Below are positions 1 to 64,000 of a stretch of 64,000 nt of DNA, piece by piece. The stretch comes from Tenericutes bacterium HGW-Tenericutes-1. Its GTDB lineage: Bacteria > Bacillota_I > Bacilli_A > Izemoplasmatales > Hujiaoplasmataceae. Every line of letters starts with the position of its first letter. The first letter of the stretch is position 1. The stretch is taken from the NCBI GenBank assembly GCA_002839155.1, contig PGXM01000007.1:1-64000 (forward strand). The letters are read 5' to 3'. The notes beneath the pieces were generated by a model, which ran no database searches, was not told the DNA's origin, and was given only the letters and a program-made list of their open reading frames with translations. The position numbers were made by a program, and so were the translations under genes.

Positions 1-100
1 TTCAAAATCAACTGAAACGATTCAGTTATTTTGACATGCCTTTTATTTAAATACATTGAATTCAAATAAAACGTTGACAAAGATTATCTAATTTTTTATA

Positions 101-130
101 AAAAAAAGAGACTCTATGCTTTAGAGTCTC
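101..130 (-). terminator. Intrinsic terminator of the giant InlB-repeat lipoprotein gene
   Basis: A perfect 9-bp stem (GAGACTCTA at 108-116, TAGAGTCTC at 122-130) with a 5-nt loop is followed on the minus strand by a T-run (A-run at 101-107). It begins 8 bases after the stop codon of the 138-4514 gene. Confidence 0.9.
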
Positions 131-137
131 AAATTTT

Positions 138-3100
138 TTATTCAGCTGTTTTTGCGAAGTATTCAGTAATCATGATGACCGGTCCAAGACCTGGAACTTC
201 AGCCGATATTTCCATATATCTGCCTTCTTCAGGTGCTTGTCCAGTTACACCTACCACTTGATACGCTTGTTGCCAAGTAAAACCATAAGTGATCATAGCG
301 CCATATACATAGTAGGCTTGATCAGGCGTAATATTATGGAAAGCAGCCATGTATACAAGGTTTCCAGCGTCAGCTTGAGATAATGAGTAAGTCCCCATCA
401 TATAGCCAACAGCCATTAAGAAATTATTCGTATCAAGTAAATCATTGATTGCGAAAGCAAAGTTTCCGCCCATGATTCTTGGGTCCCCACTGCTTAAGAA
501 ATTGAATGCTTGGTCTACTGCAACCGGTGTTCCACTGGCATTTGGAATATTAAGTAAGAATTCAGAACCTGTATCGTTGACACCATTATTATCTGGGTCA
601 GTTGATGCTCCATCCAATGTTTTCGTTAATAAAACGAAATTAAACATTTCAGTTTCTAATCCTGTAACTGGATTTTCAATGAGACGAATAATGGACTTAT
701 TAAGTGCAGCGATGCCTTGATCGGTCATCCCTTTTATTTGTAGCGCAGCACTGGTCATGCCATAGGCTTTAAACCATGCTTCTTGACCTGAAACCCAGTT
801 ATTAACGGTTGTCAAGTTGTCTAAGTTAACCGTTGGATCTTCTGCTCCACCACTTCCAGAACGGTTGTCTTCAACGTGAATTGCTGCTCCACCGGATAAT
901 CCGATATCTGAAGCGGTAATGGTGATTTGGCTTGAAGCCCATCCAAAAATGGAGTTAGCCCATTCGTTATAGAAAGTTGAATGATCAATATGGGTTGTAA
1001 CAATTTCGCCACCAGTCGTATAGCCATAAGCGTTTGTTGTAACACCAATGGTCATGAGTCCGATGTTCGAATTGAAGATATGACTGTTACCATTACGAAC
1101 TGTGATACCAACATATCCCCCTGAGTTTCGGCTCATTAATTGTTCAGCGAGTAATATTTCCTCAGCGCTTTGTGAGTAGTTAATGGCAGGTGTTGATGTA
1201 TTACCAACGAGTGTTAAGTTATTGAAAGCAACGTGATTGTTATTGATGGTTGTACTTTGATAAACGTTATAGTATAAAATTGCGACTTGAACGCTAACAA
1301 CGTCGAATGAGCCATCAAAGCCTGTATCGGTAAATCCACCATCAGGATCAGAATTAACGGTCATATAAGGCAAATTCGAGCCATTGATGGTGAAATAGTT
1401 ACCATTAATAACTAAATTGTCATTATCGATTGCTCCACTCATACGAATGTATGGGTTCGCATAGATTTTGCCATTCGTGGCACCAGTTCTATCAGGTGTT
1501 GCATAACCGTTGACAGGTGAACCATCTTCATTGAGTTGGTTTGGAGCTAAGGTTGCTTCAATGGTTGAATGGATATTAATGGTTTGAACGTTAAAGTCTG
1601 CGAAGTAAGTTTTTAAGTCTGCGTCAGTAAAGACGTTATAACCACCGTTGACTTCAAATTCAAAAGACAAGGTGTCAGATTGAACTTTTGTTGCTTCATA
1701 TTTTGGATCAATCTCAACTTTAAATTGTTTGCCTTCTGCAGCTGTTTTAAAGTCAATGACATAATCCTCATTTATTGACAAATAAGTTGATAAATTCGTA
1801 GTTAGTTCATCATAGGAAGCACCATTCCATAAATAGAATGTGTAGAGCAATTCGGTATTGGTTTGTTCAACTCTAGTTCCCTTACTATTAAGAATTCTTA
1901 AATCAAAGTGGAAATCATTCTTTGAACCAATAAGATAAGGTGCAACCGTACTTGATAAGAACAACTCATTTTCTGGGTCAATAGATGAAATGTAATTATT
2001 TAAGTTTGATCCTAAAGCGAATTGACTAATATAAGTAACGACTTCACCTTGATAATATTTTGTTTCAAGCGTTAATGAATTATAGACACTAAAAGAGAAG
2101 TGACCAGGTGTTGCGTTCGTTGTTAGTTTATTGCTATTCGCAGAAATTAAACTGCCACCTTCAGTAATCGTGAATGTGTATTTAGCGTCAAAATTATAAA
2201 CCATGTCAGTATAGAAAATATACGTCGATACTTCTCCTGCTTTTTCAATTAAGAAGTAATCATAAATGAGTGTTTCATCGACAACTTCTACTGGATCAGC
2301 TTCTGTCACATGGGTGAACGTAGCTGAATACGGCGAAGACATTGAAGTTCCTGAAGCCCCTAAAGACATGATTTTAATCGTATGGGTTCCGGCATTATCT
2401 AAGATTTCAGTAACATATGTATAGGTTGTTATCGTTCCGGATTGAACATTGGTCAAAGGTGTAATGATTGATTCAACACCATCTAATAAGAGTTTAAATG
2501 AAGTTGGATAAAGAGAAGCCACGCCCTCAACATACCATGTAATCGTCGTGTCTGAAACATCCGTTACAACAGGTGTTGCTAGTTGGACTAATGATTCCCA
2601 TTTAGCATAAAGCGTTGATGAAATGCCTTCAAATGAACTGTATTTGAAAGTATCAAAATCGATTAAATTGGTATATGTTAATGAATCGTACCAGCCGATG
2701 AAGACAAATCCTGGCTTTGTTAAGTTCATTAACGCTGAAGTATTAGAAATAATATCCGTATTTGTTGGTTGTTCTTGAACAGCGATGTATTTAATAATCG
2801 ATCCGTCCATGAAGATAACACGTTTTAACGTATTGGAGAAATATAATGCCCCAACAACGATATTTGATTGAATGTTATTGAATACTTCTCGATCCCACAT
2901 GACATCTTTTCCGTCAACTGGGGTTAATGCTGGAATTTGAGTAAATGAGGACTTGTATTCAACAGTGAATACTTCGTCAATTTTGGTTCCTGCTGGGTTT
3001 TGTGTAAAAGTAATCGTAAATGTTTGTATTTCATAATGAACCACAACTGAAATCGTGGAAGCAATCGTAATTAATCCAGCTGGATCGGTATAATCAACAC

Positions 3101-4514
3101 CATCAACTGTATACTTAACAAAATCATAACCATCAATGACCACATTAGGCATATATGTTTCTAAATAGTCCATTTGAATAACCAATGGGTTGGATAATGT
3201 TGTTCCAGTTGATTTTGTAAATGAATAGACAACTGATAGATTATATGAACTTGCAAAATCCCATTTTGCATAAAGTGTTAATCCATTGAGTGGCATTTGT
3301 GTTTCAGATGTAAAGATAAATGGATTGCCAGTTACTTCTGCATTTAAATACCAACCTTGGAAAACCATATCGGTTAAAGTTGGATCTGCGGGAGCCGTAA
3401 TGTTAGATAAATAATCAGCAATAATTGGAGCGACGTCACTGCCGTCTCCAGTTTCAAAAGTTATGGTATATTCGATTGGGTCTAATATCATATTCACAGT
3501 TAAATTCGATGAAACATCTGTGAATGCTTTATCCCATCCGCCTAAAGTATAACCAGCAGGCGCTGTATATTCTGGTGCAGTTGCGTCATTTCCATAGAGA
3601 ACAGATACTGTTTCTAGAATGATACCATCGAGTCCTCTAAATGTTACAGAATATGTTTTTTTCGTATAATTCGCTACAATGGTTAAATCTCCAGTAATCG
3701 GATCATTAAAATCATAATCGAATCCAACAAAATCATAACCCGTAATTGTATCTGGTACATTCGGTTCAGTCAAGACTGTACCGTGAGTAACATCACTGGG
3801 TCCAAAAGAAGCATTACCAAGCAAAGTTTCCCCATCTTTGTTTATATAAGTGACGGTATATACTTTATCAGTATAAACGGCTGTCACAGTCATATCAGAA
3901 GTGATATTGGTAAAATCAGTTTGATCCCATACTCCATTTTTACCAGTTACTTCAGGAACAACAGGAATCAGTTCTGCACCTAAAGTGCCACCATGATTCA
4001 CCGATCTTGTATAAAGATCCTCCTCATCAACGACGAATGTAATTGTATAAGTATTGATTAAAAATGATGCAGTAATTGTTAAATCAGATTTGATATTCGT
4101 TCCTTCACTGCTCCAACCCGTGAAAGTATATCCTTCTTTAGTTGGATTTGGTGGTAGAACTGCATCTTCGTCATAATTGACTTCTTGCGTTGCAACAACG
4201 CCATCAATTGAGATTGAGACAGTAAAAACAATCGGATTCCATTTTGCATATAACGTTATATTATCCGTTATAGTAACTTCTGGATCAAATTCAGTTTCTA
4301 AGGTATCATCTGTGTACCAACCGTCAAAGGTATATCCGGTTTTTGTTGGTTCTTCTAAATCATATAAATCTAATTCAAGCGTTAATTTAACATCGGCGAT
4401 GTCATTTCCGCCGTTTGTTTCAAACGAAATAGTGATGCCTGATTCACAGGCTACTAAGAAGAGCATACCGACAAGTAGCATCGCTACTGTCAAGATTTTT
4501 TTCATGGTGTTCAA
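138..4514 (-). CDS. Giant surface lipoprotein with about nine InlB-type B repeats and a beta-helix-like region
   Basis: This is a cell-surface lipoprotein of about 1455 residues. The N-terminus (MKK..., hydrophobic core, LVAC) is a lipoprotein signal with the lipid-carrying Cys about 20 residues after MKK. Residues ~35-640 hold about nine tandem Listeria/Bacteroides-type (Flg_new/InlB B) repeats, recognised by recurring YTITF-like strands, GYTFxGW turns and LYAKW endings. A Fn3-like stretch follows. Residues ~980-1230 are rich in short N/T/G-rich strands (for example NGNYFTING, HSTFYNEW), which suggests a right-handed parallel beta-helix of the pectate-lyase or adhesin type. No catalytic motif was recognised. 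Start: the GGGGG ribosome site at 4524-4528 lies 9 nt before a TTG at 4514 but 18 nt before the ATG at 4505, so the TTG fits better; the ATG remains possible. It is the last gene after the ABC transporter cluster 4563-8826, which might export or maintain it (inference). The role is probably adhesion or polysaccharide binding. Confidence 0.85.
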   Translation of the reverse strand: MNTMKKILTVAMLLVGMLFLVACESGITISFETNGGNDIADVKLTLELDLYDLEEPTKTGYTFDGWYTDDTLETEFDPEVTITDNITLYAKWNPIVFTVSISIDGVVATQEVNYDEDAVLPPNPTKEGYTFTGWSSEGTNIKSDLTITASFLINTYTITFVVDEEDLYTRSVNHGGTLGAELIPVVPEVTGKNGVWDQTDFTNITSDMTVTAVYTDKVYTVTYINKDGETLLGNASFGPSDVTHGTVLTEPNVPDTITGYDFVGFDYDFNDPITGDLTIVANYTKKTYSVTFRGLDGIILETVSVLYGNDATAPEYTAPAGYTLGGWDKAFTDVSSNLTVNMILDPIEYTITFETGDGSDVAPIIADYLSNITAPADPTLTDMVFQGWYLNAEVTGNPFIFTSETQMPLNGLTLYAKWDFASSYNLSVVYSFTKSTGTTLSNPLVIQMDYLETYMPNVVIDGYDFVKYTVDGVDYTDPAGLITIASTISVVVHYEIQTFTITFTQNPAGTKIDEVFTVEYKSSFTQIPALTPVDGKDVMWDREVFNNIQSNIVVGALYFSNTLKRVIFMDGSIIKYIAVQEQPTNTDIISNTSALMNLTKPGFVFIGWYDSLTYTNLIDFDTFKYSSFEGISSTLYAKWESLVQLATPVVTDVSDTTITWYVEGVASLYPTSFKLLLDGVESIITPLTNVQSGTITTYTYVTEILDNAGTHTIKIMSLGASGTSMSSPYSATFTHVTEADPVEVVDETLIYDYFLIEKAGEVSTYIFYTDMVYNFDAKYTFTITEGGSLISANSNKLTTNATPGHFSFSVYNSLTLETKYYQGEVVTYISQFALGSNLNNYISSIDPENELFLSSTVAPYLIGSKNDFHFDLRILNSKGTRVEQTNTELLYTFYLWNGASYDELTTNLSTYLSINEDYVIDFKTAAEGKQFKVEIDPKYEATKVQSDTLSFEFEVNGGYNVFTDADLKTYFADFNVQTINIHSTIEATLAPNQLNEDGSPVNGYATPDRTGATNGKIYANPYIRMSGAIDNDNLVINGNYFTINGSNLPYMTVNSDPDGGFTDTGFDGSFDVVSVQVAILYYNVYQSTTINNNHVAFNNLTLVGNTSTPAINYSQSAEEILLAEQLMSRNSGGYVGITVRNGNSHIFNSNIGLMTIGVTTNAYGYTTGGEIVTTHIDHSTFYNEWANSIFGWASSQITITASDIGLSGGAAIHVEDNRSGSGGAEDPTVNLDNLTTVNNWVSGQEAWFKAYGMTSAALQIKGMTDQGIAALNKSIIRLIENPVTGLETEMFNFVLLTKTLDGASTDPDNNGVNDTGSEFLLNIPNASGTPVAVDQAFNFLSSGDPRIMGGNFAFAINDLLDTNNFLMAVGYMMGTYSLSQADAGNLVYMAAFHNITPDQAYYVYGAMITYGFTWQQAYQVVGVTGQAPEEGRYMEISAEVPGLGPVIMITEYFAKTAE

Positions 4515-4562
4515 TGTTTTTTTCCCCCTATTATGTAATACATATAACACTTAACAATCATT

Positions 4563-5012
4563 TTAGAAAATATCTGGGTCATCAATGATAATCTCTGATG
4601 GAGGTAAGAACATTAAAGTAATTTCATCTTTAATTTGTGTGTTCTTGTCCCAAATTGTCACCGTCACAGTCGTTCCAATTTTATCAATTTCAAAAATAAC
4701 ATAAACGACTGATTTCATATCATCAACTCTCGCAGTTACGCCAGATTGATTGGTTGAAGCCTTGATTTTCGAATCTGCATTAATCGGTCCTACGGTAAAA
4801 GCAATCTCATAAATATAATCGTCTTCGGTAATCGTATCGACAACGCTCTTAATTTTATCACCATCGCTGTTCTTTAAATCAAAATCAGGGATTGTGATGG
4901 AAACAACACTCGGTCGGTCATTCGATTCGGGTAAAGAACCCCAGACACTGATTGCCATAATAGACAATGCACTGAGGATAAATACGAGAAGAACGATTAT
5001 CTTTTTATTCAT
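4563..5012 (-). CDS. Small membrane-anchored extracytoplasmic protein of unknown function
   Basis: This 149-residue protein has one N-terminal hydrophobic segment (residues ~4-24) with no lipobox cysteine, so it is a signal anchor or an uncleaved signal. The rest looks like a small beta-rich extracellular domain with alternating V/I/T strands and no recognisable motif. The ribosome site AAGGTGG lies 7 nt before the ATG and overlaps the stop codon of the upstream ABC permease gene, so the two genes are co-transcribed and probably translationally coupled. I do not recognise the family. The position suggests an accessory subunit of the ABC system or a partner of the downstream lipoprotein (inference). 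Confidence 0.75.
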   Translation of the reverse strand: MNKKIIVLLVFILSALSIMAISVWGSLPESNDRPSVVSITIPDFDLKNSDGDKIKSVVDTITEDDYIYEIAFTVGPINADSKIKASTNQSGVTARVDDMKSVVYVIFEIDKIGTTVTVTIWDKNTQIKDEITLMFLPPSEIIIDDPDIF

Positions 5013-5024
5013 AAAATCACCACC

Positions 5025-6635
5025 TTAAAACTCTATTTCTCGAAAGTATACTTTCAAAAAATTACTAAATAAATAAAACCTTATGACTAAAAACGCAAAT
5101 GCTAACAGAATAATTCTTAACCATCCCGTAGCATAATTTTCTATCAGCAGAAACGCTGATATTCCGCCAAAAATGATACTGAGGACTAAACCAATGACAA
5201 TCGATTTAGACACATTCTCATTATTGGTTAGTGATGCAGTTGCGGCGTAATCCGATAATTTCGGATTCAGTAAGTCAATTTGAAAACTCCACAAGATATG
5301 GCCGCTATTGACAAAAACCACGACAGCAAACATGAGCCAAATATCCGTGGGTGAAAACTGCGGTAAAGACAATTGAAATAAGACAAAGATTAACAATATG
5401 ATAAAGGTTGAAGCAATCATATTAAATGCCACTTTTGCCCAAGCCATTTTCTTGGTATCAGATGGAGCGGTTTTTAATAGTACAAATTCAGCTCCTTCTA
5501 CAGAGATAGCTGTCGCAGATGCCGTATTGGATGCAGTCACTAATAACAAACTGATCATGATATCAAAAGCGATGACTAATTTAGTTCCAAAGGTTGAACG
5601 ATCGATACCAATATAAATATAGTTCAAAACGTAGACAACAAATGGAAATAATATGAGCAAGACATAATTTGATAACATTTCATTGGAACTTCTGATTGAA
5701 ATCGTGAATTCTTTTTTGAAAAAGGTCCAAAACAAATTTTTACTAACTTTATTGGTGCCTTTATGTTTCTTTGTCACGGCATATTCGGATGTATGTGATG
5801 CTAAATTAAAGAACAATGGACGTGATATTAAAACAACTAACGCAATTAATACAAACAGGACGCCAAACACAATTCCATAATTAGATAAGACATTGATTCC
5901 AAATAACAATCTTCCAATATTCGCATAAATTAAAGCATATTTAGCAGACGACTGCATAAATACAGTTAATGAAGTCACAAATTTGTTATATAAAGCTACA
6001 ATGCGAATCGGAGTTGGTATTTCATCGAGTAGACCTGTTAATCCCAAAAATACGAATACCCCAAAAATAATTAATAAGACTAATGTAACGACATTTCTAG
6101 TTTGTAAGAACTGCCTTATGTACATAATGGGTATTGATATAATAGCAGCTAGTAAAACTGGAAGTAATGGCAAGATGAAAATCATCGTTAAAATATTCAA
6201 ATAAAAGGTCAACGGTAAATTACTAATAACACCAAACGCAATCAACAAAGGCACCAAAAATGATAAGTTCTTTAAAAATTCGTTGATATAAAACACTAAT
6301 AATTTACTAGTAAATACTTCATCATGTTTCGCAGGGAATGAAAGTAATATTGCATTGTCTTTACTTGCATATAAATCAACCATTAATCCTGTCGTACAAG
6401 CAATAATACTGGTTAATTGAGTAACGAATAAAACAAAGATAATAAAGTACACGTTAACTGGGATATATAATACGTTATTAAAGAAATAGAGCATGAAAAT
6501 CATGACAACGGTAATAACAATGAGACCCAATAATCTTAGGGCAAGATTCGCAATGAACTTCTTTTGATTGGTAATCTTTAATTTCATCTTGCTAGATAAT
6601 TGAATCATTGTCAGGATGAATAACCGCCTGAACAT
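5025..6635 (-). CDS. ABC transporter permease (ABC-2-like, polytopic)
   Basis: This 536-residue integral membrane protein has about 12 hydrophobic segments spread over the whole length and no ATP-binding motif. It resembles the large two-copy permeases that pair with a single ABC ATPase in Firmicutes. The gene follows directly after the ATPase fusion gene. An upstream in-frame ATG at 6656 would overlap that gene but has no ribosome site. The ATG at 6635 is preceded by AAAGGA at a spacing of 8 and gives MFRRLF, so I use it. The stop codon sits inside the ribosome site of the next gene, 5012-4563. The substrate cannot be read from the sequence; export of a lipid, peptide or surface component is the usual role of such systems. 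Confidence 0.8.
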   Translation of the reverse strand: MFRRLFILTMIQLSSKMKLKITNQKKFIANLALRLLGLIVITVVMIFMLYFFNNVLYIPVNVYFIIFVLFVTQLTSIIACTTGLMVDLYASKDNAILLSFPAKHDEVFTSKLLVFYINEFLKNLSFLVPLLIAFGVISNLPLTFYLNILTMIFILPLLPVLLAAIISIPIMYIRQFLQTRNVVTLVLLIIFGVFVFLGLTGLLDEIPTPIRIVALYNKFVTSLTVFMQSSAKYALIYANIGRLLFGINVLSNYGIVFGVLFVLIALVVLISRPLFFNLASHTSEYAVTKKHKGTNKVSKNLFWTFFKKEFTISIRSSNEMLSNYVLLILFPFVVYVLNYIYIGIDRSTFGTKLVIAFDIMISLLLVTASNTASATAISVEGAEFVLLKTAPSDTKKMAWAKVAFNMIASTFIILLIFVLFQLSLPQFSPTDIWLMFAVVVFVNSGHILWSFQIDLLNPKLSDYAATASLTNNENVSKSIVIGLVLSIIFGGISAFLLIENYATGWLRIILLAFAFLVIRFYLFSNFLKVYFREIEF

Positions 6636-6639
6636 TGAA

Positions 6640-8826
6640 TTAATCCTTTTTGACATGAAGCAAGTATAATTGCTCGAGTGTCAGTCCTTGATCTTTTAAT
6701 TTCGCTACTTCAAAAATGCCAACAAGTTGTCCTTTTCGAATAATCGCAATTCGGTCGCATATTTTTTCAACCACTTCAATCACGTGCGAAGAGAAAAACA
6801 CAGTGTTACCTCTATTAGCGTGTTCACGCATCTCTTCTTTGATTTGATGCGATGATGTAGGGTCTAATCCCGTTAATGGTTCATCCAAAATCCATACTTT
6901 TGGATCATGAATGAGGGAGGAAATAACAACGAGTTTTTGTTTCATGCCATGCGAGTAACTCTTAATTTCGTTATCAATCGCATCAGTTAATGCAAAACGC
7001 TCTAAATAATGGTTCAATCTTTCATCGCGTTCTTTTTGCGGAACCATGTATAAATCTGCGACATAATTGATATATTCTCTTCCAGTTAATCGTTCATAGA
7101 CAGCATGGTTATCAGATACATACCCAATATTTAATTTAGCTTCTAATGGATGGGTTTTGATGTTATAACCACAGATTTCCATATCCCCTTCAGTAATCGA
7201 CTGAATCCCTACAAGACTTTTAATGGTCGTCGATTTGCCTGCACCATTATGACCTAAGAATCCAAACACTTCTCCACCTTTGACGGTTAACGAAAAATCA
7301 TCGACTGCGTAATATTTAGAGGAACCATAACGTTTTCTAAAATGCGTTATTTTAATCATATCAGTTCCGTTATAATTTTCTTTGTTTTCAAGTTCACTCT
7401 TCTTCTTCAAAGCATTCACCCCTAATAAGTCTAGTTTCATTTTTTTGCGTTTATCAAGCATGTCATAGTACTGATCAAACGCTTTGAAGAGCATATCATA
7501 AATCGCCCATGTTATAAACATCATGATAATGAAACCAACATATAACATGATGTGATATAACCAGAAGAATCTTAATGTCACCGTTTCTGAAACTCTAATG
7601 GAAAATACATAAGAAAACTGAAGTCTTTCAAGGCCTAACATCCCACTGATATGATCAGAGTACAAGAAGAAATAATCGACACTCTCATAATTATTAAACC
7701 AAGCGTTGATGAGTGCCATTGATACAAAGTACAAACTAAAGATAAAAATAGCTTTATACATCATTTTTAATGTGGGTCGTTCAAAGACGCGTAAAGCGAC
7801 CCCTAAAACCGGTAATACAAACGCATAAATATGATTATACCAGTATCCAACTGATGAGATGGTAAAAGCATCAATGGTATAGTTTGGTAAAAGAATCGCA
7901 AAAGCAGCTCCGACAACATTCACAAAATAACTGAAATAAAATACGCCTCTTAATTTAAATACGTAGGCAAAAAACATCATGATGATTGCGGTATTGCAAA
8001 GATGAAGCGGGAGTCCTCCGAGTCCTGATCGACGAATGTAGAAAAATTGAAAGAATCCCGATAATGCGAGAATAACAAAGAATAAATTCTTGTCTTCTTG
8101 TTTTTTGTTTCTCATGAGCAAATACCCTAATATCATGAAAACAAACGTAAAGTAGATTGTTATTCGATGGATTGGCGTGAATTCATCAGCGATAACCCCT
8201 GAATTTCCAAAAAGATTATAAAGCAGAGATTGAGGCATAAAAGCAGCTAATGAAACAAACGTGACAAAAGCGGCACGCCGTATTAAAGTAACATTTAAGT
8301 ACGTCGTTTTATTGGTTAATACGGTATGTAAATTTAAGACGGTTATAACGCCTAACAAAACTGTTTCAATCATGTATTGAATGCTTCTTAAAGAAAGTAA
8401 ATCAGGATTTCCAGGTCCAAAGAAAGCAATTAAATGTGATTTGAAAAAGATAATATTCAGAATGATAACAAGGGTTCCGATAAAGCCTAAGGAGAGTTTC
8501 AAAGAGGGTTGTTTAAAATAACCACTGACAATTCCAAAAGCAACAAACATGACGGTCAACCATCGTAAAAACAAGATGAAGAACGTTTTAAACCCAGTAA
8601 AGAACCATGTTGATTCAGGTGATATGGCGGAAGACTGAACTATTTTAAGAAGGTTAAATGTTCCATCAATCAAGTCTGAAGAAAATAAACGAAACATATA
8701 GACGACAAATAAAGTAACGCTTAATATTCTGAGTATCAATGAAAAATCAATTTTTGATTTTTGAGATAAATATATCAAAATAAATGCGATAAGAGCTATA
8801 AAAACAGGCAAAATCAAGTAAATCAC
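6640..8826 (-). CDS. Fusion of a YwaF-like multi-pass membrane domain and an ABC ATPase
   Basis: This is a 728-residue two-part protein. Residues 1 to ~460 are membrane-embedded with about 11 hydrophobic segments. Within this, residues ~210-400 resemble the YwaF/TIGR02206 family (LPLHLCNTAI and following helices). After a charged linker (KKKSELENKE), residues 490-728 are a complete ABC ATPase: Walker A GHNGAGKS at 525-532, signature SHGMKQK at ~625-631, Walker B WILDEP at ~645-650, then an SSH switch. It looks like the ATPase of a bacitracin/antibiotic-type exporter and must serve the permease encoded next (5025-6635). The start is a GTG after GGTGATGG. A weak ribosome-like CGGAAC precedes the internal ATG at 7359, so a free ATPase might also be made. 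A YwaF-ABC fusion is unusual; normally these are separate proteins. Confidence 0.85.
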   Translation of the reverse strand: MIYLILPVFIALIAFILIYLSQKSKIDFSLILRILSVTLFVVYMFRLFSSDLIDGTFNLLKIVQSSAISPESTWFFTGFKTFFILFLRWLTVMFVAFGIVSGYFKQPSLKLSLGFIGTLVIILNIIFFKSHLIAFFGPGNPDLLSLRSIQYMIETVLLGVITVLNLHTVLTNKTTYLNVTLIRRAAFVTFVSLAAFMPQSLLYNLFGNSGVIADEFTPIHRITIYFTFVFMILGYLLMRNKKQEDKNLFFVILALSGFFQFFYIRRSGLGGLPLHLCNTAIIMMFFAYVFKLRGVFYFSYFVNVVGAAFAILLPNYTIDAFTISSVGYWYNHIYAFVLPVLGVALRVFERPTLKMMYKAIFIFSLYFVSMALINAWFNNYESVDYFFLYSDHISGMLGLERLQFSYVFSIRVSETVTLRFFWLYHIMLYVGFIIMMFITWAIYDMLFKAFDQYYDMLDKRKKMKLDLLGVNALKKKSELENKENYNGTDMIKITHFRKRYGSSKYYAVDDFSLTVKGGEVFGFLGHNGAGKSTTIKSLVGIQSITEGDMEICGYNIKTHPLEAKLNIGYVSDNHAVYERLTGREYINYVADLYMVPQKERDERLNHYLERFALTDAIDNEIKSYSHGMKQKLVVISSLIHDPKVWILDEPLTGLDPTSSHQIKEEMREHANRGNTVFFSSHVIEVVEKICDRIAIIRKGQLVGIFEVAKLKDQGLTLEQLYLLHVKKD

Positions 8827-8872
8827 ACCATCACCATCAATTCAGTATTAACTAAAAAAATACTACTAAAAT

Positions 8873-8891
8873 ATCTTAACTTTGTTAAGAT
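8873..8891. promoter_or_regulatory. Perfect inverted repeat upstream of the ABC-fusion operon
   Basis: ATCTTAAC, TTT, GTTAAGAT: 8-bp perfect arms with a 3-nt spacer, 46 bases before the start of the 6640-8826 gene. There is no T-run on the minus strand, so it is more likely an operator than a terminator. Which protein would bind is unknown. Confidence 0.45.
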
Positions 8892-8967
8892 GCTACTAAT
8901 GCATAATATAATATATCATATTTATCATGAAAATACCACATCATTATGTATTATAGTCATTAATAAT

Positions 8968-8996
8968 AAAAAAAACCTCAATAATGTTTTGAGGTT
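8968..8996 (-). terminator. Intrinsic terminator of the exonuclease gene
   Basis: Stem AACCTCAA (8974-8981) / TTGAGGTT (8989-8996) with a 7-nt loop, followed on the minus strand by a T-run (A-run 8968-8975). It lies 18 bases past the stop of the 9014-9916 gene. Confidence 0.88.
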
Positions 8997-9013
8997 CAAA
9001 CAATTAAAAATTT

Positions 9014-9916
9014 CTAAGATTCTTTACTATTTTCACTTATCTCGAAGTTAGGATTTTGAATTTCACCATTACAAACTTTTTTAAAAAAATCAAAAATCAC
9101 TTTTGTGACCATTGCATCTTCATAGGCGTCATGCACTTGATTTTCTGGTATGACATCGGAGTAAAGTTTATAAGCATTAAAAAGACCTAAATCATTTTTT
9201 AATCCAAAATAATGTTTATGAAGTTTTAATAAATCAATGAATTGAACATTTTTTGTTAAGTCAGGCAAATGATGTAATTGAGCTGATTTTTTGATTTCAA
9301 TGATATCATTTTGACCCCAAACAACGATCATCGGCCGTTTGGTTTTAATAATTCGTTCTAAAGTCCTATAAAAATCATGATATGGAATTCCGTTATCAAT
9401 GGTTTCTTGGGTTATATGCAAGAATTTTTTTGTCCGATTAGATAATTCTTTGAATAATGTCGGTTTAATAAAATCTTTATGATTTTCTAAGATATTTCCT
9501 TCACTATCAACTAAGACCATGCCACATTGAATGATTTCAGAAATAAACTTTTCGTAATTTTGATAAGGAGGCATCGACATCTCAAGGTCTAAAAATAGTT
9601 TTGGCTGTGTACCATTCACAATCGATTGAATCCCTTTTTTAATAATATTGGTATCATAATAAATTCTTGGATTTTGCTTATCTGGAAAAATAATCTTGTC
9701 AAGATTCTCAACCGATTTAACCATCACGCCTTTTAAACGTCGTTCATGGTCATTAACCCACATAAAAAGGTAAATACCTTCATTGAGGTATTGCATAAAA
9801 GTATTAAACATCCCTTTGGCCATATAAAAATATGCAACGCGTTTGCCTTGTTTAATTGATACGATACGATTTTCGACACTAACGCTATGTAAAGGCCCGT
9901 AAACATATGAAGACAT
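9014..9916 (-). CDS. DEDDh-family 3'-5' exonuclease (KapD/RNase T superfamily type)
   Basis: This 300-residue protein has an N-terminal domain of ~100 residues that I do not recognise, followed by a DnaQ-like exonuclease fold. The catalytic residues are visible: FLDLEM (D110, E112), WGQND (D204) and HDAYED (H262, D267), the DEDDh arrangement that binds two metal ions and removes 3'-terminal nucleotides. The spacing and HDAYED motif resemble KapD/ERI-1-type nucleases more than the DnaQ proofreading subunit. The ATG is preceded by GGTGAT, a ribosome site used repeatedly in this window. It is a single-gene unit with its own terminator, between the uvrC terminator and the ABC cluster. RNA or DNA as the substrate cannot be decided from sequence. 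Confidence 0.82.
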   Translation of the reverse strand: MSSYVYGPLHSVSVENRIVSIKQGKRVAYFYMAKGMFNTFMQYLNEGIYLFMWVNDHERRLKGVMVKSVENLDKIIFPDKQNPRIYYDTNIIKKGIQSIVNGTQPKLFLDLEMSMPPYQNYEKFISEIIQCGMVLVDSEGNILENHKDFIKPTLFKELSNRTKKFLHITQETIDNGIPYHDFYRTLERIIKTKRPMIVVWGQNDIIEIKKSAQLHHLPDLTKNVQFIDLLKLHKHYFGLKNDLGLFNAYKLYSDVIPENQVHDAYEDAMVTKVIFDFFKKVCNGEIQNPNFEISENSKES

Positions 9917-9960
9917 ATAATCACCGTTATCTATTTTATCATGATTTATTCGTTTTTAAA

Positions 9961-9993
9961 CAAAAAGCGTTACTCACGTTTGGCGAGTAACGC
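9961..9993 (-). terminator. Intrinsic terminator of uvrC
   Basis: Stem GCGTTACTC (9967-9975) / GAGTAACGC (9985-9993), T-run on the minus strand (A-run 9962-9966). The uvrC stop codon (9970-9972) lies inside the distal arm. Confidence 0.9.
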
Positions 9994-11742
9994 AATTTTT
10001 AAATTATCAATCGCTGGTGATGATAATCCAAGCGATTTTAATTCTTCAATCGGTGCATTTTTAATAGCTTCGATGGTTTTATACTTTTCCAACAGCTTTT
10101 GTTTAGATGCTTTTCCGATGAGCGGGATTTGATCAAGTATCGAGGCGAAAATCTGTTTAGTTTGTTTTTCTCGGTGGTAAGTAATCGCGAATCGATGTGC
10201 TTCATCTTGAACTTTCGTTAAAAAAACATAAAGCGGTGAATGACGATCAATCGGAATGACGGATTCATCGAGTCCAATGATTGCGTCCGTTTTATGAAAA
10301 TCATCTTTTCTTAAACCAATGACAGGAATATCTAAATAAAGACCATCAAGTACTTCTTTGCACGCTCTCACTTGTCCTAATCCACCATCCGTGATAATTA
10401 AATCAGGTCGATCTTTCATTGATTCCATTAAGAGTCGTTGATATCTTCGGTAAATGATTTCCTTCATCGTCCCATAATCATCGGGTCCAATGATGGTTTT
10501 AACTTGGTATTTCCGATAACTGTTTTTATCAGGAACCCCGTTTTTGAAAACGACCATCGCAGATACCGGTTGAGTTCCTTGGGTGTTGGAGTTATCAAAG
10601 GCTTCAATTCGTCTAATCGATTCAAGACCGATGAGTTTTGCTAATGTTTCCGTTGCGCCAAGTGTCTTTTTTTGTTTATGTAAATAAATGTCAAGATGTG
10701 TTTCTAAGTGAATTTTGGCGTTATCTAAAGCTGTCGTGATGAGTTTCATTTTATCTCCCCGTTTGGGGATTAAGAATGAATCCGCAAATATCGATTCTAG
10801 CAGTTCATTTTCGAGTGATTCAGGCAACAAAATTTCTGAAGGCATCAAATGTTTTTCATAAAATTGAGCTAAATAATCTAATACAGTTTCGGTGGCATCA
10901 TCATAAAAATCGTGAATCGAAGAATCGGAAAAGATGATTTTACCGGCACGCATAAATAAAATTGTGATTGCGATAAAGGTACCATCGTCATAGAAGTTAA
11001 TGATGTCTCTATCTTTTGCATCGGCGAAAATGATTTGTTGCTTTTGGGTCGTATCATTGACTGAATCGATGAGTTGTTTGTATTCCTTGGCTTTTTCGAA
11101 TTCTAGTTTTTCTGAATGATCATACATCTTTTTTTGTAATTCATGAACTAAATTAGCCGTATTTCCAGACAAGAATTGTTTGATTTCATTTATGATGTTT
11201 TGAGTGACTTCTGGTTCAATGGAAAAAACACAAGGGCCAAGACATTGGCCAATGTGATAATAAAGACATAATTTTTTTGGCATTGAAACGCATTTTCGCA
11301 AAGGATAGACGCGATTTAATAAATCGACAGTTTCTCTTGCACTGAAAACATTGGGGTAAGGTCCGAAGATGTTTTTGTTTTTCTTAGTGACTTTTCGAGT
11401 TATGATAATTTTTGGATGTTCTTCTTTTGTAATTTCGATGTATGGGTATGTTTTATCATCCATTAACATAATGTTATATTTGGGTTTATGTTCTTTGATT
11501 AAAGAGAGTTCCAATAAAAATGCTTCTTTTTCAGACTTTGTGACAATGTAAGTGAAATCAATGATATCATGAACTAATTTGGTGGTTTTTAAGTCATGCG
11601 AACCAACAAAATAAGATTTCACCCGATTTTTAAGGCTTTTTGCTTTACCAACATAAATGATATGGGATGAGGAATCTAACATTTGATAACTTCCCGGTAA
11701 ATCAGGTAAACTATTTAACTTAGCTTTTATTGTTTCATTCAT
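9970..11742 (-). CDS. uvrC: Excinuclease ABC subunit C
   Basis: UvrC makes the two incisions of nucleotide excision repair in complex with UvrB. The 590-residue product starts MNETIKAKLNSLPDLPGSYQ, with the GIY-YIG 3' nuclease domain at residues ~12-95 (YVGKAKSLKNRV). A UvrB-binding UVR segment lies near 200, the RNase H-like 5' nuclease half follows (EAFDNSNTQG, DLIITDGG), and a helix-hairpin-helix pair ends the protein. Length is normal. Start: an in-frame ATG at 11835 would run back through the promoter and the rbfA terminator. The ATG at 11742, preceded by AAAGGGGG and GAGG, is right. The gene is transcribed alone from a promoter at 11765-11793. Confidence 0.97.
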   Translation of the reverse strand: MNETIKAKLNSLPDLPGSYQMLDSSSHIIYVGKAKSLKNRVKSYFVGSHDLKTTKLVHDIIDFTYIVTKSEKEAFLLELSLIKEHKPKYNIMLMDDKTYPYIEITKEEHPKIIITRKVTKKNKNIFGPYPNVFSARETVDLLNRVYPLRKCVSMPKKLCLYYHIGQCLGPCVFSIEPEVTQNIINEIKQFLSGNTANLVHELQKKMYDHSEKLEFEKAKEYKQLIDSVNDTTQKQQIIFADAKDRDIINFYDDGTFIAITILFMRAGKIIFSDSSIHDFYDDATETVLDYLAQFYEKHLMPSEILLPESLENELLESIFADSFLIPKRGDKMKLITTALDNAKIHLETHLDIYLHKQKKTLGATETLAKLIGLESIRRIEAFDNSNTQGTQPVSAMVVFKNGVPDKNSYRKYQVKTIIGPDDYGTMKEIIYRRYQRLLMESMKDRPDLIITDGGLGQVRACKEVLDGLYLDIPVIGLRKDDFHKTDAIIGLDESVIPIDRHSPLYVFLTKVQDEAHRFAITYHREKQTKQIFASILDQIPLIGKASKQKLLEKYKTIEAIKNAPIEELKSLGLSSPAIDNLKIALLAKRE

Positions 11743-11764
11743 ATCCTCGCCCCCTTTGCACCTA

Positions 11765-11793
11765 ATTATATCAAAATAATGTACTTCTCGCAA
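11765..11793 (-). promoter_or_regulatory. SigA-type promoter of uvrC
   Basis: On the minus strand, TTGCGA (11788-11793), 17-bp spacer, TATAAT (11765-11770), 23 bases before the uvrC start. Confidence 0.75.
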
Positions 11794-11800
11794 TTTAAGA

Positions 11801-11832
11801 AAAAAGAAAAACTTTGGACGAATCCAAAGTTT
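11801..11832 (-). terminator. Intrinsic terminator of the rimP-nusA-infB-rbfA operon
   Basis: A 10-bp perfect stem (11809-11818 / 11823-11832), with a TTCG tetraloop on the minus strand, is followed by a T-rich tract. It begins 5 bases after the rbfA stop codon. Confidence 0.92.
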
Positions 11833-11837
11833 CATAT

Positions 11838-12167
11838 TTATTTAATATCTTTTAATAAATCATCAATCTTCATGCCTTTTTCGTAAGATTCATCGAATTT
11901 AAAAACCAATTCAGGAACTTTACGCATTTTCACGCGTGAAGCAAGTTGATTTTTGATAAATCCTTTTGCACGATCGAGAGATTCTTGGGTTTTTGCACGG
12001 TCTTCTTTCGTACCATAGACAGTATAGTATGCAAAGATAAAAGAAAGTTCATTCGTAACTTTGACGCCAGTAATCGTGATGAACCCAACTTGATCTTTGA
12101 CTTCCCGTTGTAAGATTAACGATAATTCACGTTGAACAAGTGTTTCAAGACGATCGACTTTAACCAT
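11838..12167 (-). CDS. rbfA: 30S ribosome-binding factor A
   Basis: RbfA binds the immature 30S subunit and helps mature the 5' end of 16S rRNA. The 109-residue product ([15 protein letters not shown]...) shows the KH-like fold with VTNELSFIFAYYTVYG and the conserved RVKMRKVPELVFKFDES ending. The ATG at 12167 has AGAGGT about 6 nt upstream and overlaps the infB 3' end by 8 bases; the upstream in-frame ATG lies inside infB and is rejected. It is the last gene of the operon. Confidence 0.95.
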   Translation of the reverse strand: MVKVDRLETLVQRELSLILQREVKDQVGFITITGVKVTNELSFIFAYYTVYGTKEDRAKTQESLDRAKGFIKNQLASRVKMRKVPELVFKFDESYEKGMKIDDLLKDIK

Positions 12168-14028
12168 TTTTAACCTCTTGCATTGTGGAAGCTTCGATAA
12201 CGTCATCGACTTTTAAGTCGTTGAAGCTCTCAAGCATAATGCCACATTCAAATCCAGTTTTAACTTCTTTAACGTCATCTTTAAACCGTTTTAGGGAAGC
12301 AATTTTACCTTCATGAACAATAACACCCTCACGAATGACTTTGACCAAAGAATCACGTTTGATTATACCTGTTGAAACAATACATCCTGCAATGGTTCCA
12401 ACTTTAGAAACTGTGAATGTTTCACGGACAACCGCTTCACCAATCATTCGCTTTTCAAAAACAGGATCAAGTAAACCTTTCATGGCTTTTTGAATATCAT
12501 CAAGTGCTTCATAAATAATATCATAGATACGAATTTCAACGCCTTTATTATCAGCGGTTTCACGGACAGATGCTTGCGGACGTACATCAAATCCAATGAT
12601 GATTGCCTTACTTGCTTCGGCTAATGAAACGTCGGTTTCTGTAATCGCTCCAACTCCTGAACGAACAATATCAATGGTGGTTCCTTCAACTATAATTTTA
12701 TTGATGGATCCTTTAAACGCTTCAATTGAACCTTGAGTATCACCTTTGATGATGAGTCGTAATTCTTTTTCATTGCTTTCAGCTTTTTTGAAGAAATCTT
12801 CCAACGACATGTTTTTTGTCATACCATGTTCGGTTTTGACTTGTCTTTCTAATCTTTGAAGAGCAATGTCACGCGTTTGTTTTTCATTCATAAAGACCAT
12901 GAATGCGTCCCCTGCTAAAGGAACATCATTTAATCCATGAATTTCAACTGCTTGAGAAGGTTTAGCTTCATTAATCGTACGGCCTAAATCATCCACCATG
13001 GCGCGAACTTTTCCGTAGGTAGAACCAACCACAAATGGATCGCCTACTTTGAGTGTTCCAGTATTAATGAGAATCGTCGCAACGGGGCCTTTACCCTTAT
13101 CTAATTTAGCTTCAATAACTGAACCAGAAGCTAACCGTTTTGGATTGGCTTTTAATTCCATCATTTCAGCGACTAATAGGATGGTTTCAAGGAGTGTTTC
13201 AACGCCTGTACCTTTTAATGCCGAGATGTAACAGAAAGGAGTATTTCCACCCCAGTCATCAGCGAGTAAATCTAAATCAGCGAGTTCTTGTTTAACTCGG
13301 TCTGGATTCGCGCTGGGTTTATCCATTTTATTGACAGCGACGATGATATTACACTTTGCCGCTTTTGCATGGTCGATAGCTTCTTTAGTTTGGGGCATGA
13401 CACCATCATCGGCAGCGACAACTAAGACAATGATATCCGTAATTTTCGCACCGCGTGCACGCATTTCTGTAAAAGCCGCATGACCAGGAGTATCGATAAA
13501 AGTAATAGGTTTTCCATGATGAACAACTTGATAAGCACCGATATGTTGAGTGATTCCTCCCGCCTCAGAAGAGACGATTCGACTATGACGAATCGTATCA
13601 AGCAATGTCGTTTTACCATGGTCAACGTGACCCATGATGGTGACGACTGCAGGACGTTCAATCAATTGATCTGGTGTATCAATAATTTCAATTTCATCAA
13701 ATTTAGTCATGTCAGTAATCACTTCATCTTTTAATTCAAGACCAAATTCTAAACAAACTAATTCAACCGTGTCACGGTCTAACGCTTGTGTCAGCGACGC
13801 CATGATTTTCATGAACATTAATTTTTTAATAATTTCTGAAGCCGGACGATGCATTGCTTCAGCTAAATCAGATACCGTCATACCATCATGAAAGAAAATC
13901 GTATCAACGACGATCTCTGGTTTCACAGGAACATTCGGTTTACGAAACTCTGTTTTTGTCGTTACGGGATGTTTCTTTTGTTGATTGACATTAGATTTTT
14001 TCTTTGGATATGATTTTTTAATAGCCAT
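12160..14028 (-). CDS. infB: Translation initiation factor IF-2
   Basis: IF-2 is the GTPase that places initiator tRNA in the ribosomal P site. The protein has 622 residues, so its N-terminal region is short, as in Mollicutes and many small Firmicutes. Seen in order: a short lysine-rich N-tail, an IF2_N module ([20 protein letters not shown]), a GTPase domain with [18 protein letters not shown] and NKMD, then domains II to IV ending in the C-terminal beta-barrel. The ribosome site GTAGGTG precedes the ATG. It lies between ylxQ and rbfA in the conserved order. Confidence 0.97.
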
Positions 14029-14043
14029 ATTGACACCTACTTT

Positions 14044-14352
14044 CTAACTCTCTAGTTCGCTCTTAATCATCTGTGCAAAATGTTGGTCAATAATTGCGAT
14101 GACTTTACGATTTTCTTTTCCAACAGCGGTTGTAATCTCATCACTTGATAGGTCTTTAACCAACATAACATTATAAAATGCACACTTATCGGTGATTCTC
14201 TTCGTTGTATTAATTCCTGCGTCACTGGCAAGAAATACAATTTTGGCGCGAAGATTTCTAATTGAAACTAACACCATATCTTCCCCTGATGTTACTTTTC
14301 TTGCGCGTGTTGCTAGGCCAATATGGCCTAATAGCTTACTTTTGTTCATCAT
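14044..14352 (-). CDS. ylxQ: L7Ae-type K-turn-binding protein YlxQ
   Basis: This ~102-residue protein of the L7Ae/L30e family binds kink-turn RNA in its characterised relatives. Visible features are the N-terminal LLGHIGLATRARKVTSGED helix-loop, VFLASDAGINTTKRI, and DEITTAVGKENRKVIAIID. The start is a cluster TTG-ATG-ATG (14355, 14352, 14349). The reading overlaps the end of ylxR, so initiation is probably coupled; I chose the first ATG. The position between ylxR and infB is the classic arrangement. Confidence 0.9.
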   Translation of the reverse strand: MMNKSKLLGHIGLATRARKVTSGEDMVLVSIRNLRAKIVFLASDAGINTTKRITDKCAFYNVMLVKDLSSDEITTAVGKENRKVIAIIDQHFAQMIKSELES

Positions 14353-14611
14353 CAATCAACTTCAATAATTCTTCATAAATCAAATCTGGAATCGGTGTTT
14401 CTAAGTGACGTTCAAGTACTTTGGTTTTCTTAGCTTGTTGAATAACCGCTTTACTTTTAGAGACATATGCGCCTCTACCGTTTGCTTTTCCAGTTTTATC
14501 GACAAAGATAATTCCTTCAGGGCTTCGTACAACACGAATTAGCTGTTTCTTTTCAAAACGTTCATTCGTAACAACACACTTACGAAGTGGAATTTTTTTA
14601 ATTTTGTTCAT
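14336..14611 (-). CDS. ylxR: YlxR-family nucleic-acid-binding protein
   Basis: The 91-residue product matches the YlxR (DUF448) family: KIPLRKCVVTNERF, ELIRVVR-like strand and the GRGAYVSKS signature. The family is conserved next to nusA; RnpM, a modulator of RNase P, has been described for this family. The ribosome site AAAAGGAG lies 9-10 nt before the ATG. It is located between nusA and ylxQ and overlaps the latter's start. Confidence 0.93.
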   Translation of the reverse strand: MNKIKKIPLRKCVVTNERFEKKQLIRVVRSPEGIIFVDKTGKANGRGAYVSKSKAVIQQAKKTKVLERHLETPIPDLIYEELLKLIDDEQK

Positions 14612-14630
14612 CGAAAAACAGCTCCTTTTA

Positions 14631-15695
14631 TTAGTATTTTATCCCTTGAATCGTTGCGTCTGTCGTTGACTTAATATCGATTTTCCATCCACTAGATTGA
14701 ACAGCAAGTCTAGCGTTTTGACCTTTTTTACCGATGGCTAAGGATAATTGATCATCAGGAACAATCGCTACAGCGGAATGTTCTTTAAGATCAACAATGA
14801 CTGCGACTGATTTTGCCGGTTGAATGGCGTTAGACACTAATTCCTTTGGATCATCGCTGTATTTATAGACATCAATTTTTTCACCGTTTAATTGGTCAAT
14901 AACGTCTTTGATACGAGTTCCATTACGGCCTAAACAAGCTCCTACCGGATCAACTTTAGGATTGTTGGTAGAAACGCACACTTTACAACGATCACCAGGG
15001 TCTCTCGCAAGTCCCATAATTTCAATGACGCCTTCTTGTAATTCTGGAATCGCATTTTCCATTAAACGTTTGACTAAATTACGGTCGGTTCTAGATACAT
15101 ACACTTTTGGACCTTTTGTCGTTTGTTCTACTTTCGTAATGTAAACACGAACTTGAGAACCAACTATTAAGTCTGAAGGCATTAAATCTTTAAGGGGAAT
15201 GGATGTTTCAGTATCATACCCTAAACTTAAAGTGACATATTCATCATTCATACTGACGATTTCGGCGATAATCATTTCACCGGTTTTATCGGTGAAGATA
15301 TCAAAATTACGTTCTCTTTCAAGTTGTTTTAATCCTTGAGTTAAGATTTGTTTTGCTGAAGATGCCGCAATTCTACCAAAATCTTTAGGCGTTATCTTTT
15401 GTTCGATAACATCTCCGATTTTCGCATTTTTCTTAAGCAATTGTGCTTCATCAAGCGTAATTTGAGTCCCTTTTTCTGCTTCTGGATCAACGGCTTCAAC
15501 GACTTCATAAGAAGCTATGATTTGCACTTCATATTTTTCTTCGTTGAAAATGACTTTCGCGTTTTGTTGGCCATTAAAATCCTTTTTGTAAGCGTTCAAA
15601 AGTCCTTTACCAAAAACATCTAAAATCTTTTCTTTTGAAATACCACGTTCTTCTTCAATTTGATCTAATGCTTTAAAAAATTCTTTACTAATCAT
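14631..15695 (-). CDS. nusA: Transcription termination/antitermination protein NusA
   Basis: NusA binds RNA polymerase and modulates pausing and termination. The 354-residue form has an N-terminal RNAP-binding domain, an S1 domain near residues 135-200 (EIVSMNDEYVTLSLGYDTETS) and two KH domains (VGACLGRNGTRIKDV; LAIGKKGQNARLAVQ). It lacks the acidic C-terminal repeats found in proteobacteria, as expected for Firmicutes. AGGAGAA precedes the ATG by 6 nt. It is the second gene of the operon, whose leader carries a terminator-like hairpin (see 16164-16189). Confidence 0.97.
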   Translation of the reverse strand: MISKEFFKALDQIEEERGISKEKILDVFGKGLLNAYKKDFNGQQNAKVIFNEEKYEVQIIASYEVVEAVDPEAEKGTQITLDEAQLLKKNAKIGDVIEQKITPKDFGRIAASSAKQILTQGLKQLERERNFDIFTDKTGEMIIAEIVSMNDEYVTLSLGYDTETSIPLKDLMPSDLIVGSQVRVYITKVEQTTKGPKVYVSRTDRNLVKRLMENAIPELQEGVIEIMGLARDPGDRCKVCVSTNNPKVDPVGACLGRNGTRIKDVIDQLNGEKIDVYKYSDDPKELVSNAIQPAKSVAVIVDLKEHSAVAIVPDDQLSLAIGKKGQNARLAVQSSGWKIDIKSTTDATIQGIKY

Positions 15696-15707
15696 TTTTA
15701 TATTCTC

Positions 15708-16142
15708 CTAGAATTTGATCGCAAAACGGATCAATGTAATGTCTAAATAACTAATGTCTTGAATCTTATTTTTAACCTTAATACTAATCATATCATCTTC
15801 AAAACTGATTAAATCGCCTTCATAGATTTGATCATAGGTTTGAATATGAATATAGTGTCCAACAGCGTTTTTTATTTCTTCACGATTTCTAAGTTTTCGC
15901 TCAGCTCCCGGAGAAGATACTTCAAGGGAGTAATCGTCTTGAATTGGATCGGATTCATCTAGCAATGCGCTAATCGTCTCTGACACTTTGACACAGTCAT
16001 CAATATCAATTCCTGTTTTCTTATCAATCATAACCCTTAAGATATTACTTCTTCGTTCTTTAACATATTCTAAATCATAAAGTTCGTAGTCGAGATTTCT
16101 TACATGCGATTCGATTAAATTTCTTAGTGCTTTAAGATCCAT
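15708..16142 (-). CDS. rimP: Ribosome maturation factor RimP
   Basis: This 144-residue RimP protein is needed for late 30S assembly. Seen: the N-terminal alpha/beta domain (YELYDLEYVKERRSNILRVMIDKKTGIDIDDCVKVS), the family-defining LEVSSPGAERKLR motif, and a C-terminal Sm-like barrel. The ATG follows GAGGGGG. It is the first gene of the rimP-nusA-ylxR-ylxQ-infB-rbfA operon; the promoter lies upstream at 16210-16238. Confidence 0.95.
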   Translation of the reverse strand: MDLKALRNLIESHVRNLDYELYDLEYVKERRSNILRVMIDKKTGIDIDDCVKVSETISALLDESDPIQDDYSLEVSSPGAERKLRNREEIKNAVGHYIHIQTYDQIYEGDLISFEDDMISIKVKNKIQDISYLDITLIRFAIKF

Positions 16143-16163
16143 ATAGACACCCCCTCAATTCAT

Positions 16164-16189
16164 TAAAAAGAGAGGGTCCGACCCTCTCT
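16164..16189 (-). terminator. Terminator-like hairpin in the rimP-nusA leader
   Basis: Stem AGAGAGGGT (16169-16177) / ACCCTCTCT (16181-16189) with a 3-nt loop and a short T-run (A-run 16165-16169). It lies downstream of the promoter at 16210-16238 and ~20 nt upstream of rimP, so it is in the operon's own 5' leader as well as 3' of the GNAT gene. It can end the upstream unit and may also attenuate the nusA operon. Confidence 0.75.
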
Positions 16190-16209
16190 AAAGTACTTAT
16201 GCTAAATCT

Positions 16210-16238
16210 ATTATATCATAGCTGTCTTATAAAGACAA
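16210..16238 (-). promoter_or_regulatory. SigA-type promoter of the rimP-nusA-infB operon
   Basis: Minus strand: TTGTCT (16233-16238), 17-bp spacer, TATAAT (16210-16215). The expected transcript starts near 16203, giving a leader of about 60 nt that contains the hairpin at 16169-16189. Confidence 0.8.
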
Positions 16239-16252
16239 GCACCGCATATCAA

Positions 16253-16552
16253 TTATTGGTTTGTCGCTACTTTTGTCTTAACATTGATAACAATATCTTG
16301 ATATTCAACGTGCTTTTTGAACCACTCAATTGCATAAGGACATTTCGCGATGATTAAAAGTCCTCTGCCTTTTAAATAAGAATATGCCAATTCCATTAAA
16401 TGGGAAGCAACACCTTTTCCTCTTAATGATTCGTCAACGAAAACATGGGTAATGTTGACCCGTTTTTCGTCACGATGAGGAAAGTTAATCTCAGCGAGTA
16501 GTTTTCCGTTTTCCATTGAAAAAATTCGATCTACGTCGTATTGAAAATTCAT
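16253..16552 (-). CDS. Small GNAT-family acetyltransferase (YjdJ-like)
   Basis: This 99-residue protein has the compact GNAT fold of the Acetyltransf_CG (PF14542) group. Seen are ITHVFVDESLRGKGVASHLMELAYSY-type strand and helix (acetyl-CoA pyrophosphate loop RGKGVA) and a C-terminal CPYAIEWFKKH motif characteristic of this group. The substrate is unknown. The ATG overlaps the stop of the upstream methyltransferase gene in an ATGA, so the two are translationally coupled. Confidence 0.85.
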   Translation of the reverse strand: MNFQYDVDRIFSMENGKLLAEINFPHRDEKRVNITHVFVDESLRGKGVASHLMELAYSYLKGRGLLIIAKCPYAIEWFKKHVEYQDIVINVKTKVATNQ

Positions 16553-17268
16553 GGTTGTAACCTCCTTAAATGGTACATAATAATAGAACCGGCAACGGCA
16601 ACATTGAGCGATTCAACAGTATCGATGTCAATAAAAATATTCAGCGAAGTTTTATTTAATAGTTCTTGTCTTACGCCTGCTCCTTCATTGCCTAAAATAA
16701 TCGCAATTTTTGCATCTTTTCTAGGAACTGTCGTTAAACTAAAAGCCTCTTTTAATGAAGTTCCATAATAGATATAATCAGGATTCTGATCGATGAATTG
16801 TAGTAAGTCAGTCTCAATTAGATTCAATTGAAATAAGGCACCTTGAGTACTTCTAATGACTTTCGCATTATAAGGATCAACACTGTTTTCATATAGAATT
16901 GTCTCAAATCCAAACGCTAAAGCACTTCGAAGCAATGTTCCAAAGTTACCTGGATCTTGAATATGGTCAAGCATTAATAGCCGTTCTCCGATGTTAAATA
17001 CAACGGGTTTTGAACAAATAGCAATGACGCCTTGAGGTTCCATGACTTCGGAGATTTTGTTCATCACAATTTCATTGACCATTTCAACATTATCAAACGA
17101 TTCATAGGTTGATAAATTCGAAAAAATTGTTTTTACAATGCCCTGTTTTATTGCTTCTTCCACTAAGTGCGGACCTTCGACAATAAATTCGTTGGATTCA
17201 TCTCTAAACTTTCGTTTTTGTAAATTGAGCAAATGTTTTATCTTTTCATTTGAAACCGATGTTATCAT
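16549..17268 (-). CDS. SpoU/TrmH-family RNA 2'-O-methyltransferase (YsgA-like)
   Basis: The 239-residue protein has a short N-terminal substrate-binding domain (HLLNLQKRKFRDESNEFIVEG) and a SPOUT methyltransferase domain. The three knot motifs are visible: DHIQDPGNFGTLLRSALAFG, IILGNEGAGV and SLNVAVAGSIIMYHL. This identifies a SAM-dependent rRNA or tRNA ribose methylase; the YsgA/RlmB branch fits the length. The exact target nucleotide is not readable. The ribosome site GGTGATG precedes the ATG. Its promoter shares bases with the upstream gene's terminator. Confidence 0.9.
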   Translation of the reverse strand: MITSVSNEKIKHLLNLQKRKFRDESNEFIVEGPHLVEEAIKQGIVKTIFSNLSTYESFDNVEMVNEIVMNKISEVMEPQGVIAICSKPVVFNIGERLLMLDHIQDPGNFGTLLRSALAFGFETILYENSVDPYNAKVIRSTQGALFQLNLIETDLLQFIDQNPDYIYYGTSLKEAFSLTTVPRKDAKIAIILGNEGAGVRQELLNKTSLNIFIDIDTVESLNVAVAGSIIMYHLRRLQP

Positions 17269-17283
17269 ATCATCACCATCTTC

Positions 17284-17313
17284 ATTATACCATGAAAATC
17301 AAAAGGGAGACAA
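17284..17313 (-). promoter_or_regulatory. Promoter of the methyltransferase-GNAT unit
   Basis: Minus strand: TTGTCT (17308-17313), 18-bp spacer, TATAAT (17284-17289), 16 bases before the start codon. The -35 box lies within the 3' arm of the terminator hairpin at 17305-17331. Confidence 0.7.
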
Positions 17314-17331
17314 ATTATTGGTTTGTCTCCC
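17301..17331 (-). terminator. Terminator of the duplicated-domain lipoprotein gene
   Basis: Stem GGGAGACAAA (17305-17314) / TTTGTCTCCC (17322-17331), 7-nt loop, followed on the minus strand by TTTT. It lies 22 bases after the stop codon of 17353-21567. Confidence 0.85.
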
Positions 17332-17352
17332 CTAAGCTATTTAAATTAATTC

Positions 17353-20300
17353 TTAGACGGTCGGTACATATCCTTCGGGACCGTTATTTAAGAAAGACCC
17401 GAGTTGTTCAATCAAGATTCTTAATGCATCAATTTCAGCGATTTCAGCCTCTGTTAATCCTTCAACAATTTCAAGAGTTAATGGGTCATCATAAGTAATT
17501 TGTAAGGTTAATGGATCAATATTATCGGCATATGCTTGTACAACTGAAGTTTGATAGACGATATCATCGATGAGGGTTTGCAATTCTAGAATTAAATCCT
17601 CAATAACGATAGTTCCTGTGTAATTGAATCCGTAAGCAAAATCAAAGTATCCATTGATGATTAAGGCAATGAGATAATCGTAATCAAGTGAGTCTCCCGC
17701 TAATAATTCATCAATGATATTAGCAATATAGATGGCTCTAACAAAATTATCATTGAGTTCTTGTGCTTCTTCACCTGGGAGATATTCATAAGGCAATGAG
17801 TTAATAATTTCAATGGAATCCATGATTTCTTGGATCTTAAGTTCAGTCAATGTTCCCATAAAATTAGTAACAATCAACTTCACATCAAAGATGGCATAGA
17901 AGTACGTTTGAATTGCTGTTGAAATGTCGAGATAAATCGCATCCGCTTCTAATACTGGCAATCCAAGTGAATAAACATATTGGTAAGCCACTTTTTGTAA
18001 GAAGGTTACCACTGTTGCTTTATCAGTTTCATCCATTGAAGAGAACAGATGAACTAAGAAATCTTCTGCAGAATTGAGATAACCTAAGATACCTAAAGCT
18101 GATAGATCGAGTGTGCTAGGATCAACACTACCCGTCATTAAACCGATCACTAAGTTATAAGAATCGGTATCAGGGTACATAATCAGTGATCCCACTTCAT
18201 CAATTAATATTAACGCAACATCTTCAAGTAATCCAAAATTATCAGGATCATCGAAGAATCCGTCGATGTGAATCCATATTTCATTTTTATTTCCATAAGA
18301 CATTTGTTCTAAATACATGTCCATTTGGCGTTGATATTCACCAATTTGAAAGGTGATTTCATTATAAGTGTTAATGTTGTTAATGAACCACATGCCAATT
18401 TGCAATCCTAAGGATGTTTGATACATTGGGAACATGTAGCTCATTTGAAGATTTTGCATTTGAGGATAGTAGACAGTCCAATGGAAATTATAGTTTGTTT
18501 CAGCATAATTTAAAACCGGACCATACATCATTTGTTCATCATACGATAACATATTAAATTCATCAAGGTAGTTTTGATAAGTGACTTGCATTTCCGGTGG
18601 AAGCATCATTCCGCCGACACCTTGATAATAACGATTGAGTAAATCATCTAAATACCAATAAGTATAATCATTCCACATCCAGTAATAAGGTTCCATTTGT
18701 TTGACAGAGTTAAGCATATTCCAAAAATCATTTTCAAGTTGACGGTTGTAGATGAATGTATTCCATAGTGATTCAACATCAGTCAATAGAGGATCAGTCA
18801 TAAGTGATTTCTCGTAGTCAAAATCAGCGAAGAAATCGATTAATTCTTGATTCCAGAAATTGTATTCAACCATGGCATCATCATAATAACCTTGTAACTC
18901 ATCAAGATAAGTTGGATCATATTCGTACATAACCATATAGTCACTAAATTCATATAAGAAGGTCGCAACCATATGCGCTAATGTCGCATTATCAAACCCC
19001 ATCGTTCCCATTAAGGTATAGAGTTCTTGAACGTCCTCAATGGAATTTATTGATTCAACAAAAGCCTGTAGTTCCATAACACTCATGATCGTGAACATCA
19101 CCTCTGCTTCTGTTTCATAGCCAAAGGTTGTGACTATCACATCAATCAATGCGTCTGCTTGACCTGGATCCATTTCTTGATAAGGGTCAATTAAATTAAC
19201 TAACATTTCATGTACGTCTAAATAGTCATATGGGTCTAAAATACCTTCTAAATCACCCATTTGAAGTAACATGACTAGCCGTTGTCCACGGCTGTATAAT
19301 TCGTACATGAGCATCATATCATCAACTGATAAGTCTTCAGGATTGAGTAATGAAACGTCATGAGCAACTAAGATAATTTGATGAATAGCATCAACCATCG
19401 CTAGCTTCACAGCTGCAGTGACTAATGGATCAGCATTGAACATGGTATTGACGTCATAATAGACTTCAACAAAGTGTCCAACGAGCAATTCAATATCAAA
19501 TGTTCCATCATATAAGAAAGCATCAATTAAGATAGCGACATTAATAACAATTGAATAGGGATCATCTTCCATGTTGCTTTGCATTAATAATGGAATGGTA
19601 TCCATTAATAATTGAACTTTCTCAGGTGTCATACCATTGAGTAAATCGATTAGTTCATAATAAACATCACTAGCAATACCGATATATTGTGGTCCTTTTA
19701 ATTCGAATATTGCTAAGATTGCGGTTTGTTCCATAGCTTCCATGTCAGAATATTGTAATAAAATTTCTACAACATCATAGCCCATCGATAATAGATTAGC
19801 CGTATCGGTAGCATCAATTGAAGAACCAAGTAACGTCAATAAATCAGCAACTTGATGAGCATATCCGCTAATATCAGTCGGTGTCATCGGTAATGTGTCT
19901 GGTGTAACTTGACCTGTGACTAAATCAAAGATTAAGTTGAAAGTTGCAGGGTCAATACCAACAATGACCGATTCAACAACATCATAAACAGTTCCTACTA
20001 AGATGGTTAATTTTGTTGTCCCTTCAACGCTCCATAAATAATCTCTCATAGCTACGAGCATTTCATGGTTGACTTGATCTTCTACCATCCATTGATATTC
20101 TTCTTGAATCATCCATTCGTAGTTTCCGATTTGATTATAGTTATCCCAGAATGAATTCATGTAATCATTTTGAATGACTTCCATAACATTACGTTGTTTA
20201 ACATTGTCATATAATGGCCACATAGCTTGATTTAAATCTTGAAGTGTCACATGTTGATATGTTTGCCATGCCATGTACATGTCAAGCAATGGTTCATACA

Positions 20301-21567
20301 TTGCTAATTCTTCTGTGGTCAATGAATCCATCATTGCGTTAAAGTCAGCTAAGTACATTGCTGCAGTGTCTGGATCTTCATAGTAATATAGGTAATCATA
20401 ATAATACTGAATATTCCATTCTAAATCGTAATACTTGCCCCAATCAAAATCATTGCCCCATAATTCGTCAACTCCACCCCATAATGAATTTTGATAAGCA
20501 TTCATTAATTGAGTGTTTTCTAATTCAGCTGCGATATAGGCGTGACAAGTGACGGCATCAGAAAGTGCTAAAGTATCGCAATAGTTACTGATATCGCTTT
20601 GAACTTGAGTAAATTGTTGATTTGCTAATGCGAGTTGTTCTTCAAAATATGCAATATTATCTAAATATTTTTGTTCATCATAACGTTTTGATTCTTGATC
20701 AATCATCATCAATATTGCATTCACTAACATTTCAACGATTCGATCTTGATCGTAGCCTTGAACTGATAAAGCAGCGAACCAAGATTGGAATTCAGCTAAA
20801 GTCGTGAATGTTGGTAATACTTGAACCATGGTCATAACTTCAACCATCATTAAATACGTTGCTTGTTCTGTCTCCATGCCAGAAACGAACATTAACATCT
20901 CAATGGTACGATCGATTTCTTCAGGTCCAGGTTCTCCATCTGACATCGAAATAATCATATCAACCAATAATTGATAATGTCCTTCATAAACCGCATGAAC
21001 GTTAATATTGCCAGTTACATTTGAAAAAGCTGCGTCCCATCCACTAAAAACGAACCCTACTTTGTATGGAGCATCTGGAGGGGTTGCACCTTGTCCAAAT
21101 TCAATGGTTTGTGATTCAATTAATACGCCGTCAGCGTCATAAAAATTGACGGTGTAGGTTAAAGCTTGCCATTTAGCATATAAAGTTACTCCTGTAGAAG
21201 GCATAACAGTAAATGTATATGGCATCGTTAATGAAATGTTTGAATACCACCCAATAAACGTATATCCGGTTTTAGATGGTGCCACCGGTGCGGTGACTGA
21301 AGAACCGACAGTTTGTGTAATATTCGCAACTGTACTTCCACCATTTTCTTCAAAAGAAATGGTTGCTGTACCAGGCACAGCTGTCGTCGTGGTTGTCGTC
21401 GTGTTTGTGCCCGACGTTGTTGTTGTTGTTGTTGAGGTTGAATCTTCAACAGTCGTTGTTGTCGTAGTAGTATCGGTTGGTAATGTTTGTGTTCCAAACC
21501 AATCGCAACCTGCAAGTACAAAAGTTGTTAGGAACATGAACAGAATCAGTAAAATACGTTTCTTCAT
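17353..21567 (-). CDS. Large surface lipoprotein with two InlB-type repeats and a duplicated Tyr/Trp/Met-rich region
   Basis: This is a 1404-residue lipoprotein: signal MKKRILLILF..., lipobox LAGC with Cys21, then a Thr-rich linker (residues ~28-65). Two InlB B-type repeats follow (GYTFIGWYSN ... LYAKW and GFVFSGWDAAF) to about residue 195. The remaining ~1200 residues are predicted helical, strongly acidic and unusually rich in Tyr, Trp and Met. They consist of two diverged copies of about 595 residues (~199-790 and ~792-1385). Matching landmarks include FNLIFDLVTGQVTPDTL (~544) against YNLVIGLMTGSVDPSTL (~1139), and GSSIDATDTANLL against FSSMDETDKATVV. No catalytic motif or known family was recognised. 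AGGGAGGA precedes the ATG. It is a monocistronic unit, probably a cell-surface binding or structural protein. Confidence 0.85.
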   Translation of the reverse strand: MKKRILLILFMFLTTFVLAGCDWFGTQTLPTDTTTTTTTVEDSTSTTTTTTSGTNTTTTTTTAVPGTATISFEENGGSTVANITQTVGSSVTAPVAPSKTGYTFIGWYSNISLTMPYTFTVMPSTGVTLYAKWQALTYTVNFYDADGVLIESQTIEFGQGATPPDAPYKVGFVFSGWDAAFSNVTGNINVHAVYEGHYQLLVDMIISMSDGEPGPEEIDRTIEMLMFVSGMETEQATYLMMVEVMTMVQVLPTFTTLAEFQSWFAALSVQGYDQDRIVEMLVNAILMMIDQESKRYDEQKYLDNIAYFEEQLALANQQFTQVQSDISNYCDTLALSDAVTCHAYIAAELENTQLMNAYQNSLWGGVDELWGNDFDWGKYYDLEWNIQYYYDYLYYYEDPDTAAMYLADFNAMMDSLTTEELAMYEPLLDMYMAWQTYQHVTLQDLNQAMWPLYDNVKQRNVMEVIQNDYMNSFWDNYNQIGNYEWMIQEEYQWMVEDQVNHEMLVAMRDYLWSVEGTTKLTILVGTVYDVVESVIVGIDPATFNLIFDLVTGQVTPDTLPMTPTDISGYAHQVADLLTLLGSSIDATDTANLLSMGYDVVEILLQYSDMEAMEQTAILAIFELKGPQYIGIASDVYYELIDLLNGMTPEKVQLLMDTIPLLMQSNMEDDPYSIVINVAILIDAFLYDGTFDIELLVGHFVEVYYDVNTMFNADPLVTAAVKLAMVDAIHQIILVAHDVSLLNPEDLSVDDMMLMYELYSRGQRLVMLLQMGDLEGILDPYDYLDVHEMLVNLIDPYQEMDPGQADALIDVIVTTFGYETEAEVMFTIMSVMELQAFVESINSIEDVQELYTLMGTMGFDNATLAHMVATFLYEFSDYMVMYEYDPTYLDELQGYYDDAMVEYNFWNQELIDFFADFDYEKSLMTDPLLTDVESLWNTFIYNRQLENDFWNMLNSVKQMEPYYWMWNDYTYWYLDDLLNRYYQGVGGMMLPPEMQVTYQNYLDEFNMLSYDEQMMYGPVLNYAETNYNFHWTVYYPQMQNLQMSYMFPMYQTSLGLQIGMWFINNINTYNEITFQIGEYQRQMDMYLEQMSYGNKNEIWIHIDGFFDDPDNFGLLEDVALILIDEVGSLIMYPDTDSYNLVIGLMTGSVDPSTLDLSALGILGYLNSAEDFLVHLFSSMDETDKATVVTFLQKVAYQYVYSLGLPVLEADAIYLDISTAIQTYFYAIFDVKLIVTNFMGTLTELKIQEIMDSIEIINSLPYEYLPGEEAQELNDNFVRAIYIANIIDELLAGDSLDYDYLIALIINGYFDFAYGFNYTGTIVIEDLILELQTLIDDIVYQTSVVQAYADNIDPLTLQITYDDPLTLEIVEGLTEAEIAEIDALRILIEQLGSFLNNGPEGYVPTV
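17410..20970 (-). repeat. Tandem duplication of a ~595-residue domain within the lipoprotein
   Basis: Copy A is encoded at about 19198-20970 and copy B at about 17410-19190. The two are diverged at residue level but stay in register with a constant offset of about 595 residues. Boundaries are approximate, read by eye. Confidence 0.65.
21381..21480 (-). repeat. Trinucleotide-rich poly-Thr linker tract
   Basis: Three blocks of ACN codons (21381-21409, 21412-21435, 21451-21480) encode poly-Thr after the lipobox. The middle block contains several identical consecutive triplets, a likely site of in-frame length change. Confidence 0.7.
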
Positions 21568-21707
21568 AAAAATCCTCCCTTAAATAAATTGTCTTGCTTG
21601 TAAGACTTCTTGTATATTTTCACTATAGCACTACTAACAATAAAAATAAAGCGTTTATATAATAAAACTGCATATTAGTAATCGATTGAAACAAAAAATA
21701 TATTAAT

Positions 21708-21734
21708 AAAAAATCACCCTTAATATGGGTGATT
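21708..21734 (-). terminator. Terminator of the beta-propeller lipoprotein gene
   Basis: Stem AATCACCC (21712-21719) / GGGTGATT (21727-21734), 7-nt loop, then a T-run on the minus strand. It lies 19 bases past the stop codon. Confidence 0.88.
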
Positions 21735-21753
21735 AATTATTTGGGTCATTTAT

Positions 21754-23646
21754 TTATTCTTGAGGAACAAATACGACAGAATTCAACTCTTTAAATCCAT
21801 CCGTCATATCATATTGTTTTACCGAACGATAAGTAATTGAATAAACATAATCATTGATGAATAATCCTCTAAGTAAATAATCATAATAATAAGATTCATA
21901 ATATTGATTTTGATTAAATACTGGCAATTTAGCAGCTAACTCCAAATCACCTTCAAGTGTGATTTTAAAGACATATAAATTTTGGACATAACGGTATTCG
22001 TAGGTTCCAACAACAACGTCATATTCAAACACAGGAATAGCCACATACCAATAATCTTGACCTTCAGGTTGATAATAAACAAACATCTTATGGTCATAGG
22101 TGACAGGTGTATAACTATAAGTACCTTCAACCAAGTAAGTATCGATGTTTTCTGGATTATTACCAGTGGTATCGTAAAGACTTATTTTTACGCCTTGGAA
22201 TCTACCTTCGGAATCGGCTTGTCTACCAACACCTATTAAGAGATCATCACTCATTTGGTGAAGGTAATCACTAACACCATTTTCATGAAGTTCGCCCACG
22301 ATTTTGGGTTCTAATGGATTTGATAAATCAAGTTTATATAAAGGATCAGTTTGAACGAAAGTCACAACGTAAGCTGTAACTCCTGAGAAACGAACGGCGT
22401 AAATTCTTTCGCCGACTTTTCCTAATCCGCCTAATACAGAGATAAAGGTCATTTCATCGATGGAGGTAGCGTCTAAAATAAAGAGTTGGTTTTGAATGGT
22501 TTGAGAATCGTTGTTCCAAGACCAATCCGTTGTCGCAATTCTAAAGGTTCCATTATATTCATCCATTGAGAATTGATTAAGCGGAGATCCGGTGACACCA
22601 CCCATGGCTTGGTAAACCAATTTACCATCGATGATTTCAAAACGTAATACATAGGTATTATAAGTATAATATCCGGTCTCTTCATCAAAGGCAGAACGAT
22701 ATACCACAGAATACAAATTATTCAAGCTCATGTAGATTTGGTAAGTTGATCCAATATATGCATCGACTTGTGCTGCTTCTTCATCATAAATATTTAAGGA
22801 AGCTATTAAAAGATAAGAAATGGAATAATTGTCATTGGGCATATAGTAGATGTTTTCAGCCGGTAACGTAATCTCACCTTCTGAAACAGTCGAATCTTGA
22901 TACAACGGAACGAAATTATCTTCTAAATAACCATAATTCACAAAATAGTTATTCATAATCAAATAGAGTTGTCCGTTAATCATCCGGCTTTCAGTCAAAT
23001 AAGATTGATCAAAATAAAGTTCTTTTGCGATTTCAATCGCTGCTTTATCTTCAATATCAAGGATGACCACTTTTACACCATATTCATAATAATAATGGAA
23101 GTAATAATAATCTTCGCTGACTTTATCGTCGGTCTCTTCAACAGGAGTATAAGTATATTGACTTCCAAGCAATACGACTCGGTTCTCTTCAATATACATT
23201 TTATCGATATATAAATCTTCTTCAGTGTAGGTATAAACAATTTGAAGTGACTCAGCGTTTATAATGACGAATCTTCCCATAGTTACAAGATAGATGTATT
23301 CACCATCGGTAATGACCGTGTCCGATTCATCGACACCTTCGACTTGGGTATTGGTTTGACTATACCCTGAATTGGTCGAAGTAGTTGTATCTGTAACACT
23401 ACTTTCTAACATCCCATCGACCATCATATTCGTAGTAAAGAACCTCATTCCACCTTTTAAAGTGTAATAGCCTTCATTTTCTTCGTAGAATTGATCTAAA
23501 TATCCTTTTAAATCATCATAACTAGCAAAATTACTAACGGAGCTAATTTCAGGTAATTCATATTTTTTAGTGGTTGTTTTTGAATCACAAGCAATTAGAA
23601 CAAATGCTAGAAACATGGTAAGTAATGAATACAATAATTTTTTCAT
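21754..23646 (-). CDS. Lipoprotein with C-terminal beta-propeller domain (PF09826 type)
   Basis: This 630-residue lipoprotein has the signal MKKLLYSLLTMFLAFVLIAC (Cys20), a short linker and then a long beta-propeller. The stretch NTQVEGVDESDTVITDGEYIYLV is the hallmark entry motif of the Beta_propel (PF09826/COG4880) family of secreted proteins distantly related to WD-40 repeats. Later blades show RIYAVRFSGVTAYVVTF and KLDLSNPLEPKIVGELHENG. No enzymatic function is established for the family. GTAGGAGGG precedes the ATG. It is a single gene between two terminators, next to another large lipoprotein gene. Confidence 0.9.
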   Translation of the reverse strand: MKKLLYSLLTMFLAFVLIACDSKTTTKKYELPEISSVSNFASYDDLKGYLDQFYEENEGYYTLKGGMRFFTTNMMVDGMLESSVTDTTTSTNSGYSQTNTQVEGVDESDTVITDGEYIYLVTMGRFVIINAESLQIVYTYTEEDLYIDKMYIEENRVVLLGSQYTYTPVEETDDKVSEDYYYFHYYYEYGVKVVILDIEDKAAIEIAKELYFDQSYLTESRMINGQLYLIMNNYFVNYGYLEDNFVPLYQDSTVSEGEITLPAENIYYMPNDNYSISYLLIASLNIYDEEAAQVDAYIGSTYQIYMSLNNLYSVVYRSAFDEETGYYTYNTYVLRFEIIDGKLVYQAMGGVTGSPLNQFSMDEYNGTFRIATTDWSWNNDSQTIQNQLFILDATSIDEMTFISVLGGLGKVGERIYAVRFSGVTAYVVTFVQTDPLYKLDLSNPLEPKIVGELHENGVSDYLHQMSDDLLIGVGRQADSEGRFQGVKISLYDTTGNNPENIDTYLVEGTYSYTPVTYDHKMFVYYQPEGQDYWYVAIPVFEYDVVVGTYEYRYVQNLYVFKITLEGDLELAAKLPVFNQNQYYESYYYDYLLRGLFINDYVYSITYRSVKQYDMTDGFKELNSVVFVPQE

Positions 23647-23704
23647 TGAGAACCCTCCTACTAACTTGACACTAAATTAACAATGGTCTTTTGGTTTTTA
23701 TTGG

Positions 23705-23739
23705 TAAAAAAAAGCCTAAATGAAATAATCATCTAGGCT
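23705..23739 (-). terminator. Terminator of the thiI-GNAT-pepF operon
   Basis: Stem AGCCTA (23713-23718) / TAGGCT (23734-23739), extended internally by ATGA/TCAT across one mismatch, followed on the minus strand by eight T. Confidence 0.85.
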
Positions 23740-23744
23740 AATTG

Positions 23745-25508
23745 CTATTTTTCAGTTAATTTGAGGAATAAGTCGATGTCTTCTTTAACTATTTCTAAAG
23801 AACCTTTCCAAAACTCTGGTTTCGAAACATCGATATTCGCTAACTTCGCAACATTTTCAACGGTCATTTGTCCCGTCGCAGCTAGTAAATCATCATAAAT
23901 ATTTACAAACGCTTGTTTATCTTGTAAGTACTTTGCATATAGTCCTTTTGCAAATAACAACCCAAAAGCATATGGGAAATTATAGTAACTTAATCCACCG
24001 CTGTAATAATGACCTTTACATGCCCACATATAAGGATGCAAATAATTTTCATCTAGCCCATCCCCATAGGTTTGTTTTTGAGCGTCGAGCATGAGTGTCT
24101 TTAATTCATTTTCATCAAAGACTGTTTTCTTTCTACCTTCAAATACGGATCTTTCAAATATGAAACGGCTCATGATATCGACGATAACTTGGGTATAGTC
24201 TTGAATCGAAGATTCTAATAAATAGATTTTTTCTTCTTCATCTTTTGCATCTTTTAACGCTGCTTTGTTGACTATCGTTTCACAGAACGTTGAAGCGGTT
24301 TCTGCGACTGGCATTGTATAATCACTATTGAGTGGAGATTCTTTGAATATGGCTTCGCCATGATAAGCATGCCCTAATTCATGAGCTAAAGTGATGATAT
24401 CTCCAAATGCGCCGGTAAAGTTCGTTAAGACTCTACTTTCCTTGATGGAAACAATATTCGCACAGAACGCGCCACCGACTTTTCCTTTTTTCGGAGTGTA
24501 ATCGATCCATCCTTCTCTAAATGCTTTGTCAGCCATATTATAAAGACGAGAATTAAACGTTTTAAAATTCTTTAAGATATATTGATTGGCTTCTTCAATT
24601 GAGTAAGTGGTTGTGATGTTTCCGACTGGCGCAAATAAATCATAGAAAGGTAAGCCGTTTTTATGGCCTAAAAGTTCTGCTTTACGTTTTAAATATTGAC
24701 GGAAGATCGGTAAATAATCTGTCATGACTTGAAGCATCGCTTCTAATGTTGAACTTTGCATTCTTGATTGTACTAACGCTTGATCAAGTGGAGAAAGATA
24801 GCCTCTAAACTCACTAATCGTATTGACTTCACCTTTGATACCGTTTAAAGCGAACGCTAAAGACTTATCAATCGATTTATACGCTGCTAATTCCGCCTCA
24901 TACGCTTTTTTTCTTGTTTCAGCGTCATGATGATACGCAAGGTTACGAACTTCTGACAAGGTGATTTCTTTACCTTCATAGGTAACGGCTAACGTTGAGG
25001 TTAAAAGCGATTGTAACCGACCCCATGATGATGAACCTGATTGACGTAATTTTGAAATTAAGATTTCAGTTTTTTCATCGAGCATGTATTTAGCGTTTTG
25101 AATGATTTCATGAAGATGAAACCTGTGTTCTTTTAATAAAGGATCAGCATCGATGGTTTCGTCGATATTTGGAAAATCACGTAACCATTTTTTGTATTGA
25201 GTTTCCGTTTTAGCAAGTTCTGAGAAACTCATTTGGAACGTCGTAATGTACTTAATCGCCGTTTGGTTCGTCGCATCAGTTGATTCAATTAAAGAAGCAA
25301 AGTGATAGAGTTTGTCTGTTAAAAGCGAAAACTCAATGGTTAATTTGATAAAATCAATCAATGTTTGTTCTTTTGAATCATAGGTTAGAAATTTCGGACT
25401 AAAATCATTGTACTCTTTGATAACTTCTTGAAAACGGTTGAAGTCTTTGATAAAATTTGGATCTTCAAAACTTTGATACAATTTCTCTAAATTCCAGGTA
25501 TCTTTCAT
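23745..25508 (-). CDS. pepF: Oligoendopeptidase F
   Basis: This is a cytosolic zinc metallopeptidase of the M3 family that cleaves short oligopeptides. The 587-residue protein has the zinc-binding HELGHAYHG motif around residues 375-382 with a downstream E in VAETASTFCE, plus the typical GGAFCANI and Y-rich YYSGGLSYYNFPYAFG segments that shape the M3 substrate channel. AAAGGAAGAG precedes the ATG, which overlaps the stop of the GNAT gene as ATGA. It is the last gene of the thiI-GNAT-pepF operon. Length and motifs are normal. Confidence 0.95.
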   Translation of the reverse strand: MKDTWNLEKLYQSFEDPNFIKDFNRFQEVIKEYNDFSPKFLTYDSKEQTLIDFIKLTIEFSLLTDKLYHFASLIESTDATNQTAIKYITTFQMSFSELAKTETQYKKWLRDFPNIDETIDADPLLKEHRFHLHEIIQNAKYMLDEKTEILISKLRQSGSSSWGRLQSLLTSTLAVTYEGKEITLSEVRNLAYHHDAETRKKAYEAELAAYKSIDKSLAFALNGIKGEVNTISEFRGYLSPLDQALVQSRMQSSTLEAMLQVMTDYLPIFRQYLKRKAELLGHKNGLPFYDLFAPVGNITTTYSIEEANQYILKNFKTFNSRLYNMADKAFREGWIDYTPKKGKVGGAFCANIVSIKESRVLTNFTGAFGDIITLAHELGHAYHGEAIFKESPLNSDYTMPVAETASTFCETIVNKAALKDAKDEEEKIYLLESSIQDYTQVIVDIMSRFIFERSVFEGRKKTVFDENELKTLMLDAQKQTYGDGLDENYLHPYMWACKGHYYSGGLSYYNFPYAFGLLFAKGLYAKYLQDKQAFVNIYDDLLAATGQMTVENVAKLANIDVSKPEFWKGSLEIVKEDIDLFLKLTEK

Positions 25509-26047
25509 AATTCTCTTCCTTTCAATTTTATATATTCTAAAGCACTTAAATGATAACTCTTTGAAGGTTTTTCTCCGTTCGCAACTGTTTTGTATATGAG
25601 TTGTTGATCATATTGAAATCCACAACGCTTGATAACTGCTTCTGATTTAGCGTTACCAACAAAATGATAAACTTTAATTAATGGTACTTTCAATTCTTCA
25701 AAAGCGTGCTCGATGACTGCTTTTACGGCCTCTGTCATATAACCGTTTCCTTCATAGGGGGTTGATAACACATAACCTAGTTCAGTAACAAGTCTTCCAG
25801 AAAAATCAGTGCGCTTATGTAACCCGACCGAACCAATGACTTTTTTTTCGGCTTTTAATTCAATTGCCCACGTATCGTCTTGTTCGATGAATCGTTTAAT
25901 AATAACCTGAGATTCTTCGATACACTGATGAGGATTCCATCCAGCACTGGGACCAACGGTGGGTAACTTTGCATATTCAAATAAATCAAAGGCGTCGTTT
26001 AAACTCCAATTTCTTAAAATCAAACGCTTTGTTAAAAGAGTTTTCAT
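25505..26047 (-). CDS. GNAT acetyltransferase of the RimJ/RimL type
   Basis: The 180-residue protein starts with TKRLILRNWSLNDAFDLFEYA, the RimJ/RimL-like (Acetyltransf_3) entry. It also has VIGSVGLHKR, ELGYVLSTPYEGNGYMTEAVKAVIEHAF (acetyl-CoA loop) and NAKSEAVIKRCGF. It would transfer acetyl from acetyl-CoA to an amine; the substrate (ribosomal protein N-terminus, metabolite or antibiotic) is unknown. It overlaps both neighbours by ATGA, so it is translationally coupled to thiI upstream and pepF downstream. Confidence 0.88.
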   Translation of the reverse strand: MKTLLTKRLILRNWSLNDAFDLFEYAKLPTVGPSAGWNPHQCIEESQVIIKRFIEQDDTWAIELKAEKKVIGSVGLHKRTDFSGRLVTELGYVLSTPYEGNGYMTEAVKAVIEHAFEELKVPLIKVYHFVGNAKSEAVIKRCGFQYDQQLIYKTVANGEKPSKSYHLSALEYIKLKGREL

Positions 26048-27270
26048 TCAAAGCACTCCTCCACCGTTAAGCCTTTCCCTAAGATATCAGTATGGTCATA
26101 GGCCGATACTTGAATCGTCACGGTTTTATCAACCGCTTGTTTAATCATAGGTTGATAATCAAACATCTTTTCAAAGTTATTGGCGAGTTTTAGACTCGGT
26201 CTAATCGTTGGATTATTCGGTAAATAGACGGTACAACAATCTTCAAATGGACGGTTTGAGATATCTAATGTTTCTATCGTTCTTGCGATTGACATGATAT
26301 CTGATTTATCGTAGGTCGCAAGCGGCCTAATGATTAATGCATTCGTCACTTCTGTCGCGCAAGCCATGCTTTCTAACGTTTGTGACGCCACTTGTCCAAT
26401 GGACTCACCGTTGACAATCGCGAGTGATTTTGTCTTTTTTAATAGATCCGTAGCGATACGGTACATCATTCGACGCATGATTGTAACCAAATAACTTTCA
26501 GGGATGGATGTCATAATACTTGAATGAATCGGTTCAAATGGAACCATATGGAGTTTTATTTTATTATGCGGTGCGAATATCGATAATTTTTCAACTAAAT
26601 CAATCGTTTTTTGAACGGATTCAATGGACGTCATTGGGGTGGATTCAAAATGAACGCATTCAATTTCAATCCCTTGTTTCATCGCAAGATATCCCGCAAC
26701 TGGTGAATCAATTCCTCCCGATAATAAGAGTAACGCTTTTCCACCAATGCCAACAGGGTATCCGCCCATTCCTTTGATTTGATCAATGTAAATATAGGCT
26801 CCATCTTCTCTCACTTCAACAAATAATGTTAAGCTAGGATTATGAACATCCACTTTTAAATTTGGAATGGTTCTCAATATTTTAGATGCAATTTTAGGAG
26901 AGAGTTGTTGGCTCGTTAACGGATATGATTTATCGGCTCTTTTCGTTTCAACTTTAAAAGTGACGATATCCTCTTTAATCTTAGGTTTAATCATCTCGAT
27001 AGCGATAGTAGCAATTTCATCAATATCAACGTTACACTTTGTAATTAAACTATAGGAATGAAGTCCTGAAACGCGGTTTAGACGCTTAATGACTTCAACT
27101 TCTAATTCTTGATTGAGTTCAATATAAAGCCGGTCATGACGCTTATCAATCGTGACATTAAGACCGGTTAATTTCGATTTAATTAATTCAACGACTTTGG
27201 CGACAAACAAGTGTTTGTTCTTTCCTTTTAACGTCAATTCGCCATAGCGAACAAGTATTCTTTCGTACAT
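26044..27270 (-). CDS. thiI: tRNA 4-thiouridine synthetase ThiI
   Basis: ThiI adenylates and sulfurates U8 of tRNA and can supply sulfur for thiamine. The 408-residue product has an NFLD/THUMP N-terminal region (RYGELTLKGKN; THUMP to ~165) and the PP-loop LLLSGGIDSPVAGYL near residue 180. It ends shortly after without the rhodanese domain found in E. coli ThiI, as in Firmicutes. Start: ATG at 27270 with GAGGAT upstream; the more distal ATG at 27285 lacks a ribosome site. It is the first gene of the thiI-GNAT-pepF operon. Confidence 0.95.
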   Translation of the reverse strand: MYERILVRYGELTLKGKNKHLFVAKVVELIKSKLTGLNVTIDKRHDRLYIELNQELEVEVIKRLNRVSGLHSYSLITKCNVDIDEIATIAIEMIKPKIKEDIVTFKVETKRADKSYPLTSQQLSPKIASKILRTIPNLKVDVHNPSLTLFVEVREDGAYIYIDQIKGMGGYPVGIGGKALLLLSGGIDSPVAGYLAMKQGIEIECVHFESTPMTSIESVQKTIDLVEKLSIFAPHNKIKLHMVPFEPIHSSIMTSIPESYLVTIMRRMMYRIATDLLKKTKSLAIVNGESIGQVASQTLESMACATEVTNALIIRPLATYDKSDIMSIARTIETLDISNRPFEDCCTVYLPNNPTIRPSLKLANNFEKMFDYQPMIKQAVDKTVTIQVSAYDHTDILGKGLTVEECFE

Positions 27271-27315
27271 AGATAACATCCTCATTTCAAACCAAATACT
27301 ATTTTATCATATTTC

Positions 27316-27344
27316 TTGTTAAATACAGGCGTTTTTTATATAAT
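27316..27344 (+). promoter_or_regulatory. Promoter of msrC
   Basis: TTGTTA (27316-27321), 17-bp spacer, TATAAT (27339-27344); ribosome site GGTGAT at 27351-27356. The divergent thiI operon must start in the same 90-bp interval. Confidence 0.75.
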
Positions 27345-27360
27345 TGAAGCGGTGATATAA

Positions 27361-27840
27361 ATGTTTAAACCAATTTCTATCTCTCCTAATAAAGCAGAGA
27401 ACTTAAGTTATTTCTTACAAAATATTGAAGGTTATATTAGTCAAGAAGAAAATCAATTAACGAATTTATCGAATTTCGCAGCGATTGTGAAATACTTTTT
27501 TGATGATGTCAATTGGGCAGGGTTTTATCTCTATGATGGAACTAAACTCTTTTTAGGTCCGTTTCAAGGATTACCAGCCTGTACAACAATAGCGATTAAT
27601 AAAGGTGTATGCGGTACGGCAGCGAGTTTAAGACAAACGGTTATTGTTCCTGATACGAGGGAATTTCCTGGTCATATTGTTTGCGATGAAGCCTCGTTAT
27701 CGGAAATAGTGATTCCTATTGTCAAAAACGGTGAATTGTTTGGGGTCCTAGATATTGATAGTCCAAGCTTAAATCGGTTCGATAAAATCGATCAAGATTT
27801 CCTTGAAAAAGGTATAGCGGTTTTAATTGACAACCTATAG
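27361..27840 (+). CDS. msrC: Free methionine-(R)-sulfoxide reductase, GAF domain
   Basis: The 159-residue GAF-domain protein of the YtsP/fRMsr family reduces free Met-R-sulfoxide using thioredoxin. The three family cysteines are present: C74 (LPACTTIAIN), C84 (GVCGTAA) and C108 (GHIVCDEASLSEIVIPI). NWAGFYLYD and GVLDIDSP are also typical. The gene is divergent from thiI and directly upstream of rpsD, whose -35 box lies inside its last codons. Confidence 0.93.
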   Translation: MFKPISISPNKAENLSYFLQNIEGYISQEENQLTNLSNFAAIVKYFFDDVNWAGFYLYDGTKLFLGPFQGLPACTTIAINKGVCGTAASLRQTVIVPDTREFPGHIVCDEASLSEIVIPIVKNGELFGVLDIDSPSLNRFDKIDQDFLEKGIAVLIDNL

Positions 27841-27855
27841 CAGTTATTGTATAAT
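27827..27855 (+). promoter_or_regulatory. Perfect-consensus promoter of rpsD
   Basis: TTGACA (27827-27832), 17-bp spacer, TATAAT (27850-27855). The -35 box overlaps the 3' end of msrC. Confidence 0.92.
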
Positions 27856-27869
27856 ATACCGTGCGCATG

Positions 27870-28010
27870 TAATAAAAAGCAGTTGTTATTGACTTTTTCA
27901 TTGCTTGATTGTTCCTACTTGGGTTGGAAGTACCGTTAACTGCTTAACGAGAAACCATTAAAACAATCTTCTAGAAAATATCAAAACTCCTCAAAGTTAC
28001 GCGTAAATAG
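27870..28010 (+). ncRNA. Putative S4-responsive leader RNA of rpsD
   Basis: The transcript from the rpsD promoter has a leader of ~165 nt. AAGCAGTT (27877-27884) pairs perfectly with AACTGCTT (27938-27945) and encloses an internal TTCC/GGAA hairpin. Autoregulation of rpsD by S4 binding to a structured leader is known in Bacillus; the location and long-range pairing fit, but I could not compare with the consensus. Confidence 0.5.
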
Positions 28011-28027
28011 AAAACGGAGGACAATAT

Positions 28028-28627
28028 ATGTCAAGATTCACAGGATCAGAATGGAAAGTATCACGCCGGTTAAATTATTCCATTACCGAAACCGGTAAAG
28101 AACTCAACAAACGCCCATATGCCCCAGGACAACATGGACAAAAACGCTCGAAGTTATCCGAATACGGAACACAACTTCAAGAAAAACAACGCGTTCGTTT
28201 CACTTATGGTGTGAACGAAAAGCAATTCCGCAAAACGTTTAACGAAGCTAAAAAAATGGCTGGTAAACAAGGTGCTAACTTCTTGTTCTTACTTGAAAGC
28301 CGTATTGACAATTTAGTATATCGTGCAGGATTTGCAAGAACTCGTCAACAAGCTCGTCAATTAGTTAACCATGGTCACATCTTATTAGATGGCAAAAAAG
28401 CATCAATTCCATCATTAAGAGTTAAACCAGGACAAGTTATTACCATTAAAGAAACGTCGAAAGATTTACAAATCATTAAAGACGCTTTAGCTTCAGTAGT
28501 TTCAAGACTTGAATTTGTCAGCTATGACGAAAACAAACAAGCTGCTACTTATGTTCGTTTACCTGAAAGAACTGAAATTCTTCCAGAAATTAAAGAAGCA
28601 CTCATCGTCGAACTTTATAACAAATAA
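28028..28627 (+). CDS. rpsD: 30S ribosomal protein S4
   Basis: S4 nucleates assembly of the 30S body by binding 16S rRNA. The 199-residue product has the N-terminal domain (KEKQRVRFTYGVNEKQFRKTF) and the S4 RNA-binding fold (RIDNLVYRAGFARTRQQARQLVNHGHI). It has no N-terminal zinc-binding cysteines, so it is the C-minus form. GGAGG precedes the ATG by 7 nt. It is transcribed alone, as in most Firmicutes, from a consensus promoter with a structured leader, and ends at a strong terminator. Confidence 0.97.
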   Translation: MSRFTGSEWKVSRRLNYSITETGKELNKRPYAPGQHGQKRSKLSEYGTQLQEKQRVRFTYGVNEKQFRKTFNEAKKMAGKQGANFLFLLESRIDNLVYRAGFARTRQQARQLVNHGHILLDGKKASIPSLRVKPGQVITIKETSKDLQIIKDALASVVSRLEFVSYDENKQAATYVRLPERTEILPEIKEALIVELYNK

Positions 28628-28635
28628 GATTAAAG

Positions 28636-28660
28636 CCCATTCATTTGAATGGGTTTTTAT
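28636..28660 (+). terminator. Terminator of rpsD
   Basis: Stem CCCATTCA (28636-28643) / TGAATGGG (28646-28653), followed by TTTTTATTTTTTT. Confidence 0.93.
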
Positions 28661-28721
28661 TTTTTTCATCATATTGTCCCCAATAAATCAATAAATAGGG
28701 TAAAATATACTTGGTGATTCT

Positions 28722-30593
28722 ATGCGATTTAAAACCTTGAAAATATCAGATCAAGAACTCTATGAAACGTTTAAAGCCTCTTGCCCCTTGTGTCAAGATT
28801 ATTTAGGCAGCGAACTCAACTTTCAAAACTTAATGACATGGAAAGTGACCGATCAAATCGAGTATGCAATTATCGATGAAAAAACGATGGTCATCAAAGG
28901 AAAAAACCGAGGAATTCCTTATTTTTTTGCACCTATGGCGAAGACATCTAGTGATTTCATTGAAGCAATTCAAATCATGGAAAAATGTGCCGTTGAGCAT
29001 AATGTCCCGTTTTTAATTAAGGGGTTAAGTGAAGAAATGGTAGATCTCATTTTAAAAAGCGGATTAAAATACCGGATGGATGAAGAAAGAGATTACGCGG
29101 AATATCTTTACTCAAGCGAAAGTTTAAGAACATTAACTGGCAAAAAATATAACAAAAAAAGAAATCTCTTAAATCAATTTATGAAAAACGATAACTATAT
29201 TTATAAATCCTATGAAAAAAGCGATGAACCTTTAATTAAAGATTTGCTTTATCGATGGGAAAGCAAAAAAAGTCATGCATTTGAACATAAAGCTATTTTT
29301 GATGCTTTAGAAAATCTTAAAGTCTTAAATTTATTTTGTGATTTAATTGTAATTGATGGTGTGGCTCATGCATTTTCAATCGGGACAAAGTCTAATAAAA
29401 TGGGTTTAGTCCTGTTTGAAAAAGCCGATACGACTTATACGGGTATCTATCAAGCGATGAACTATCTCTTCGCAAACAAACATTTTTATGATGTAGAACT
29501 AGTTAACAGGCAAGAAGATTTAGGCATTCTTGAGCTTAGAAAGGCAAAGATGTCTTATCATCCCATTGGATTTGTCAAAAAATACTCGCTCATGAGAAAT
29601 CACTTAACAATGGATGAAGTCAAGGAACTGAAAGACCTTTATCAAGAAGCATTTAACGATTCAGAAGGTTACTTAAATTATTTTTTCAGTCAAAAATACC
29701 GTGCAGAAAATGTTATTTTCATCAAGGAATCAAAGAAAATTGTTTCTGCGCTTCATTTAGTTAAAAAATCTTTGAAAATTGATGATATCACTTATCCACT
29801 CCCTTTCGTAGTCGCAGCGGCGACATTGAAAAGTCATCAAAATCAAGGGTACATGAAACGCGTTTTAAAACAATCCCTTACCGAACTCTATAACCGGAAA
29901 TATCCGCTTTGTGCTTTAGCACCTTTTGATGAATCATTTTATCAACCTTTTGGCTTTGAGACAATCATCAGGACCAACCAAATAACAATCCCTTTAGATA
30001 CCCTTAATTCTTTTCAAAAACGCAACGCAACCCGTGAAGATATCGATACATTGATCAATATTTATTCATCCTACACAAAAGACAAGACAATTTATATCGA
30101 TCGTAAGATTAGTGATTGGGAAGCATTGTTTAATGAAGTGTCCTCCGATGACGGATTGATTGTCATCTTATCCAAAAATAATGAAGATATTGGCTACTAC
30201 ACCCTCTTTAAAGAAAACATTGAAGAATTTTGCCTACTCGATAACTCAACACTCCCTAACGAAATTGAGTTCAATCAAGGTCTTATTGAACAAATCAATC
30301 AAACAGAAGGCGTTAGCCGCCTAATGATTCGCATTGTGGATACTAAACGATTCTTAGAACGTTATCCATTTAGTGAGAACATCACTGATAAATTTCGCAT
30401 TAGAATACAAGATGATTTTTTTGAGGGCAACGATGTCACGATTGAACTATCAATCAACCAAGGCAATGTGTCGATTCGTGATATAGAAGTTTATGATACC
30501 CTTATTTCTGTCACTGAATTAACTAGGTGGGCATTTATTCTTGGAAAATATCCTTTTACATTACCAAATGCGGCGATTTTCGACCGTTACTAA
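28722..30593 (+). CDS. Two-domain protein: DUF2156 (LPG-synthase-like) plus Eis-like GNAT
   Basis: This is a 623-residue cytosolic fusion. Residues 1 to ~290 match the DUF2156 / phosphatidylglycerol lysyltransferase C-terminal fold (PF09924), with KYNKKRNLLNQF, YRWESKKSH and FEKADTTYTGIYQAMNYLFAN. Residues ~293-623 form an Eis-like GNAT: LPFVVAAATLKSHQNQGYMKRVLKQSL (acetyl-CoA loop) and LCALAPFDESFYQPFGFE, followed by a second, weaker GNAT-like half and a short C-terminal part. Both halves use related acyltransferase folds, so it may aminoacylate or acetylate a lipid or amine. It has no transmembrane segments, so it is not a full MprF. GGTGAT precedes the ATG. Confidence 0.82.
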   Translation: MRFKTLKISDQELYETFKASCPLCQDYLGSELNFQNLMTWKVTDQIEYAIIDEKTMVIKGKNRGIPYFFAPMAKTSSDFIEAIQIMEKCAVEHNVPFLIKGLSEEMVDLILKSGLKYRMDEERDYAEYLYSSESLRTLTGKKYNKKRNLLNQFMKNDNYIYKSYEKSDEPLIKDLLYRWESKKSHAFEHKAIFDALENLKVLNLFCDLIVIDGVAHAFSIGTKSNKMGLVLFEKADTTYTGIYQAMNYLFANKHFYDVELVNRQEDLGILELRKAKMSYHPIGFVKKYSLMRNHLTMDEVKELKDLYQEAFNDSEGYLNYFFSQKYRAENVIFIKESKKIVSALHLVKKSLKIDDITYPLPFVVAAATLKSHQNQGYMKRVLKQSLTELYNRKYPLCALAPFDESFYQPFGFETIIRTNQITIPLDTLNSFQKRNATREDIDTLINIYSSYTKDKTIYIDRKISDWEALFNEVSSDDGLIVILSKNNEDIGYYTLFKENIEEFCLLDNSTLPNEIEFNQGLIEQINQTEGVSRLMIRIVDTKRFLERYPFSENITDKFRIRIQDDFFEGNDVTIELSINQGNVSIRDIEVYDTLISVTELTRWAFILGKYPFTLPNAAIFDRY

Positions 30594-30616
30594 AGACCCT
30601 TTTGGGTCTTTTTTTT
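30592..30616 (+). terminator. Terminator of the DUF2156-GNAT gene
   Basis: Stem AAAGACCC (30592-30599) / GGGTCTTT (30604-30611), TTTT loop, then a T-run. It overlaps the stop codon and converges on the tpiA terminator. Confidence 0.92.
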
Positions 30617-30644
30617 ATAAAAAAAGAACCGACAATGTCGGTTC
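30617..30644 (-). terminator. Terminator of the pgk-HPr-tpiA unit
   Basis: Stem GAACCGACA (30626-30634) / TGTCGGTTC (30636-30644), followed on the minus strand by a T-run (A-rich 30619-30625). It ends 8 bases from the tpiA stop codon. Confidence 0.9.
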
Positions 30645-30651
30645 AAATCGT

Positions 30652-31413
30652 TTATTTACGTTTTAAAGCAGCGTTTGCCATATAGACAAATTGATCAGGA
30701 TCCAGTGAAGCTCCACCAATTAAAGCACCATCGATGTTTTCTTTAGATAAAAGTTCATCGATATTCTTCGGATTGACAGATCCACCATATTGAATTCTAA
30801 CCACTTGAGAAACCGCTTCAGAATATAATTCTTTAATGACAGAACGAATATATCCGCACGCTTCATCAGCGACATCAGCGGTCGCTGTTTTTCCAGTGCC
30901 AATGGCCCAAACAGGTTCATAAGCGATGACAATTTTCTTCATGTCTTTTTCGCTGATGCCTGCGAAAGCTTTCGTCACTTGACGGTGTAATACTTCATGG
31001 GTTGTATTGTTTTCGCGCTCTTCTAAGAGTTCACCTACACAAACAATGGGAATTAGTTGATTTCTTAAAGCAGCGACGACTTTTTGATTGACTAGTTCAT
31101 CGGTTTCATAAAAATATTTTCGTCTTTCAGAATGTCCGATAACGACATAATCAATGTTATAACTTTGGAGGAGCGGTCCGGAAAGTTCTCCCGTATATGC
31201 ACCTTCATCAGCGAAATGAATGTTTTGTGCGCCAATTCTTAAATTTTCACCTTGACGTTTGACAAGGCATCGGAATAAGGGAGCTTGAGCTAAGATGACG
31301 GTGTCTACTTCTTTAATCGAAGGCATCAAAGGCGATACCTGTAAAATGAAGTATAACGCTTCATCTCTGGTTTTAAACATCTTCCAGTTCCCAGCAATTA
31401 TAGGTTTTCTCAT
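30652..31413 (-). CDS. tpiA: Triosephosphate isomerase
   Basis: TpiA interconverts dihydroxyacetone phosphate and glyceraldehyde-3-phosphate. The 253-residue product has the expected N-terminus AGNWKMFKT (catalytic Lys), VIGHSERRKYF (catalytic His), AYEPVWAIGTGK (catalytic Glu and the mobile loop) and the phosphate-binding YGGSVNP and GALIGGASL. AAGGAG precedes the ATG. It is the last gene after pgk and the HPr-like gene. Confidence 0.98.
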   Translation of the reverse strand: MRKPIIAGNWKMFKTRDEALYFILQVSPLMPSIKEVDTVILAQAPLFRCLVKRQGENLRIGAQNIHFADEGAYTGELSGPLLQSYNIDYVVIGHSERRKYFYETDELVNQKVVAALRNQLIPIVCVGELLEERENNTTHEVLHRQVTKAFAGISEKDMKKIVIAYEPVWAIGTGKTATADVADEACGYIRSVIKELYSEAVSQVVRIQYGGSVNPKNIDELLSKENIDGALIGGASLDPDQFVYMANAALKRK

Positions 31414-31422
31414 GATGACTCC

Positions 31423-31668
31423 TTAGCTTAAAATCTTTTCAATATCAGCAATTGCTTTTTCAGCTTTATCGCCGATTGCGATGAGTTTTACGTTTTCACC
31501 TGCAGGAACCGCAAGGCTCATCAATCCTAAAATTGATTTTGCGTCGATTGTAACATTGGCGTATACTAAACGAATATCAACATCGTATTTACTCGCAGTT
31601 TGAACCATTTTCGCCGCTATTTGTGCATGAAGACCGGCTGTACTTTTAATCGTAATGACTTTTTCCAT
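31423..31668 (-). CDS. HPr-family protein with altered active-site neighbours
   Basis: This 81-residue HPr fold protein has the phosphorylatable His14 in TAGLHAQIAAK and the regulatory Ser region DAKSILGLMSL. However, the residues right after the histidine are Gln16 and Ile17 instead of the usual Arg and Pro of the HARPA motif. Arg17 of canonical HPr is important for phosphotransfer, so this protein may be a poor PTS carrier or have a regulatory job. It lies between pgk and tpiA with GAGAGGAG before the ATG; no Enzyme I or EII gene is in the window. I leave out ptsH because canonical function is uncertain. Confidence 0.88.
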   Translation of the reverse strand: MEKVITIKSTAGLHAQIAAKMVQTASKYDVDIRLVYANVTIDAKSILGLMSLAVPAGENVKLIAIGDKAEKAIADIEKILS

Positions 31669-31745
31669 TCAAATTCTCCTCTCAAAAATTACATCTGCGG
31701 TTGGATTTCTATCCAGCGCATTAAACATCAAAATATGATTGAAAC

Positions 31746-32969
31746 TTATTCGCCGCAACCGCAGTTACCGCCGCAGCACTCTGCGTCATCAAGTGATTCA
31801 ACACCGGGTAGTAATTTTCCTTCTAAGTATTCTAAAGACGCTCCGCCACCTGTAGAAATATGGGTAAATTTTTCAGCGTATCCCATTTGAATCGCAGCGG
31901 CTGCTGAGTCGCCACCACCGATGATTGTTTTAGCGTCTTTCATATTGGCTAAGATTTCACATATAGCTTTAGTCCCTTTGGCGAAGTTTTCAAATTCGAA
32001 GACGCCAAGCGGTCCGTTCCAAACAACAGTTTTAGCCCCTTTTAATTCTTTTTTGAAAAGATCGATGGTTTTTGGTCCAACATCTAAGCCTTCTTCATCA
32101 TCTTTAATACCTTTATAATCCGTGGTACGGAAAGGCGTATCGTTCTTAAATTCTTTGGTTACGACAACGTCGATTGGTAAAACGATTTTCCCATTAGCTT
32201 TTTGAAGGAGTTGTGTTGCAAGTTCAACTTTATCTAATTCGCAAATAGACTTACCTATATTATATCCTAATGCTTTCATGAAGGTATATGCCATACCGCC
32301 ACCAATTAAGATTTTATCAGCTTTTTGAAGCAAGTTTTCGATAACACCGATTTTATCGGAGACTTTCGCTCCTCCTAAAATCGCTACGAAAGGACGAACA
32401 GGATTATCAACGCTACCGCCGATAAAACGTAGTTCTTTTTCCATTAAGAAACCAGCGACCGCGGGTAGATGAGCTGCGATTCCAGCGTTAGAGGCATGGG
32501 CACGGTGTGCCGTACCAAAAGCATCGTTGACTAAAACATCGCCTAAACTTGCCCAATACATGCCAAGTTCTGGATTGTTTTTTGATTCTTTTTTACCTTC
32601 AACGTCTTCAAAACGGGTGTTTTCAAACATCAAAACTTCTCCGACTTTCATCTCGTCGATGGCTTTTTCTAAGACTTCTCCGCGGGTCACCGGAATAAAA
32701 GTAACTTTTTGACCCAATAATTCAGAGAGTCTTTTTGCGACTGGCGCAAGCGATGACTTTGCCATGTCTTCTTTGGATTCTACTCTTCCTAGATGAGAAA
32801 ATAAAATCGCTTTACCTTTTTCTTCTATGACATACTTGATGGTTGGTAAGGCTTGAACGATACGGTTATCGTCAGTAATGACACCATCTTTCATGGGTAC
32901 GTTGAAGTCAACACGGACTAAAACGCGTTTACCAGTGAGTACGACATCTTCTAATGATTTCTTATTCAT
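31746..32969 (-). CDS. pgk: Phosphoglycerate kinase with a Cys-rich C-terminal tail
   Basis: Pgk makes ATP and 3-phosphoglycerate from 1,3-bisphosphoglycerate. The protein has [17 protein letters not shown], the ATP-site [11 protein letters not shown] and the final [13 protein letters not shown]. The canonical end of the family ([18 protein letters not shown]) is at about residue 393. After it comes a tail with four Cys and several Gly (residues ~398-407), absent from ordinary Pgk and resembling a small metal-binding tail. AGGAGG precedes the ATG. It is the first gene of the pgk-HPr-tpiA unit. Confidence 0.97.
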
Positions 32970-33004
32970 ATGTAACCTCCTAAATAGTGGGTTTGACCAA
33001 GATT

Positions 33005-33010
33005 ATTATA
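33005..33010 (-). promoter_or_regulatory. Probable -10 box of the pgk promoter
   Basis: TATAAT on the minus strand, 36 bases before pgk. The matching -35 is weak (TGGCAT at a spacing of 17), so only the -10 is clear. Confidence 0.5.
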
Positions 33011-33055
33011 CTATTGATTGATAAAAAATGCCACAGTAATGTAATGCAAAAACCA

Positions 33056-33487
33056 TCATGTAAACACTTTCTTATTTTTAGTGTTTGATTCAAGCGATTC
33101 TAAGATTACTTTTGAGAGGTCTAGTTGTCTTTTAGTCGTGTGAATCGAGTCAAAATTGACGGATACACCGCTTTTAAAGAATATTGTGGTCTCATTATGC
33201 CGATTGGGCAATAGTTTCGCTATAGCGAAATAATTGATTAAGAACGGGGTTTTTGACCGGATGGTTCTTAATTGTAAAAACAGCATATTTGAGTTGATAT
33301 AAAGCGGTAGTTTGTGGCGACAATTCAGTAGTTTTTGGGTCGTGCGCAAGGTTGTTTCTACAGATCTTAAGGCATGATTTGACCATAAATTTAATAATCC
33401 CATTAAAGAAGAATCCACCTTGAAAATCAATCCGTCTTCACATATTTCTAACAACCCATTGTTGTCACGCACGATATATTCTATCAT
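33056..33487 (-). CDS. ComK-like competence transcription factor homologue
   Basis: The 143-residue protein resembles the ComK family (PF06338). The core CRHKLPLYINSNMLFLQLRT...SKTPFLINYFAI matches, in order and spacing, the family core of Bacillus ComK (HKPPIMVD...FLFPT...WISHVHV), followed by the strand ETTIFFKSGVSVNF. It is shorter than B. subtilis ComK (192 residues), lacking most of the C-terminal part. ComK activates DNA-uptake genes; none of these is in the window. The ribosome site is GGTGAT. An extended -10 (TGATATAGT) lies just upstream. It sits between the msmK terminator and pgk. Confidence 0.72.
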   Translation of the reverse strand: MIEYIVRDNNGLLEICEDGLIFKVDSSLMGLLNLWSNHALRSVETTLRTTQKLLNCRHKLPLYINSNMLFLQLRTIRSKTPFLINYFAIAKLLPNRHNETTIFFKSGVSVNFDSIHTTKRQLDLSKVILESLESNTKNKKVFT

Positions 33488-33540
33488 ATAATCACCGATA
33501 ACACTATATCAAAAAAATAGAGAAATGGATTTGAAAAAGA

Positions 33541-33567
33541 AAAAAAAGCCACCTTTTGAAAGGTGGC
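33541..33567 (-). terminator. Terminator of the msmK-type ATPase gene
   Basis: Stem AGCCACCTTT (33546-33555) / AAAGGTGGCT (33558-33567), T-rich on the minus strand beyond 33546. Confidence 0.92.
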
Positions 33568-33575
33568 TAATGAAA

Positions 33576-34709
33576 TTATTGAGCTACGTCGACTTTAACC
33601 GGTGTGCCTTTAACGATTCTTTGTTCGTTATCAACATCGAAGAAATGACATTTATTCATATTGAAGGCCAAATTAATTTTGTCACCGATATGAACATCAC
33701 TTCTTGCGTTAACTTTCGCAATGATGTTGGTATTGCCAACGGAGATATGGATGTTCGTTTCAGCACCGAGTAATTCAGCGACATCAACAGTTAATTCAGC
33801 TTTGGAATCTTTGTAAGTTTCTAAAGCGACTAATTCATCATGAATATCTTCTGGACGAATACCTAAAACGATTTGACGGTTTAAGTAGTCTTTTTCTTTT
33901 AATAATGCAAATTTTGGTTCTGGAACTTTGAATTTTAAGTTTTCACAGTAGAAAAGACCATCTGAATGTACTTCACCGTATAAGAAATTCATAGCTGGTG
34001 TACCAATAAATCCAGCGACGAACATATTATTTGGATTGTCATAAATTTCTTTAGGAGCACCGATTTGTTGGATGCGTCCGTCTTTCATAACAACGATTCT
34101 CGTAGCCATGGTCATAGCTTCAATTTGGTCATGGGTAACGTAAATGGTCGTCGTTCCTAATCTTTCATGAAGTTTGATTAATTCAGCTCTCATCGCAACA
34201 CGGAGTTTAGCGTCTAGGTTTGAGAGAGGTTCGTCCATTAAGAATACTTTCGCATCACGAACGATGGCACGGCCTAAAGCAACACGTTGTCTTTGTCCGC
34301 CGGATAAAGCTTTTGGTTTTCTGTCTAAGTAACCGGTCAAGCCTAAAATATCAGCGGCGTTTTTAACGCGACGTTCAATTTCGTCTTTTGGCATTTTTCT
34401 GAGTTTTAATCCGAAAGCCATGTTATCGTAAACTGACATGTGTGGGTATAAAGCGTACGATTGGAAAACCATCGCGATGTTTCTATCTTTTGGAGCGACG
34501 TCATTGACCATGACGTCATCAATGTAAAGTTCACCAGCTGTAATTTCTTCAAGACCTGCGACCATACGTAGGGTGGTTGATTTACCGCAACCTGACGGTC
34601 CAACGAAAACGATAAATTCTTTGTCTTTGACTTCTAAAGCGAAGTCGAATACGGCTTGAACACCGTTGTCATAAATCTTGTCTAAGTGTTTAAAAGATAA
34701 TGTTGCCAT
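33576..34709 (-). CDS. msmK: Sugar ABC transporter ATPase (MsmK/MalK/UgpC type)
   Basis: This 377-residue ATPase energises CUT1-family sugar importers. Walker A GPSGCGKST is at 37-45, the Q-loop at Q83, signature LSGGQ at 135-139 and Walker B FLMDE at 156-160. A regulatory OB/TOBE domain of ~130 residues forms the C-terminus. The ATG at 34709 has AGGAGG 8 nt upstream; a longer in-frame reading to 34787 passes through the promoter and is rejected. It is transcribed alone from a promoter at 34745-34773. It is the only CUT1-type ATPase in the window, while two permease pairs downstream (36818-38805 and 43352-45214) have none, so it probably serves both, as MsmK does in streptococci (inference). 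Confidence 0.92.
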   Translation of the reverse strand: MATLSFKHLDKIYDNGVQAVFDFALEVKDKEFIVFVGPSGCGKSTTLRMVAGLEEITAGELYIDDVMVNDVAPKDRNIAMVFQSYALYPHMSVYDNMAFGLKLRKMPKDEIERRVKNAADILGLTGYLDRKPKALSGGQRQRVALGRAIVRDAKVFLMDEPLSNLDAKLRVAMRAELIKLHERLGTTTIYVTHDQIEAMTMATRIVVMKDGRIQQIGAPKEIYDNPNNMFVAGFIGTPAMNFLYGEVHSDGLFYCENLKFKVPEPKFALLKEKDYLNRQIVLGIRPEDIHDELVALETYKDSKAELTVDVAELLGAETNIHISVGNTNIIAKVNARSDVHIGDKINLAFNMNKCHFFDVDNEQRIVKGTPVKVDVAQ

Positions 34710-34744
34710 GTGATACCTCCTGATTAATTTTTTATTCATAACAT

Positions 34745-34773
34745 AGTATAAGGGTGAAGCCTTGTTTTGCCAA
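34745..34773 (-). promoter_or_regulatory. Promoter of msmK with overlapping inverted repeat
   Basis: Minus strand: TTGGCA (34768-34773), 17-bp spacer, TATACT (34745-34750). TTGCC...GGCAA (34767-34779) forms a short inverted repeat over the -35 box. Confidence 0.7.
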
Positions 34774-34790
34774 TGGGCAAGTTGCACAAA

Positions 34791-35336
34791 CTAGACTCTA
34801 AACAGTAAATAAATGGCTAACGCGCCCTGAAAAGACTTAATATCAATTTCTGTCTTCATCATAAAATGATCAAGACGGTAATTGAGCGTATTTCGGTGCA
34901 TGAAAAGCCGTTTAGCGGCTTGCGATGCATTTTGATTTTCTTTGATAAATCCTAAGACGGTATCGATGGTTTCTAAACCAACGAGTTCAGTATAATAGGT
35001 TTTAAGACTCGCTTTTATATCTTGGTGTTTTAAGAAAACGATCTCTGGAATCAATTGTTCAATTTGATAAACCCCAGAACTGAGTTTTTCTAAACTCGGT
35101 AAAATAACGTCAATGGGAAAATGAATGGAACTTGGTACAATAAAGGCCGTAAAGTCATGGTATAACTCTTGAATGGCGAGTTCTCTTAATTCTTGCAAAT
35201 TGATTTCGTCTTCATCGATTTTTAGTTTAAGAAGCGATTGATTTCTTTCAAGGATTGAAATACTGGGATAAATAGACAAAAACGCGACCATGGATTCAAA
35301 GTCTGCGTTTTTTAAATAAAGATAAATGGTTTTCAT
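34791..35336 (-). CDS. PucR-type helix-turn-helix regulator, short form
   Basis: This 181-residue protein ends with a PucR-type HTH (HTH_30): VLGFIKENQNASQAAKRLFMHRNTLNYRLDHF (residues ~125-157), matching the family pattern SxxAxxLfxHRNTLxYRL. The N-terminal 120 residues do not look like a GAF or the usual PucR sensory domain and may bind an effector or partner. It follows the DUF4956 gene by 21 bases and precedes msmK by ~80. GGAGG precedes the ATG. Possible targets are msmK or the VTC-DUF4956 operon in which it lies; neither is shown. Confidence 0.82.
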   Translation of the reverse strand: MKTIYLYLKNADFESMVAFLSIYPSISILERNQSLLKLKIDEDEINLQELRELAIQELYHDFTAFIVPSSIHFPIDVILPSLEKLSSGVYQIEQLIPEIVFLKHQDIKASLKTYYTELVGLETIDTVLGFIKENQNASQAAKRLFMHRNTLNYRLDHFMMKTEIDIKSFQGALAIYLLFRV

Positions 35337-35357
35337 AGAGCTACACCTCCAAAATAA

Positions 35358-36041
35358 TTAGATGACGTAGTCGCCTCGATAGCTAAGTAACATGACTTGA
35401 TCAACGCCCTGAAGATCTTTTAAGGCATTGATACGCTTGGTTATATCTTTTTGTCCACGAACTTCGAACGTATATTCGGATTTCGTTTCTAAAATCGTTT
35501 TATTACGAATTTGAAATTTTGAATAGACATCTTTCATGCTTGAAAGTAAGCTATCTTCGTTAAATTCACCAGAGACTCTAATAATGACAATAAAAGGCGT
35601 CGTGAATAATTCTAATGATTGAACGAGTAAAATACATAATCCTATGACGATTGAACCAATGACAGCGAGTAACCATGAATTGGCTCCCACGGTAATGCCA
35701 ACGCCGATGGTCCAAAACATAAAAATCGTATCAAGGGGATTCTTTATCGCCGTTCTAAAACGAACAATGGATAAAGCTCCGACCATACCGAGCGATAAAA
35801 CAATGTTGGACGCAACCGCCATAATAACCATTGAAGTCACTAAGGCAGAGACCGGTAAAGTCATCGCAAAACTTTTGTTATAAACGGTTGTCTGATAACT
35901 GAGTTTATAAATAAAAAGCACCCATAAACTTAATATAAAGGAAATTACTAGATTTAATATAACTTCCGTTACAGAGAGTTCCATCGATTGAATTTGATCT
36001 AAAAAATCACTTATCGCTAACATAATTGGACTCAAAATCAT
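35358..36041 (-). CDS. DUF4956 membrane protein
   Basis: The 227-residue protein has four or five hydrophobic helices in its first 150 residues with the DUF4956 core GMVGALSIVRFRTAIKNPLDTIFMFWTIGVG, and a soluble C-terminal alpha/beta domain. The family is almost always encoded next to VTC-domain polyphosphate polymerases, as here, and is thought to act with them at the membrane. It starts 13 bases after the VTC gene. The CotH kinase often present in such clusters is absent here. Confidence 0.87.
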   Translation of the reverse strand: MILSPIMLAISDFLDQIQSMELSVTEVILNLVISFILSLWVLFIYKLSYQTTVYNKSFAMTLPVSALVTSMVIMAVASNIVLSLGMVGALSIVRFRTAIKNPLDTIFMFWTIGVGITVGANSWLLAVIGSIVIGLCILLVQSLELFTTPFIVIIRVSGEFNEDSLLSSMKDVYSKFQIRNKTILETKSEYTFEVRGQKDITKRINALKDLQGVDQVMLLSYRGDYVI

Positions 36042-36053
36042 CCCTCATCTCTC

Positions 36054-36728
36054 TTAGTTGAATAAAATAATCCAACCCATATAGTATTTTGAAAAAGAAC
36101 TAACTTGGTACTTGTGAGAAAACACCACTTTACGAATCACTTCTGGTATAAATTCTGTATATTTCACTTCGAGGATCATATATCCAGGTTCATGAACTTT
36201 TCGTGCAAATAAAGCATCATTGCCATATTGATAAGCAACAATTTCTTTATCAAAGGTAATTCGAACGTCACCTTCAGGATAGGTGTAGGCTTCTCTTGAA
36301 TAATCGATAACTACTTCAGGATGTAAATCGTCTAGCTTCATTCTTGTGACAATGTCAGCGATTAAAGGACTATCAATGTGCTGATATAAAATATCAAAAT
36401 TTCGTTCAATTAAAGCGGTTGATAGTTCTTCTGTGACCCAAATTGATTCTTTTCCAGTCAGATTTCCTACTTTTGTTTTATACTCGAGTCTGACGTCACC
36501 AGGACCATAGGATCGCAAACGAAATTTTTGATGGTATTCAATTCCATCCGCTTTTTCACCAACCCGCGATTGATATAAATCATCAAAGTAAACACTTGAA
36601 ATGAAATAATCGCGGGTGGTGGAATTGGCGTGTGAATCAAGATTCATCAGGAGTGATAATTGATTGCTTAATTTACGGTATTCCTCGTATGTGATTAAAA
36701 ATTTAAGTTCTGTGCGTTTGATATCCAA
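36054..36728 (-). CDS. VTC-domain polyphosphate polymerase-like protein
   Basis: The ~225-residue protein is a VTC domain (PF09359): the tunnel-forming residues appear as RTELKFLI, YFISSVYFDD, KFRLRSYG, RLEYKTKVG, VVIDYSREAY and ILEVKYTE near the end. Yeast Vtc4 uses this fold to polymerise phosphate from ATP; bacterial members are paired with DUF4956 as here. Start: the GTG at 36737 has AAGGA only one base upstream, which is too close, while the TTG at 36728 has it 10 nt upstream and gives MDIKRTELKF, so I prefer 36728. It is the first gene of the VTC-DUF4956-PucR operon. Confidence 0.87.
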   Translation of the reverse strand: MDIKRTELKFLITYEEYRKLSNQLSLLMNLDSHANSTTRDYFISSVYFDDLYQSRVGEKADGIEYHQKFRLRSYGPGDVRLEYKTKVGNLTGKESIWVTEELSTALIERNFDILYQHIDSPLIADIVTRMKLDDLHPEVVIDYSREAYTYPEGDVRITFDKEIVAYQYGNDALFARKVHEPGYMILEVKYTEFIPEVIRKVVFSHKYQVSSFSKYYMGWIILFN

Positions 36729-36766
36729 TTGACCCACGTCCTTATTGAATCTTTGTTCAGTAAAAA

Positions 36767-36775
36767 ATTATAGCA
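36767..36775 (-). promoter_or_regulatory. Extended -10 promoter of the VTC-DUF4956-PucR operon
   Basis: TGCTATAAT on the minus strand (TG-N-TATAAT), about 39 bases before the VTC start. No good -35 is needed for an extended -10. Confidence 0.6.
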
Positions 36776-36817
36776 TAGATTTGTAATAAAAATTAATAGT
36801 TTTTTTATTTATGATTT

Positions 36818-37828
36818 TTATTCGCCAGTAATACCCGTTTTTTCGATACCTTGAACGAAAGATTTTTGTCCAACGAAATAGATGAGTAATAATGGGATAA
36901 TAGAAATCACGGTCGCAGCCATTTTATAAGACTCAACCAATTGCATTCCAGATCCTTCATCTGGTCTTGCAGGGTCAGAGGCTCTTGTGCCAAACAAGGA
37001 ATCGAATTTACCGAGTTGATTGGTAAAGAGTTCTACTCCATCACCGACCAGCATATTGGTGACATACGTCTCATTCCAGTTCCAAACAAATGAAAACAAG
37101 AAGACGACGACAATCGTAGAAAGTGATAGTTTGATAGTGATGTGCCAGAATAATTGAGCGGGATTCGCTCCATCGATTTTACCAGCTTCATATAAATCAT
37201 TGGGAATGAGTTTAAAGAAGTTGACGAAAATCATAATTAAAATTGCACTGTTAACTCCTTGGCCAAAGAATGCCATGATGAGTTGCGATTGATAAGTATT
37301 CAATCCTTTTCCAACGCCAGTCCATTCGAATTGTTGGTATAGTGAATTAAACATGTTGTATTGGGTAATTAATAAAATCGGTACTGGAATAATAAACGAT
37401 AGTAACAAAACGGTATAAAGGAATTTTTTTCCTCTAAATTCATAACGAGCAAATGCAAATCCGGTTAATGCTGAAATAACCGTTTGGAAGAATGCGAGTA
37501 AGAATGAATATTGGATAGAATTAACCAAAGAAACTGACCCATTCAGTACACGCCAAGCAACCGCAAAGTTCGAAAAAGAGAAAACTTTTGGGAACCATAC
37601 AACCTCTGGATTAACCAAATCAGTGGATGTCATAAACGAAAGAGAAATCATTTTGAGAATTGGAAATAAGAATACATAAGCAATGGTAATTAAGAAAACA
37701 TAAATAACGATTTGTGAAATGATATGTGTAATCCTTGTTTTATGTGTGCGAATATATTCTTTGGTGTTTTGAGAAAGAGTCGTTGTTTTAGATTTAATTA
37801 GTCCAAATTTAGCTAGTAAAGTTTTCAT
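36818..37828 (-). CDS. Sugar ABC transporter permease, MalG type
   Basis: This 336-residue CUT1-family inner permease has six transmembrane segments and the EAA loop YEAGKIDGANPAQLFWHI that contacts the ATPase. It has a long N-terminal cytosolic tail of ~35 residues. It overlaps the MalF-type gene upstream by 4 bases. It belongs to the end of the glucan locus, after DUF5696. The substrate is inferred from context: oligosaccharides from beta-glucan. Confidence 0.92.
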   Translation of the reverse strand: MKTLLAKFGLIKSKTTTLSQNTKEYIRTHKTRITHIISQIVIYVFLITIAYVFLFPILKMISLSFMTSTDLVNPEVVWFPKVFSFSNFAVAWRVLNGSVSLVNSIQYSFLLAFFQTVISALTGFAFARYEFRGKKFLYTVLLLSFIIPVPILLITQYNMFNSLYQQFEWTGVGKGLNTYQSQLIMAFFGQGVNSAILIMIFVNFFKLIPNDLYEAGKIDGANPAQLFWHITIKLSLSTIVVVFLFSFVWNWNETYVTNMLVGDGVELFTNQLGKFDSLFGTRASDPARPDEGSGMQLVESYKMAATVISIIPLLLIYFVGQKSFVQGIEKTGITGE

Positions 37829-38805
37829 TTAACAACCACCTCCCTGTTCTTCTGTTTAAGGCGTCTTTTCGCAATATTCTCCATATTCAAACGTTGAATT
37901 GAAGACAAGGTGACTTGTTTAATTTTTTCTGGTCTACCAAGAAGCAGATAAGCAATTCCTACGAGCGCAAACACAACAATCGTATAGATAAATGCGAATG
38001 TGGACGCAAGTCCAATACCAGCTGCGGAAGTATAAATTGAGTTTTGAATCGTATAGTAGACAGGATTTAAAGCAAATGTTCCTAATTGAACAATGGTGAA
38101 AATGGCGGTAACGAATGCAGTTGGTTTAACGATTGGAACTTTAATTTTCCATAAAATTTGCCAACCATTCGCTCCATCGATTTTCGCAGCTTCATACAAG
38201 TTCACATTAATTTTTTGTAAAGCATTCAAGAACAAAATGACCGGAATACCAGTAAACCATAGAACCATGGTAAAGTTTGAGAATAACCCTGACAAAGCTT
38301 CAGCGAGTCCAGGACTATAAGAAAGAATCATTTTAAAGACAATGTTACTTTCATAGTCTAATAAACTACCTGCGCCATTCCATCTTAATATGCCCGTCAC
38401 AGGTCCACTCATAATAATGACTGGTAAGAAATAAATGACTCTAAAAACTGATTGACCTTTGACACCGGTATTTAATAATATCGCTAAGATAAAACCAACA
38501 ATGATAATCGTTGGAACATAGGTCGCTTCCATGATGACAAAGTCAATGAGTTCTGGGAAGAAATACAAGTTTCTAAATGCAGTCCCAAAGTTACCGCCAG
38601 TAACATTTAAATTGTAAGTATAGACCAAGGTGTTTGCTTCTCTCGTGATTTGGAAAGCGGTGTTATAAATGGTTTGGAAAAATGGGTAGACTACAAAGAC
38701 CAAAAACCCCAACATCCAAGGCAGGATGAATAAGTAAGCAATTTTATTTTGATTTTCAATGTTTGATGTCGCAGTTAACGACTTTAACGTTTTATTTTTA
38801 GCCAT
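37825..38805 (-). CDS. Sugar ABC transporter permease, MalF type
   Basis: The 326-residue CUT1 permease has six or seven transmembrane helices and the EAA motif YEAAKIDGANGWQILWKIKVP. An in-frame GTG at 38814 lies inside the ribosome site, so the ATG at 38805 (AGGAGG at a spacing of ~8) is the start. It is paired with the MalG-type gene downstream (4-base overlap), and the DUF5696 gene ends 1 base upstream. It forms a second permease pair next to 43352-45214, without its own binding-protein gene adjacent. Confidence 0.92.
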   Translation of the reverse strand: MAKNKTLKSLTATSNIENQNKIAYLFILPWMLGFLVFVVYPFFQTIYNTAFQITREANTLVYTYNLNVTGGNFGTAFRNLYFFPELIDFVIMEATYVPTIIIVGFILAILLNTGVKGQSVFRVIYFLPVIIMSGPVTGILRWNGAGSLLDYESNIVFKMILSYSPGLAEALSGLFSNFTMVLWFTGIPVILFLNALQKINVNLYEAAKIDGANGWQILWKIKVPIVKPTAFVTAIFTIVQLGTFALNPVYYTIQNSIYTSAAGIGLASTFAFIYTIVVFALVGIAYLLLGRPEKIKQVTLSSIQRLNMENIAKRRLKQKNREVVVK

Positions 38806-38806
38806 C

Positions 38807-41290
38807 TTACTCACCTCCTAATACAACATAAGAGGATGCTGGAACTTGGGTTGTACCCACCATTTCAGTGCTATCGCCATAGTTGATGAGTATTTCTACG
38901 CCATTGGAATACGTGTTTCTAATCAATCCGGAAGCTAAAACTTCACGATTAATCCAAGTAGCACCGATAACTTCTTTGAGTGCGCCATTAACTGAAAAGT
39001 AGATTTCTTCAATCAATTCTTCATACAATGCATACTCAGTCGAGTAATAAATCGATGAATTCGTGTCTGTTAAAACATACGAAGGTTGCTGTGTTAAAAT
39101 GAATGAAGGATAAAGATTGAAATCGATCATTCTTAACACATCATGGGTGGTATAAAATGAGAAGTTCGCATAGATTGCATACATTTCCATCGTATTTTGC
39201 AATAAGATTTGTAAGAATGGAACCGTATCGGTTTCAATCAAAAATTGAGTGGTGTAAACATCCATTTGTAAGTAACGATCTGTGTATTTGTATAAGTAAC
39301 TATTCGGTTTAGTTAAGTTAAGAATTGCAGTGTCATCATAGGAGGCGAATGCTTCACGATAAAGTTCAATGGCCTGTGTTCTTGTCGTTCCTTCAGCCGT
39401 ATAATCCGTGATTAAGTTTGAAGTCATGCCACTAACAGTTAAGGAATCTGCACCCATCTTTAAGAATGTTTTTGATTGTTTGTGTAGCCATTCAACACTC
39501 TTTAAAGGTCTTGCATAATAAAATTCATAAATCATTTCATTATAGGTTAAGACTCTGCCATACCAACCAGCAGGATGTTTTGTAGCATTGCGGTATAATG
39601 AGATTTGTTCTTCATTAATCAAATAATAATCTTGATAAAATGAGAGATCAATTCCCAGTTCCTTCATTTCTTCAATCGCGTTTCGATAAGCGGCTTTCGA
39701 ACCAATTTTACTTGCAAACTCGGTTTTCGATGGATTGCCTAAAGTTAAACCATCTTTTTGCCAACCCAGCATACCCGAGGAGATGTTCTCAATACCCTTA
39801 GATGAGACATCTTTGAGAATATTAACGACATCTTTTGCCGTTGTTGCGACCATGGTATTGTAACCCACAATCGAATTTTCAGAATCAGCCATGAGGAAAT
39901 CCAAACGAATACCAATATTATCCATCACGGAATTCTTTAGCTTCAATTCTTCTTGTTCAATTAAATAGTCTTTATACTTTAATGCCATACCGACATAATT
40001 AGCTGGGTAACCATCAGTAGATCCATCACCCGCTAAGAAATTATAGTTCATGACGATATCAAAATGATTGATGTCTTCCCAAATGGAAGGAACAGGATTA
40101 TCCCCATCTAGCGTATAAAGTTTATTATAAGAGAAATTATAGTTGAAGTTCACATGGGTTGAATTGTATTTATAAATATTTTCTTCAGGAACAGATATAA
40201 TCGACATATATTCAGAACCGCTCGTCGCATACGCAACAAATGCCGCTTGATTATTGCCGTGTGCAATACCATATACAGGGATTGAAGCCGTTTTAAATGG
40301 AACATAAGCTCCGCTTGTTGTTAGGTAATTTTGGTAACTTTGAGAAGCGTCATCGCCATAGATTGTCGCTTTAAATGATCTTAAAGAAACAGAATTATCA
40401 CGGAATCGAATCAAAGCACCTGTGCCATCAGGAACAAAGGCATATCCGCCAATCATTTCTTCTTGAACATCTACTACGGTGTAATCAGCATCTTCTTCGC
40501 CAATAGCGTCAATGGCGGTATAAACCGCATTCACGCCACCGACTGCACCCATATAGTTCGCAATACCAATATTAGAAAGATATGGTAAAGCGGTACCTGT
40601 TAGGTTTTCATTGAGGATTTCAAGTTTAAATCCCTCATCTGATAAATAGATATCAGCGATGATTTCAAGATCTAAATCTTTATTAACCCCTAGATTGATT
40701 GCACTGACCGTAAAACGCCAGTGTGAAGAATCATTATTGACTTTGGCGATTTTAGAAGTCACTTTATAAAGCGAACTCTTTAAATAACTTGAATAAACGG
40801 TGCTTTGTGAGAAAATTGAATCACTTTCACCTTTTGAGTAATAGTTGAAGTAAATTAATGAATTGGCTTGTAAAGGTCCTGTTGTGGTTCCTGTCAAAGA
40901 ATTGATGCTTGCATCACATTCATCTTGGAACTCACCAAAAGAAATATCTCCATCTTTATAATCCCTTAAAGCCCCTTTACAGGCAGTCGCTTGCGTTGCT
41001 TTAGTGACATTTGGATCGATATCTAACCCTGTTTTCCAAGTATAACCATTGCGTTTGTCAAATACAGCTAAGACATCGCGTTGTTCTTGCCAGTAAAATT
41101 CATAAGTGCTATTTTGCATTAATAATGCATAGCCACCTTCATCGAAATCGACAACAGGGATTTCATCAAGCGTATCGGGATTAACATCCGTATCGCGACC
41201 CGTCGAGACATAAGCAGCGTGTAATACTATTGGAGTCATTGTCGCAACGAATGCAACCATTAATAGAATCAATTTTTTAACCGATAACAT
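38807..41290 (-). CDS. Secreted DUF5696 protein, possible cryptic glycosidase
   Basis: The 827-residue protein starts with a cleavable signal peptide (LHA-A near residue 26). Residues ~45-430 match the DUF5696 entry (YEFYWQEQRDVLAVFDKRNGYTWKTG) and look like a large beta-sandwich. Residues ~455-720 have the alternating strands and helices of a TIM barrel (IGIRLDFLMAD, ISSGMLGWQKDG, LSFYQDYYLINEEQ), and a small beta domain follows. This three-part layout is that of glycoside hydrolases with a mutarotase-like sandwich, GH101 being a remote possibility, but no catalytic pair can be assigned. It lies between two permease sets in the glucan locus. The first bases overlap the NHL-Yip1 gene by 14. 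Confidence 0.8.
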   Translation of the reverse strand: MLSVKKLILLMVAFVATMTPIVLHAAYVSTGRDTDVNPDTLDEIPVVDFDEGGYALLMQNSTYEFYWQEQRDVLAVFDKRNGYTWKTGLDIDPNVTKATQATACKGALRDYKDGDISFGEFQDECDASINSLTGTTTGPLQANSLIYFNYYSKGESDSIFSQSTVYSSYLKSSLYKVTSKIAKVNNDSSHWRFTVSAINLGVNKDLDLEIIADIYLSDEGFKLEILNENLTGTALPYLSNIGIANYMGAVGGVNAVYTAIDAIGEEDADYTVVDVQEEMIGGYAFVPDGTGALIRFRDNSVSLRSFKATIYGDDASQSYQNYLTTSGAYVPFKTASIPVYGIAHGNNQAAFVAYATSGSEYMSIISVPEENIYKYNSTHVNFNYNFSYNKLYTLDGDNPVPSIWEDINHFDIVMNYNFLAGDGSTDGYPANYVGMALKYKDYLIEQEELKLKNSVMDNIGIRLDFLMADSENSIVGYNTMVATTAKDVVNILKDVSSKGIENISSGMLGWQKDGLTLGNPSKTEFASKIGSKAAYRNAIEEMKELGIDLSFYQDYYLINEEQISLYRNATKHPAGWYGRVLTYNEMIYEFYYARPLKSVEWLHKQSKTFLKMGADSLTVSGMTSNLITDYTAEGTTRTQAIELYREAFASYDDTAILNLTKPNSYLYKYTDRYLQMDVYTTQFLIETDTVPFLQILLQNTMEMYAIYANFSFYTTHDVLRMIDFNLYPSFILTQQPSYVLTDTNSSIYYSTEYALYEELIEEIYFSVNGALKEVIGATWINREVLASGLIRNTYSNGVEILINYGDSTEMVGTTQVPASSYVVLGGE

Positions 41291-43340
41291 TGCGCCAGCC
41301 CTCCTTTAGTATTTCTTCAAAGAATACAAATAATTGTTTGATGGTCATTTGAACGAATGATAAAACAAGTAAGATTACAAGGATGAAAACAATGGTGAGT
41401 AAGATACTCTTGATTGTCTCTCCAAATGAATAGTTTTGAATTTCAGATACTGAGATAAAGATTAGTAATAATGTCCAAGCAACGCCAATCACCATGATTG
41501 TATTGAGTAAGAATAATTCATTGGTCGTTGCGACATAACTGAATAATGTTGCTGATATAGAAGCTAAGATGAATGGATAGAAAGAATAAGCAACGCCTTT
41601 ATAGATTTCACCGACGGTTCCTTCACCATCTTGAATTGAAGTAATCATGTAGCTACATACAATGAATAAACCTACTACGACAACGAAGCCTAAGATGATT
41701 GACCCCAAGTCCATATCTTTTAAGTCAACGAACTGGAAGATAAATCCTTTACCAGCGACGAATAACAGATAGGATAAGAATGCTAAAACCAAGATCAAGG
41801 TCGCTCCTAAGTAAGAGCCTTTTGCTTTTCGTCTTAAGTAATAGAATGAATCGTTGGGTTTTGTCGCAACATTTTTCATGTATAAGATATCATTGATGAT
41901 TCTGACATTTTTAACCTTAGAAATGGTATTTCTCGCAGTCGTCAAATAATGATATCGTTTGTCCGTCGCTTTAATCGCAATGACAGCTACTAAGCCAAAC
42001 AAGGAAAGTCCAATAATTAATAACAAGTATTCTTGAAGCCAAATGTTTCTTAGTTCCCAGAATGCTTCAGAATAAAGCATGCGATTTCCAGCAATTTCAA
42101 AATGATAAGCAGCGAGTTCATACTCTTCGGTTTGTAAATAGTTTTTCGCAATGCCGTTATGCGCTAAAATTGACAATTGGTTGAGTTTAAGGACCTCACT
42201 CCAAATCGCAATCGACTCATCATAACGTGTTTCGTTATAGTCGTTAATTGCTTCATAAATCATATTAGCGTAATCGGTTGGAACGAAAGATTGAATGTAA
42301 CTATTGCTAGAATCCGCGGTCCATATATGACCGTTATCATCAACGGTAATCGAGGCTAAAGTTTTAAAAATACCCGCAATAGCGAAATCGTAAGATCCAC
42401 CAAAGGTGTAGATGAATTCACCGTCATTGGTGTAAACATCAATCCACCCCCCTTGGTCGGCTGTATAGATAATCCCCGATTTATCAGTGAAAATATCAAT
42501 AAGTTTTGTGTTTGATAAAAATACCTCAGACAACATATTCGTGCCTTGCGTATTATGTTTCTTCATGTTCTCATTTCTAAATTGAGACGAGGATGATGAA
42601 TAAACAATCCCATTGTTATCGATAAACACTGAAGTGAATACCGGTGGCGTAAAGTTAAGGCCTAAATCGGCTAATTGCTCGTCACTATAGATGAATTGTT
42701 GGAATTGTTCTCTTAAAGATAAAGTCACTTTATTGGCTGAGAAGAATCCTAAAAATCCACCCGTATTTGATAATTGAACGATACCATCTGAAGATCCCTT
42801 AGAGACAACATACATGATACCTGCTTTATCAACTGCGATTTTTTCAGGTTGGAAAAGTAAGGTTTCATACATGATGGAATCAGGTTTCCCGAAGGTTTGA
42901 AGCAAGGTTCCTGTTGCATCAAAATGGAACACTTTTCCTGCTGTAGGGTCAGCGACATAAATGTCACCTTCGGTAATGTACGCTGACGTATTCATGACAG
43001 CGAATAAACCTTGAGGATTGACCATTTCTGGATGTGTAATGTCCCATGAAGTTTTTGTTTGTGTATTATACACGACAACTCTTTTATTGCCCGAATCAGC
43101 AATTAAAAGTTCATTTTGACTATTGAATGTAATATCTTTCGGAGCATCTAACCCTAAGAATGTTATGGTTTGCCCAGGCAAATAGGCATCTTGGGTCCGA
43201 ACGTATTCATAATCATCATCTAAAGCATAGGTGTAGGTCGTTGAAGAGGAAGCGTCTGTTCTAAGAACACTTGACGAAATCGCAAGTCCTAAAACGAGAG
43301 CTGACAGCGACAAGACCATGAATTTTTTAAATAGTCTCAT
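41277..43340 (-). CDS. NHL-propeller / TPR / Yip1 membrane protein
   Basis: This 687-residue protein has a signal-like N-terminus and an extracellular NHL-type propeller at residues ~55-350 (LDAPKDITFNSQNELLIADSGNKRVVVYN; LFQPEKIAVDKAGIMYVVS; LASITVDDNGHIWTADS). A short TPR segment (~357-420), one transmembrane helix (~433-452), a cytosolic stretch (~455-510) and a C-terminal Yip1-family five-helix membrane domain (~510-680) follow. It may sense or organise glucan fragments at the membrane near the ABC importer. No enzymatic residue was found. AGGAGGAG precedes the ATG. It is embedded in the operon between the first permease pair and DUF5696. Confidence 0.82.
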   Translation of the reverse strand: MRLFKKFMVLSLSALVLGLAISSSVLRTDASSSTTYTYALDDDYEYVRTQDAYLPGQTITFLGLDAPKDITFNSQNELLIADSGNKRVVVYNTQTKTSWDITHPEMVNPQGLFAVMNTSAYITEGDIYVADPTAGKVFHFDATGTLLQTFGKPDSIMYETLLFQPEKIAVDKAGIMYVVSKGSSDGIVQLSNTGGFLGFFSANKVTLSLREQFQQFIYSDEQLADLGLNFTPPVFTSVFIDNNGIVYSSSSSQFRNENMKKHNTQGTNMLSEVFLSNTKLIDIFTDKSGIIYTADQGGWIDVYTNDGEFIYTFGGSYDFAIAGIFKTLASITVDDNGHIWTADSSNSYIQSFVPTDYANMIYEAINDYNETRYDESIAIWSEVLKLNQLSILAHNGIAKNYLQTEEYELAAYHFEIAGNRMLYSEAFWELRNIWLQEYLLLIIGLSLFGLVAVIAIKATDKRYHYLTTARNTISKVKNVRIINDILYMKNVATKPNDSFYYLRRKAKGSYLGATLILVLAFLSYLLFVAGKGFIFQFVDLKDMDLGSIILGFVVVVGLFIVCSYMITSIQDGEGTVGEIYKGVAYSFYPFILASISATLFSYVATTNELFLLNTIMVIGVAWTLLLIFISVSEIQNYSFGETIKSILLTIVFILVILLVLSFVQMTIKQLFVFFEEILKEGWRNVIG

Positions 43341-43351
43341 AATGTCTCCTC

Positions 43352-44224
43352 CTACTTGATTCCTGAGTGACTCATCGTATCCATCACGTTGCCTTGCATG
43401 ACGATAAAGATGATCAAATTAGGAATGAACATAACCAGTCCGGCAGCTGCAGCAATCCCCACTCCTGCTGGACCTGCTGTTGCTGCGGTTAATGTATTCA
43501 TATAAAATGCAAATGTCTTTTTAGTTTCATCAATTACATAAATGTTCGATGATTCCGTGGTGTTCCAAATGAATTGGAAGGACAAAATCGCTACGGTTGC
43601 GAGCGCTGGTTTTACGAGCGGTCCAATGATTTTTGTGACGATATGCCAATCGTTGGCACCATCGATCTTCGCTGCCTCAATGAGCTCATCTGGCACCTGG
43701 TCGATAAATTGTTTAACTAAGAACAACCCAACGGGCATTGCAAGATAAGGAATGATATGCGCTGCAAACGAATTCGTTAATCCAAGGGTAGTTACAACTA
43801 AGTATCTTGGAATCGCAACTGCAGTCGCAACGAACATTAATGCCGTTTGGTTGATTGAAAACAACGTCTTCTTCGCTTTAAAGTTTTTCTTAGAAAGTGC
43901 ATAACCAGTCGCAAGCGTAATGAGAATCGTCAAAAGAATCGTCGCTACCGTAATAAAGATAGAATTGAAGAAATAACGTGTCATCGGTACGCCTGTACCT
44001 GAAGCTGTTCTAAAGAGTCTTGCAAAGTTATCTAGCGTTGGATTCGAAACAAAGAATCTTGGTGGGAATAAGAATAATTCTGATAAGGGTTTAAATGCTT
44101 GGCTGACAACATATAAAACCGGTAATAACATGAATAAGCCAACTGGAACCAGTAAGAAATAGAACTTCAATTGTGATTTATGGAAGGATTTCGGATTAAT
44201 TTGTGTCCCTAAGAAACTAGCCAT
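43352..44224 (-). CDS. Sugar ABC transporter permease, MalG type
   Basis: The 290-residue CUT1 permease has six transmembrane helices and the EAA loop LIEAAKIDGANDWHIVTKIIGPLVKP. The start ATG has GGTGAT at a spacing of 5. It follows its MalF-type partner by 6 bases. Together with the 995-residue binding protein they form the first complete importer of the locus apart from the ATPase. Confidence 0.93.
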   Translation of the reverse strand: MASFLGTQINPKSFHKSQLKFYFLLVPVGLFMLLPVLYVVSQAFKPLSELFLFPPRFFVSNPTLDNFARLFRTASGTGVPMTRYFFNSIFITVATILLTILITLATGYALSKKNFKAKKTLFSINQTALMFVATAVAIPRYLVVTTLGLTNSFAAHIIPYLAMPVGLFLVKQFIDQVPDELIEAAKIDGANDWHIVTKIIGPLVKPALATVAILSFQFIWNTTESSNIYVIDETKKTFAFYMNTLTAATAGPAGVGIAAAAGLVMFIPNLIIFIVMQGNVMDTMSHSGIK

Positions 44225-44230
44225 TTATCA

Positions 44231-45214
44231 TCACCGATCCTTTTCGCCGAATAAGCGGTAAGCCACTCTTGAGAACATTAAAATCAATAACAAGAGTAAT
44301 ACAGAAAGTGCTGCCGCATATCCCATTTCATAACGAATAAAACCATAATCATCAATATGGTTAACAATTAACTGACCTGCGTATTGCGGCGTTGGGTTAG
44401 ATCCCGACAACGCAACACCAATACCGCCGGCATTGAATGCACCAACAATCGCCATAACCGCACCGAATAACATTTGCGGTTTCATCGAGGGAATGGTGAT
44501 ATAAAAAATCTCTTGAAGACGGTTTTTAATGCCGTCGATATAAGCCGCTTCATACATTTCGCGGTTGACATTTAAAATACCTGCTAGCATCGATAAGAAG
44601 CCAATGCCCATCGAACTCCATAACGTTACGAATATCATGATGCTCATCAAATAATCGCCAGATTGGAGAAAATCAATCGGGGTATTTACAAATCCTAAAT
44701 CAAGGAAGATTGCATTGATATAGCCCGATTTATCGCCTGAGAATAAAGTTCTAAAGATAACACCTGTTAAAACGCCCCCCAGCATTGAAGGGGTATAAAG
44801 TGCAAGCGCTAAATATTTTCTGGGTGTTGATTGAATTTGAGAAAGCATCCAAGCCATGAGGAATGATAAAGCATATCCTCCTGGTCCGGTAATGATGGCG
44901 TATTTTAACGTATTAGGTAAAACATAACGTAAGAATACTTCATCTTGCGTCAAAATCATGATGTAGTTATAAAATCCACCCATCTTCGCATAGACAGGCA
45001 TTTCAATGACGTTAAAATAGGTAAATGATAAACCCATAGCCACTAAAACTGGAATAACTATAAACAAGGTGAATAAAATAATATATGGCGCAAGTAATAA
45101 TACGGTTGATAATTTGTCTTTATCAACTTTTTCCCATGCAGGTTGAATCTTTGTTTGATAGAGTTTTTTGAGTTTGTTATCTTTTTTCTCTATCTTGTTT
45201 TCTGCCATCATCAT
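44231..45214 (-). CDS. Sugar ABC transporter permease, MalF type
   Basis: This 327-residue CUT1 permease has a charged N-terminal tail of ~40 residues, six or seven helices and the EAA loop [26 protein letters not shown]. The EAA loop deviates at its centre (IDGIKNRLQ instead of IDGANxxQ), while the other three permeases keep the consensus. The start is an ATG triplet run overlapping the stop of the binding-protein gene as ATGA. Confidence 0.92.
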
Positions 45215-48198
45215 TCACCACCTCCTGCTGCATCGACTTGAGATTGAATCCAGTTGATATCACGAACAGTGAAAGGTTTTAATACTTCACCCTTTTCGTT
45301 TAAATAACCAAACTCAATCATTTTCTTGGTAATTTCACGGTTGATTTTTAACACTTGATCATCGATAGCGACTCTTATAGGCGTACCATCGAAGGTTACT
45401 TGGTTCCAAATATCAGATAAACCACGTTCAAGCAAATATTGTCCAGGCGTTCTTGGAATATCGGCTAACCATTTTACTTGTTCAATGATAACCGCTTTAT
45501 CCGTTGAATCAATCGGGGAGTTTTCAACCGCTTCAATGTTTCCTGATAACCAAACGAATTCAGGACCATACGTTGATTGAAGAGCAAAAGCAAATTCTGA
45601 TTGAGTTTCTGCAGACATCCACCATTTCAAGAATTCCCATGAATGTGCTTTTTTCACCGTGTCTTCAGATTTAAACATGACGGCACCTGATCCGTTAGCG
45701 ATATACCAACGTTGAACGTCTCCCTCACTGTTTTCTACTCCAGGATAAGGAGCCAGAGCCCATTGACCCGTCAGTTCTGGAGCTGCATTCTTGAGGGTTA
45801 AATAAGTTCCAAAATCAATGATACCTATTGGTAACGTATTGTATCTAAAAGAATTATAAAAACTTGCGACATAAGACGGTAAACTATAGGTTGTGTATAA
45901 GTCGGCAAGTAATTTTAAGCCTTTATAGGAGTTTTCAGAACTAATGGAAGTTGATAATCCATTAGGAGCATACACAGAGCCATCGTATTGATAAATAAGC
46001 GATGATGTTTGATAGAACCATTTTAGTGAAGAACCACCACTGGTAGGATAATAGAAATTCATACCATATCGTTGTAATGTTGGGAGCATGTCAATGACAT
46101 CATCCCAAGTATCAGGGACTTCAAGGTTTAAGGCATTCATCGTATCAATTCGGTAAACTAATGCATGGAACTCTAAGGTTTCTGGCAATGCATAGACACC
46201 ATCATCAAGCACATAAGGAATAAATGCACCAGGAGCGAAGTCGCCAGCAATCGTCCAAAAATCATCAAATTCAGATAAATCTTGTAACGCTCCACGAATT
46301 GCTAAGTCAAACGGCATATAAGAAGCAAGTCCTAATGCAATATCAGGAGTTTTACCTGCCGCATTCGCTAAGATTAATTTGCTAGCATCAGGCATAATCG
46401 AGATTTTGATTTTAACATCAGAGTCCGCAAACGCTTGGTCTGCCATTTTTTGCATTAAGTCAACATAGATTAACGAACGGTTGACCCAAATATTAACTGC
46501 TTCTGGATCATCTTCGGTGATATATTTCTTTTTTGTAAAAGAGGCAAAGAAAGTACGAATTGAGTTACCAGTTTTTTGAAAAATATTCGCATTCGGATTT
46601 GATAATTCTTCATCGTTGAAAACGGTGAAACTATCTAAATACATCGGTTGATTGCCAATGGCTGTTAAGGAATCTCCAAGCATTTGTGTGACTGAACCAA
46701 CACCACTATAAAGCGAAGGTAAATAAAGCGGAATCTTATCAGGTTCTTCTTTAATTTCTTCAAGTGCTGCAACAGCGGTTTTTAAAAATGCTAATGAAGC
46801 CGATAAATCTTGTTCTTCAGAGAATTCACTTAAAGTTACAATGATATGGCGAATGATAATGTCATAAGCCCATAAGTAACTTTCAGTTTCTGGTATATAT
46901 TGTGTAAAATTCCATTGACGATCGATGTCAATATTAACACCTGTAATCTTTAAAATATTTAATGCAAAAGCATTAATATGATCGACCAGTAATTGTACGT
47001 CACGGAGTTGTGATTTAACGGGTTCTACAACCGATCTAAATGAAATGGTATGAGTTCCTGTAGTTAAATAGAATTTGTAATTTTCGGTATCATTTCCTAA
47101 AATTTCATTTTTCCATGTAGCGCTACCTGTTTCGTTGAATTCGTAATAAGCTAATTCTTCAAATGGAATTTCATTATCAATTTCGATAGCACGGAAGACA
47201 GAAAACTCATTCTTGTCATTAAGATAATGCAGCGAAATTTCATAATTTCCTGTTTCAGCAACACTAAAGGTATAAGTCACTTCTTGACCTGAACGATACC
47301 AAGCAGCGCCGTTAATGACATTGAGTTTTTTATCAATCGCATCAAAGGGAGATACTGAAGGAGATTGGAATGCATAAAGACGAACATATGAACTGTTCTT
47401 CTCCGTATATTCAGTTGCATCAATTTCCAATATCGAGACTGGGGATGGCGCATCTACGTGTAATGTTTTGTAGGCATCATAAGAAGATCTTACCGTCGGA
47501 GCAACGACCGTTAGATCACCGAATATGACGTCACCATTCATTATATTGACGATTTCAATAACGTTATTTCCCGCTTCAAGTTCGAATAACAAAGGATCTG
47601 TAGTTGAGTAGGTATTGTTATAAAGCGGAAGATTTCGCCACTCTGTAACGCGGATTTGACTCGGTAATGATTCGTCGCCATAAGTATCTAAAACAAAGTC
47701 TTTGGAGTCATCGGTCCATACTAAAGGGACGTCAATCGTTTTAGCGTCATCAAATTGATAAACGCCGTTGATTTTGACGCCAACGGTTAAATTGTTCAGC
47801 ACATTGGGCAAAACATAATAATCTATTGCAAGGTGATAAAGTCCCCCTTGCGCGACGCTGATATTATATTCAGCAGTTCCTTCAGCTTTCAAGTCAACCG
47901 CCCTTGTGCCTAAATAATTGTAATCATTAGGCGCAGAGGCTGTGATTGATGAGGTCGTTTTATCCGTTAATCCGTAAGTAATAGGGTGATCATCTAAAAA
48001 ACTTACATACGAATAACGAGTGATATATTCATCACTGCCTTTAATAATTGCCAACGCTTCTTCATATAATTCATCCGTTACTTCCTCTTTCCAATTTTGG
48101 TAATCAGATCGAGCAAAGGGATTATTGAAGAAAAGCGTTAGCAATACTCCCAAGATGAAAATCAAAATGAGCGGTTTGATCAAACGTTTCAATTTCAT
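45211..48198 (-). CDS. Membrane-anchored solute-binding protein with two carbohydrate-binding-like modules
   Basis: This is a 995-residue fusion. An N-terminal hydrophobic segment (residues ~7-25) has no lipobox Cys, so it is an anchor. Two CBM6/35-like beta-sandwich modules follow, at ~86-228 ([21 protein letters not shown]) and ~293-389 ([20 protein letters not shown]). A helical linker (~400-560) and a complete sugar-type periplasmic-binding-protein domain (~596-990: [54 protein letters not shown]) complete the protein. Such a fusion would bind polymeric or long oligosaccharide next to the importer. It is the first gene of a long operon, with a promoter at 48265-48294 carrying two palindromes. 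GGAGG precedes the ATG. Confidence 0.88.
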
Positions 48199-48239
48199 AA
48201 AAGTCCTCCGTGTTTTTCAAAAAATTGGGTATTTTCGTA

Positions 48240-48260
48240 TATGTAAACCGTATCATACGG
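48240..48260. promoter_or_regulatory. Degenerate TATGTAA-type operator plus CCGTAT-C-ATACGG palindrome
   Basis: TATGTAAACCGTATCATA (48240-48257) resembles the operator found at 50160, 58251 and 61781 but with a shifted right arm. It overlaps a perfect 6-bp palindrome CCGTAT-C-ATACGG (48248-48260) just downstream of the -10 box. Confidence 0.5.
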
Positions 48261-48264
48261 CATA

Positions 48265-48294
48265 ATTATATCATAACTCTAAGAGTTATGCCAA
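48265..48294 (-). promoter_or_regulatory. Promoter of the binding-protein/permease operon
   Basis: Minus strand: TTGGCA (48289-48294), 18-bp spacer, TATAAT (48265-48270). The spacer contains the perfect palindrome ATAACTCT-A-AGAGTTAT (48273-48289). Confidence 0.8.
48273..48289. promoter_or_regulatory. Perfect 17-bp palindrome between -35 and -10
   Basis: ATAACTCT-A-AGAGTTAT fills the promoter spacer and touches the last base of the -35 box. It is the classic position for a repressor or an MerR-type activator site. Confidence 0.6.
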
Positions 48295-48300
48295 CAGATT

Positions 48301-48334
48301 ATAAAGAAAAGGTGTGCTTTTTTGAGCACACCTT
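48301..48334 (-). terminator. Terminator of the solute-binding lipoprotein gene
   Basis: Stem AAGGTGTGC (48309-48317) / GCACACCTT (48326-48334) with an 8-nt loop; T-rich beyond on the minus strand. It lies 11 bases after the stop of 48346-50085. Confidence 0.9.
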
Positions 48335-48345
48335 CAGTCAATTTT

Positions 48346-50085
48346 TTATTCGAAATCGGAGTCTTGATAACCGTAGTACAATTTCATGCCATTTTGGATT
48401 TTAACGAAAGCTTGTTCATATCTTTCATTAATTAAAGTGTTCCATGTTGGCAACAATGATAAGAGCGAACTTTCAAAGTCGGTATCAGATTTAATCTTAC
48501 CACCGTTAATATCTGAGTTCCAATAATTTTGCCATTCGTATTGAATGTCTTGACGACTTCCTTCAGAAGAGTAGAACCATGGGAAGGCTTTATCCGAGAC
48601 ATCCCAGAATAATCCTTCTTTGTATATTCTTAATACTTCTTGGAAACCAGGCATTAAGTATTCATCGTCTTCATTAACAGCACCAAAACGTTGATGTTTA
48701 GTTGGTGTATACCAATGTTCCATTTGAGCATCGAACATTGGACCAGTAACGATTGGAACTGAGTCATTTAATGCTGATGAATAACCATCACTACCTGCAT
48801 CATAGAAAGTTTGAGCAGCTCTAGCAGCGAAAGAACGAGAGTCAGCACACCAGAAAATTGCGAAGGTGTAAGCAACTTGAATCATAAGTTCTTCTTCAGC
48901 TGTACAAGCTAAATCACCATCTTCTAGACAGTAGTTGTAAACAGCCATTGGGTCTAATACTAAACCGATGGTTGCATCTTGATAATCAGTTGCTGGACGT
49001 GGATAGATATCCCAGTCATCAATATTACAAACAGCCCACCAGTTTGGATTAGTTTCAGCACAGTCGCCCATCATCCATGGTTGTGCTTCTAACGTTAATA
49101 ATTTACCTTGACGGAATAAATGATAATCCCAAGAGCCACCTGTTGACCATAAAGTATGAACCGGTCCAGTAGCGGCGTTTTCGCCTAATTCTAATGTTTC
49201 TTTGTCAAGGTTACCATACATCGTACTAGCTTCCCATTCATGGATGTAACTAATTAAACTACGAACTTCATCTGAGTTAATATTTAAAACAGAAGCTCCA
49301 CTCGTGTAATTTAACATTTGTTGACGAATGGTTGTTGTACCTGTATTAATAAATGCTAAAGGTGTATCCATTGCACCATAATATTGATTATCTGGGTCAT
49401 TTGAGTAATTGGAAGTAAAGTCAGTATATTCATCGATATCCCAGTCATAATTAGGTACTTCAATACCATTTTCATCTGCTAATGATTTATTGACGTAAAC
49501 ACCCCAAGGAAGAATGTATTGTGGAAGACCAGCTTGGAATCCATAATAATTCATCATTGCCATGATGGATGGGTTCAATTGTTGATAAAGTGGATCATCT
49601 TCAAATCTTGAAATGTCAGCTACAATACCTTTTGAAACGTCACCGCTGAGGTCAACAGAAGCCCATAAAGCTGGGAAACGTCCGTTATCATCACGGTATG
49701 TTTCTAATACTTGGTTCCATAGTCCGCCAGGATCTCCTGACTTGAAGTAGCCATTAATTTTAACATTTGGATAGATTTCGTTAAATGCTTTAGAAACTGC
49801 GTATGCAGCAGCGTTGTTTTGTGCTAATAGGTCATCAGGTGTGTAATTTTGATGTCCCATATCATACAATGTAGAACCATCGCCACTCCAAAGTACGATA
49901 TCGATTTCAGCTTCAACGTTTGTATCTAATCCAGTATCTGATTCGATATTGGTAAGATTAGCTGTTGTCGTTGTTGTCGTGGTACCAGTTGTTGTTGTCG
50001 TCGTAACTGATGTCGTTTTTTCTGTACAACCAATTAAGGCGACCATTAAAACTAAAGCCATCATTATTGACAAAAGTTTTTTCAT
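48346..50085 (-). CDS. Sugar ABC transporter solute-binding lipoprotein
   Basis: The 579-residue lipoprotein has the signal MKKLLSIMMALVLMVALIGC (Cys20), a Thr-rich linker (residues ~25-42) and a family-1-type sugar-binding domain (IDIVLWSG, AVSKAFNEIYPNVKINGYFKSG, LPWGVYVNKSLADENGIEVP). It has its own promoter with the regulon palindrome and its own terminator. It would capture oligosaccharides for one of the two permease pairs downstream. AGGAGG precedes the ATG. The Thr tract and signal design match the two surface glycosidases of the locus. Confidence 0.92.
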   Translation of the reverse strand: MKKLLSIMMALVLMVALIGCTEKTTSVTTTTTTGTTTTTTTANLTNIESDTGLDTNVEAEIDIVLWSGDGSTLYDMGHQNYTPDDLLAQNNAAAYAVSKAFNEIYPNVKINGYFKSGDPGGLWNQVLETYRDDNGRFPALWASVDLSGDVSKGIVADISRFEDDPLYQQLNPSIMAMMNYYGFQAGLPQYILPWGVYVNKSLADENGIEVPNYDWDIDEYTDFTSNYSNDPDNQYYGAMDTPLAFINTGTTTIRQQMLNYTSGASVLNINSDEVRSLISYIHEWEASTMYGNLDKETLELGENAATGPVHTLWSTGGSWDYHLFRQGKLLTLEAQPWMMGDCAETNPNWWAVCNIDDWDIYPRPATDYQDATIGLVLDPMAVYNYCLEDGDLACTAEEELMIQVAYTFAIFWCADSRSFAARAAQTFYDAGSDGYSSALNDSVPIVTGPMFDAQMEHWYTPTKHQRFGAVNEDDEYLMPGFQEVLRIYKEGLFWDVSDKAFPWFYSSEGSRQDIQYEWQNYWNSDINGGKIKSDTDFESSLLSLLPTWNTLINERYEQAFVKIQNGMKLYYGYQDSDFE

Positions 50086-50123
50086 TTTTATCCTCCTATT
50101 GTTTTTTTGAATATATCAAAATT

Positions 50124-50152
50124 ATTTTATCATATAGATAAAGCGTTTTCAA
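50124..50152 (-). promoter_or_regulatory. Promoter of the binding-lipoprotein gene with an overlapping cre-like site
   Basis: Minus strand: TTGAAA (50147-50152), 17-bp spacer, TAAAAT (50124-50129). TTGAAAACGCTTTATC (50137-50152) resembles the CcpA cre consensus (TGAAANCG core) and covers the -35 box. Confidence 0.65.
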
Positions 50153-50159
50153 TACTTTT

Positions 50160-50177
50160 TATGTAAATGGTTACATA
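50160..50177. promoter_or_regulatory. 18-bp palindromic operator of the glucan regulon
   Basis: TATGTAAATGGTTACATA, the reverse complement of TATGTAACCATTTACATA. Here it lies just upstream of the -35 box of the binding-lipoprotein promoter; the flanking T/A extends the arms. Confidence 0.75.
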
Positions 50178-50214
50178 ATTTTTTATATATTGTAAAGTCT
50201 ATCTCTATCATATT

Positions 50215-52392
50215 CTATATTGATTTTAAATATGTTTCAATATCAAGACTATTCTTTCCGAGTTCGTTCATAATTCTTCTAATAATCCGATCCATGGGTT
50301 CTTCGTATTCATAAAAATGAATATTACGGTTATTCGTTAGGAAATTATGAATTCTCGCTTCATCTTTCGTGCTTTTAATCCACGCCTTGACCGGTTGATC
50401 TAGTGTGAGTGGTAATGATATTTGATCAGTAGACTCAAAATAGATACTTGATGTATGAATAATGTTTTCGACAGAAGTTCCAATGAAAAGATCATAAAGA
50501 CCATTTTCTACCAAATAACGACCCTGTTCTGGATAGTATCCGGCAAAATCTAGTTCTTTAAGAATGATTTCAAAAGTTACGGTCTTTCCAGCTTCAACCA
50601 CCTTTTTTGAAAAACCTTTTAACACTTTTTCGGGAGTTCCAAGTCTGTAAGGAAATTTAATGTAAATTTGGATGGTTTCCATACCAGAAATTTTGCCTGT
50701 ATTTTTTACATCAACATAAACGTGTAATTGTTCATTATGAGTTATTTTATCATTTGATAGACGAACATTTGAATAGTCAAAGGTTGTATAACTTAATCCA
50801 TGTCCGAAGGGAAATGAAACCGGAATCTTATGGGTATCAAAATAACGGTAACCCGTATCCAAACCTTCTAAATAGTCTGTTTTTAAGCCTACTCCCGGAA
50901 AAATTGAGTAGGTTGATGTATTTTCTATTGAAAAAGGAAAGGTTTCTGAGAGTTTCCCTGATGGATTAACATCGCCAAAAAGAATCTTAGCAAGTGCTTT
51001 TCCAGATGCTGAACCTAAAAACCAAGATTGAATGAAGGCTTTAACATCACCAATGAAATCTTTGACTTCTACTGCTGATCCAGAATTATTGACAATTGCG
51101 ATATTAGAATTGATATTAGAAACCGATTTAACAAATTCGATTTGTTCCATTGGTAACTTTAGGTTGACTCTGTCATCACCCTCATGTTCAATTTCTGTGG
51201 TCGTTCCAGTAAAAATCAATATTTTATCAGCTTTCTTTATCGCAGAAACCGATTTATCTGTCAGTAGGTAATCTTCAAAATAGAGGGCGTTTGTATAATG
51301 ATTGATCTCCTCTAAAGGTATTTCGGTTTTATAAGCTAAGAGTTCAGAACTACCTCCACCATGGGTCCTTGGATGTAAAGCATATGTGCCTAATACGACA
51401 ATGGAATCAGATTTCGATAAAGGTAGAAAATGATTATTGTTCTTTAAAAGAACGATTCCTTCTTCAGCGACTCTTTGAGCCACTTGATGATTCACTTCAA
51501 AATCTGTTTGTTTACCATAATTTGGGTTACTAAGCATCCAAAGGTATGCTTCTAATATTCTTTTGACAGCTTTATCAATCACATCGATTGGATACAATCC
51601 ATTTTTAACATCCTTGATAAACTCCTGTGTCCATTCAGCTTCTGGCATTTCAATGTCCATTCCCGCTAAAACGGAGGCTTTTTTATGTTGAACTCCACCC
51701 CAATCGGAAATCGTTAATCCTTGATAGCTCCATTCATCTCGAAGCATTTTTGTTAACGTATCAGGATTTTCACAGGCGTAAATGCCATTGACTTTATTAT
51801 AGGCAGCCATAACGGTTAGAGGTTTTGCTTCTTTGATGATTTGTTCAAACGGATAAGCATATAATTCTCTAAAAGTTCTTTCGTCTATGTTAGAAGAAAT
51901 AAAACGTCTTAACGTTTCTTGTTCATTCAAAACGAAATGTTTTAAAGATGTTCCAACACCCAATGATTGAACACCTTTGACAAAATTGATGCCCATTTTT
52001 GCAGTTAAGACGGGATCTTCTGAATAGTATTCAAAATTCCGTCCACCTAAAGGACTTCTTTTGCCATTAACACCAGGTCCTAAAACGATATCGACCTTAT
52101 AATGATTACATTCTTTCGCAATCGTTTTTCCGACTTCTTGAATCAAAGATTCATTCCAAGTCGATGCCATACATGATGCAGAAGGAAAAGCGGTTGCTGG
52201 AGCTTTGGTTTTAGGATAACCATTAGATTCGGAAAAATCATAATAGGCCCGAATCCCATGAGGCCCATCCGAGACAATAAAGTCTCTAATTCCCAATCTT
52301 TTAATGCCATTAAAAAACCAAAGTCTTTTGCCCGTAAGCAAAGACGCTTTTTCTTCAAGCGTCATTTCACTCATGATTTTTTTAACATCCAT
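50215..52392 (-). CDS. Cytosolic GH3 beta-glucosidase
   Basis: The 725-residue protein lacks a signal peptide. Order: GH3 N-terminal barrel (MTLEEKASLLTGK; catalytic nucleophile Asp230 in GLTISDW; VMAAYNKVNG), GH3 C-terminal sandwich and a Fn3-like terminal domain. It would release glucose from short beta-glucosides inside the cell. The ATG at 52392 lies in GAGGAGGACTAAAATG, with the stop codon of the upstream GH3 gene in the same stretch. The longer in-frame start at 52425 would overlap that gene and is rejected. It is the last gene of the GH30-GH5-GH30-GH3-GH3 operon. Confidence 0.94.
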   Translation of the reverse strand: MDVKKIMSEMTLEEKASLLTGKRLWFFNGIKRLGIRDFIVSDGPHGIRAYYDFSESNGYPKTKAPATAFPSASCMASTWNESLIQEVGKTIAKECNHYKVDIVLGPGVNGKRSPLGGRNFEYYSEDPVLTAKMGINFVKGVQSLGVGTSLKHFVLNEQETLRRFISSNIDERTFRELYAYPFEQIIKEAKPLTVMAAYNKVNGIYACENPDTLTKMLRDEWSYQGLTISDWGGVQHKKASVLAGMDIEMPEAEWTQEFIKDVKNGLYPIDVIDKAVKRILEAYLWMLSNPNYGKQTDFEVNHQVAQRVAEEGIVLLKNNNHFLPLSKSDSIVVLGTYALHPRTHGGGSSELLAYKTEIPLEEINHYTNALYFEDYLLTDKSVSAIKKADKILIFTGTTTEIEHEGDDRVNLKLPMEQIEFVKSVSNINSNIAIVNNSGSAVEVKDFIGDVKAFIQSWFLGSASGKALAKILFGDVNPSGKLSETFPFSIENTSTYSIFPGVGLKTDYLEGLDTGYRYFDTHKIPVSFPFGHGLSYTTFDYSNVRLSNDKITHNEQLHVYVDVKNTGKISGMETIQIYIKFPYRLGTPEKVLKGFSKKVVEAGKTVTFEIILKELDFAGYYPEQGRYLVENGLYDLFIGTSVENIIHTSSIYFESTDQISLPLTLDQPVKAWIKSTKDEARIHNFLTNNRNIHFYEYEEPMDRIIRRIMNELGKNSLDIETYLKSI

Positions 52393-52393
52393 T

Positions 52394-54343
52394 TTAGTCC
52401 TCCTCGTATGAGAGTCCGTAGCCAAATGGGAATAAAATCAAACTTTCATTGTAATTCGATGAGTTGCTATTCATGCCAAGCGCACTGGCATATTTTGGCC
52501 AAGTTACAGGTAGTTTTCCTGTAAAATTATAATCACCATAAATAACGTCAGCGATGCCCATTCCCGCTTCAGAACCTGGTAGCCAACATGCGACAAACGC
52601 ATCGAAATATTGTAATTGTTGGTTGATTAACATCGGTCTTCCAGATAACAATAACCCAATGACCGTTTTTCCTAAACTTTTCGCTATCATTGCTTGCTCA
52701 AGTGCATCAGCGTTGCCACTATCAGCGGTTGAACCAGTCAACGTAGGATTAAGATTGTCCCCATACATTTCTGCGTAAGGACGTTCTGATAAGACAACAA
52801 TGACTACGTCGGCGTCTTCTGCATCGGTAAAAACGTTTGCGCCATTACCGGCAGCGACTTGTCTAATGCCGCCAATAATAGAGGTTCCTCTGGTTAGTTT
52901 AGAATCATCGTCTCCTTGCCAACTAATGGTCCATCCTCCGGTTTGTAATCCAATGCTGGATGCCCCATTCCCAATAACTGCAACATTTGTTTTCTTATTC
53001 AAAGGTAAAGCATTATTGTCATTTTTTAATAATACCAAAGATTTTCTAACAGCTTCTCTTGCGACTGCACGATTTTCATATGTCGCAAAATTATCATCAT
53101 AAGAAATGCGGTAATATTCTCCGGTTTCTTCATTGTAAAAATCATCATGGAATAATCCCATTTTGTACTTGATGATGAGGATTCTTCTTACCGCATCATT
53201 GATACGTTCGATTGATATATCTTCATTTTGAACGGCTAACTTCAAATTCGCAATGGTATCTCTCCAAGTGTATGGTTCCATTAACATATCAACGCCAGCG
53301 TTAACGGCAGAGACGATTTGAGTATAATAATCTCCAGGTAGTTGTTTAATCGCATCATAGTCTGAAATGACATAGCCATCAAAACCTAATTCTTCTTTTA
53401 AGACATCGGTGATCCAGTAAGAACTACCATGCATTTTTTGACCATTTATTGAACTGTAAGAGACCATGATTGTATAAATTCCTGAATCAATCGCAGAGAT
53501 ATATGGGTCTAAGTGAATCGCCCGGATTTCTTCTTCGGTTAATAAGGCATTGCCTTGGTCATCACCTTCATCAGTACCGCCATCGGCGATAAAATGTTTC
53601 GCAGATGCGCCAACACAATAACTTTGTAATCCTTCAATATAAGCACTTGATAAATCGACGACGATATCCGTATTTTCTGATAAGGATTCATACGTTCTTC
53701 CCCATCCAATGTCTTGAACAACCGCAACTGTTGGAGCGAATGTATAATTTAGCCCTGTTACTCTAACTTCTCTAGCGGTCACTAATCCGATTTTGGTCAT
53801 TAATTCAGAATCGTTTGCGGCACCAAGACCAATATTATGCGGGAAAATCGTCGCATTTAGAACGTTATTATGGCCATGAACGGCGTCAACGCCATAAATA
53901 ACGGGAATCCCTGAAGACGATGTACGCATCCCATCTTGATAATTTTTATACATTAAGTACCAGTTATTAGGAGCATTAACGGAAGGTGCGGACCCACCGC
54001 CAGAAAGAATGGAACCTAAATTATAATAAGCAGCGTCGGTTGCACTTAATCCGTTTCTTTCTGCTTGAATCATTTGACCGATCTTTTCATCTAAAGTTAA
54101 ACTTGATAATAAATCATCAATAAATTCATAATTCACTGTCATATCATCACAGTAAGAACCTTCGTAATTAACAACTGCTGTATCGGTTTTAAATGTTTTT
54201 TTCGTTGTGGTCGAAAGCGTAGTTGTTGTGGTAGTTGTCGTTGATTCAGAGATTGTTGTTGTAGTGGTGGTGGTTTCATTTGTACATGCGACAAATGCTA
54301 ATCCAATAAAAATTGAAATGAATAATAATAAGTATTTTTTCAT
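52394..54343 (-). CDS. Surface lipoprotein GH3 exo-beta-glucanase
   Basis: This 649-residue lipoprotein has the signal MKKYLLLFISIFIGLAFVAC (Cys20) and a Thr/Ser-rich linker of ~30 residues. The GH3 catalytic barrel follows (EKIGQMIQAER, IPVIYGVDAVHGHNNV, AKHFIADGGTDEGDDQGN) with nucleophile Asp328 in GYVISDYDA, and then the GH3 C-terminal domain. The VIYGVDAVHGHNN and KHFIADGG motifs are those of barley ExoI-type beta-glucan glucohydrolases. Displayed on the surface, it would trim beta-glucan to glucose or short products. GGAAGG precedes the ATG at 54343. It is one of two GH3 enzymes in tandem, one outside and one inside. Confidence 0.94.
   Translation of the reverse strand: MKKYLLLFISIFIGLAFVACTNETTTTTTTISESTTTTTTTTLSTTTKKTFKTDTAVVNYEGSYCDDMTVNYEFIDDLLSSLTLDEKIGQMIQAERNGLSATDAAYYNLGSILSGGGSAPSVNAPNNWYLMYKNYQDGMRTSSSGIPVIYGVDAVHGHNNVLNATIFPHNIGLGAANDSELMTKIGLVTAREVRVTGLNYTFAPTVAVVQDIGWGRTYESLSENTDIVVDLSSAYIEGLQSYCVGASAKHFIADGGTDEGDDQGNALLTEEEIRAIHLDPYISAIDSGIYTIMVSYSSINGQKMHGSSYWITDVLKEELGFDGYVISDYDAIKQLPGDYYTQIVSAVNAGVDMLMEPYTWRDTIANLKLAVQNEDISIERINDAVRRILIIKYKMGLFHDDFYNEETGEYYRISYDDNFATYENRAVAREAVRKSLVLLKNDNNALPLNKKTNVAVIGNGASSIGLQTGGWTISWQGDDDSKLTRGTSIIGGIRQVAAGNGANVFTDAEDADVVIVVLSERPYAEMYGDNLNPTLTGSTADSGNADALEQAMIAKSLGKTVIGLLLSGRPMLINQQLQYFDAFVACWLPGSEAGMGIADVIYGDYNFTGKLPVTWPKYASALGMNSNSSNYNESLILFPFGYGLSYEED
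54197..54290 (-). repeat. Poly-Thr coding tract of the GH3 lipoprotein
   Basis: Two runs of ACN codons encode the linker after the lipobox; similar tracts occur in 48346-50085 (about 49962-50012) and 54354-55892 (about 55735-55765). Confidence 0.6.
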
Positions 54344-54353
54344 AAAAACCTTC

Positions 54354-55892
54354 CTAATTTGGGATTTGCCAGACAAGACTTGTCAAGCTGCTTTTCGGTA
54401 ACTTAGCCACAAAATATTGGCCACGCCACTGAAAAGTGACGTTTCTTTCTGCGCCATCATTGAAGACGACCACTGTAATTTTTCCAGTATCGTCAATGAA
54501 GGTTGTTACAAGTAGTGTTGTATTGTTAACTTGCGTATGAATTCTTTTTGCACCCATTTCAACATATTTTGAGAAATGAGCGGTAACATAAGCATCGGCT
54601 TCTAATTCAAATCCGGCCGATCCATTTTCTGGAACCGTCACGAGGCCAGTACAATTCGTACAACCCCCTAAATGGGTGTTGCCATAAGGGTCCATCACTA
54701 AATTCCAATAAGTCGTTCCCATGGCATAACGATTATAAGCCTCAGTATACATCCTTCGAACAGACCATTCCATATTACTTTCAATGTTTTGATAGGTCGT
54801 GATCGCGGTACACTCAGTCATGAAAACTTCTAAATTTGGCGCATCCGTTCTTAAATAATCTAAGTAATCATACATATCGGAATCATCGCCGGTATAGCAG
54901 TGAATTCCAACTGCATCGACATACTGAGCCGATGCTGTATCTGAGATGACTTGGGTTGGAAACTTAATGATATTTCCACTATTATCAACGGGATTATGAT
55001 CCCAAATCATGATTTTAGTGTCAAGTCCTGCAGCTTCTAGTAAAGGACCTAAATAAACACCGACAAACTGACGAGTACTTGAAACCGTCCAAGTCATTCC
55101 AGGGTATTCGTAAGATGCATAGTAAGGCTCATTTTGAACTGACAAATAATTGATTTCTATGCCTTCTAACGCATAAGCTTGAATAAACTTAATTAAGTAA
55201 TTTGCATAGGTTTCAAAATAAATGCTTTTTAAACTGCCTTGATAAAGACTATTAGACGTTTTCATCCAAGCTGGAGCACTCCAAGGCGCAGCCATAAATA
55301 CTATGTCTGGATTAACTTCTAAAGCGTCTTTTAATACATCGATAATCACTTGATCCTTTTCGATTGAAAATTGGGTCAACTCAGGATCTGCGACATTGCC
55401 TACCGTATCGTTGTAAGAATAATGTCCTATGGAAGGCGTCACATAATCACTTGCACCAACACAAAGACGAATTAAGCTAACATTCATTCCATCATCGCCA
55501 AAAATGTATTCAATAATCTCGTCGCGATCCACTGAATTATTGATTAAATAGGCTGACGAATAAGTTAATGCTGCGCCAGTTCCACCAAACGGTTGGTATT
55601 GAACTGAATCATCAATCGTAATTGTTAGGGTTGATTTTGAGCCTGTATTCCAATCATTGATATTAACGCCAATGTTTGAAAAAGCCAAAGTATTATTTGA
55701 TGCAAAAGCAGATACTATCGTTTGACTGACATCAATAGTAGTCGTCGTGGTTGTTGTGGTGGATGAAGATGAAGACGTCACCGAAGATATGATTTCTGAA
55801 GTAGTCGTTGAAAACGTGGTTGTTTGTTCTGTACAAGCGGTTAAAATAAAGACAAATAGTATGGATGATAAGACGGTTATAAAGCGTCTCAT
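54354..55892 (-). CDS. Surface lipoprotein GH30 glycosidase
   Basis: This 512-residue lipoprotein has the signal MRRFITVLSSILFVFILTAC (Cys20), a Ser/Thr linker (residues ~21-52), and a GH30 barrel with side beta domain. PFGGTGAALTYSSAY, SAPAWMKTS, acid/base Glu255 in SVQNEP and nucleophile Glu360 in FMTEC are all visible. GH30_1/3 members include endo-beta-1,6-glucanases and beta-glucosidases; in a laminarin-type locus a beta-1,6-branch-cleaving role is most likely. It starts in an ATGA overlap with the GH5 gene and has no strong ribosome site, so it depends on coupling. Confidence 0.92.
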   Translation of the reverse strand: MRRFITVLSSILFVFILTACTEQTTTFSTTTSEIISSVTSSSSSTTTTTTTTIDVSQTIVSAFASNNTLAFSNIGVNINDWNTGSKSTLTITIDDSVQYQPFGGTGAALTYSSAYLINNSVDRDEIIEYIFGDDGMNVSLIRLCVGASDYVTPSIGHYSYNDTVGNVADPELTQFSIEKDQVIIDVLKDALEVNPDIVFMAAPWSAPAWMKTSNSLYQGSLKSIYFETYANYLIKFIQAYALEGIEINYLSVQNEPYYASYEYPGMTWTVSSTRQFVGVYLGPLLEAAGLDTKIMIWDHNPVDNSGNIIKFPTQVISDTASAQYVDAVGIHCYTGDDSDMYDYLDYLRTDAPNLEVFMTECTAITTYQNIESNMEWSVRRMYTEAYNRYAMGTTYWNLVMDPYGNTHLGGCTNCTGLVTVPENGSAGFELEADAYVTAHFSKYVEMGAKRIHTQVNNTTLLVTTFIDDTGKITVVVFNDGAERNVTFQWRGQYFVAKLPKSSLTSLVWQIPN

Positions 55893-56893
55893 GGTTTTAA
55901 AATGTCTCTTTCAACCAAGCCACGGAAATTCCAACCACTGTTGTAATCGCTAATTTTATACGACCAAAATACCCATCCTGTAATTTGATTATAGGCGTCT
56001 AATTGGGCCTTCGCAAAGGCTTTTTCAAAGGCTTCTCTACCATCTTTATACTCATATTGTCTTGCACCTAAACTCCATTCGCCGACAATAACAGGAACCA
56101 CTTTTTCCATATCTTTCATTTCTTTGACAATCGTTTTTGGAAAGTTTAAAAATTCGGTTGGTTCCATCTTATGGAATTGCTCGCCAAAACATTGATAACG
56201 ATGCGTATCTAAAATCACATTTTTCATTTTGTTCTTAGTAAAGAATTCTTTCCAAGGTTCAAAACGGAAAGAATCATGAAACACGATGAAAGTCTCGGGT
56301 TTCAAAATTGGACGCAAACGTTGATAGGCACGAACATAAAAATCTTGCATTAAAGCCATGTCAATCGTCCAGTGCGGTTCATTCAATACTTGTAAAGAAT
56401 GAAGTGCAGGATGATTTTTATAACGTGTTGCAATATCTTCAAGCACATCTAATGTGATATCAATATTTTTAGGGTCTTGATGCCATGTTAAAACACCATC
56501 AATACCACCATTATCAAAACCGTTTTGCGAGCCTGGAGCGGTATGAAGATCAAGCATGACTTTCATGCCTTCTTGATGAATAAAATCCATGGCTTGGTCT
56601 AGATAATGAACTGGGGTGACATAAGGATGTGGAAATTGATATTTTTCTGGAAATAGCCACCAAGGAATCGGGATTCTAACCACTTCAATGCCTTGGTTTT
56701 TGAGCCAGCGGATGTCATCTTGAACAATCCAGGTTTTCCAGTGTTCTTCTAGTGCTTCTTTTGCGTGTGGATGATTATTGACAAAAGAAGTCTCGCATCT
56801 CGCTTGAATTGGGTATTGTTCAAATAATGATGGTTTCATCCATTTTTCTAAGACGAACCATCCGCCTAAATTAACTGCTTTTAATGGTTTCAT
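55889..56893 (-). CDS. GH5 exo-beta-1,3-glucanase-like enzyme
   Basis: The 334-residue cytosolic enzyme matches the GH5_9 group best known from yeast Exg1: VNLGGWFVLEKWMKPSLF, VVRIPIPWW, LDLHTAPGSQNGFDNGG, acid/base Glu172 in VLNEP, nucleophile Glu272 in VGEWS. There is no signal peptide, whereas yeast homologues are secreted. It would remove glucose from the non-reducing ends of imported beta-1,3-oligosaccharides. AGGAG precedes the ATG. It is the second gene of the operon that begins with GH30 at 58228. Confidence 0.93.
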   Translation of the reverse strand: MKPLKAVNLGGWFVLEKWMKPSLFEQYPIQARCETSFVNNHPHAKEALEEHWKTWIVQDDIRWLKNQGIEVVRIPIPWWLFPEKYQFPHPYVTPVHYLDQAMDFIHQEGMKVMLDLHTAPGSQNGFDNGGIDGVLTWHQDPKNIDITLDVLEDIATRYKNHPALHSLQVLNEPHWTIDMALMQDFYVRAYQRLRPILKPETFIVFHDSFRFEPWKEFFTKNKMKNVILDTHRYQCFGEQFHKMEPTEFLNFPKTIVKEMKDMEKVVPVIVGEWSLGARQYEYKDGREAFEKAFAKAQLDAYNQITGWVFWSYKISDYNSGWNFRGLVERDILKP

Positions 56894-56902
56894 TGAATTC
56901 TC

Positions 56903-58228
56903 CTAAAATATAAGTGTTATGATTGAACGAGCAGGGATTTCATATGTTTCTGATTTTTGGTTGAGAATGGTTGTGAAGTCTTGTGCTGACTCTTTTGAAT
57001 TCATCACAACCAAAGCGATTTCTCCGTTTGGATTTTTAAAAGCAACTGATAATAAATTATCTGTCTTATTTTTAAGCCCTAAACGAACCGCTCCCGGTTT
57101 CACAAATTTAGAAATGTGGCCAATGTAATAATAGGATGTTTCTTGAATAATTTTTTCTGGGAATATATCTAAAATAATGGGTGCGTCACAAACGTTATTC
57201 ACGTGGTTTGGTCCCCCTAAATTATCTAAGAATAAATTCCAATCGATATAGCCTTGACAATGATTTAATAAATCACCCATCATGTTTCTAGCGTAACGTT
57301 CACCAGATTCCCATTTGTATTTATGAGTGCTAAAATCCTCAACGCAGCCTTCAGTGAATAAAAGCCCTTTATTTGGGAATAAATCATGGACTTTACCAAC
57401 ATTTTCAAATGCTTCTGAGACATACCAATGGAACGCTGTTCCCCAAACATACTTTGCGGTTTCTGGATCTGATAAAATCGGAGTGACTCTCTCAACCATG
57501 ACATCACGGTTGTGATCCCAGACCAAAATATTAACATCTTTAGCGCTAGAGTTTGTTAAGATAGGACCTAAGTGATTTTTGACAAAATCGCGCTCTTGAA
57601 TAGCTGAATAAATGCAGGAATCCCAACGTTGAACCGCTGCCGGTTCATTTTGAACCGATACACCCCAAATAGTCATACCTTCCTTACGGTATTCTTCAAT
57701 AAATCTAACATAGTATCTAGCCCAAGCATCGGCGAATTCTTCTAACAAATGACCACCACGAATCGGTGAATTGTTATCCTTCATAAAAGCAGGAGGAGTC
57801 CATGGAGATCCAAGTAATTTAATGGGTTGTCCAGCAATTCGTTCTGCGTCTTTAATGGTAGGAATAACCCATATTTTATCTCTAGAAATATTGAAGGTTT
57901 TTAAGTCAATGTCTCCTTCTTCGATATAAGTATAGCTATTCAATGAAAAGTCGCATCCATGTATGGATACACGTCCTAGGGTATAACCAATACCTTCTTC
58001 AGGATCAAAGTAGAGTTTTAACGCTTTTTCACGAACTTCTTTAGAAACGCGGTAAAGGTTATAACAAGCCGATTCAGTAAATGCTCCACCGAACCCTAAA
58101 ATGGTTTGGTAGGTTTTGTCTGTTTCAATCGTTAGAAATTGATTTGAGACGGCTTTTGGTTTTAATAAATGTGATACTTCGCTCAAACGGTAGTTTGAGT
58201 CTTTCGCTGTTAGGATGATTTTTGACAT
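56903..58228 (-). CDS. Cytosolic GH30 glycosidase
   Basis: The 441-residue protein without signal peptide has a GH30 barrel: TILGFGGAFTESACYN, GRVSIHGCDFS, SPWTPPAFMKDN, acid/base Glu195 in SVQNEP and nucleophile Glu293 in LFTEGC. The glucosylceramidase-like consensus (RVSIHGCDFS, CEDF-type) is closer to GH30_1/3 than to xylanases. It is a paralogue of the surface GH30 at 54354, so the same linkage is probably cut outside and inside. AAAAGGAG precedes the ATG. It is the first gene of a five-gene operon under the palindromic operator. Confidence 0.93.
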   Translation of the reverse strand: MSKIILTAKDSNYRLSEVSHLLKPKAVSNQFLTIETDKTYQTILGFGGAFTESACYNLYRVSKEVREKALKLYFDPEEGIGYTLGRVSIHGCDFSLNSYTYIEEGDIDLKTFNISRDKIWVIPTIKDAERIAGQPIKLLGSPWTPPAFMKDNNSPIRGGHLLEEFADAWARYYVRFIEEYRKEGMTIWGVSVQNEPAAVQRWDSCIYSAIQERDFVKNHLGPILTNSSAKDVNILVWDHNRDVMVERVTPILSDPETAKYVWGTAFHWYVSEAFENVGKVHDLFPNKGLLFTEGCVEDFSTHKYKWESGERYARNMMGDLLNHCQGYIDWNLFLDNLGGPNHVNNVCDAPIILDIFPEKIIQETSYYYIGHISKFVKPGAVRLGLKNKTDNLLSVAFKNPNGEIALVVMNSKESAQDFTTILNQKSETYEIPARSIITLIF

Positions 58229-58250
58229 AATTATATTCTCCTTTTATTCT

Positions 58251-58268
58251 TATGTAACCATTTACATG
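58251..58268. promoter_or_regulatory. 18-bp palindromic operator of the glucan regulon
   Basis: TATGTAACCATTTACATG, 4 bases downstream of the -10 box of the GH30 operon, covering the expected start of transcription; one mismatch at the last position against the 50160 copy. Confidence 0.8.
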
Positions 58269-58272
58269 CTTA

Positions 58273-58301
58273 ATTATACAATATATTGTATGCGATTTCA
58301 A
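58273..58301 (-). promoter_or_regulatory. Promoter of the GH30-GH5-GH30-GH3-GH3 operon
   Basis: Minus strand: TTGAAA (58296-58301), 17-bp spacer, TATAAT (58273-58278). Confidence 0.85.
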
Positions 58302-58326
58302 CCTTTGAAAAAACGAAATGAAATCA

Positions 58327-58354
58327 CCAAAAAAAATAGGTCAAAAAAGACCTA
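58327..58354 (-). terminator. Terminator of the GH94-GH16 operon
   Basis: Stem TAGGTC (58337-58342) / GACCTA (58349-58354), 6-nt loop, followed on the minus strand by eight T. The GH16 stop codon is in the stem. Confidence 0.85.
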
Positions 58355-59095
58355 CTTTTCAATGATGTCATAATATCTAACATATTCGATTGGAAATTCA
58401 CAAGGGTATTCGTCAACTCCGACTTCGCCACCCCATGAACCGCCGATAGCAATATTTAAAATGAGATAATAAGGTTTGTCAAATGGCCAACCTGAAATTG
58501 ACGTATCATAACCTGCTTCTAATTTATCCCAACGCTTGAATGATTTTCCATCGATAAAGAATTCGATATAATCCTTGGTCCAATCCATGGCATATTCATG
58601 GAATCCTTCTGTAATACCTTTAACGACTTCAAAATGTGTTCTTTGCGTTCTTTTAACATGGTTATAAAGCTCAGTATGTAAGCTGACATGTATCGTTGAC
58701 ATCATTTTGGTAACGTGTTCCATGATATCAATTTCACCACATTTTGGCCAGGGTGTACGACTCCCACTTTTAATATCAACTGGAAGCATCCAAATAGCTG
58801 GCCAAGCCCCTTTTGAAGTTGGCAGTTTTGCTTTGACGGCGATACGACCATATTGGAAATGTTTGCGATCATACGTAATCATTCGGCAGGAAGTGTAAGG
58901 GCAATCTTCATATTCTTCAATTCGGCCTTGAAGCACCATTTTCCCATCTTTTACTTCAACATTTAACCCTTCGGTATAATATTGAACTTCGTTGTTGCCC
59001 CATCGTCTTGCGCCGATATCGTAATTCCATTTTTTTGGGTCAGGTTTGCCTGTATAGTCAAACTCGTCTCCCCAGACTAAAAGATACTCTTTCAC
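58352..59095 (-). CDS. GH16 endo-beta-1,3-glucanase (laminarinase-like), no signal peptide
   Basis: The 247-residue protein is a GH16 jelly-roll with the catalytic motif GEIDIMEH (nucleophile Glu121, Asp123, acid/base Glu126), the non-bulged form of laminarinase-type GH16. WGDEFDYTG, NNEVQYYTE, GAWPAIWMLP and the terminal YVRYYD strand are typical. It starts at a GTG directly after the GH94 stop (TAAGTG). There is no signal peptide, so this endo-enzyme acts in the cytosol, implying import of fairly long oligosaccharides. It is co-transcribed with the phosphorylase. Confidence 0.95.
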   Translation of the reverse strand: MKEYLLVWGDEFDYTGKPDPKKWNYDIGARRWGNNEVQYYTEGLNVEVKDGKMVLQGRIEEYEDCPYTSCRMITYDRKHFQYGRIAVKAKLPTSKGAWPAIWMLPVDIKSGSRTPWPKCGEIDIMEHVTKMMSTIHVSLHTELYNHVKRTQRTHFEVVKGITEGFHEYAMDWTKDYIEFFIDGKSFKRWDKLEAGYDTSISGWPFDKPYYLILNIAIGGSWGGEVGVDEYPCEFPIEYVRYYDIIEK

Positions 59096-61762
59096 TTATT
59101 GAATTCTCCCTAATGTGATAGTAAATAATTGACTTTCTGTCACTGACTCTTTGTTAATTAAATAAGTTTCACTTTGTACTTTTACACCATTAACAGATTC
59201 AATGACGTATTCGCCATAATTTAAATTTTCAGCATTTTGAAATCTGATTTCACAAAGATGCTCATTAATCATCGTATTGATTGAAACTGAACCACTCAAA
59301 AAATCACTTGATAAAAGCTTTGGTTGAATTAATAAATCACCAAATTGACCTTTAATGCCAAAAATTTGTTCTATATACGTTAAAACCATCCATGAAGCCG
59401 AACCTGTCAAATAATGATATAATCCCCTACCTGATTGATCGATATATTCAGATATTCCCGGTAATATTTTTGCTTTATCAATATCTGACATATATCGATA
59501 TAATGCATCGACAATTTTGCGACCTTCATAGACAAATCCGTTGTCAAGTAAACTATAAGCATACATGATAGCCATGTGAGAGAACATAGAGCCATTTTCT
59601 TTATGTCCATAAGCAAAGCCCATAAAACGGCCCATATCCATGGTGTTTTCTTTAAAATTAGTGTTTAATCGTGGAATCTGAATTGTTGGGTCAGTTAGAT
59701 GTTGATTGACTGCGTTAACCATTTTTTGAATTCTTGATGAGGTAGCAATTTGACTCATTAGCACAAATGTTTGTCCCGTCAACGTCATCTTAGGAAAAGA
59801 ATTATCAGTCGATTCAAGACGCAATCCGTGGTTGTTATAATAACCATTGTACCAACCTGTATTATCATCTTGATTGAGCCATTCTGCTTCATTTAGATGT
59901 TTGTAAAATTGTTGATATTTCGCCATTAAATCATCCATAATATCTTGAATATTGAAGGTCACCAATTCTCCAGATATTTGATGTTTCACTAAAGAAAAAT
60001 ACTGAGCTAAGAGCGCTCTCTTTGCTTTGGGATTAGTATAATCTATTTGATGATGTAGCGTATCAAATAGAATGGATGATTCTTTTGACAAAGAAATCGA
60101 TTCGATATTTTTTGTTTTTATGTATTTTAATATATTAACAAGTTTTAATAAATTACCGGTATAAAGTGCGGTAAAAGCAACGGTTTCTCCCTTTTCTTTT
60201 GCCATATCCATACCATCGTTCCAATCAGCGTCTTCAATTCGGATATTCCCATGATCGCCAACGTTAAAGAATGGAATAACATTTTGCAATAGCAGATGTT
60301 CTAATACACTACCTTGGTAGATGTCATTGTTTGAATTTAATAAAAAATTCCCTTGAGTTTCAGAATATGAAGCATCAATTGAATGCGTATAATGAGCAAA
60401 TTTATCTTTAAAATAAGTTTGTTTTTCAAATAAGAAATCAATGTCACCCGTACGGTTTAAATAACGATCAACCGTTAACAAGGGCCAAGCACCATGGTCC
60501 GACCAAACACGAACAATTTTATTGCGGTCGGCGTGGAATTCACCGCGGGCAATACCAACAATCGTTGCGTTAGAACCATCGATTCTAACCCCTGCGAAAT
60601 GACCTAAAATATCTTCTCTTACACGGTGAGGTTCTTTAAAAATTAGTGACAATGAGTCTTGCCATAAATCGCGCCAGCCTCTTCCACCGCGTCCATAATC
60701 ATGGTGTGGTAAAAATGAACAACCATAAATACGACGCATCGTGGGCTGTAAACAAACCCATTTAGTCCATCCAGTTAATGAATCGTCACCTAAATAGAAA
60801 TCAATTGATTTTAGTTGTTCTTTCCAAAAATCAAGTGATTGAGTAAAGAGCGTTTCAAATTGATTAAATGAGAGATATTGTTTCACTTGTTTTTTCAGCA
60901 AATTCAAGGAAGGAGACATAAAAATACCGAAGAGAATCGTAAAAGAATTATTTGGATTTAACTCTACAGTATTATATCCGAGTCCTGCAATAATATCATA
61001 CCCATCGACTTGACTACCAACATGATATGAAGAGGGTTGATTATTTCGAGGTGTAATGGGATAAAACATATCATTGCCTTCACCCACAAAATCATTAAGG
61101 ATAGGCGTATAAGTATTAACTTCTTCATGTAAACTTGATTTTGAAAACACACCGTATAATGCACCATTATGACGATGCCCACGTTCGTCAAATTTCATTG
61201 AAGGTTCATTGACAATTCCATCTTGCAAAACCGTTCCGCGGTTGAGTAACGAAGTGACATGTCGGTGGTCTCTAATATTATCAGCGCTTCGCCCATAGAT
61301 TGGAACACCAATGGTAGCTTTCACTTCTAAGGTTTTTGCTGATTTATTTGTGAAGGTCACTAGATGCAATTCAGCGTTCACATTTTCTGTAGGAACAAAA
61401 CTTTTGACAGAAACAAAAAATTGGTCATTCTCACGACACACTTCTTGATAAACTAAGCCACCTTTTAAGGTCACTTTATCAGGATTTAATTTTTGAAATG
61501 GGGTTTTTCCACTCGTTGACCATAAATTGTCATCGACTCGAAAAAAGACATTTCGACTTGGAATTGTATTGACTAAATCCTCTGAAGAAACTGGAGTCAA
61601 AGCGTAATGATGATGATCTAGTTTTGTGTCTCCGCCTAAATTCGGCGAAATAGCAGACATAATCCCAGATTCATTAAAGAGTGGCATGTAAAGATAATTG
61701 AAATCTTCTGCGTTTTCTAAAAGAAACTCTCCAGATTTTTTAATTTTTAATTGATGGGTCAT
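59096..61762 (-). CDS. GH94-type beta-glucan/oligosaccharide phosphorylase
   Basis: The 888-residue protein has the clan GH-Q architecture: N-terminal beta-sandwich, helical linker, (alpha/alpha)6 barrel and C-terminal jelly roll. LPHHDYGRGGRGWRDLWQDSL and DHGAWPLLTVDRYLNRTGD line the phosphate/substrate site; the general acid is the Asp in DADWNDGMDMA at about residue 513. It would phosphorolyse beta-glucosidic oligosaccharides to glucose-1-phosphate. Related families GH149 and GH161 act on longer beta-1,3-oligoglucans, and GH94 laminaribiose phosphorylase is known in Acholeplasma. With the neighbouring GH16, a beta-1,3 specificity is likely. GAGAGG precedes the ATG. Confidence 0.9.
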   Translation of the reverse strand: MTHQLKIKKSGEFLLENAEDFNYLYMPLFNESGIMSAISPNLGGDTKLDHHHYALTPVSSEDLVNTIPSRNVFFRVDDNLWSTSGKTPFQKLNPDKVTLKGGLVYQEVCRENDQFFVSVKSFVPTENVNAELHLVTFTNKSAKTLEVKATIGVPIYGRSADNIRDHRHVTSLLNRGTVLQDGIVNEPSMKFDERGHRHNGALYGVFSKSSLHEEVNTYTPILNDFVGEGNDMFYPITPRNNQPSSYHVGSQVDGYDIIAGLGYNTVELNPNNSFTILFGIFMSPSLNLLKKQVKQYLSFNQFETLFTQSLDFWKEQLKSIDFYLGDDSLTGWTKWVCLQPTMRRIYGCSFLPHHDYGRGGRGWRDLWQDSLSLIFKEPHRVREDILGHFAGVRIDGSNATIVGIARGEFHADRNKIVRVWSDHGAWPLLTVDRYLNRTGDIDFLFEKQTYFKDKFAHYTHSIDASYSETQGNFLLNSNNDIYQGSVLEHLLLQNVIPFFNVGDHGNIRIEDADWNDGMDMAKEKGETVAFTALYTGNLLKLVNILKYIKTKNIESISLSKESSILFDTLHHQIDYTNPKAKRALLAQYFSLVKHQISGELVTFNIQDIMDDLMAKYQQFYKHLNEAEWLNQDDNTGWYNGYYNNHGLRLESTDNSFPKMTLTGQTFVLMSQIATSSRIQKMVNAVNQHLTDPTIQIPRLNTNFKENTMDMGRFMGFAYGHKENGSMFSHMAIMYAYSLLDNGFVYEGRKIVDALYRYMSDIDKAKILPGISEYIDQSGRGLYHYLTGSASWMVLTYIEQIFGIKGQFGDLLIQPKLLSSDFLSGSVSINTMINEHLCEIRFQNAENLNYGEYVIESVNGVKVQSETYLINKESVTESQLFTITLGRIQ

Positions 61763-61780
61763 GGCTTTTACCTCTCATGA

Positions 61781-61798
61781 TATGTAACCGTATACATA
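61781..61798. promoter_or_regulatory. 18-bp palindromic operator of the glucan regulon
   Basis: TATGTAACCGTATACATA, 5 bases downstream of the -10 box of the GH94-GH16 operon; same sequence family as 58251-58268 and 50160-50177. Confidence 0.8.
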
Positions 61799-61803
61799 AC
61801 ATT

Positions 61804-61833
61804 ATTATATCATAGGATAACAGGAAATGTAAA
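61804..61833 (-). promoter_or_regulatory. Promoter of the GH94-GH16 operon
   Basis: Minus strand: TTTACA (61828-61833), 18-bp spacer, TATAAT (61804-61809). Confidence 0.8.
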
Positions 61834-61845
61834 GCCTTAGAAATA

Positions 61846-61877
61846 GAAAAAAGACCAACCAAAAACGGTTAGTCTTT
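61846..61877 (-). terminator. Terminator of darA
   Basis: Stem AAAGAC/AACC (61850-61860) with GGTT/GTCTTT (61867-61877), one C-A mismatch, T-run on the minus strand; 17 bases past the darA stop. Confidence 0.8.
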
Positions 61878-61894
61878 AAATGATAAAATTGGAT

Positions 61895-62218
61895 TTAAGC
61901 TTTGATAAACTGATTTACATCCATTACAAAAATCGTTGCCCCGCCAACCTGTACTTCCACTGGTGTTGATGAGAAAATTCCAAACTCACTTGATATGGCA
62001 TTGGGAACCAATTTGGTCCGACGTTTAGACATTTCGCTGATGACTTGAATACACTTATCTAATACATCTTCTTGGACACCTACGAGAATTGTAGTATTTC
62101 CACTCATCAAAAAACCGCCAGTCGTTGCTAGCTTAGTCACAAAGAAATTTTCCTTAATCAATGTTTTGATGACTTTGTTGGCATCTTCATTCGAAACAAT
62201 TGCCAGAACTAGTTTCAT
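61895..62218 (-). CDS. darA: Cyclic-di-AMP receptor, PII-like (DarA/PstA)
   Basis: This 107-residue protein of the DarA/PstA family binds c-di-AMP and resembles PII signalling proteins. Seen: MKLVLAIVSNEDANKVIKTL, ENFFVTKLATTGGFLMSGNTTILVG (T-loop and ligand region), VGGATIFVMDV at the end. It forms a trimer in characterised relatives, with an unknown downstream target. The ATG at 62218 is preferred over the GTG at 62227; AAAGGCGGTG lies upstream. It is a single-gene unit between its own terminator and the suf genes. Confidence 0.93.
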   Translation of the reverse strand: MKLVLAIVSNEDANKVIKTLIKENFFVTKLATTGGFLMSGNTTILVGVQEDVLDKCIQVISEMSKRRTKLVPNAISSEFGIFSSTPVEVQVGGATIFVMDVNQFIKA

Positions 62219-62239
62219 ACATAACACCGCCTTTCTCGT

Positions 62240-62248
62240 ATTTTAACA
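62240..62248 (-). promoter_or_regulatory. Extended -10 promoter of darA
   Basis: TGTTAAAAT on the minus strand (TG-N-TAAAAT), 22 bases before the start codon; no convincing -35. Confidence 0.5.
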
Positions 62249-62316
62249 TAACCATTTCAAAAATAAAATACTTATCAATAAAAAAGTCGTTAAAAATCAA
62301 CTCTTTTGACGTAAAT

Positions 62317-62347
62317 TGTTAAAAAACACCGCCAAATAGCGGTGTTT
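62317..62347 (-). terminator. Terminator of the suf operon
   Basis: Stem AAACACCGC (62324-62332) / GCGGTGTTT (62339-62347), 6-nt loop, T-run on the minus strand (A-run 62321-62326). Confidence 0.92.
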
Positions 62348-62357
62348 AGTATTTTAT

Positions 62358-63785
62358 TTATCCAATAGAGCCAGTCATTTCAAGTTTGATCAATTGATTG
62401 AGTTCTACCGCATATTCCATCGGAAGTTCTCTTGCGAACGGTTCTATGAAGCCCATGACAATCATTTCTGTGGCTTGTTCTTCGGTTAAACCACGACTCA
62501 TTAAATAGAAGAGTTGAGCATCGCTTACTTTAGAAACTGTGGCTTCATGTTCGATTTGTCCTTTAAAGTTTTTAACGATATTGGTTGGCAAGGTATCTGA
62601 CTGAGATTCGCGGTCAACTAAGATGGTATCGCACTCGATTTTGCTTTTCGCGTTGATTGCTTTTCCTTCTTGTTTTACGATTCCTCGGTAATTCACTTGA
62701 CCACCCTTTGTGGCAATGGATTTAGATATAATTTTTGATGTGGTATTTGCACCAATATGAATCATTTTTGCGCCTGTGTCTTGATGTTGACCTTTTCCCG
62801 CAAAAGCAATCGAAATCGTTGTTCCTTTTGCGTAATCCCCCTTCAAGATACAAGAAGGATACTTCATATTGAGTCCAGAACCAATGTTTCCATCAATCCA
62901 TTCCATATGTCCGTGTTTTTCAACTAACGAACGTTTGGTTACGAGATTTATGATATTATTTGACCAGTTTTGCACGGTTGAATAGCGGCAATAAGCATCT
63001 TCTAAAACAAAGATTTCAACAACTGCCGCATGCAATGAATCGGCTGAATATATCGGTGCTGTACATCCTTCAACATAGTTGACCGATGCCCCTTTATCAA
63101 CGATAATCAACGTTCTTTCGAATTGACCCATGTTTTCTGAGTTGATTCTAAAATAGGATTGTAATGGTTTTTCAATTTTTACCCCAGGCGGAACATAGAT
63201 AAAAGAACCTCCACTCCAAACTGCAGTATTTAAGGCGGCGTATTTATTATCGGCGTGGCTAACAACTTTACCGAAATATTGTTTGAATAATTCAGGATAT
63301 TGTTTTAACGCAGAATCGGTATCTAAGAAAACAACTCCTTGTTCTTCAAGTTCAATAATCGTTGAGTGGTAAACAGCTTCTGAATCAAACTGTGTTGTGA
63401 CACCCGCTAAATATTTTTGTTCTGCTTCTGGAATTCCCAATTTTTGGAATGTATCTTTAATTTCCGAAGGAACTTCATCCCAGTTTTTCTCGACGCGATC
63501 TGAGGACTTGATGTAATAAATAATATCATCAAATTTGATAAAGGATAAGTCTGGTCCCCATTTTGGATTTGGAATTCTTAAGAAAGATTCGTAAGCTGCC
63601 AAGCGAATTTCAAGCATCCACTCTGGTTCACCTTTTATCATAGAAATCTCTTTGACGATGTCTTTAGAAAGTCCTTTTTTAGTCGTATAAACATTTGATA
63701 CGTTTTCCGTCTTAAATCCATATTTATAATCACCGATGATTTGACCAACATCGGGTTTCTTTTCTAATTCTTTTTCTTTTGACAT
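62358..63785 (-). CDS. sufB: Fe-S cluster assembly scaffold protein SufB
   Basis: SufB is a scaffold component of the SUF iron-sulfur assembly complex. The 475-residue product has the typical EPEWMLEIR-like start region ([18 protein letters not shown]), the beta-helix core, [20 protein letters not shown] and the C-terminal [21 protein letters not shown]. An in-frame GTG at 63794 lies one base after GGAG, so the ATG at 63785 (spacing ~10) is the start. It is the last gene of the suf operon, after sufU. Confidence 0.96.
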
Positions 63786-63790
63786 TGAGA

Positions 63791-64000
63791 TCACGCTCCT
63801 TTTTTCAGCGTTTCAACAAAAGCCTGCCATGCAATTGAAGCACATTTTACTCTAGCAGGAAATTGCCTAACGCCAGAATAGACAGCTGCTTCTTCTAAAT
63901 CAATGGTTTCATCGAAAGATTTATTCGTCACCATTAATAGATAATTATCAGCGATTTTATTAGCTTCTTCAGTCGTTTTATCGATGACAGTTTCTGTCAT
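63791..64000 (-). CDS. sufU: Iron-sulfur assembly protein SufU, 3' part (partial)
   Basis: The C-terminal ~69 residues are in the window; the coding sequence continues beyond base 64000, so the Met at the edge is probably internal. The end [22 protein letters not shown] matches the last conserved part of SufU, including the third conserved Cys. SufU accepts sulfur from SufS and passes it on. Its stop is followed closely by sufB. Confidence 0.88.

Follow-up and report, generated by a model that had tools for sequence, protein, structure and literature searches.

What is the large protein encoded between positions 17353 and 21567 of the window (the whole stretch of 64,000 nucleotides that was analysed), and what might it do for its cell? 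Little is known of how free-living bacteria without a wall construct and use their surface. A preliminary description of the locus took the product for a surface protein of no recognised family, built from a duplicated unit of about 595 residues rich in Tyr, Trp and Met, and possibly representing a new binding fold. The features of the locus are as follows.

16549..17268, minus strand: conserved downstream neighbour, SpoU-family RNA methyltransferase, followed by rimP-nusA and the rest of the cluster (family match; synteny)
17303..17333, minus strand: terminator-like hairpin 3' of the lipoprotein gene
17353..21567, minus strand: complete coding sequence of the predicted surface lipoprotein, 1404 aa (ATG start; purifying selection)
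17356..19188, minus strand: helical unit 2, 'last' type, residues 794-1404 (profile match; unit tree; alignment with unit 1)
18283..18915, minus strand: predicted arm of unit 2, residues ~885-1095 (low-confidence full-length model; alignment with unit 1)
19198..20952, minus strand: helical unit 1, 'first' type, residues 206-790 (profile match; model with pLDDT 85; unit tree)
20032..20688, minus strand: predicted arm of unit 1, residues 294-512, with long Tyr/Trp-rich helices (model; composition)
20545..20580, minus strand: Cys pair C330/C341 (comparison of units)
20980..21165, minus strand: Listeria-Bacteroides repeat 2 (PF09479), residues ~135-196 (second Pfam stretch; bounds set by eye)
21172..21363, minus strand: Listeria-Bacteroides repeat 1 (PF09479), residues 69-132 (Pfam, E 2.4e-18, two stretches)
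21370..21489, minus strand: Thr-rich linker, residues 27-66 (composition)
21508..21567, minus strand: signal peptide with lipobox, residues 1-20, ending in FVLAG-C20 (LAGC) (sequence)
21573..21580, minus strand: ribosome-binding site AGGGAGGA, with the ATG 5 nt further on (sequence)
21712..21734, minus strand: terminator-like hairpin 3' of the propeller gene, upstream of the lipoprotein gene
21754..23646, minus strand: conserved upstream neighbour, a lipoprotein with a PF09826 beta-propeller (Pfam E 1e-113; synteny)

The open reading frame has exactly the bounds 17353-21567 on the minus strand, begins with ATG behind a good ribosome-binding site, and specifies 1404 amino acids. Because terminator-like hairpins flank it on both sides, the gene is probably its own transcription unit. 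An Rfam search of the window returned no match. Comparison with two orthologues of the same genus gave dN/dS values of approximately 0.13 (0.23/1.73, 211 codons) and 0.26 (0.49/1.87, 1192 codons), which are rough since synonymous sites are close to saturation. Judging from these ratios, the frame evidently encodes a real protein under purifying selection.

The N-terminal part, with its lipobox, Thr-rich linker and two PF09479 repeats, had been overlooked in the preliminary description. The signal peptide contains a lipobox with the invariant cysteine of bacterial lipoproteins (MKKRILLILFMFLTTFVLAGC), Thr accounts for 41.7% of residues 1-60, and the same succession of lipobox and Thr linker is seen in complete relatives with an intact N terminus. 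The PF09479 match scored 66.4 bits against a curated cut-off of 27, in two stretches spanning residues 69 to ~196 only, and the number of copies above the cut-off varies among relatives (4, 1 and 0 in three examples). This repeat is a frequent spacer among surface proteins of the same genome. Several copies (PF09479, E 1.2e-50) also occur in a second large lipoprotein of the window (138-4550, minus strand; 1470 aa).

The order to which the genome belongs has been described as wall-less (PMC10868615; PMC8397711). We detected the penicillin-binding transpeptidase domain (PF00905) in none of eight genomes (this one and seven others of the order) compared with 10 of 14 control genomes. The lipobox together with the absent cell wall supports the prediction that the protein is lipidated and surface-exposed, in agreement with its earlier designation as a surface protein. 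Since both the order and the genome lack a wall, a lipoprotein with a net charge of about -180 would face the medium directly.

The duplication itself proved robust. Local alignment of the two halves scored 281, about 22 SD above the mean of 200 composition-preserving shuffles (59.6, SD 10.1, maximum 109), and the two diverged copies do run in register, with only modest gaps. An iterated profile built from relatives set the unit at 586 columns, so that its length is nearer to this figure than to the 595 residues first given, and matched residues 206-790 (E 1e-187) and 795-1404 (E 3e-162). The two copies share 20% identity (114/557), copy 2 being longer through insertions. Their predicted secondary structure (helix or non-helix) is the same at 91% of aligned pairs, whereas none of 179 circular shifts exceeded 78%. 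One could suppose that there is no true repeat and that low-complexity or coiled-coil composition mimics one, given that the composition is biased and helix-forming; however, the excess of 22 SD over shuffles of that same composition, profile E-values of 1e-160 and beyond, and the purifying selection on the protein leave this explanation a negligible probability. A chance or low-complexity origin of the duplication was ruled out by the shuffle scores and the profile matches.

The composition is unusual in part. The protein is indeed rich in Tyr and Trp (9.3% together) and in Met (5.6%), as had been reported; however, its Tyr/Trp content does not set it apart from other proteins of the window, as had also been claimed, because the adjoining propeller lipoprotein reaches 12.2%. 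Lys and Arg make up 2.4%, and the acidic excess of 12.7 per 100 residues is the largest among the window ORFs analysed. Full-length units carry net charges of -68 to -110 (near -80), and negative charge and Lys/Arg poverty are kept in every unit even though identity among units falls to 15-25%. Several other lipoproteins of the same genome are likewise acidic, and acidity may therefore be a trait of the whole surface of this organism.

Nothing in Pfam, NCBIfam, PHROGs or the PDB sequences matched the two helical units better than expected by chance, so that the failure to recognise a family holds for the unit and not for the N-terminal part, where the Listeria-Bacteroides repeat was readily identified. 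A PDB sequence search with the whole protein gave one match (E 0.68), taken as chance. Two candidates were rejected: designed helical bundles, the best PDB match of a 36-row profile (E 0.002), in which no single stretch passed and which was attributed to chance, and DUF1311 (3gi7, E 0.19), a match near the Cys pair that lacked Pfam support. A literature search found no paper on Izemoplasmatales surface lipoproteins or on this family of proteins.

Structure prediction of one copy, as proposed in the preliminary description, gave a confident all-helical model. AlphaFold2 modelled unit 1, from an alignment of 8 rows, as all-alpha with ~21 helices and essentially no strand (pLDDT 85.1, pTM 0.63). 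The full ectodomain, from a 4-row alignment, was modelled with low confidence (pLDDT 67, pTM 0.37), and at these pTM values the relative packing of the units and the arm was not confidently placed. Foldseek found no match for the unit 1 model at E <= 0.001 in PDB or BFVD, which is weak evidence for the suggested new fold because elongated, loosely packed helical models search poorly.

The longest helices of the model lie in the middle region of the unit (unit residues ~89-307), which also holds most of its Tyr and Trp: these residues make up 12-22% of the arm (unit residues 151-300) versus mostly 2-5% of the tail. We marked this region as a module because it is duplicated in relatives L031 and L044, which carry extra copies, and missing from units 2 and 3 of L037; on this comparison it appears to have been gained, lost and duplicated independently. 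It is the least conserved region, with a mean identity of 17% versus 22% in the tail, and its length is kept. Helix lengths and modularity suggest that the middle region projects as an arm, and each unit is predicted to consist of a conserved helical body (head and tail) bearing a Tyr/Trp-rich helical arm.

Relatives possess 1 to about 4 units per protein. In a maximum-likelihood tree of units, all first units form one clade (100/100), last units form another (95/93) and middle units fall into separate clades, with the caveat that some branches are long and that L045, labelled 'last', groups among middle units. Because first and last units form separate clades, the multi-unit state is older than the diversification of these genera. 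A pair of cysteines equivalent to C330/C341 is present in 15 of 15 first units of multi-unit proteins and in 0 of 20 other units; the single-unit paralogue lacks it. The largest member (L031, 6061-14595, minus strand; 2844 aa) has repeated arm modules within one unit, and the strand opposite its gene also contains long open frames.

Orthologues were found in most sampled genera of one family of the Izemoplasmatales. A search with the single protein matched 21 of 61 relatives and a profile search of 90 genomes from the order gave 27 with a match, all within that family; among 395 genomes drawn evenly from the class, the sole match outside it was a weak one in G107. At every locus examined save that of the single-unit paralogue L035, the gene sits between the PF09826 propeller and SpoU/rimP-nusA, its position being judged, where a contig ends, from whichever neighbour the contig reaches. 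L036 and L037, from one genus, have an extra gene between the family member and the SpoU methyltransferase; both extra ORFs (5794-8340 and 3402-5984, respectively, minus strand) hold a divergent single unit and represent a tandem paralogue. Between genera, orthologues share ~25-30% identity compared with ~45-90% for the neighbouring genes. In G007, G015, G012, G019 and G020 the propeller gene lies near the SpoU gene and the family gene is missing there. G021 does carry it, while its congeners G007 and G015 do not, and therefore loss in this genus is likely. Its absence from the syntenic position in some close species shows that the gene is not essential. Farther away in the window are an ORF that matches both TMEM164 (PF14808, E 8e-15) and an ABC transporter ATPase (PF00005), an unusual pairing (6640-8826, minus strand), and an apparent sugar-uptake and glycoside-hydrolase cluster (45211-58228, minus strand) with an SBP_bac_8 protein, GH3 and GH30 lipoproteins and more enzyme-like ORFs.

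The unit also has distant kin. Its tail aligned with lipoproteins of an FN3 type (hhalign probability 96%, E 2.7e-9, 191 columns), the unit profile scored 31.7 bits against L053, and the head of the unit was matched at 32.1 bits by a protein of G107, a genome of a different family within the class, where the best of 510 shuffled sequences reached 3.1. The tail is thus distantly homologous to a second lipoprotein type that combines an FN3-like domain with a helical region. The FN3 type was detected in 63 of the 395 genomes, many matches covering only the FN3-like N terminus. In G019, an 1878-aa lipoprotein (L052, 5367-11000, plus strand) unites the helical superfamily, SBP_bac_8 and Peripla_BP_6 in one chain.

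What function would fit these data? We tentatively favour the reading that the protein is the lipid-anchored ectodomain of a wall-less cell, serving as an adhesin or a capture scaffold and displaying its aromatic arms to a partner outside the cell. We do so because of the lipobox and Thr linker, the lack of a transpeptidase, the all-alpha model and the position-specific clades; because the arm is gained and lost independently, is rich in Tyr and Trp, and diverges quickly at constant length; and because the units are acidic, orthologues have diverged far beyond their neighbours, and one relative joins the tail to solute-binding domains. The layout read from the sequence is a lipobox, a Thr-rich stalk, none to several List_Bact_rpt spacers, and 1 to ~4 tandem helical units of ~585 residues. 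Stacked outward from the naked membrane, these units would form a flexible acidic scaffold. What their arms meet could be, for example, a polysaccharide, another cell or the surface of a particle, and the number of units and arms could tune reach and avidity. The Cys pair of the membrane-proximal unit might staple the base of its arm. The arms may bind a ligand, although no recognised binding motif was found. Further points against this reading are the acidity of several other lipoproteins in the genome, the absence of the gene from some close species, and the low confidence with which the packing of units and arm was modelled.

The main rival, which we consider rather less probable, is a polyanionic coat with no specific ligand, in which dense, strongly negative helical rods cover the naked membrane like a brush, bind cations, repel neighbours and shield the cell, standing in for a wall or for teichoic acids. 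The retention of charge and Lys/Arg poverty at such low identity, the wall-less state of the cells, and a varying unit number, as if length mattered rather than sequence, all point this way. However, a Tyr/Trp-rich arm, a Cys pair confined to first units and position-specific clades exceed what bulk charge needs, and the gene is missing from some close species. We prefer the scaffold to the coat, a choice that the sequence data do not settle. A bolder reading, in which the unit is an undescribed all-helical fold (a body with a detachable aromatic arm) amplified in the wall-less lineage into a polyanionic appendage that replaces wall-bound adhesins, strikes us as unlikely.

Two further proposals have less in their favour. 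The ectodomain might hold substrates or solute-binding proteins near transporters for nutrient uptake, perhaps with the propeller lipoprotein, which is its constant upstream neighbour; the fusion of the tail to SBP_bac_8 and Peripla_BP_6 in the distant G019 relative would suit such a role. However, no transporter adjoins the gene, the propeller gene stands at the locus in other species that lack the family gene, and terminator-like hairpins separate the genes, which together make this proposal improbable. Self-assembly into an S-layer-like lattice is more improbable still: the protein is large, acidic and secreted, and one very weak PDB profile match was to SlpA (E 3.4, chance level), but the lipid anchor, a unit number that differs between species, and the lack of any SLH or other S-layer family match argue against it.

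This is a large family without library annotation. Throughout one bacterial family its members keep the same locus while diverging rapidly in sequence, and they are linked to a broader set of helical lipoproteins in Bacilli that has yet to be described. The defined unit, the arm and the position-specific Cys pair make the protein divisible into pieces that can be expressed and tested.

Among known systems, S-layer proteins are not matched, as Pfam found no SLH or other S-layer domain in the window protein or in 36 units. Like List_Bact_rpt or InlB B-repeat proteins (PF09479, TIGR02543), the protein carries this repeat, with two copies separating the Thr linker from unit 1; however, these are confined to the spacer region and unrelated to the helical units, and no LRR family, as in InlB-like internalins, was found in the Pfam scan of the protein. 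Helical repeat scaffolds (HEAT, TPR, designed helical repeats) are likewise all-alpha, with marginal profile matches to designed bundles, but neither Pfam nor Foldseek (E <= 0.001; insensitive for such models) supports an alpha-solenoid, and no short internal repeat was defined. The PF09826 secreted beta-propeller lipoproteins resemble it as acidic lipoproteins and constant upstream neighbours, yet have another fold and are non-homologous. The nearest likeness is to the uncharacterised FN3-type helical lipoproteins of Bacilli (L053-L056, L058, L060), which also have a lipobox, a beta-domain and then a helical region whose C-terminal segment is homologous; these differ in having one unit only, an FN3-like domain in place of the List_Bact_rpt and no detected Tyr/Trp-rich arm, and they also occur outside the order. 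The units described here are a new, uncharacterised protein family of a familiar kind, the modular repeat surface lipoprotein.

What the first reader, a model, noticed from the sequence alone, without database searches (positions are those of the whole stretch)
36818..61762. A complete intracellular-plus-surface beta-1,3/1,6-glucan utilisation system in a Mollicutes-like genome
Seven candidate carbohydrate-active enzymes (GH94-type, GH16, two GH30, GH5_9-like, two GH3), two solute-binding proteins, four permeases, a DUF5696 protein and an NHL/Yip1 protein lie in one 25-kb stretch. Two enzymes are surface lipoproteins and five are cytosolic. Most cultured Mollicutes are thought of as having few such genes, so a locus of this size is notable.
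Basis: partly seen in the sequence, partly recalled or inferred. Interest (0 to 1): 0.85.

Follow-up and report, generated by a model that had tools for sequence, protein, structure and literature searches.

The report
Beta-glucan uptake and digestion operon
A wall-less bacterium carries a 28-kb gene run for importing and digesting beta-1,3/1,6-glucan (laminarin- or fungal-wall-like sugar chains); such loci are already known in Acholeplasma, but the import part is a strictly ordered eight-gene block, shared by many Bacillota and some Treponema, that I found nowhere described.

Summary
All seven CAZymes, two solute-binding proteins, four permeases, NHL-Yip1 and DUF5696 genes are intact, on one strand, at the stated coordinates. 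Family searches support beta-1,3/1,6-glucan: GH94 laminaribiose phosphorylase (6GGY, E 1e-247), GH16 laminarinase, GH30 endo-1,6-glucanase-like lipoprotein, GH5_9-like exo-1,3-glucanase, GH3s. The transcription unit is longer than claimed (61.85 to 33.55 kb). It includes the ATPase and three copies of a conserved 16-bp operator found, at zero mismatches, nowhere else in the genome. The locus alone is not complete: the only surface GH16 endo-glucanases found, and a GH161 phosphorylase, lie on other contigs. Rarity in Mollicutes fails: A. laidlawii and A. oculi clusters were published in 2019. What appears undescribed is the import block: SBP - giant SBP - permA - permB - NHL/Yip1 - DUF5696 - permC - permD. 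From the giant SBP on, this order was exact in 51 of 55 loci tested, in Bacillota and Treponema, beside enzymes for beta-1,3-glucan, beta-mannan and apparently other glycans. DUF5696 folds like GH129/GH101/GH36 glycosidases, with a poorly conserved nucleophile position. Best reading: a portable ABC importer module for long beta-glycans, feeding cytosolic endo-cleavage and phosphorolysis. How the module works is inferred.

The parts
61850..61877 (-). terminator-like stem-loop of the upstream gene, left boundary of the unit
   Evidence: 12-pair stem plus T run
61804..61833 (-). promoter TTTACA-18-TATAAT (11 of 12 matches, TG extension) upstream of GH94
   Evidence: TATAAT conserved in relatives
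61782..61797 (-). operator ATGTATACGGTTACAT just downstream of the -10 box
   Evidence: conserved upstream of GH94 in 7 other loci of the same family
59096..61762 (-). GH94 laminaribiose phosphorylase (cytosolic)
   Evidence: 6GGY E 1.1e-247; Pfam GH94 domains
58352..59095 (-). GH16 endo-beta-1,3-glucanase, no signal peptide (GTG is the first possible start)
   Evidence: (3ILN laminarinase E 2.9e-67)
58273..58301 (-). promoter TTGAAA-17-TATAAT upstream of cytosolic GH30
58252..58267 (-). operator ATGTAAATGGTTACAT just downstream of the -10 box
56903..58228 (-). GH30 glucosidase/glucanase, cytosolic, closest to 2WNW and human GCase
55889..56893 (-). GH5_9-like exo-beta-1,3-glucanase, cytosolic
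   Evidence: 6ZB9 E 5.5e-50; yeast exo-1,3-glucanases
54354..55892 (-). GH30 endo-beta-1,6-glucanase-like surface lipoprotein
   Evidence: NF053856 E 7e-72 but 242 bits, cutoff 700; 5NGK E 4e-52; LTAC lipobox
52394..54343 (-). GH3 exo-1,3/1,4-glucanase-like surface lipoprotein (start taken at the internal ATG)
   Evidence: 3USZ exo-1,3/1,4-beta-glucanase, barley ExoI
50215..52392 (-). GH3 beta-glucosidase, cytosolic (start taken at the internal ATG)
   Evidence: 7MS2
50161..50176 (.). operator upstream of SBP579 (palindrome; matched on + strand)
48346..50085 (-). SBP579, solute-binding lipoprotein (no Pfam hit; a homologue stands at this position in most complete modules, 50 of 53 with a lipobox-like motif)
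48308..48335 (-). terminator-like hairpin between the two SBP genes
48265..48294 (-). promoter TTGGCA-18-TATAAT upstream of SBP995
45211..48198 (-). SBP995: N-terminal membrane anchor, two beta-sandwich domains (second CBM35-like), helical linker, C-terminal sugar SBP
   Evidence: pLDDT 88; Lin1841 E 1.5e-23; 5X7G region E 3e-5
44231..45214 (-). permease A (MalF/UgpA-like, EAA loop)
43352..44224 (-). permease B (MalG/UgpE-like, EAA loop)
41277..43340 (-). NHL beta-propeller plus Yip1 membrane domain protein
38807..41290 (-). DUF5696 protein, GH129/GH101/GH36-like fold, exported or anchored
   Evidence: (pLDDT 89.6)
37825..38814 (-). permease C (EAA loop)
   Evidence: (just below the Pfam cutoff)
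36818..37828 (-). permease D (MalG-like, EAA loop)
36054..36737 (-). VTC-domain (polyphosphate polymerase-like) protein, conserved in this locus within the family
35358..36041 (-). DUF4956 membrane protein, next to VTC
34791..35336 (-). PucR-type HTH_30 protein next to the ATPase
33576..34787 (-). MalK/MsmK-like ABC ATPase, probable motor for both permease pairs
   Evidence: 90-97% identical in family members
33547..33568 (-). terminator-like hairpin, right boundary of the unit

Best explanation
This is a regulated beta-1,3/1,6-glucan (laminarin- or fungal-wall-type) utilisation operon of an Izemoplasmatales-like Mollicute. It is built around a portable eight-gene ABC import module. Outside, lipoproteins clip the chain: a GH30 at beta-1,6 branches and an exo-acting GH3 from this locus, plus two GH16 lipoproteins encoded elsewhere. 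The lipoprotein SBP579 and the membrane-anchored SBP995 (CBM-like domains fused to an SBP), probably helped by the NHL/Yip1 and DUF5696 proteins as a surface glycan-docking assembly, hand long oligosaccharides to two permease pairs. Both pairs are powered by the MalK-like ATPase at the end of the unit. In the cytosol GH16, GH30, GH5_9-like and GH3 enzymes shorten and debranch the chain, and GH94 phosphorolyses laminaribiose to glucose 1-phosphate plus glucose, saving ATP. A repressor acting on three palindromic operators switches it. Shown here: gene content, order, conservation, operator sites, predicted folds and family assignments. Inferred: substrate, the docking role of NHL/Yip1 and DUF5696, ATPase sharing, and repression.
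For: GH94 matches laminaribiose phosphorylase over its full length. GH16, GH5, GH30 and GH3 have nearest solved relatives on beta-1,3 or 1,6-glucans. Two of seven enzymes carry lipoboxes and five have no signal. Cytosolic endo-acting GH16 implies import of long chains. Whole-locus synteny holds in the family. The import block (SBP995 to permD) is in exact order in 51 of 55 loci with enough flank, from Acholeplasma to Lachnospiraceae, Bacillaceae and Treponema. The same block occurs in the same genome beside GH130 x2, an epimerase and a GH2 mannosidase, so the module is substrate-portable. All four permeases keep EAA loops. The SBP995 C-terminus matches the beta-1,2-glucan SBP Lin1841, and its second N-terminal sandwich a region of 5X7G. 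Operator copies sit directly behind the -10 boxes of the two best promoters before GH94 and GH30, are conserved in relatives with palindromic changes, and occur genome-wide (0 mismatch) only here.
Against: No activity, binding or expression data. Subfamily assignments rest on nearest solved relatives; the GH30 lipoprotein misses the NCBIfam equivalog cutoff (242 vs 700 bits). Some beta-glucosidase families here also act on other beta-glucosides. NHL/Yip1 and DUF5696 could have roles other than docking. The pairing of SBPs with permease pairs is unknown.
Confidence: 0.78

Rival explanations
1. An ordinary Gram-positive glucan locus with two independent CUT1 ABC importers (SBP995+permA/B and SBP579+permC/D) that happen to be adjacent; NHL/Yip1 and DUF5696 are unrelated passengers. 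This is close to how the 2019 paper read the Acholeplasma clusters.
For: Each permease pair looks like a standard MalF/MalG pair; the published reading treated permC/D as a separate incomplete transporter lacking an SBP.
Against: NHL/Yip1 and DUF5696 sit between the pairs in the same order in 51 of 55 loci, across phyla and beside different enzymes. Passengers would not be kept in fixed order.
Confidence: 0.15
2. DUF5696 is an active exo-glycosidase of a new GH family (GH129/GH101-like fold) that trims chain ends at the surface, rather than a binding or scaffold protein.
For: High-confidence GH129-like model; a carboxylate at residue 688 in 49 of 49 sequences, near the expected acid position; D or E at the beta4-end position in 30 of 49.
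Against: The nucleophile-equivalent position is Ser in this protein and variable across the family. The placement of that position was inferred from strand counting, not from a superposition.
Confidence: 0.3
3. The true substrate is fungal or yeast wall beta-1,6-rich glucan (pustulan-like) or mixed-linkage glucan rather than laminarin.
For: Two GH30 enzymes, one close to the endo-1,6-glucanase BT3312; GH3 relatives include exo-1,3/1,4-glucanases.
Against: GH94 laminaribiose phosphorylase, GH16 laminarinase and GH5_9-like exo-1,3-glucanase all point to a beta-1,3 backbone.
Confidence: 0.3

Closest known systems
Acholeplasma laidlawii and A. oculi GH94/GH161 beta-1,3-glucan gene clusters (Kuhaudomlarp 2019, PMC6484121)
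   Same: GH94 laminaribiose phosphorylase, GH16, GH3, ABC permeases and SBP; A. oculi (L130) carries the same eight-gene import block
   Different: Here GH161 is unlinked; GH30 and GH5_9-like enzymes are in the operon; the section of the paper read here describes two clusters sharing an SBP and mentions neither NHL/Yip1 nor DUF5696
CUT1-type oligosaccharide ABC importers (MalEFGK2, Lin1841-type beta-1,2-glucan importer)
   Same: MalF/MalG-like permeases with EAA loops, MalK-like ATPase, SBP sequence nearest to Lin1841
   Different: Two permease pairs, two SBPs, a giant SBP with CBM-like domains, plus NHL/Yip1 and DUF5696 in fixed order
GH129 (NagBb, ZgGH129), GH101, GH36 glycosidases
   Same: Overall fold of DUF5696 (target TM-score 0.71-0.74 to GH129)
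   Different: About 10% identity; nucleophile-equivalent position not conserved; located in transporter operons
Blautia producta mixed-linkage glucan locus (PMC10318527)
   Same: GH16, GH94 phosphorylase, SBP and ABC transporter in a Gram-positive glucan locus
   Different: Six genes, ordinary single transporter, AraC regulator; no Yip1 in the text

Membership tests
GH94 laminaribiose phosphorylase | Full-length similarity to a characterised LBP, far above other GH94 | tested here: met
   6GGY 828 bits over residues 9-860; cellobiose phosphorylases at most 61 bits
GH94 laminaribiose phosphorylase | Phosphorolysis of laminaribiose | not testable with these tools
   needs enzyme assay
GH16 endo-beta-1,3-glucanase (laminarinase) | GH16 domain with ExDxxE motif, nearest relatives laminarinases | tested here: met
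   (EIDIME)
GH30 endo-beta-1,6-glucanase (BT3312 equivalog) | NCBIfam NF053856 score over its cutoff of 700 bits | tested here: not met
   242.5 bits; best solved relative is still 5NGK, so it is described only as 'like'
GH5_9 exo-beta-1,3-glucanase | Nearest solved relatives are exo-1,3-glucanases; both catalytic Glu present | tested here: met
   no CAZy subfamily model was available, so the subfamily itself is not formally tested
CUT1 carbohydrate ABC importer | MalF/MalG-type permeases with EAA loops, extracellular SBP, MalK-type ATPase | tested here: met
   ATPase 33576-34787
CUT1 carbohydrate ABC importer | A single permease pair per system | tested here: not met
   two pairs separated by NHL/Yip1 and DUF5696 in the intact loci
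GH129/GH101/GH36-like glycosidase (for DUF5696) | Fold | tested here: met
GH129/GH101/GH36-like glycosidase (for DUF5696) | Conserved catalytic nucleophile at the end of beta4 | tested here: inconclusive
   residue 620 D20/E10/S6/T5 of 49, Ser here; position assigned by strand order, not superposition
Acholeplasma-type beta-1,3-glucan locus | Import block plus GH94 or GH161, GH16, GH3 | tested here: met
   (L118, L130)

The most novel reading that the evidence does not exclude
The SBP/SBP995/permA/permB/NHL-Yip1/DUF5696/permC/permD block is a distinct class of polysaccharide importer: a multi-protein surface docking and translocation machine that lets monoderm bacteria (and some Treponema) take up long beta-glycans whole. 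It would be a functional counterpart of SusCD-type selfish uptake, with DUF5696 as a pseudo-glycosidase glycan clamp.
Probability: 0.3. Interest if true: 0.8.

Novelty: new variant of a known kind. Interest (0 to 1): 0.5.

Why it matters
The glucan locus itself extends a known Acholeplasma trait to uncultured wall-less bacteria. The larger value is the transporter. A strictly ordered eight-gene module with two protein families of no assigned role here (DUF5696, NHL/Yip1) recurs in at least dozens of Bacillota and some Treponema species, paired with cytosolic phosphorolysis or hydrolysis of several glycans. If it imports long chains, it would explain how wall-less and Gram-positive bacteria feed on polysaccharides without losing products to competitors, and would give a function to DUF5696.

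Tried and rejected
(1) Considered that the cluster might be decayed: rejected, all frames and catalytic motifs are intact. (2) Considered GH94 as GH149 or GH161: rejected, 6GGY (GH94 LBP) scores 828 bits and GH161 only 21. (3) Looked for the repressor. The LacI at G000:C24 (178760-179728) has a related palindrome 84 bp upstream, conserved in several orthologues. But no close orthologue was found in G002, G004 and G020, which carry the operon, and orthologues occur in genomes without it, so it is kept only as a weak candidate. (4) Two-mismatch operator hits elsewhere do not exceed the reversed-pattern control and were dismissed. (5) 16S search of the genome found none, so placement rests on relatives' record titles. 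(6) Pfam on the separate N-terminal domains of SBP995 gave nothing above cutoff. (7) Papers mentioning DUF5696, or Yip1/NHL with SBPs: none in the held library. (8) The GH3 on contig C4 lies beside alpha-amylase and oxidoreductase genes, not a second import module.
Full report
OBSERVATION. On the minus strand, in the direction of transcription: GH94, GH16, GH30, GH5, GH30, GH3, GH3, SBP579, SBP995, permA, permB, NHL/Yip1, DUF5696, permC, permD. The run then continues through VTC, DUF4956, a PucR-type HTH protein and a MalK-like ATPase. Terminator-like hairpins at 61877-61850 and 33568-33547 bracket a unit of about 28 kb.

ENZYMES. GH94 matches laminaribiose phosphorylase 6GGY over its whole length, E 1.1e-247. 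GH16 is nearest to laminarinase 3ILN. GH5 is nearest to fungal-type exo-beta-1,3-glucanases. The lipoprotein GH30 is nearest to the structure 5NGK and to the endo-1,6-glucanase model NF053856, but misses that model's cutoff. The cytosolic GH30 is nearest to 2WNW and human glucocerebrosidase. The lipoprotein GH3 resembles exo-1,3/1,4-glucanases and barley ExoI; the cytosolic GH3 resembles beta-glucosidases. Catalytic motifs are all present in the translations, so 'most genes inactive' finds no support. The enzyme set fits a beta-1,3 backbone with beta-1,6 branches.

COMPLETENESS. The locus alone lacks a surface endo-1,3-glucanase. The same genome encodes two tandem GH16 lipoproteins at C21:158.9-161.4 kb, and a further GH16 without a signal peptide at the edge of C9. 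A GH161 phosphorylase lies at C4:105.5-108.7 kb, a full-length match to 9QQK. No transpeptidase (PF00905) was found, consistent with a wall-less cell.

CONSERVATION AND REGULATION. The order is conserved in other genera of the family (g1, g2, g3, g4, g7), between the cdaR-type receptor/sufB genes and the ATPase. A 16-bp palindrome lies directly behind the -10 box of the two promoters before GH94 and GH30, and upstream of SBP579. It is conserved at the same places in relatives with palindromic changes (ATGTAACTGTTTACAT, ATGTAAACAGTTACAT). With no mismatch it occurs nowhere else in the genome. It looks LacI/GalR-like. LacI genes sit in comparable loci (L088 by Pfam; L130 by reading its translation). 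The repressor here is not identified.

THE IMPORT BLOCK. A scan of 84,980 species genomes found 453 DUF5696-encoding loci, and 80 were kept. Of 55 with enough flanking sequence, 51 show SBP995-permA-permB-NHL/Yip1-DUF5696-permC-permD in exactly this order; the four exceptions look like ORF-calling fusions, a split ORF or one locus without a recognised SBP995. Sources include Acholeplasma oculi, Paracholeplasma vituli, Haloplasmataceae, Erysipelotrichaceae, Lachnospiraceae, Bacillaceae and Treponema. GH16, GH5 or GH94/GH161-type genes lie within the stored flank of 49 of the 80. Others sit beside GH130, an epimerase and a GH2 mannosidase (same genome), PF10091 plus GH35 (a Bacillaceae locus, L168), or GH38 (a Treponema locus, L136). 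In a sample of 295 genomes of the same phylum, 45 had DUF5696 over the cutoff; by my count 41 of these are full-strength matches. In paralogous loci permA/permB are mostly 51-65% identical to the window's, while permC/D, SBP995, NHL/Yip1 and DUF5696 are mostly 25-38%. This suggests a constant core and variable substrate-facing parts.

STRUCTURES. The DUF5696 model (pLDDT 89.6) matches GH129, then GH101, GH36 and GH31. The residue at the end of beta4, where these families keep their nucleophile (from memory), is D/E in 30 of 49 sequences and Ser here, while D688 is nearly invariant. This assignment was made by strand order and needs a superposition. SBP995 (pLDDT 88.2) has a C-terminal sugar SBP nearest Lin1841 and MalE types and two N-terminal beta-sandwiches, the second matching a region of 5X7G that from memory is CBM35.

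PRIOR ART. Kuhaudomlarp et al. 2019 (PMC6484121) described A. laidlawii and A. oculi clusters with GH94 LBP, GH161, GH16, GH3 and ABC parts, and noted the missing SBP and NBD. In A. oculi L130 the permeases, NHL/Yip1 and DUF5696 are one continuous block. So the glucan locus is a known kind; the fixed module around DUF5696 appears undescribed in the library held here, which lacks most subscription papers.

VERDICT. Observation confirmed. The substrate interpretation is well supported; 'complete' and 'notable for Mollicutes' are not. The most interesting part is the portable import module, whose mechanism remains inferred.

Noticed in passing
34791-36737: VTC (polyphosphate polymerase-like), DUF4956 and PucR-type HTH genes lie between the import block and its ATPase in every same-family copy of the locus that extends that far; a second VTC-DUF4956 pair lies on contig C9 (L099). 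A link between phosphorolysis and polyphosphate is possible but untested.
   Followed up: partly
L074 and L100 (G000:C20:150-188 kb): Second copy of the import block with GH130 x2, GlcNAc-2-epimerase family, GH2 mannosidase, LacI, SASA esterase and a 1572-aa Ig-like surface protein: a probable beta-mannan locus.
   Followed up: partly
L191 (G000:C24:178760-179728): LacI-family regulator with a TGTAA-N4-TTACA palindrome upstream, conserved in several orthologues (L197, L198, L201-L203); weak candidate regulator of the operon.
   Followed up: partly
L168, L171, L173-L180: Bacillaceae carry the import block beside ORFs of about 400 and 800 aa; in L168 these are a PF10091 enzyme (putative glucoamylase; possibly GH144-like) and a GH35-type enzyme, suggesting another substrate.
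   Followed up: partly
48308-48335: Strong hairpin terminator between SBP579 and SBP995 followed by a good promoter; may raise SBP579 expression relative to downstream genes.
   Followed up: no
L021 / L071 (G037:C2): A laminaribiose phosphorylase gene in a relative is split by a TAA stop, suggesting local loss of the pathway.
   Followed up: no
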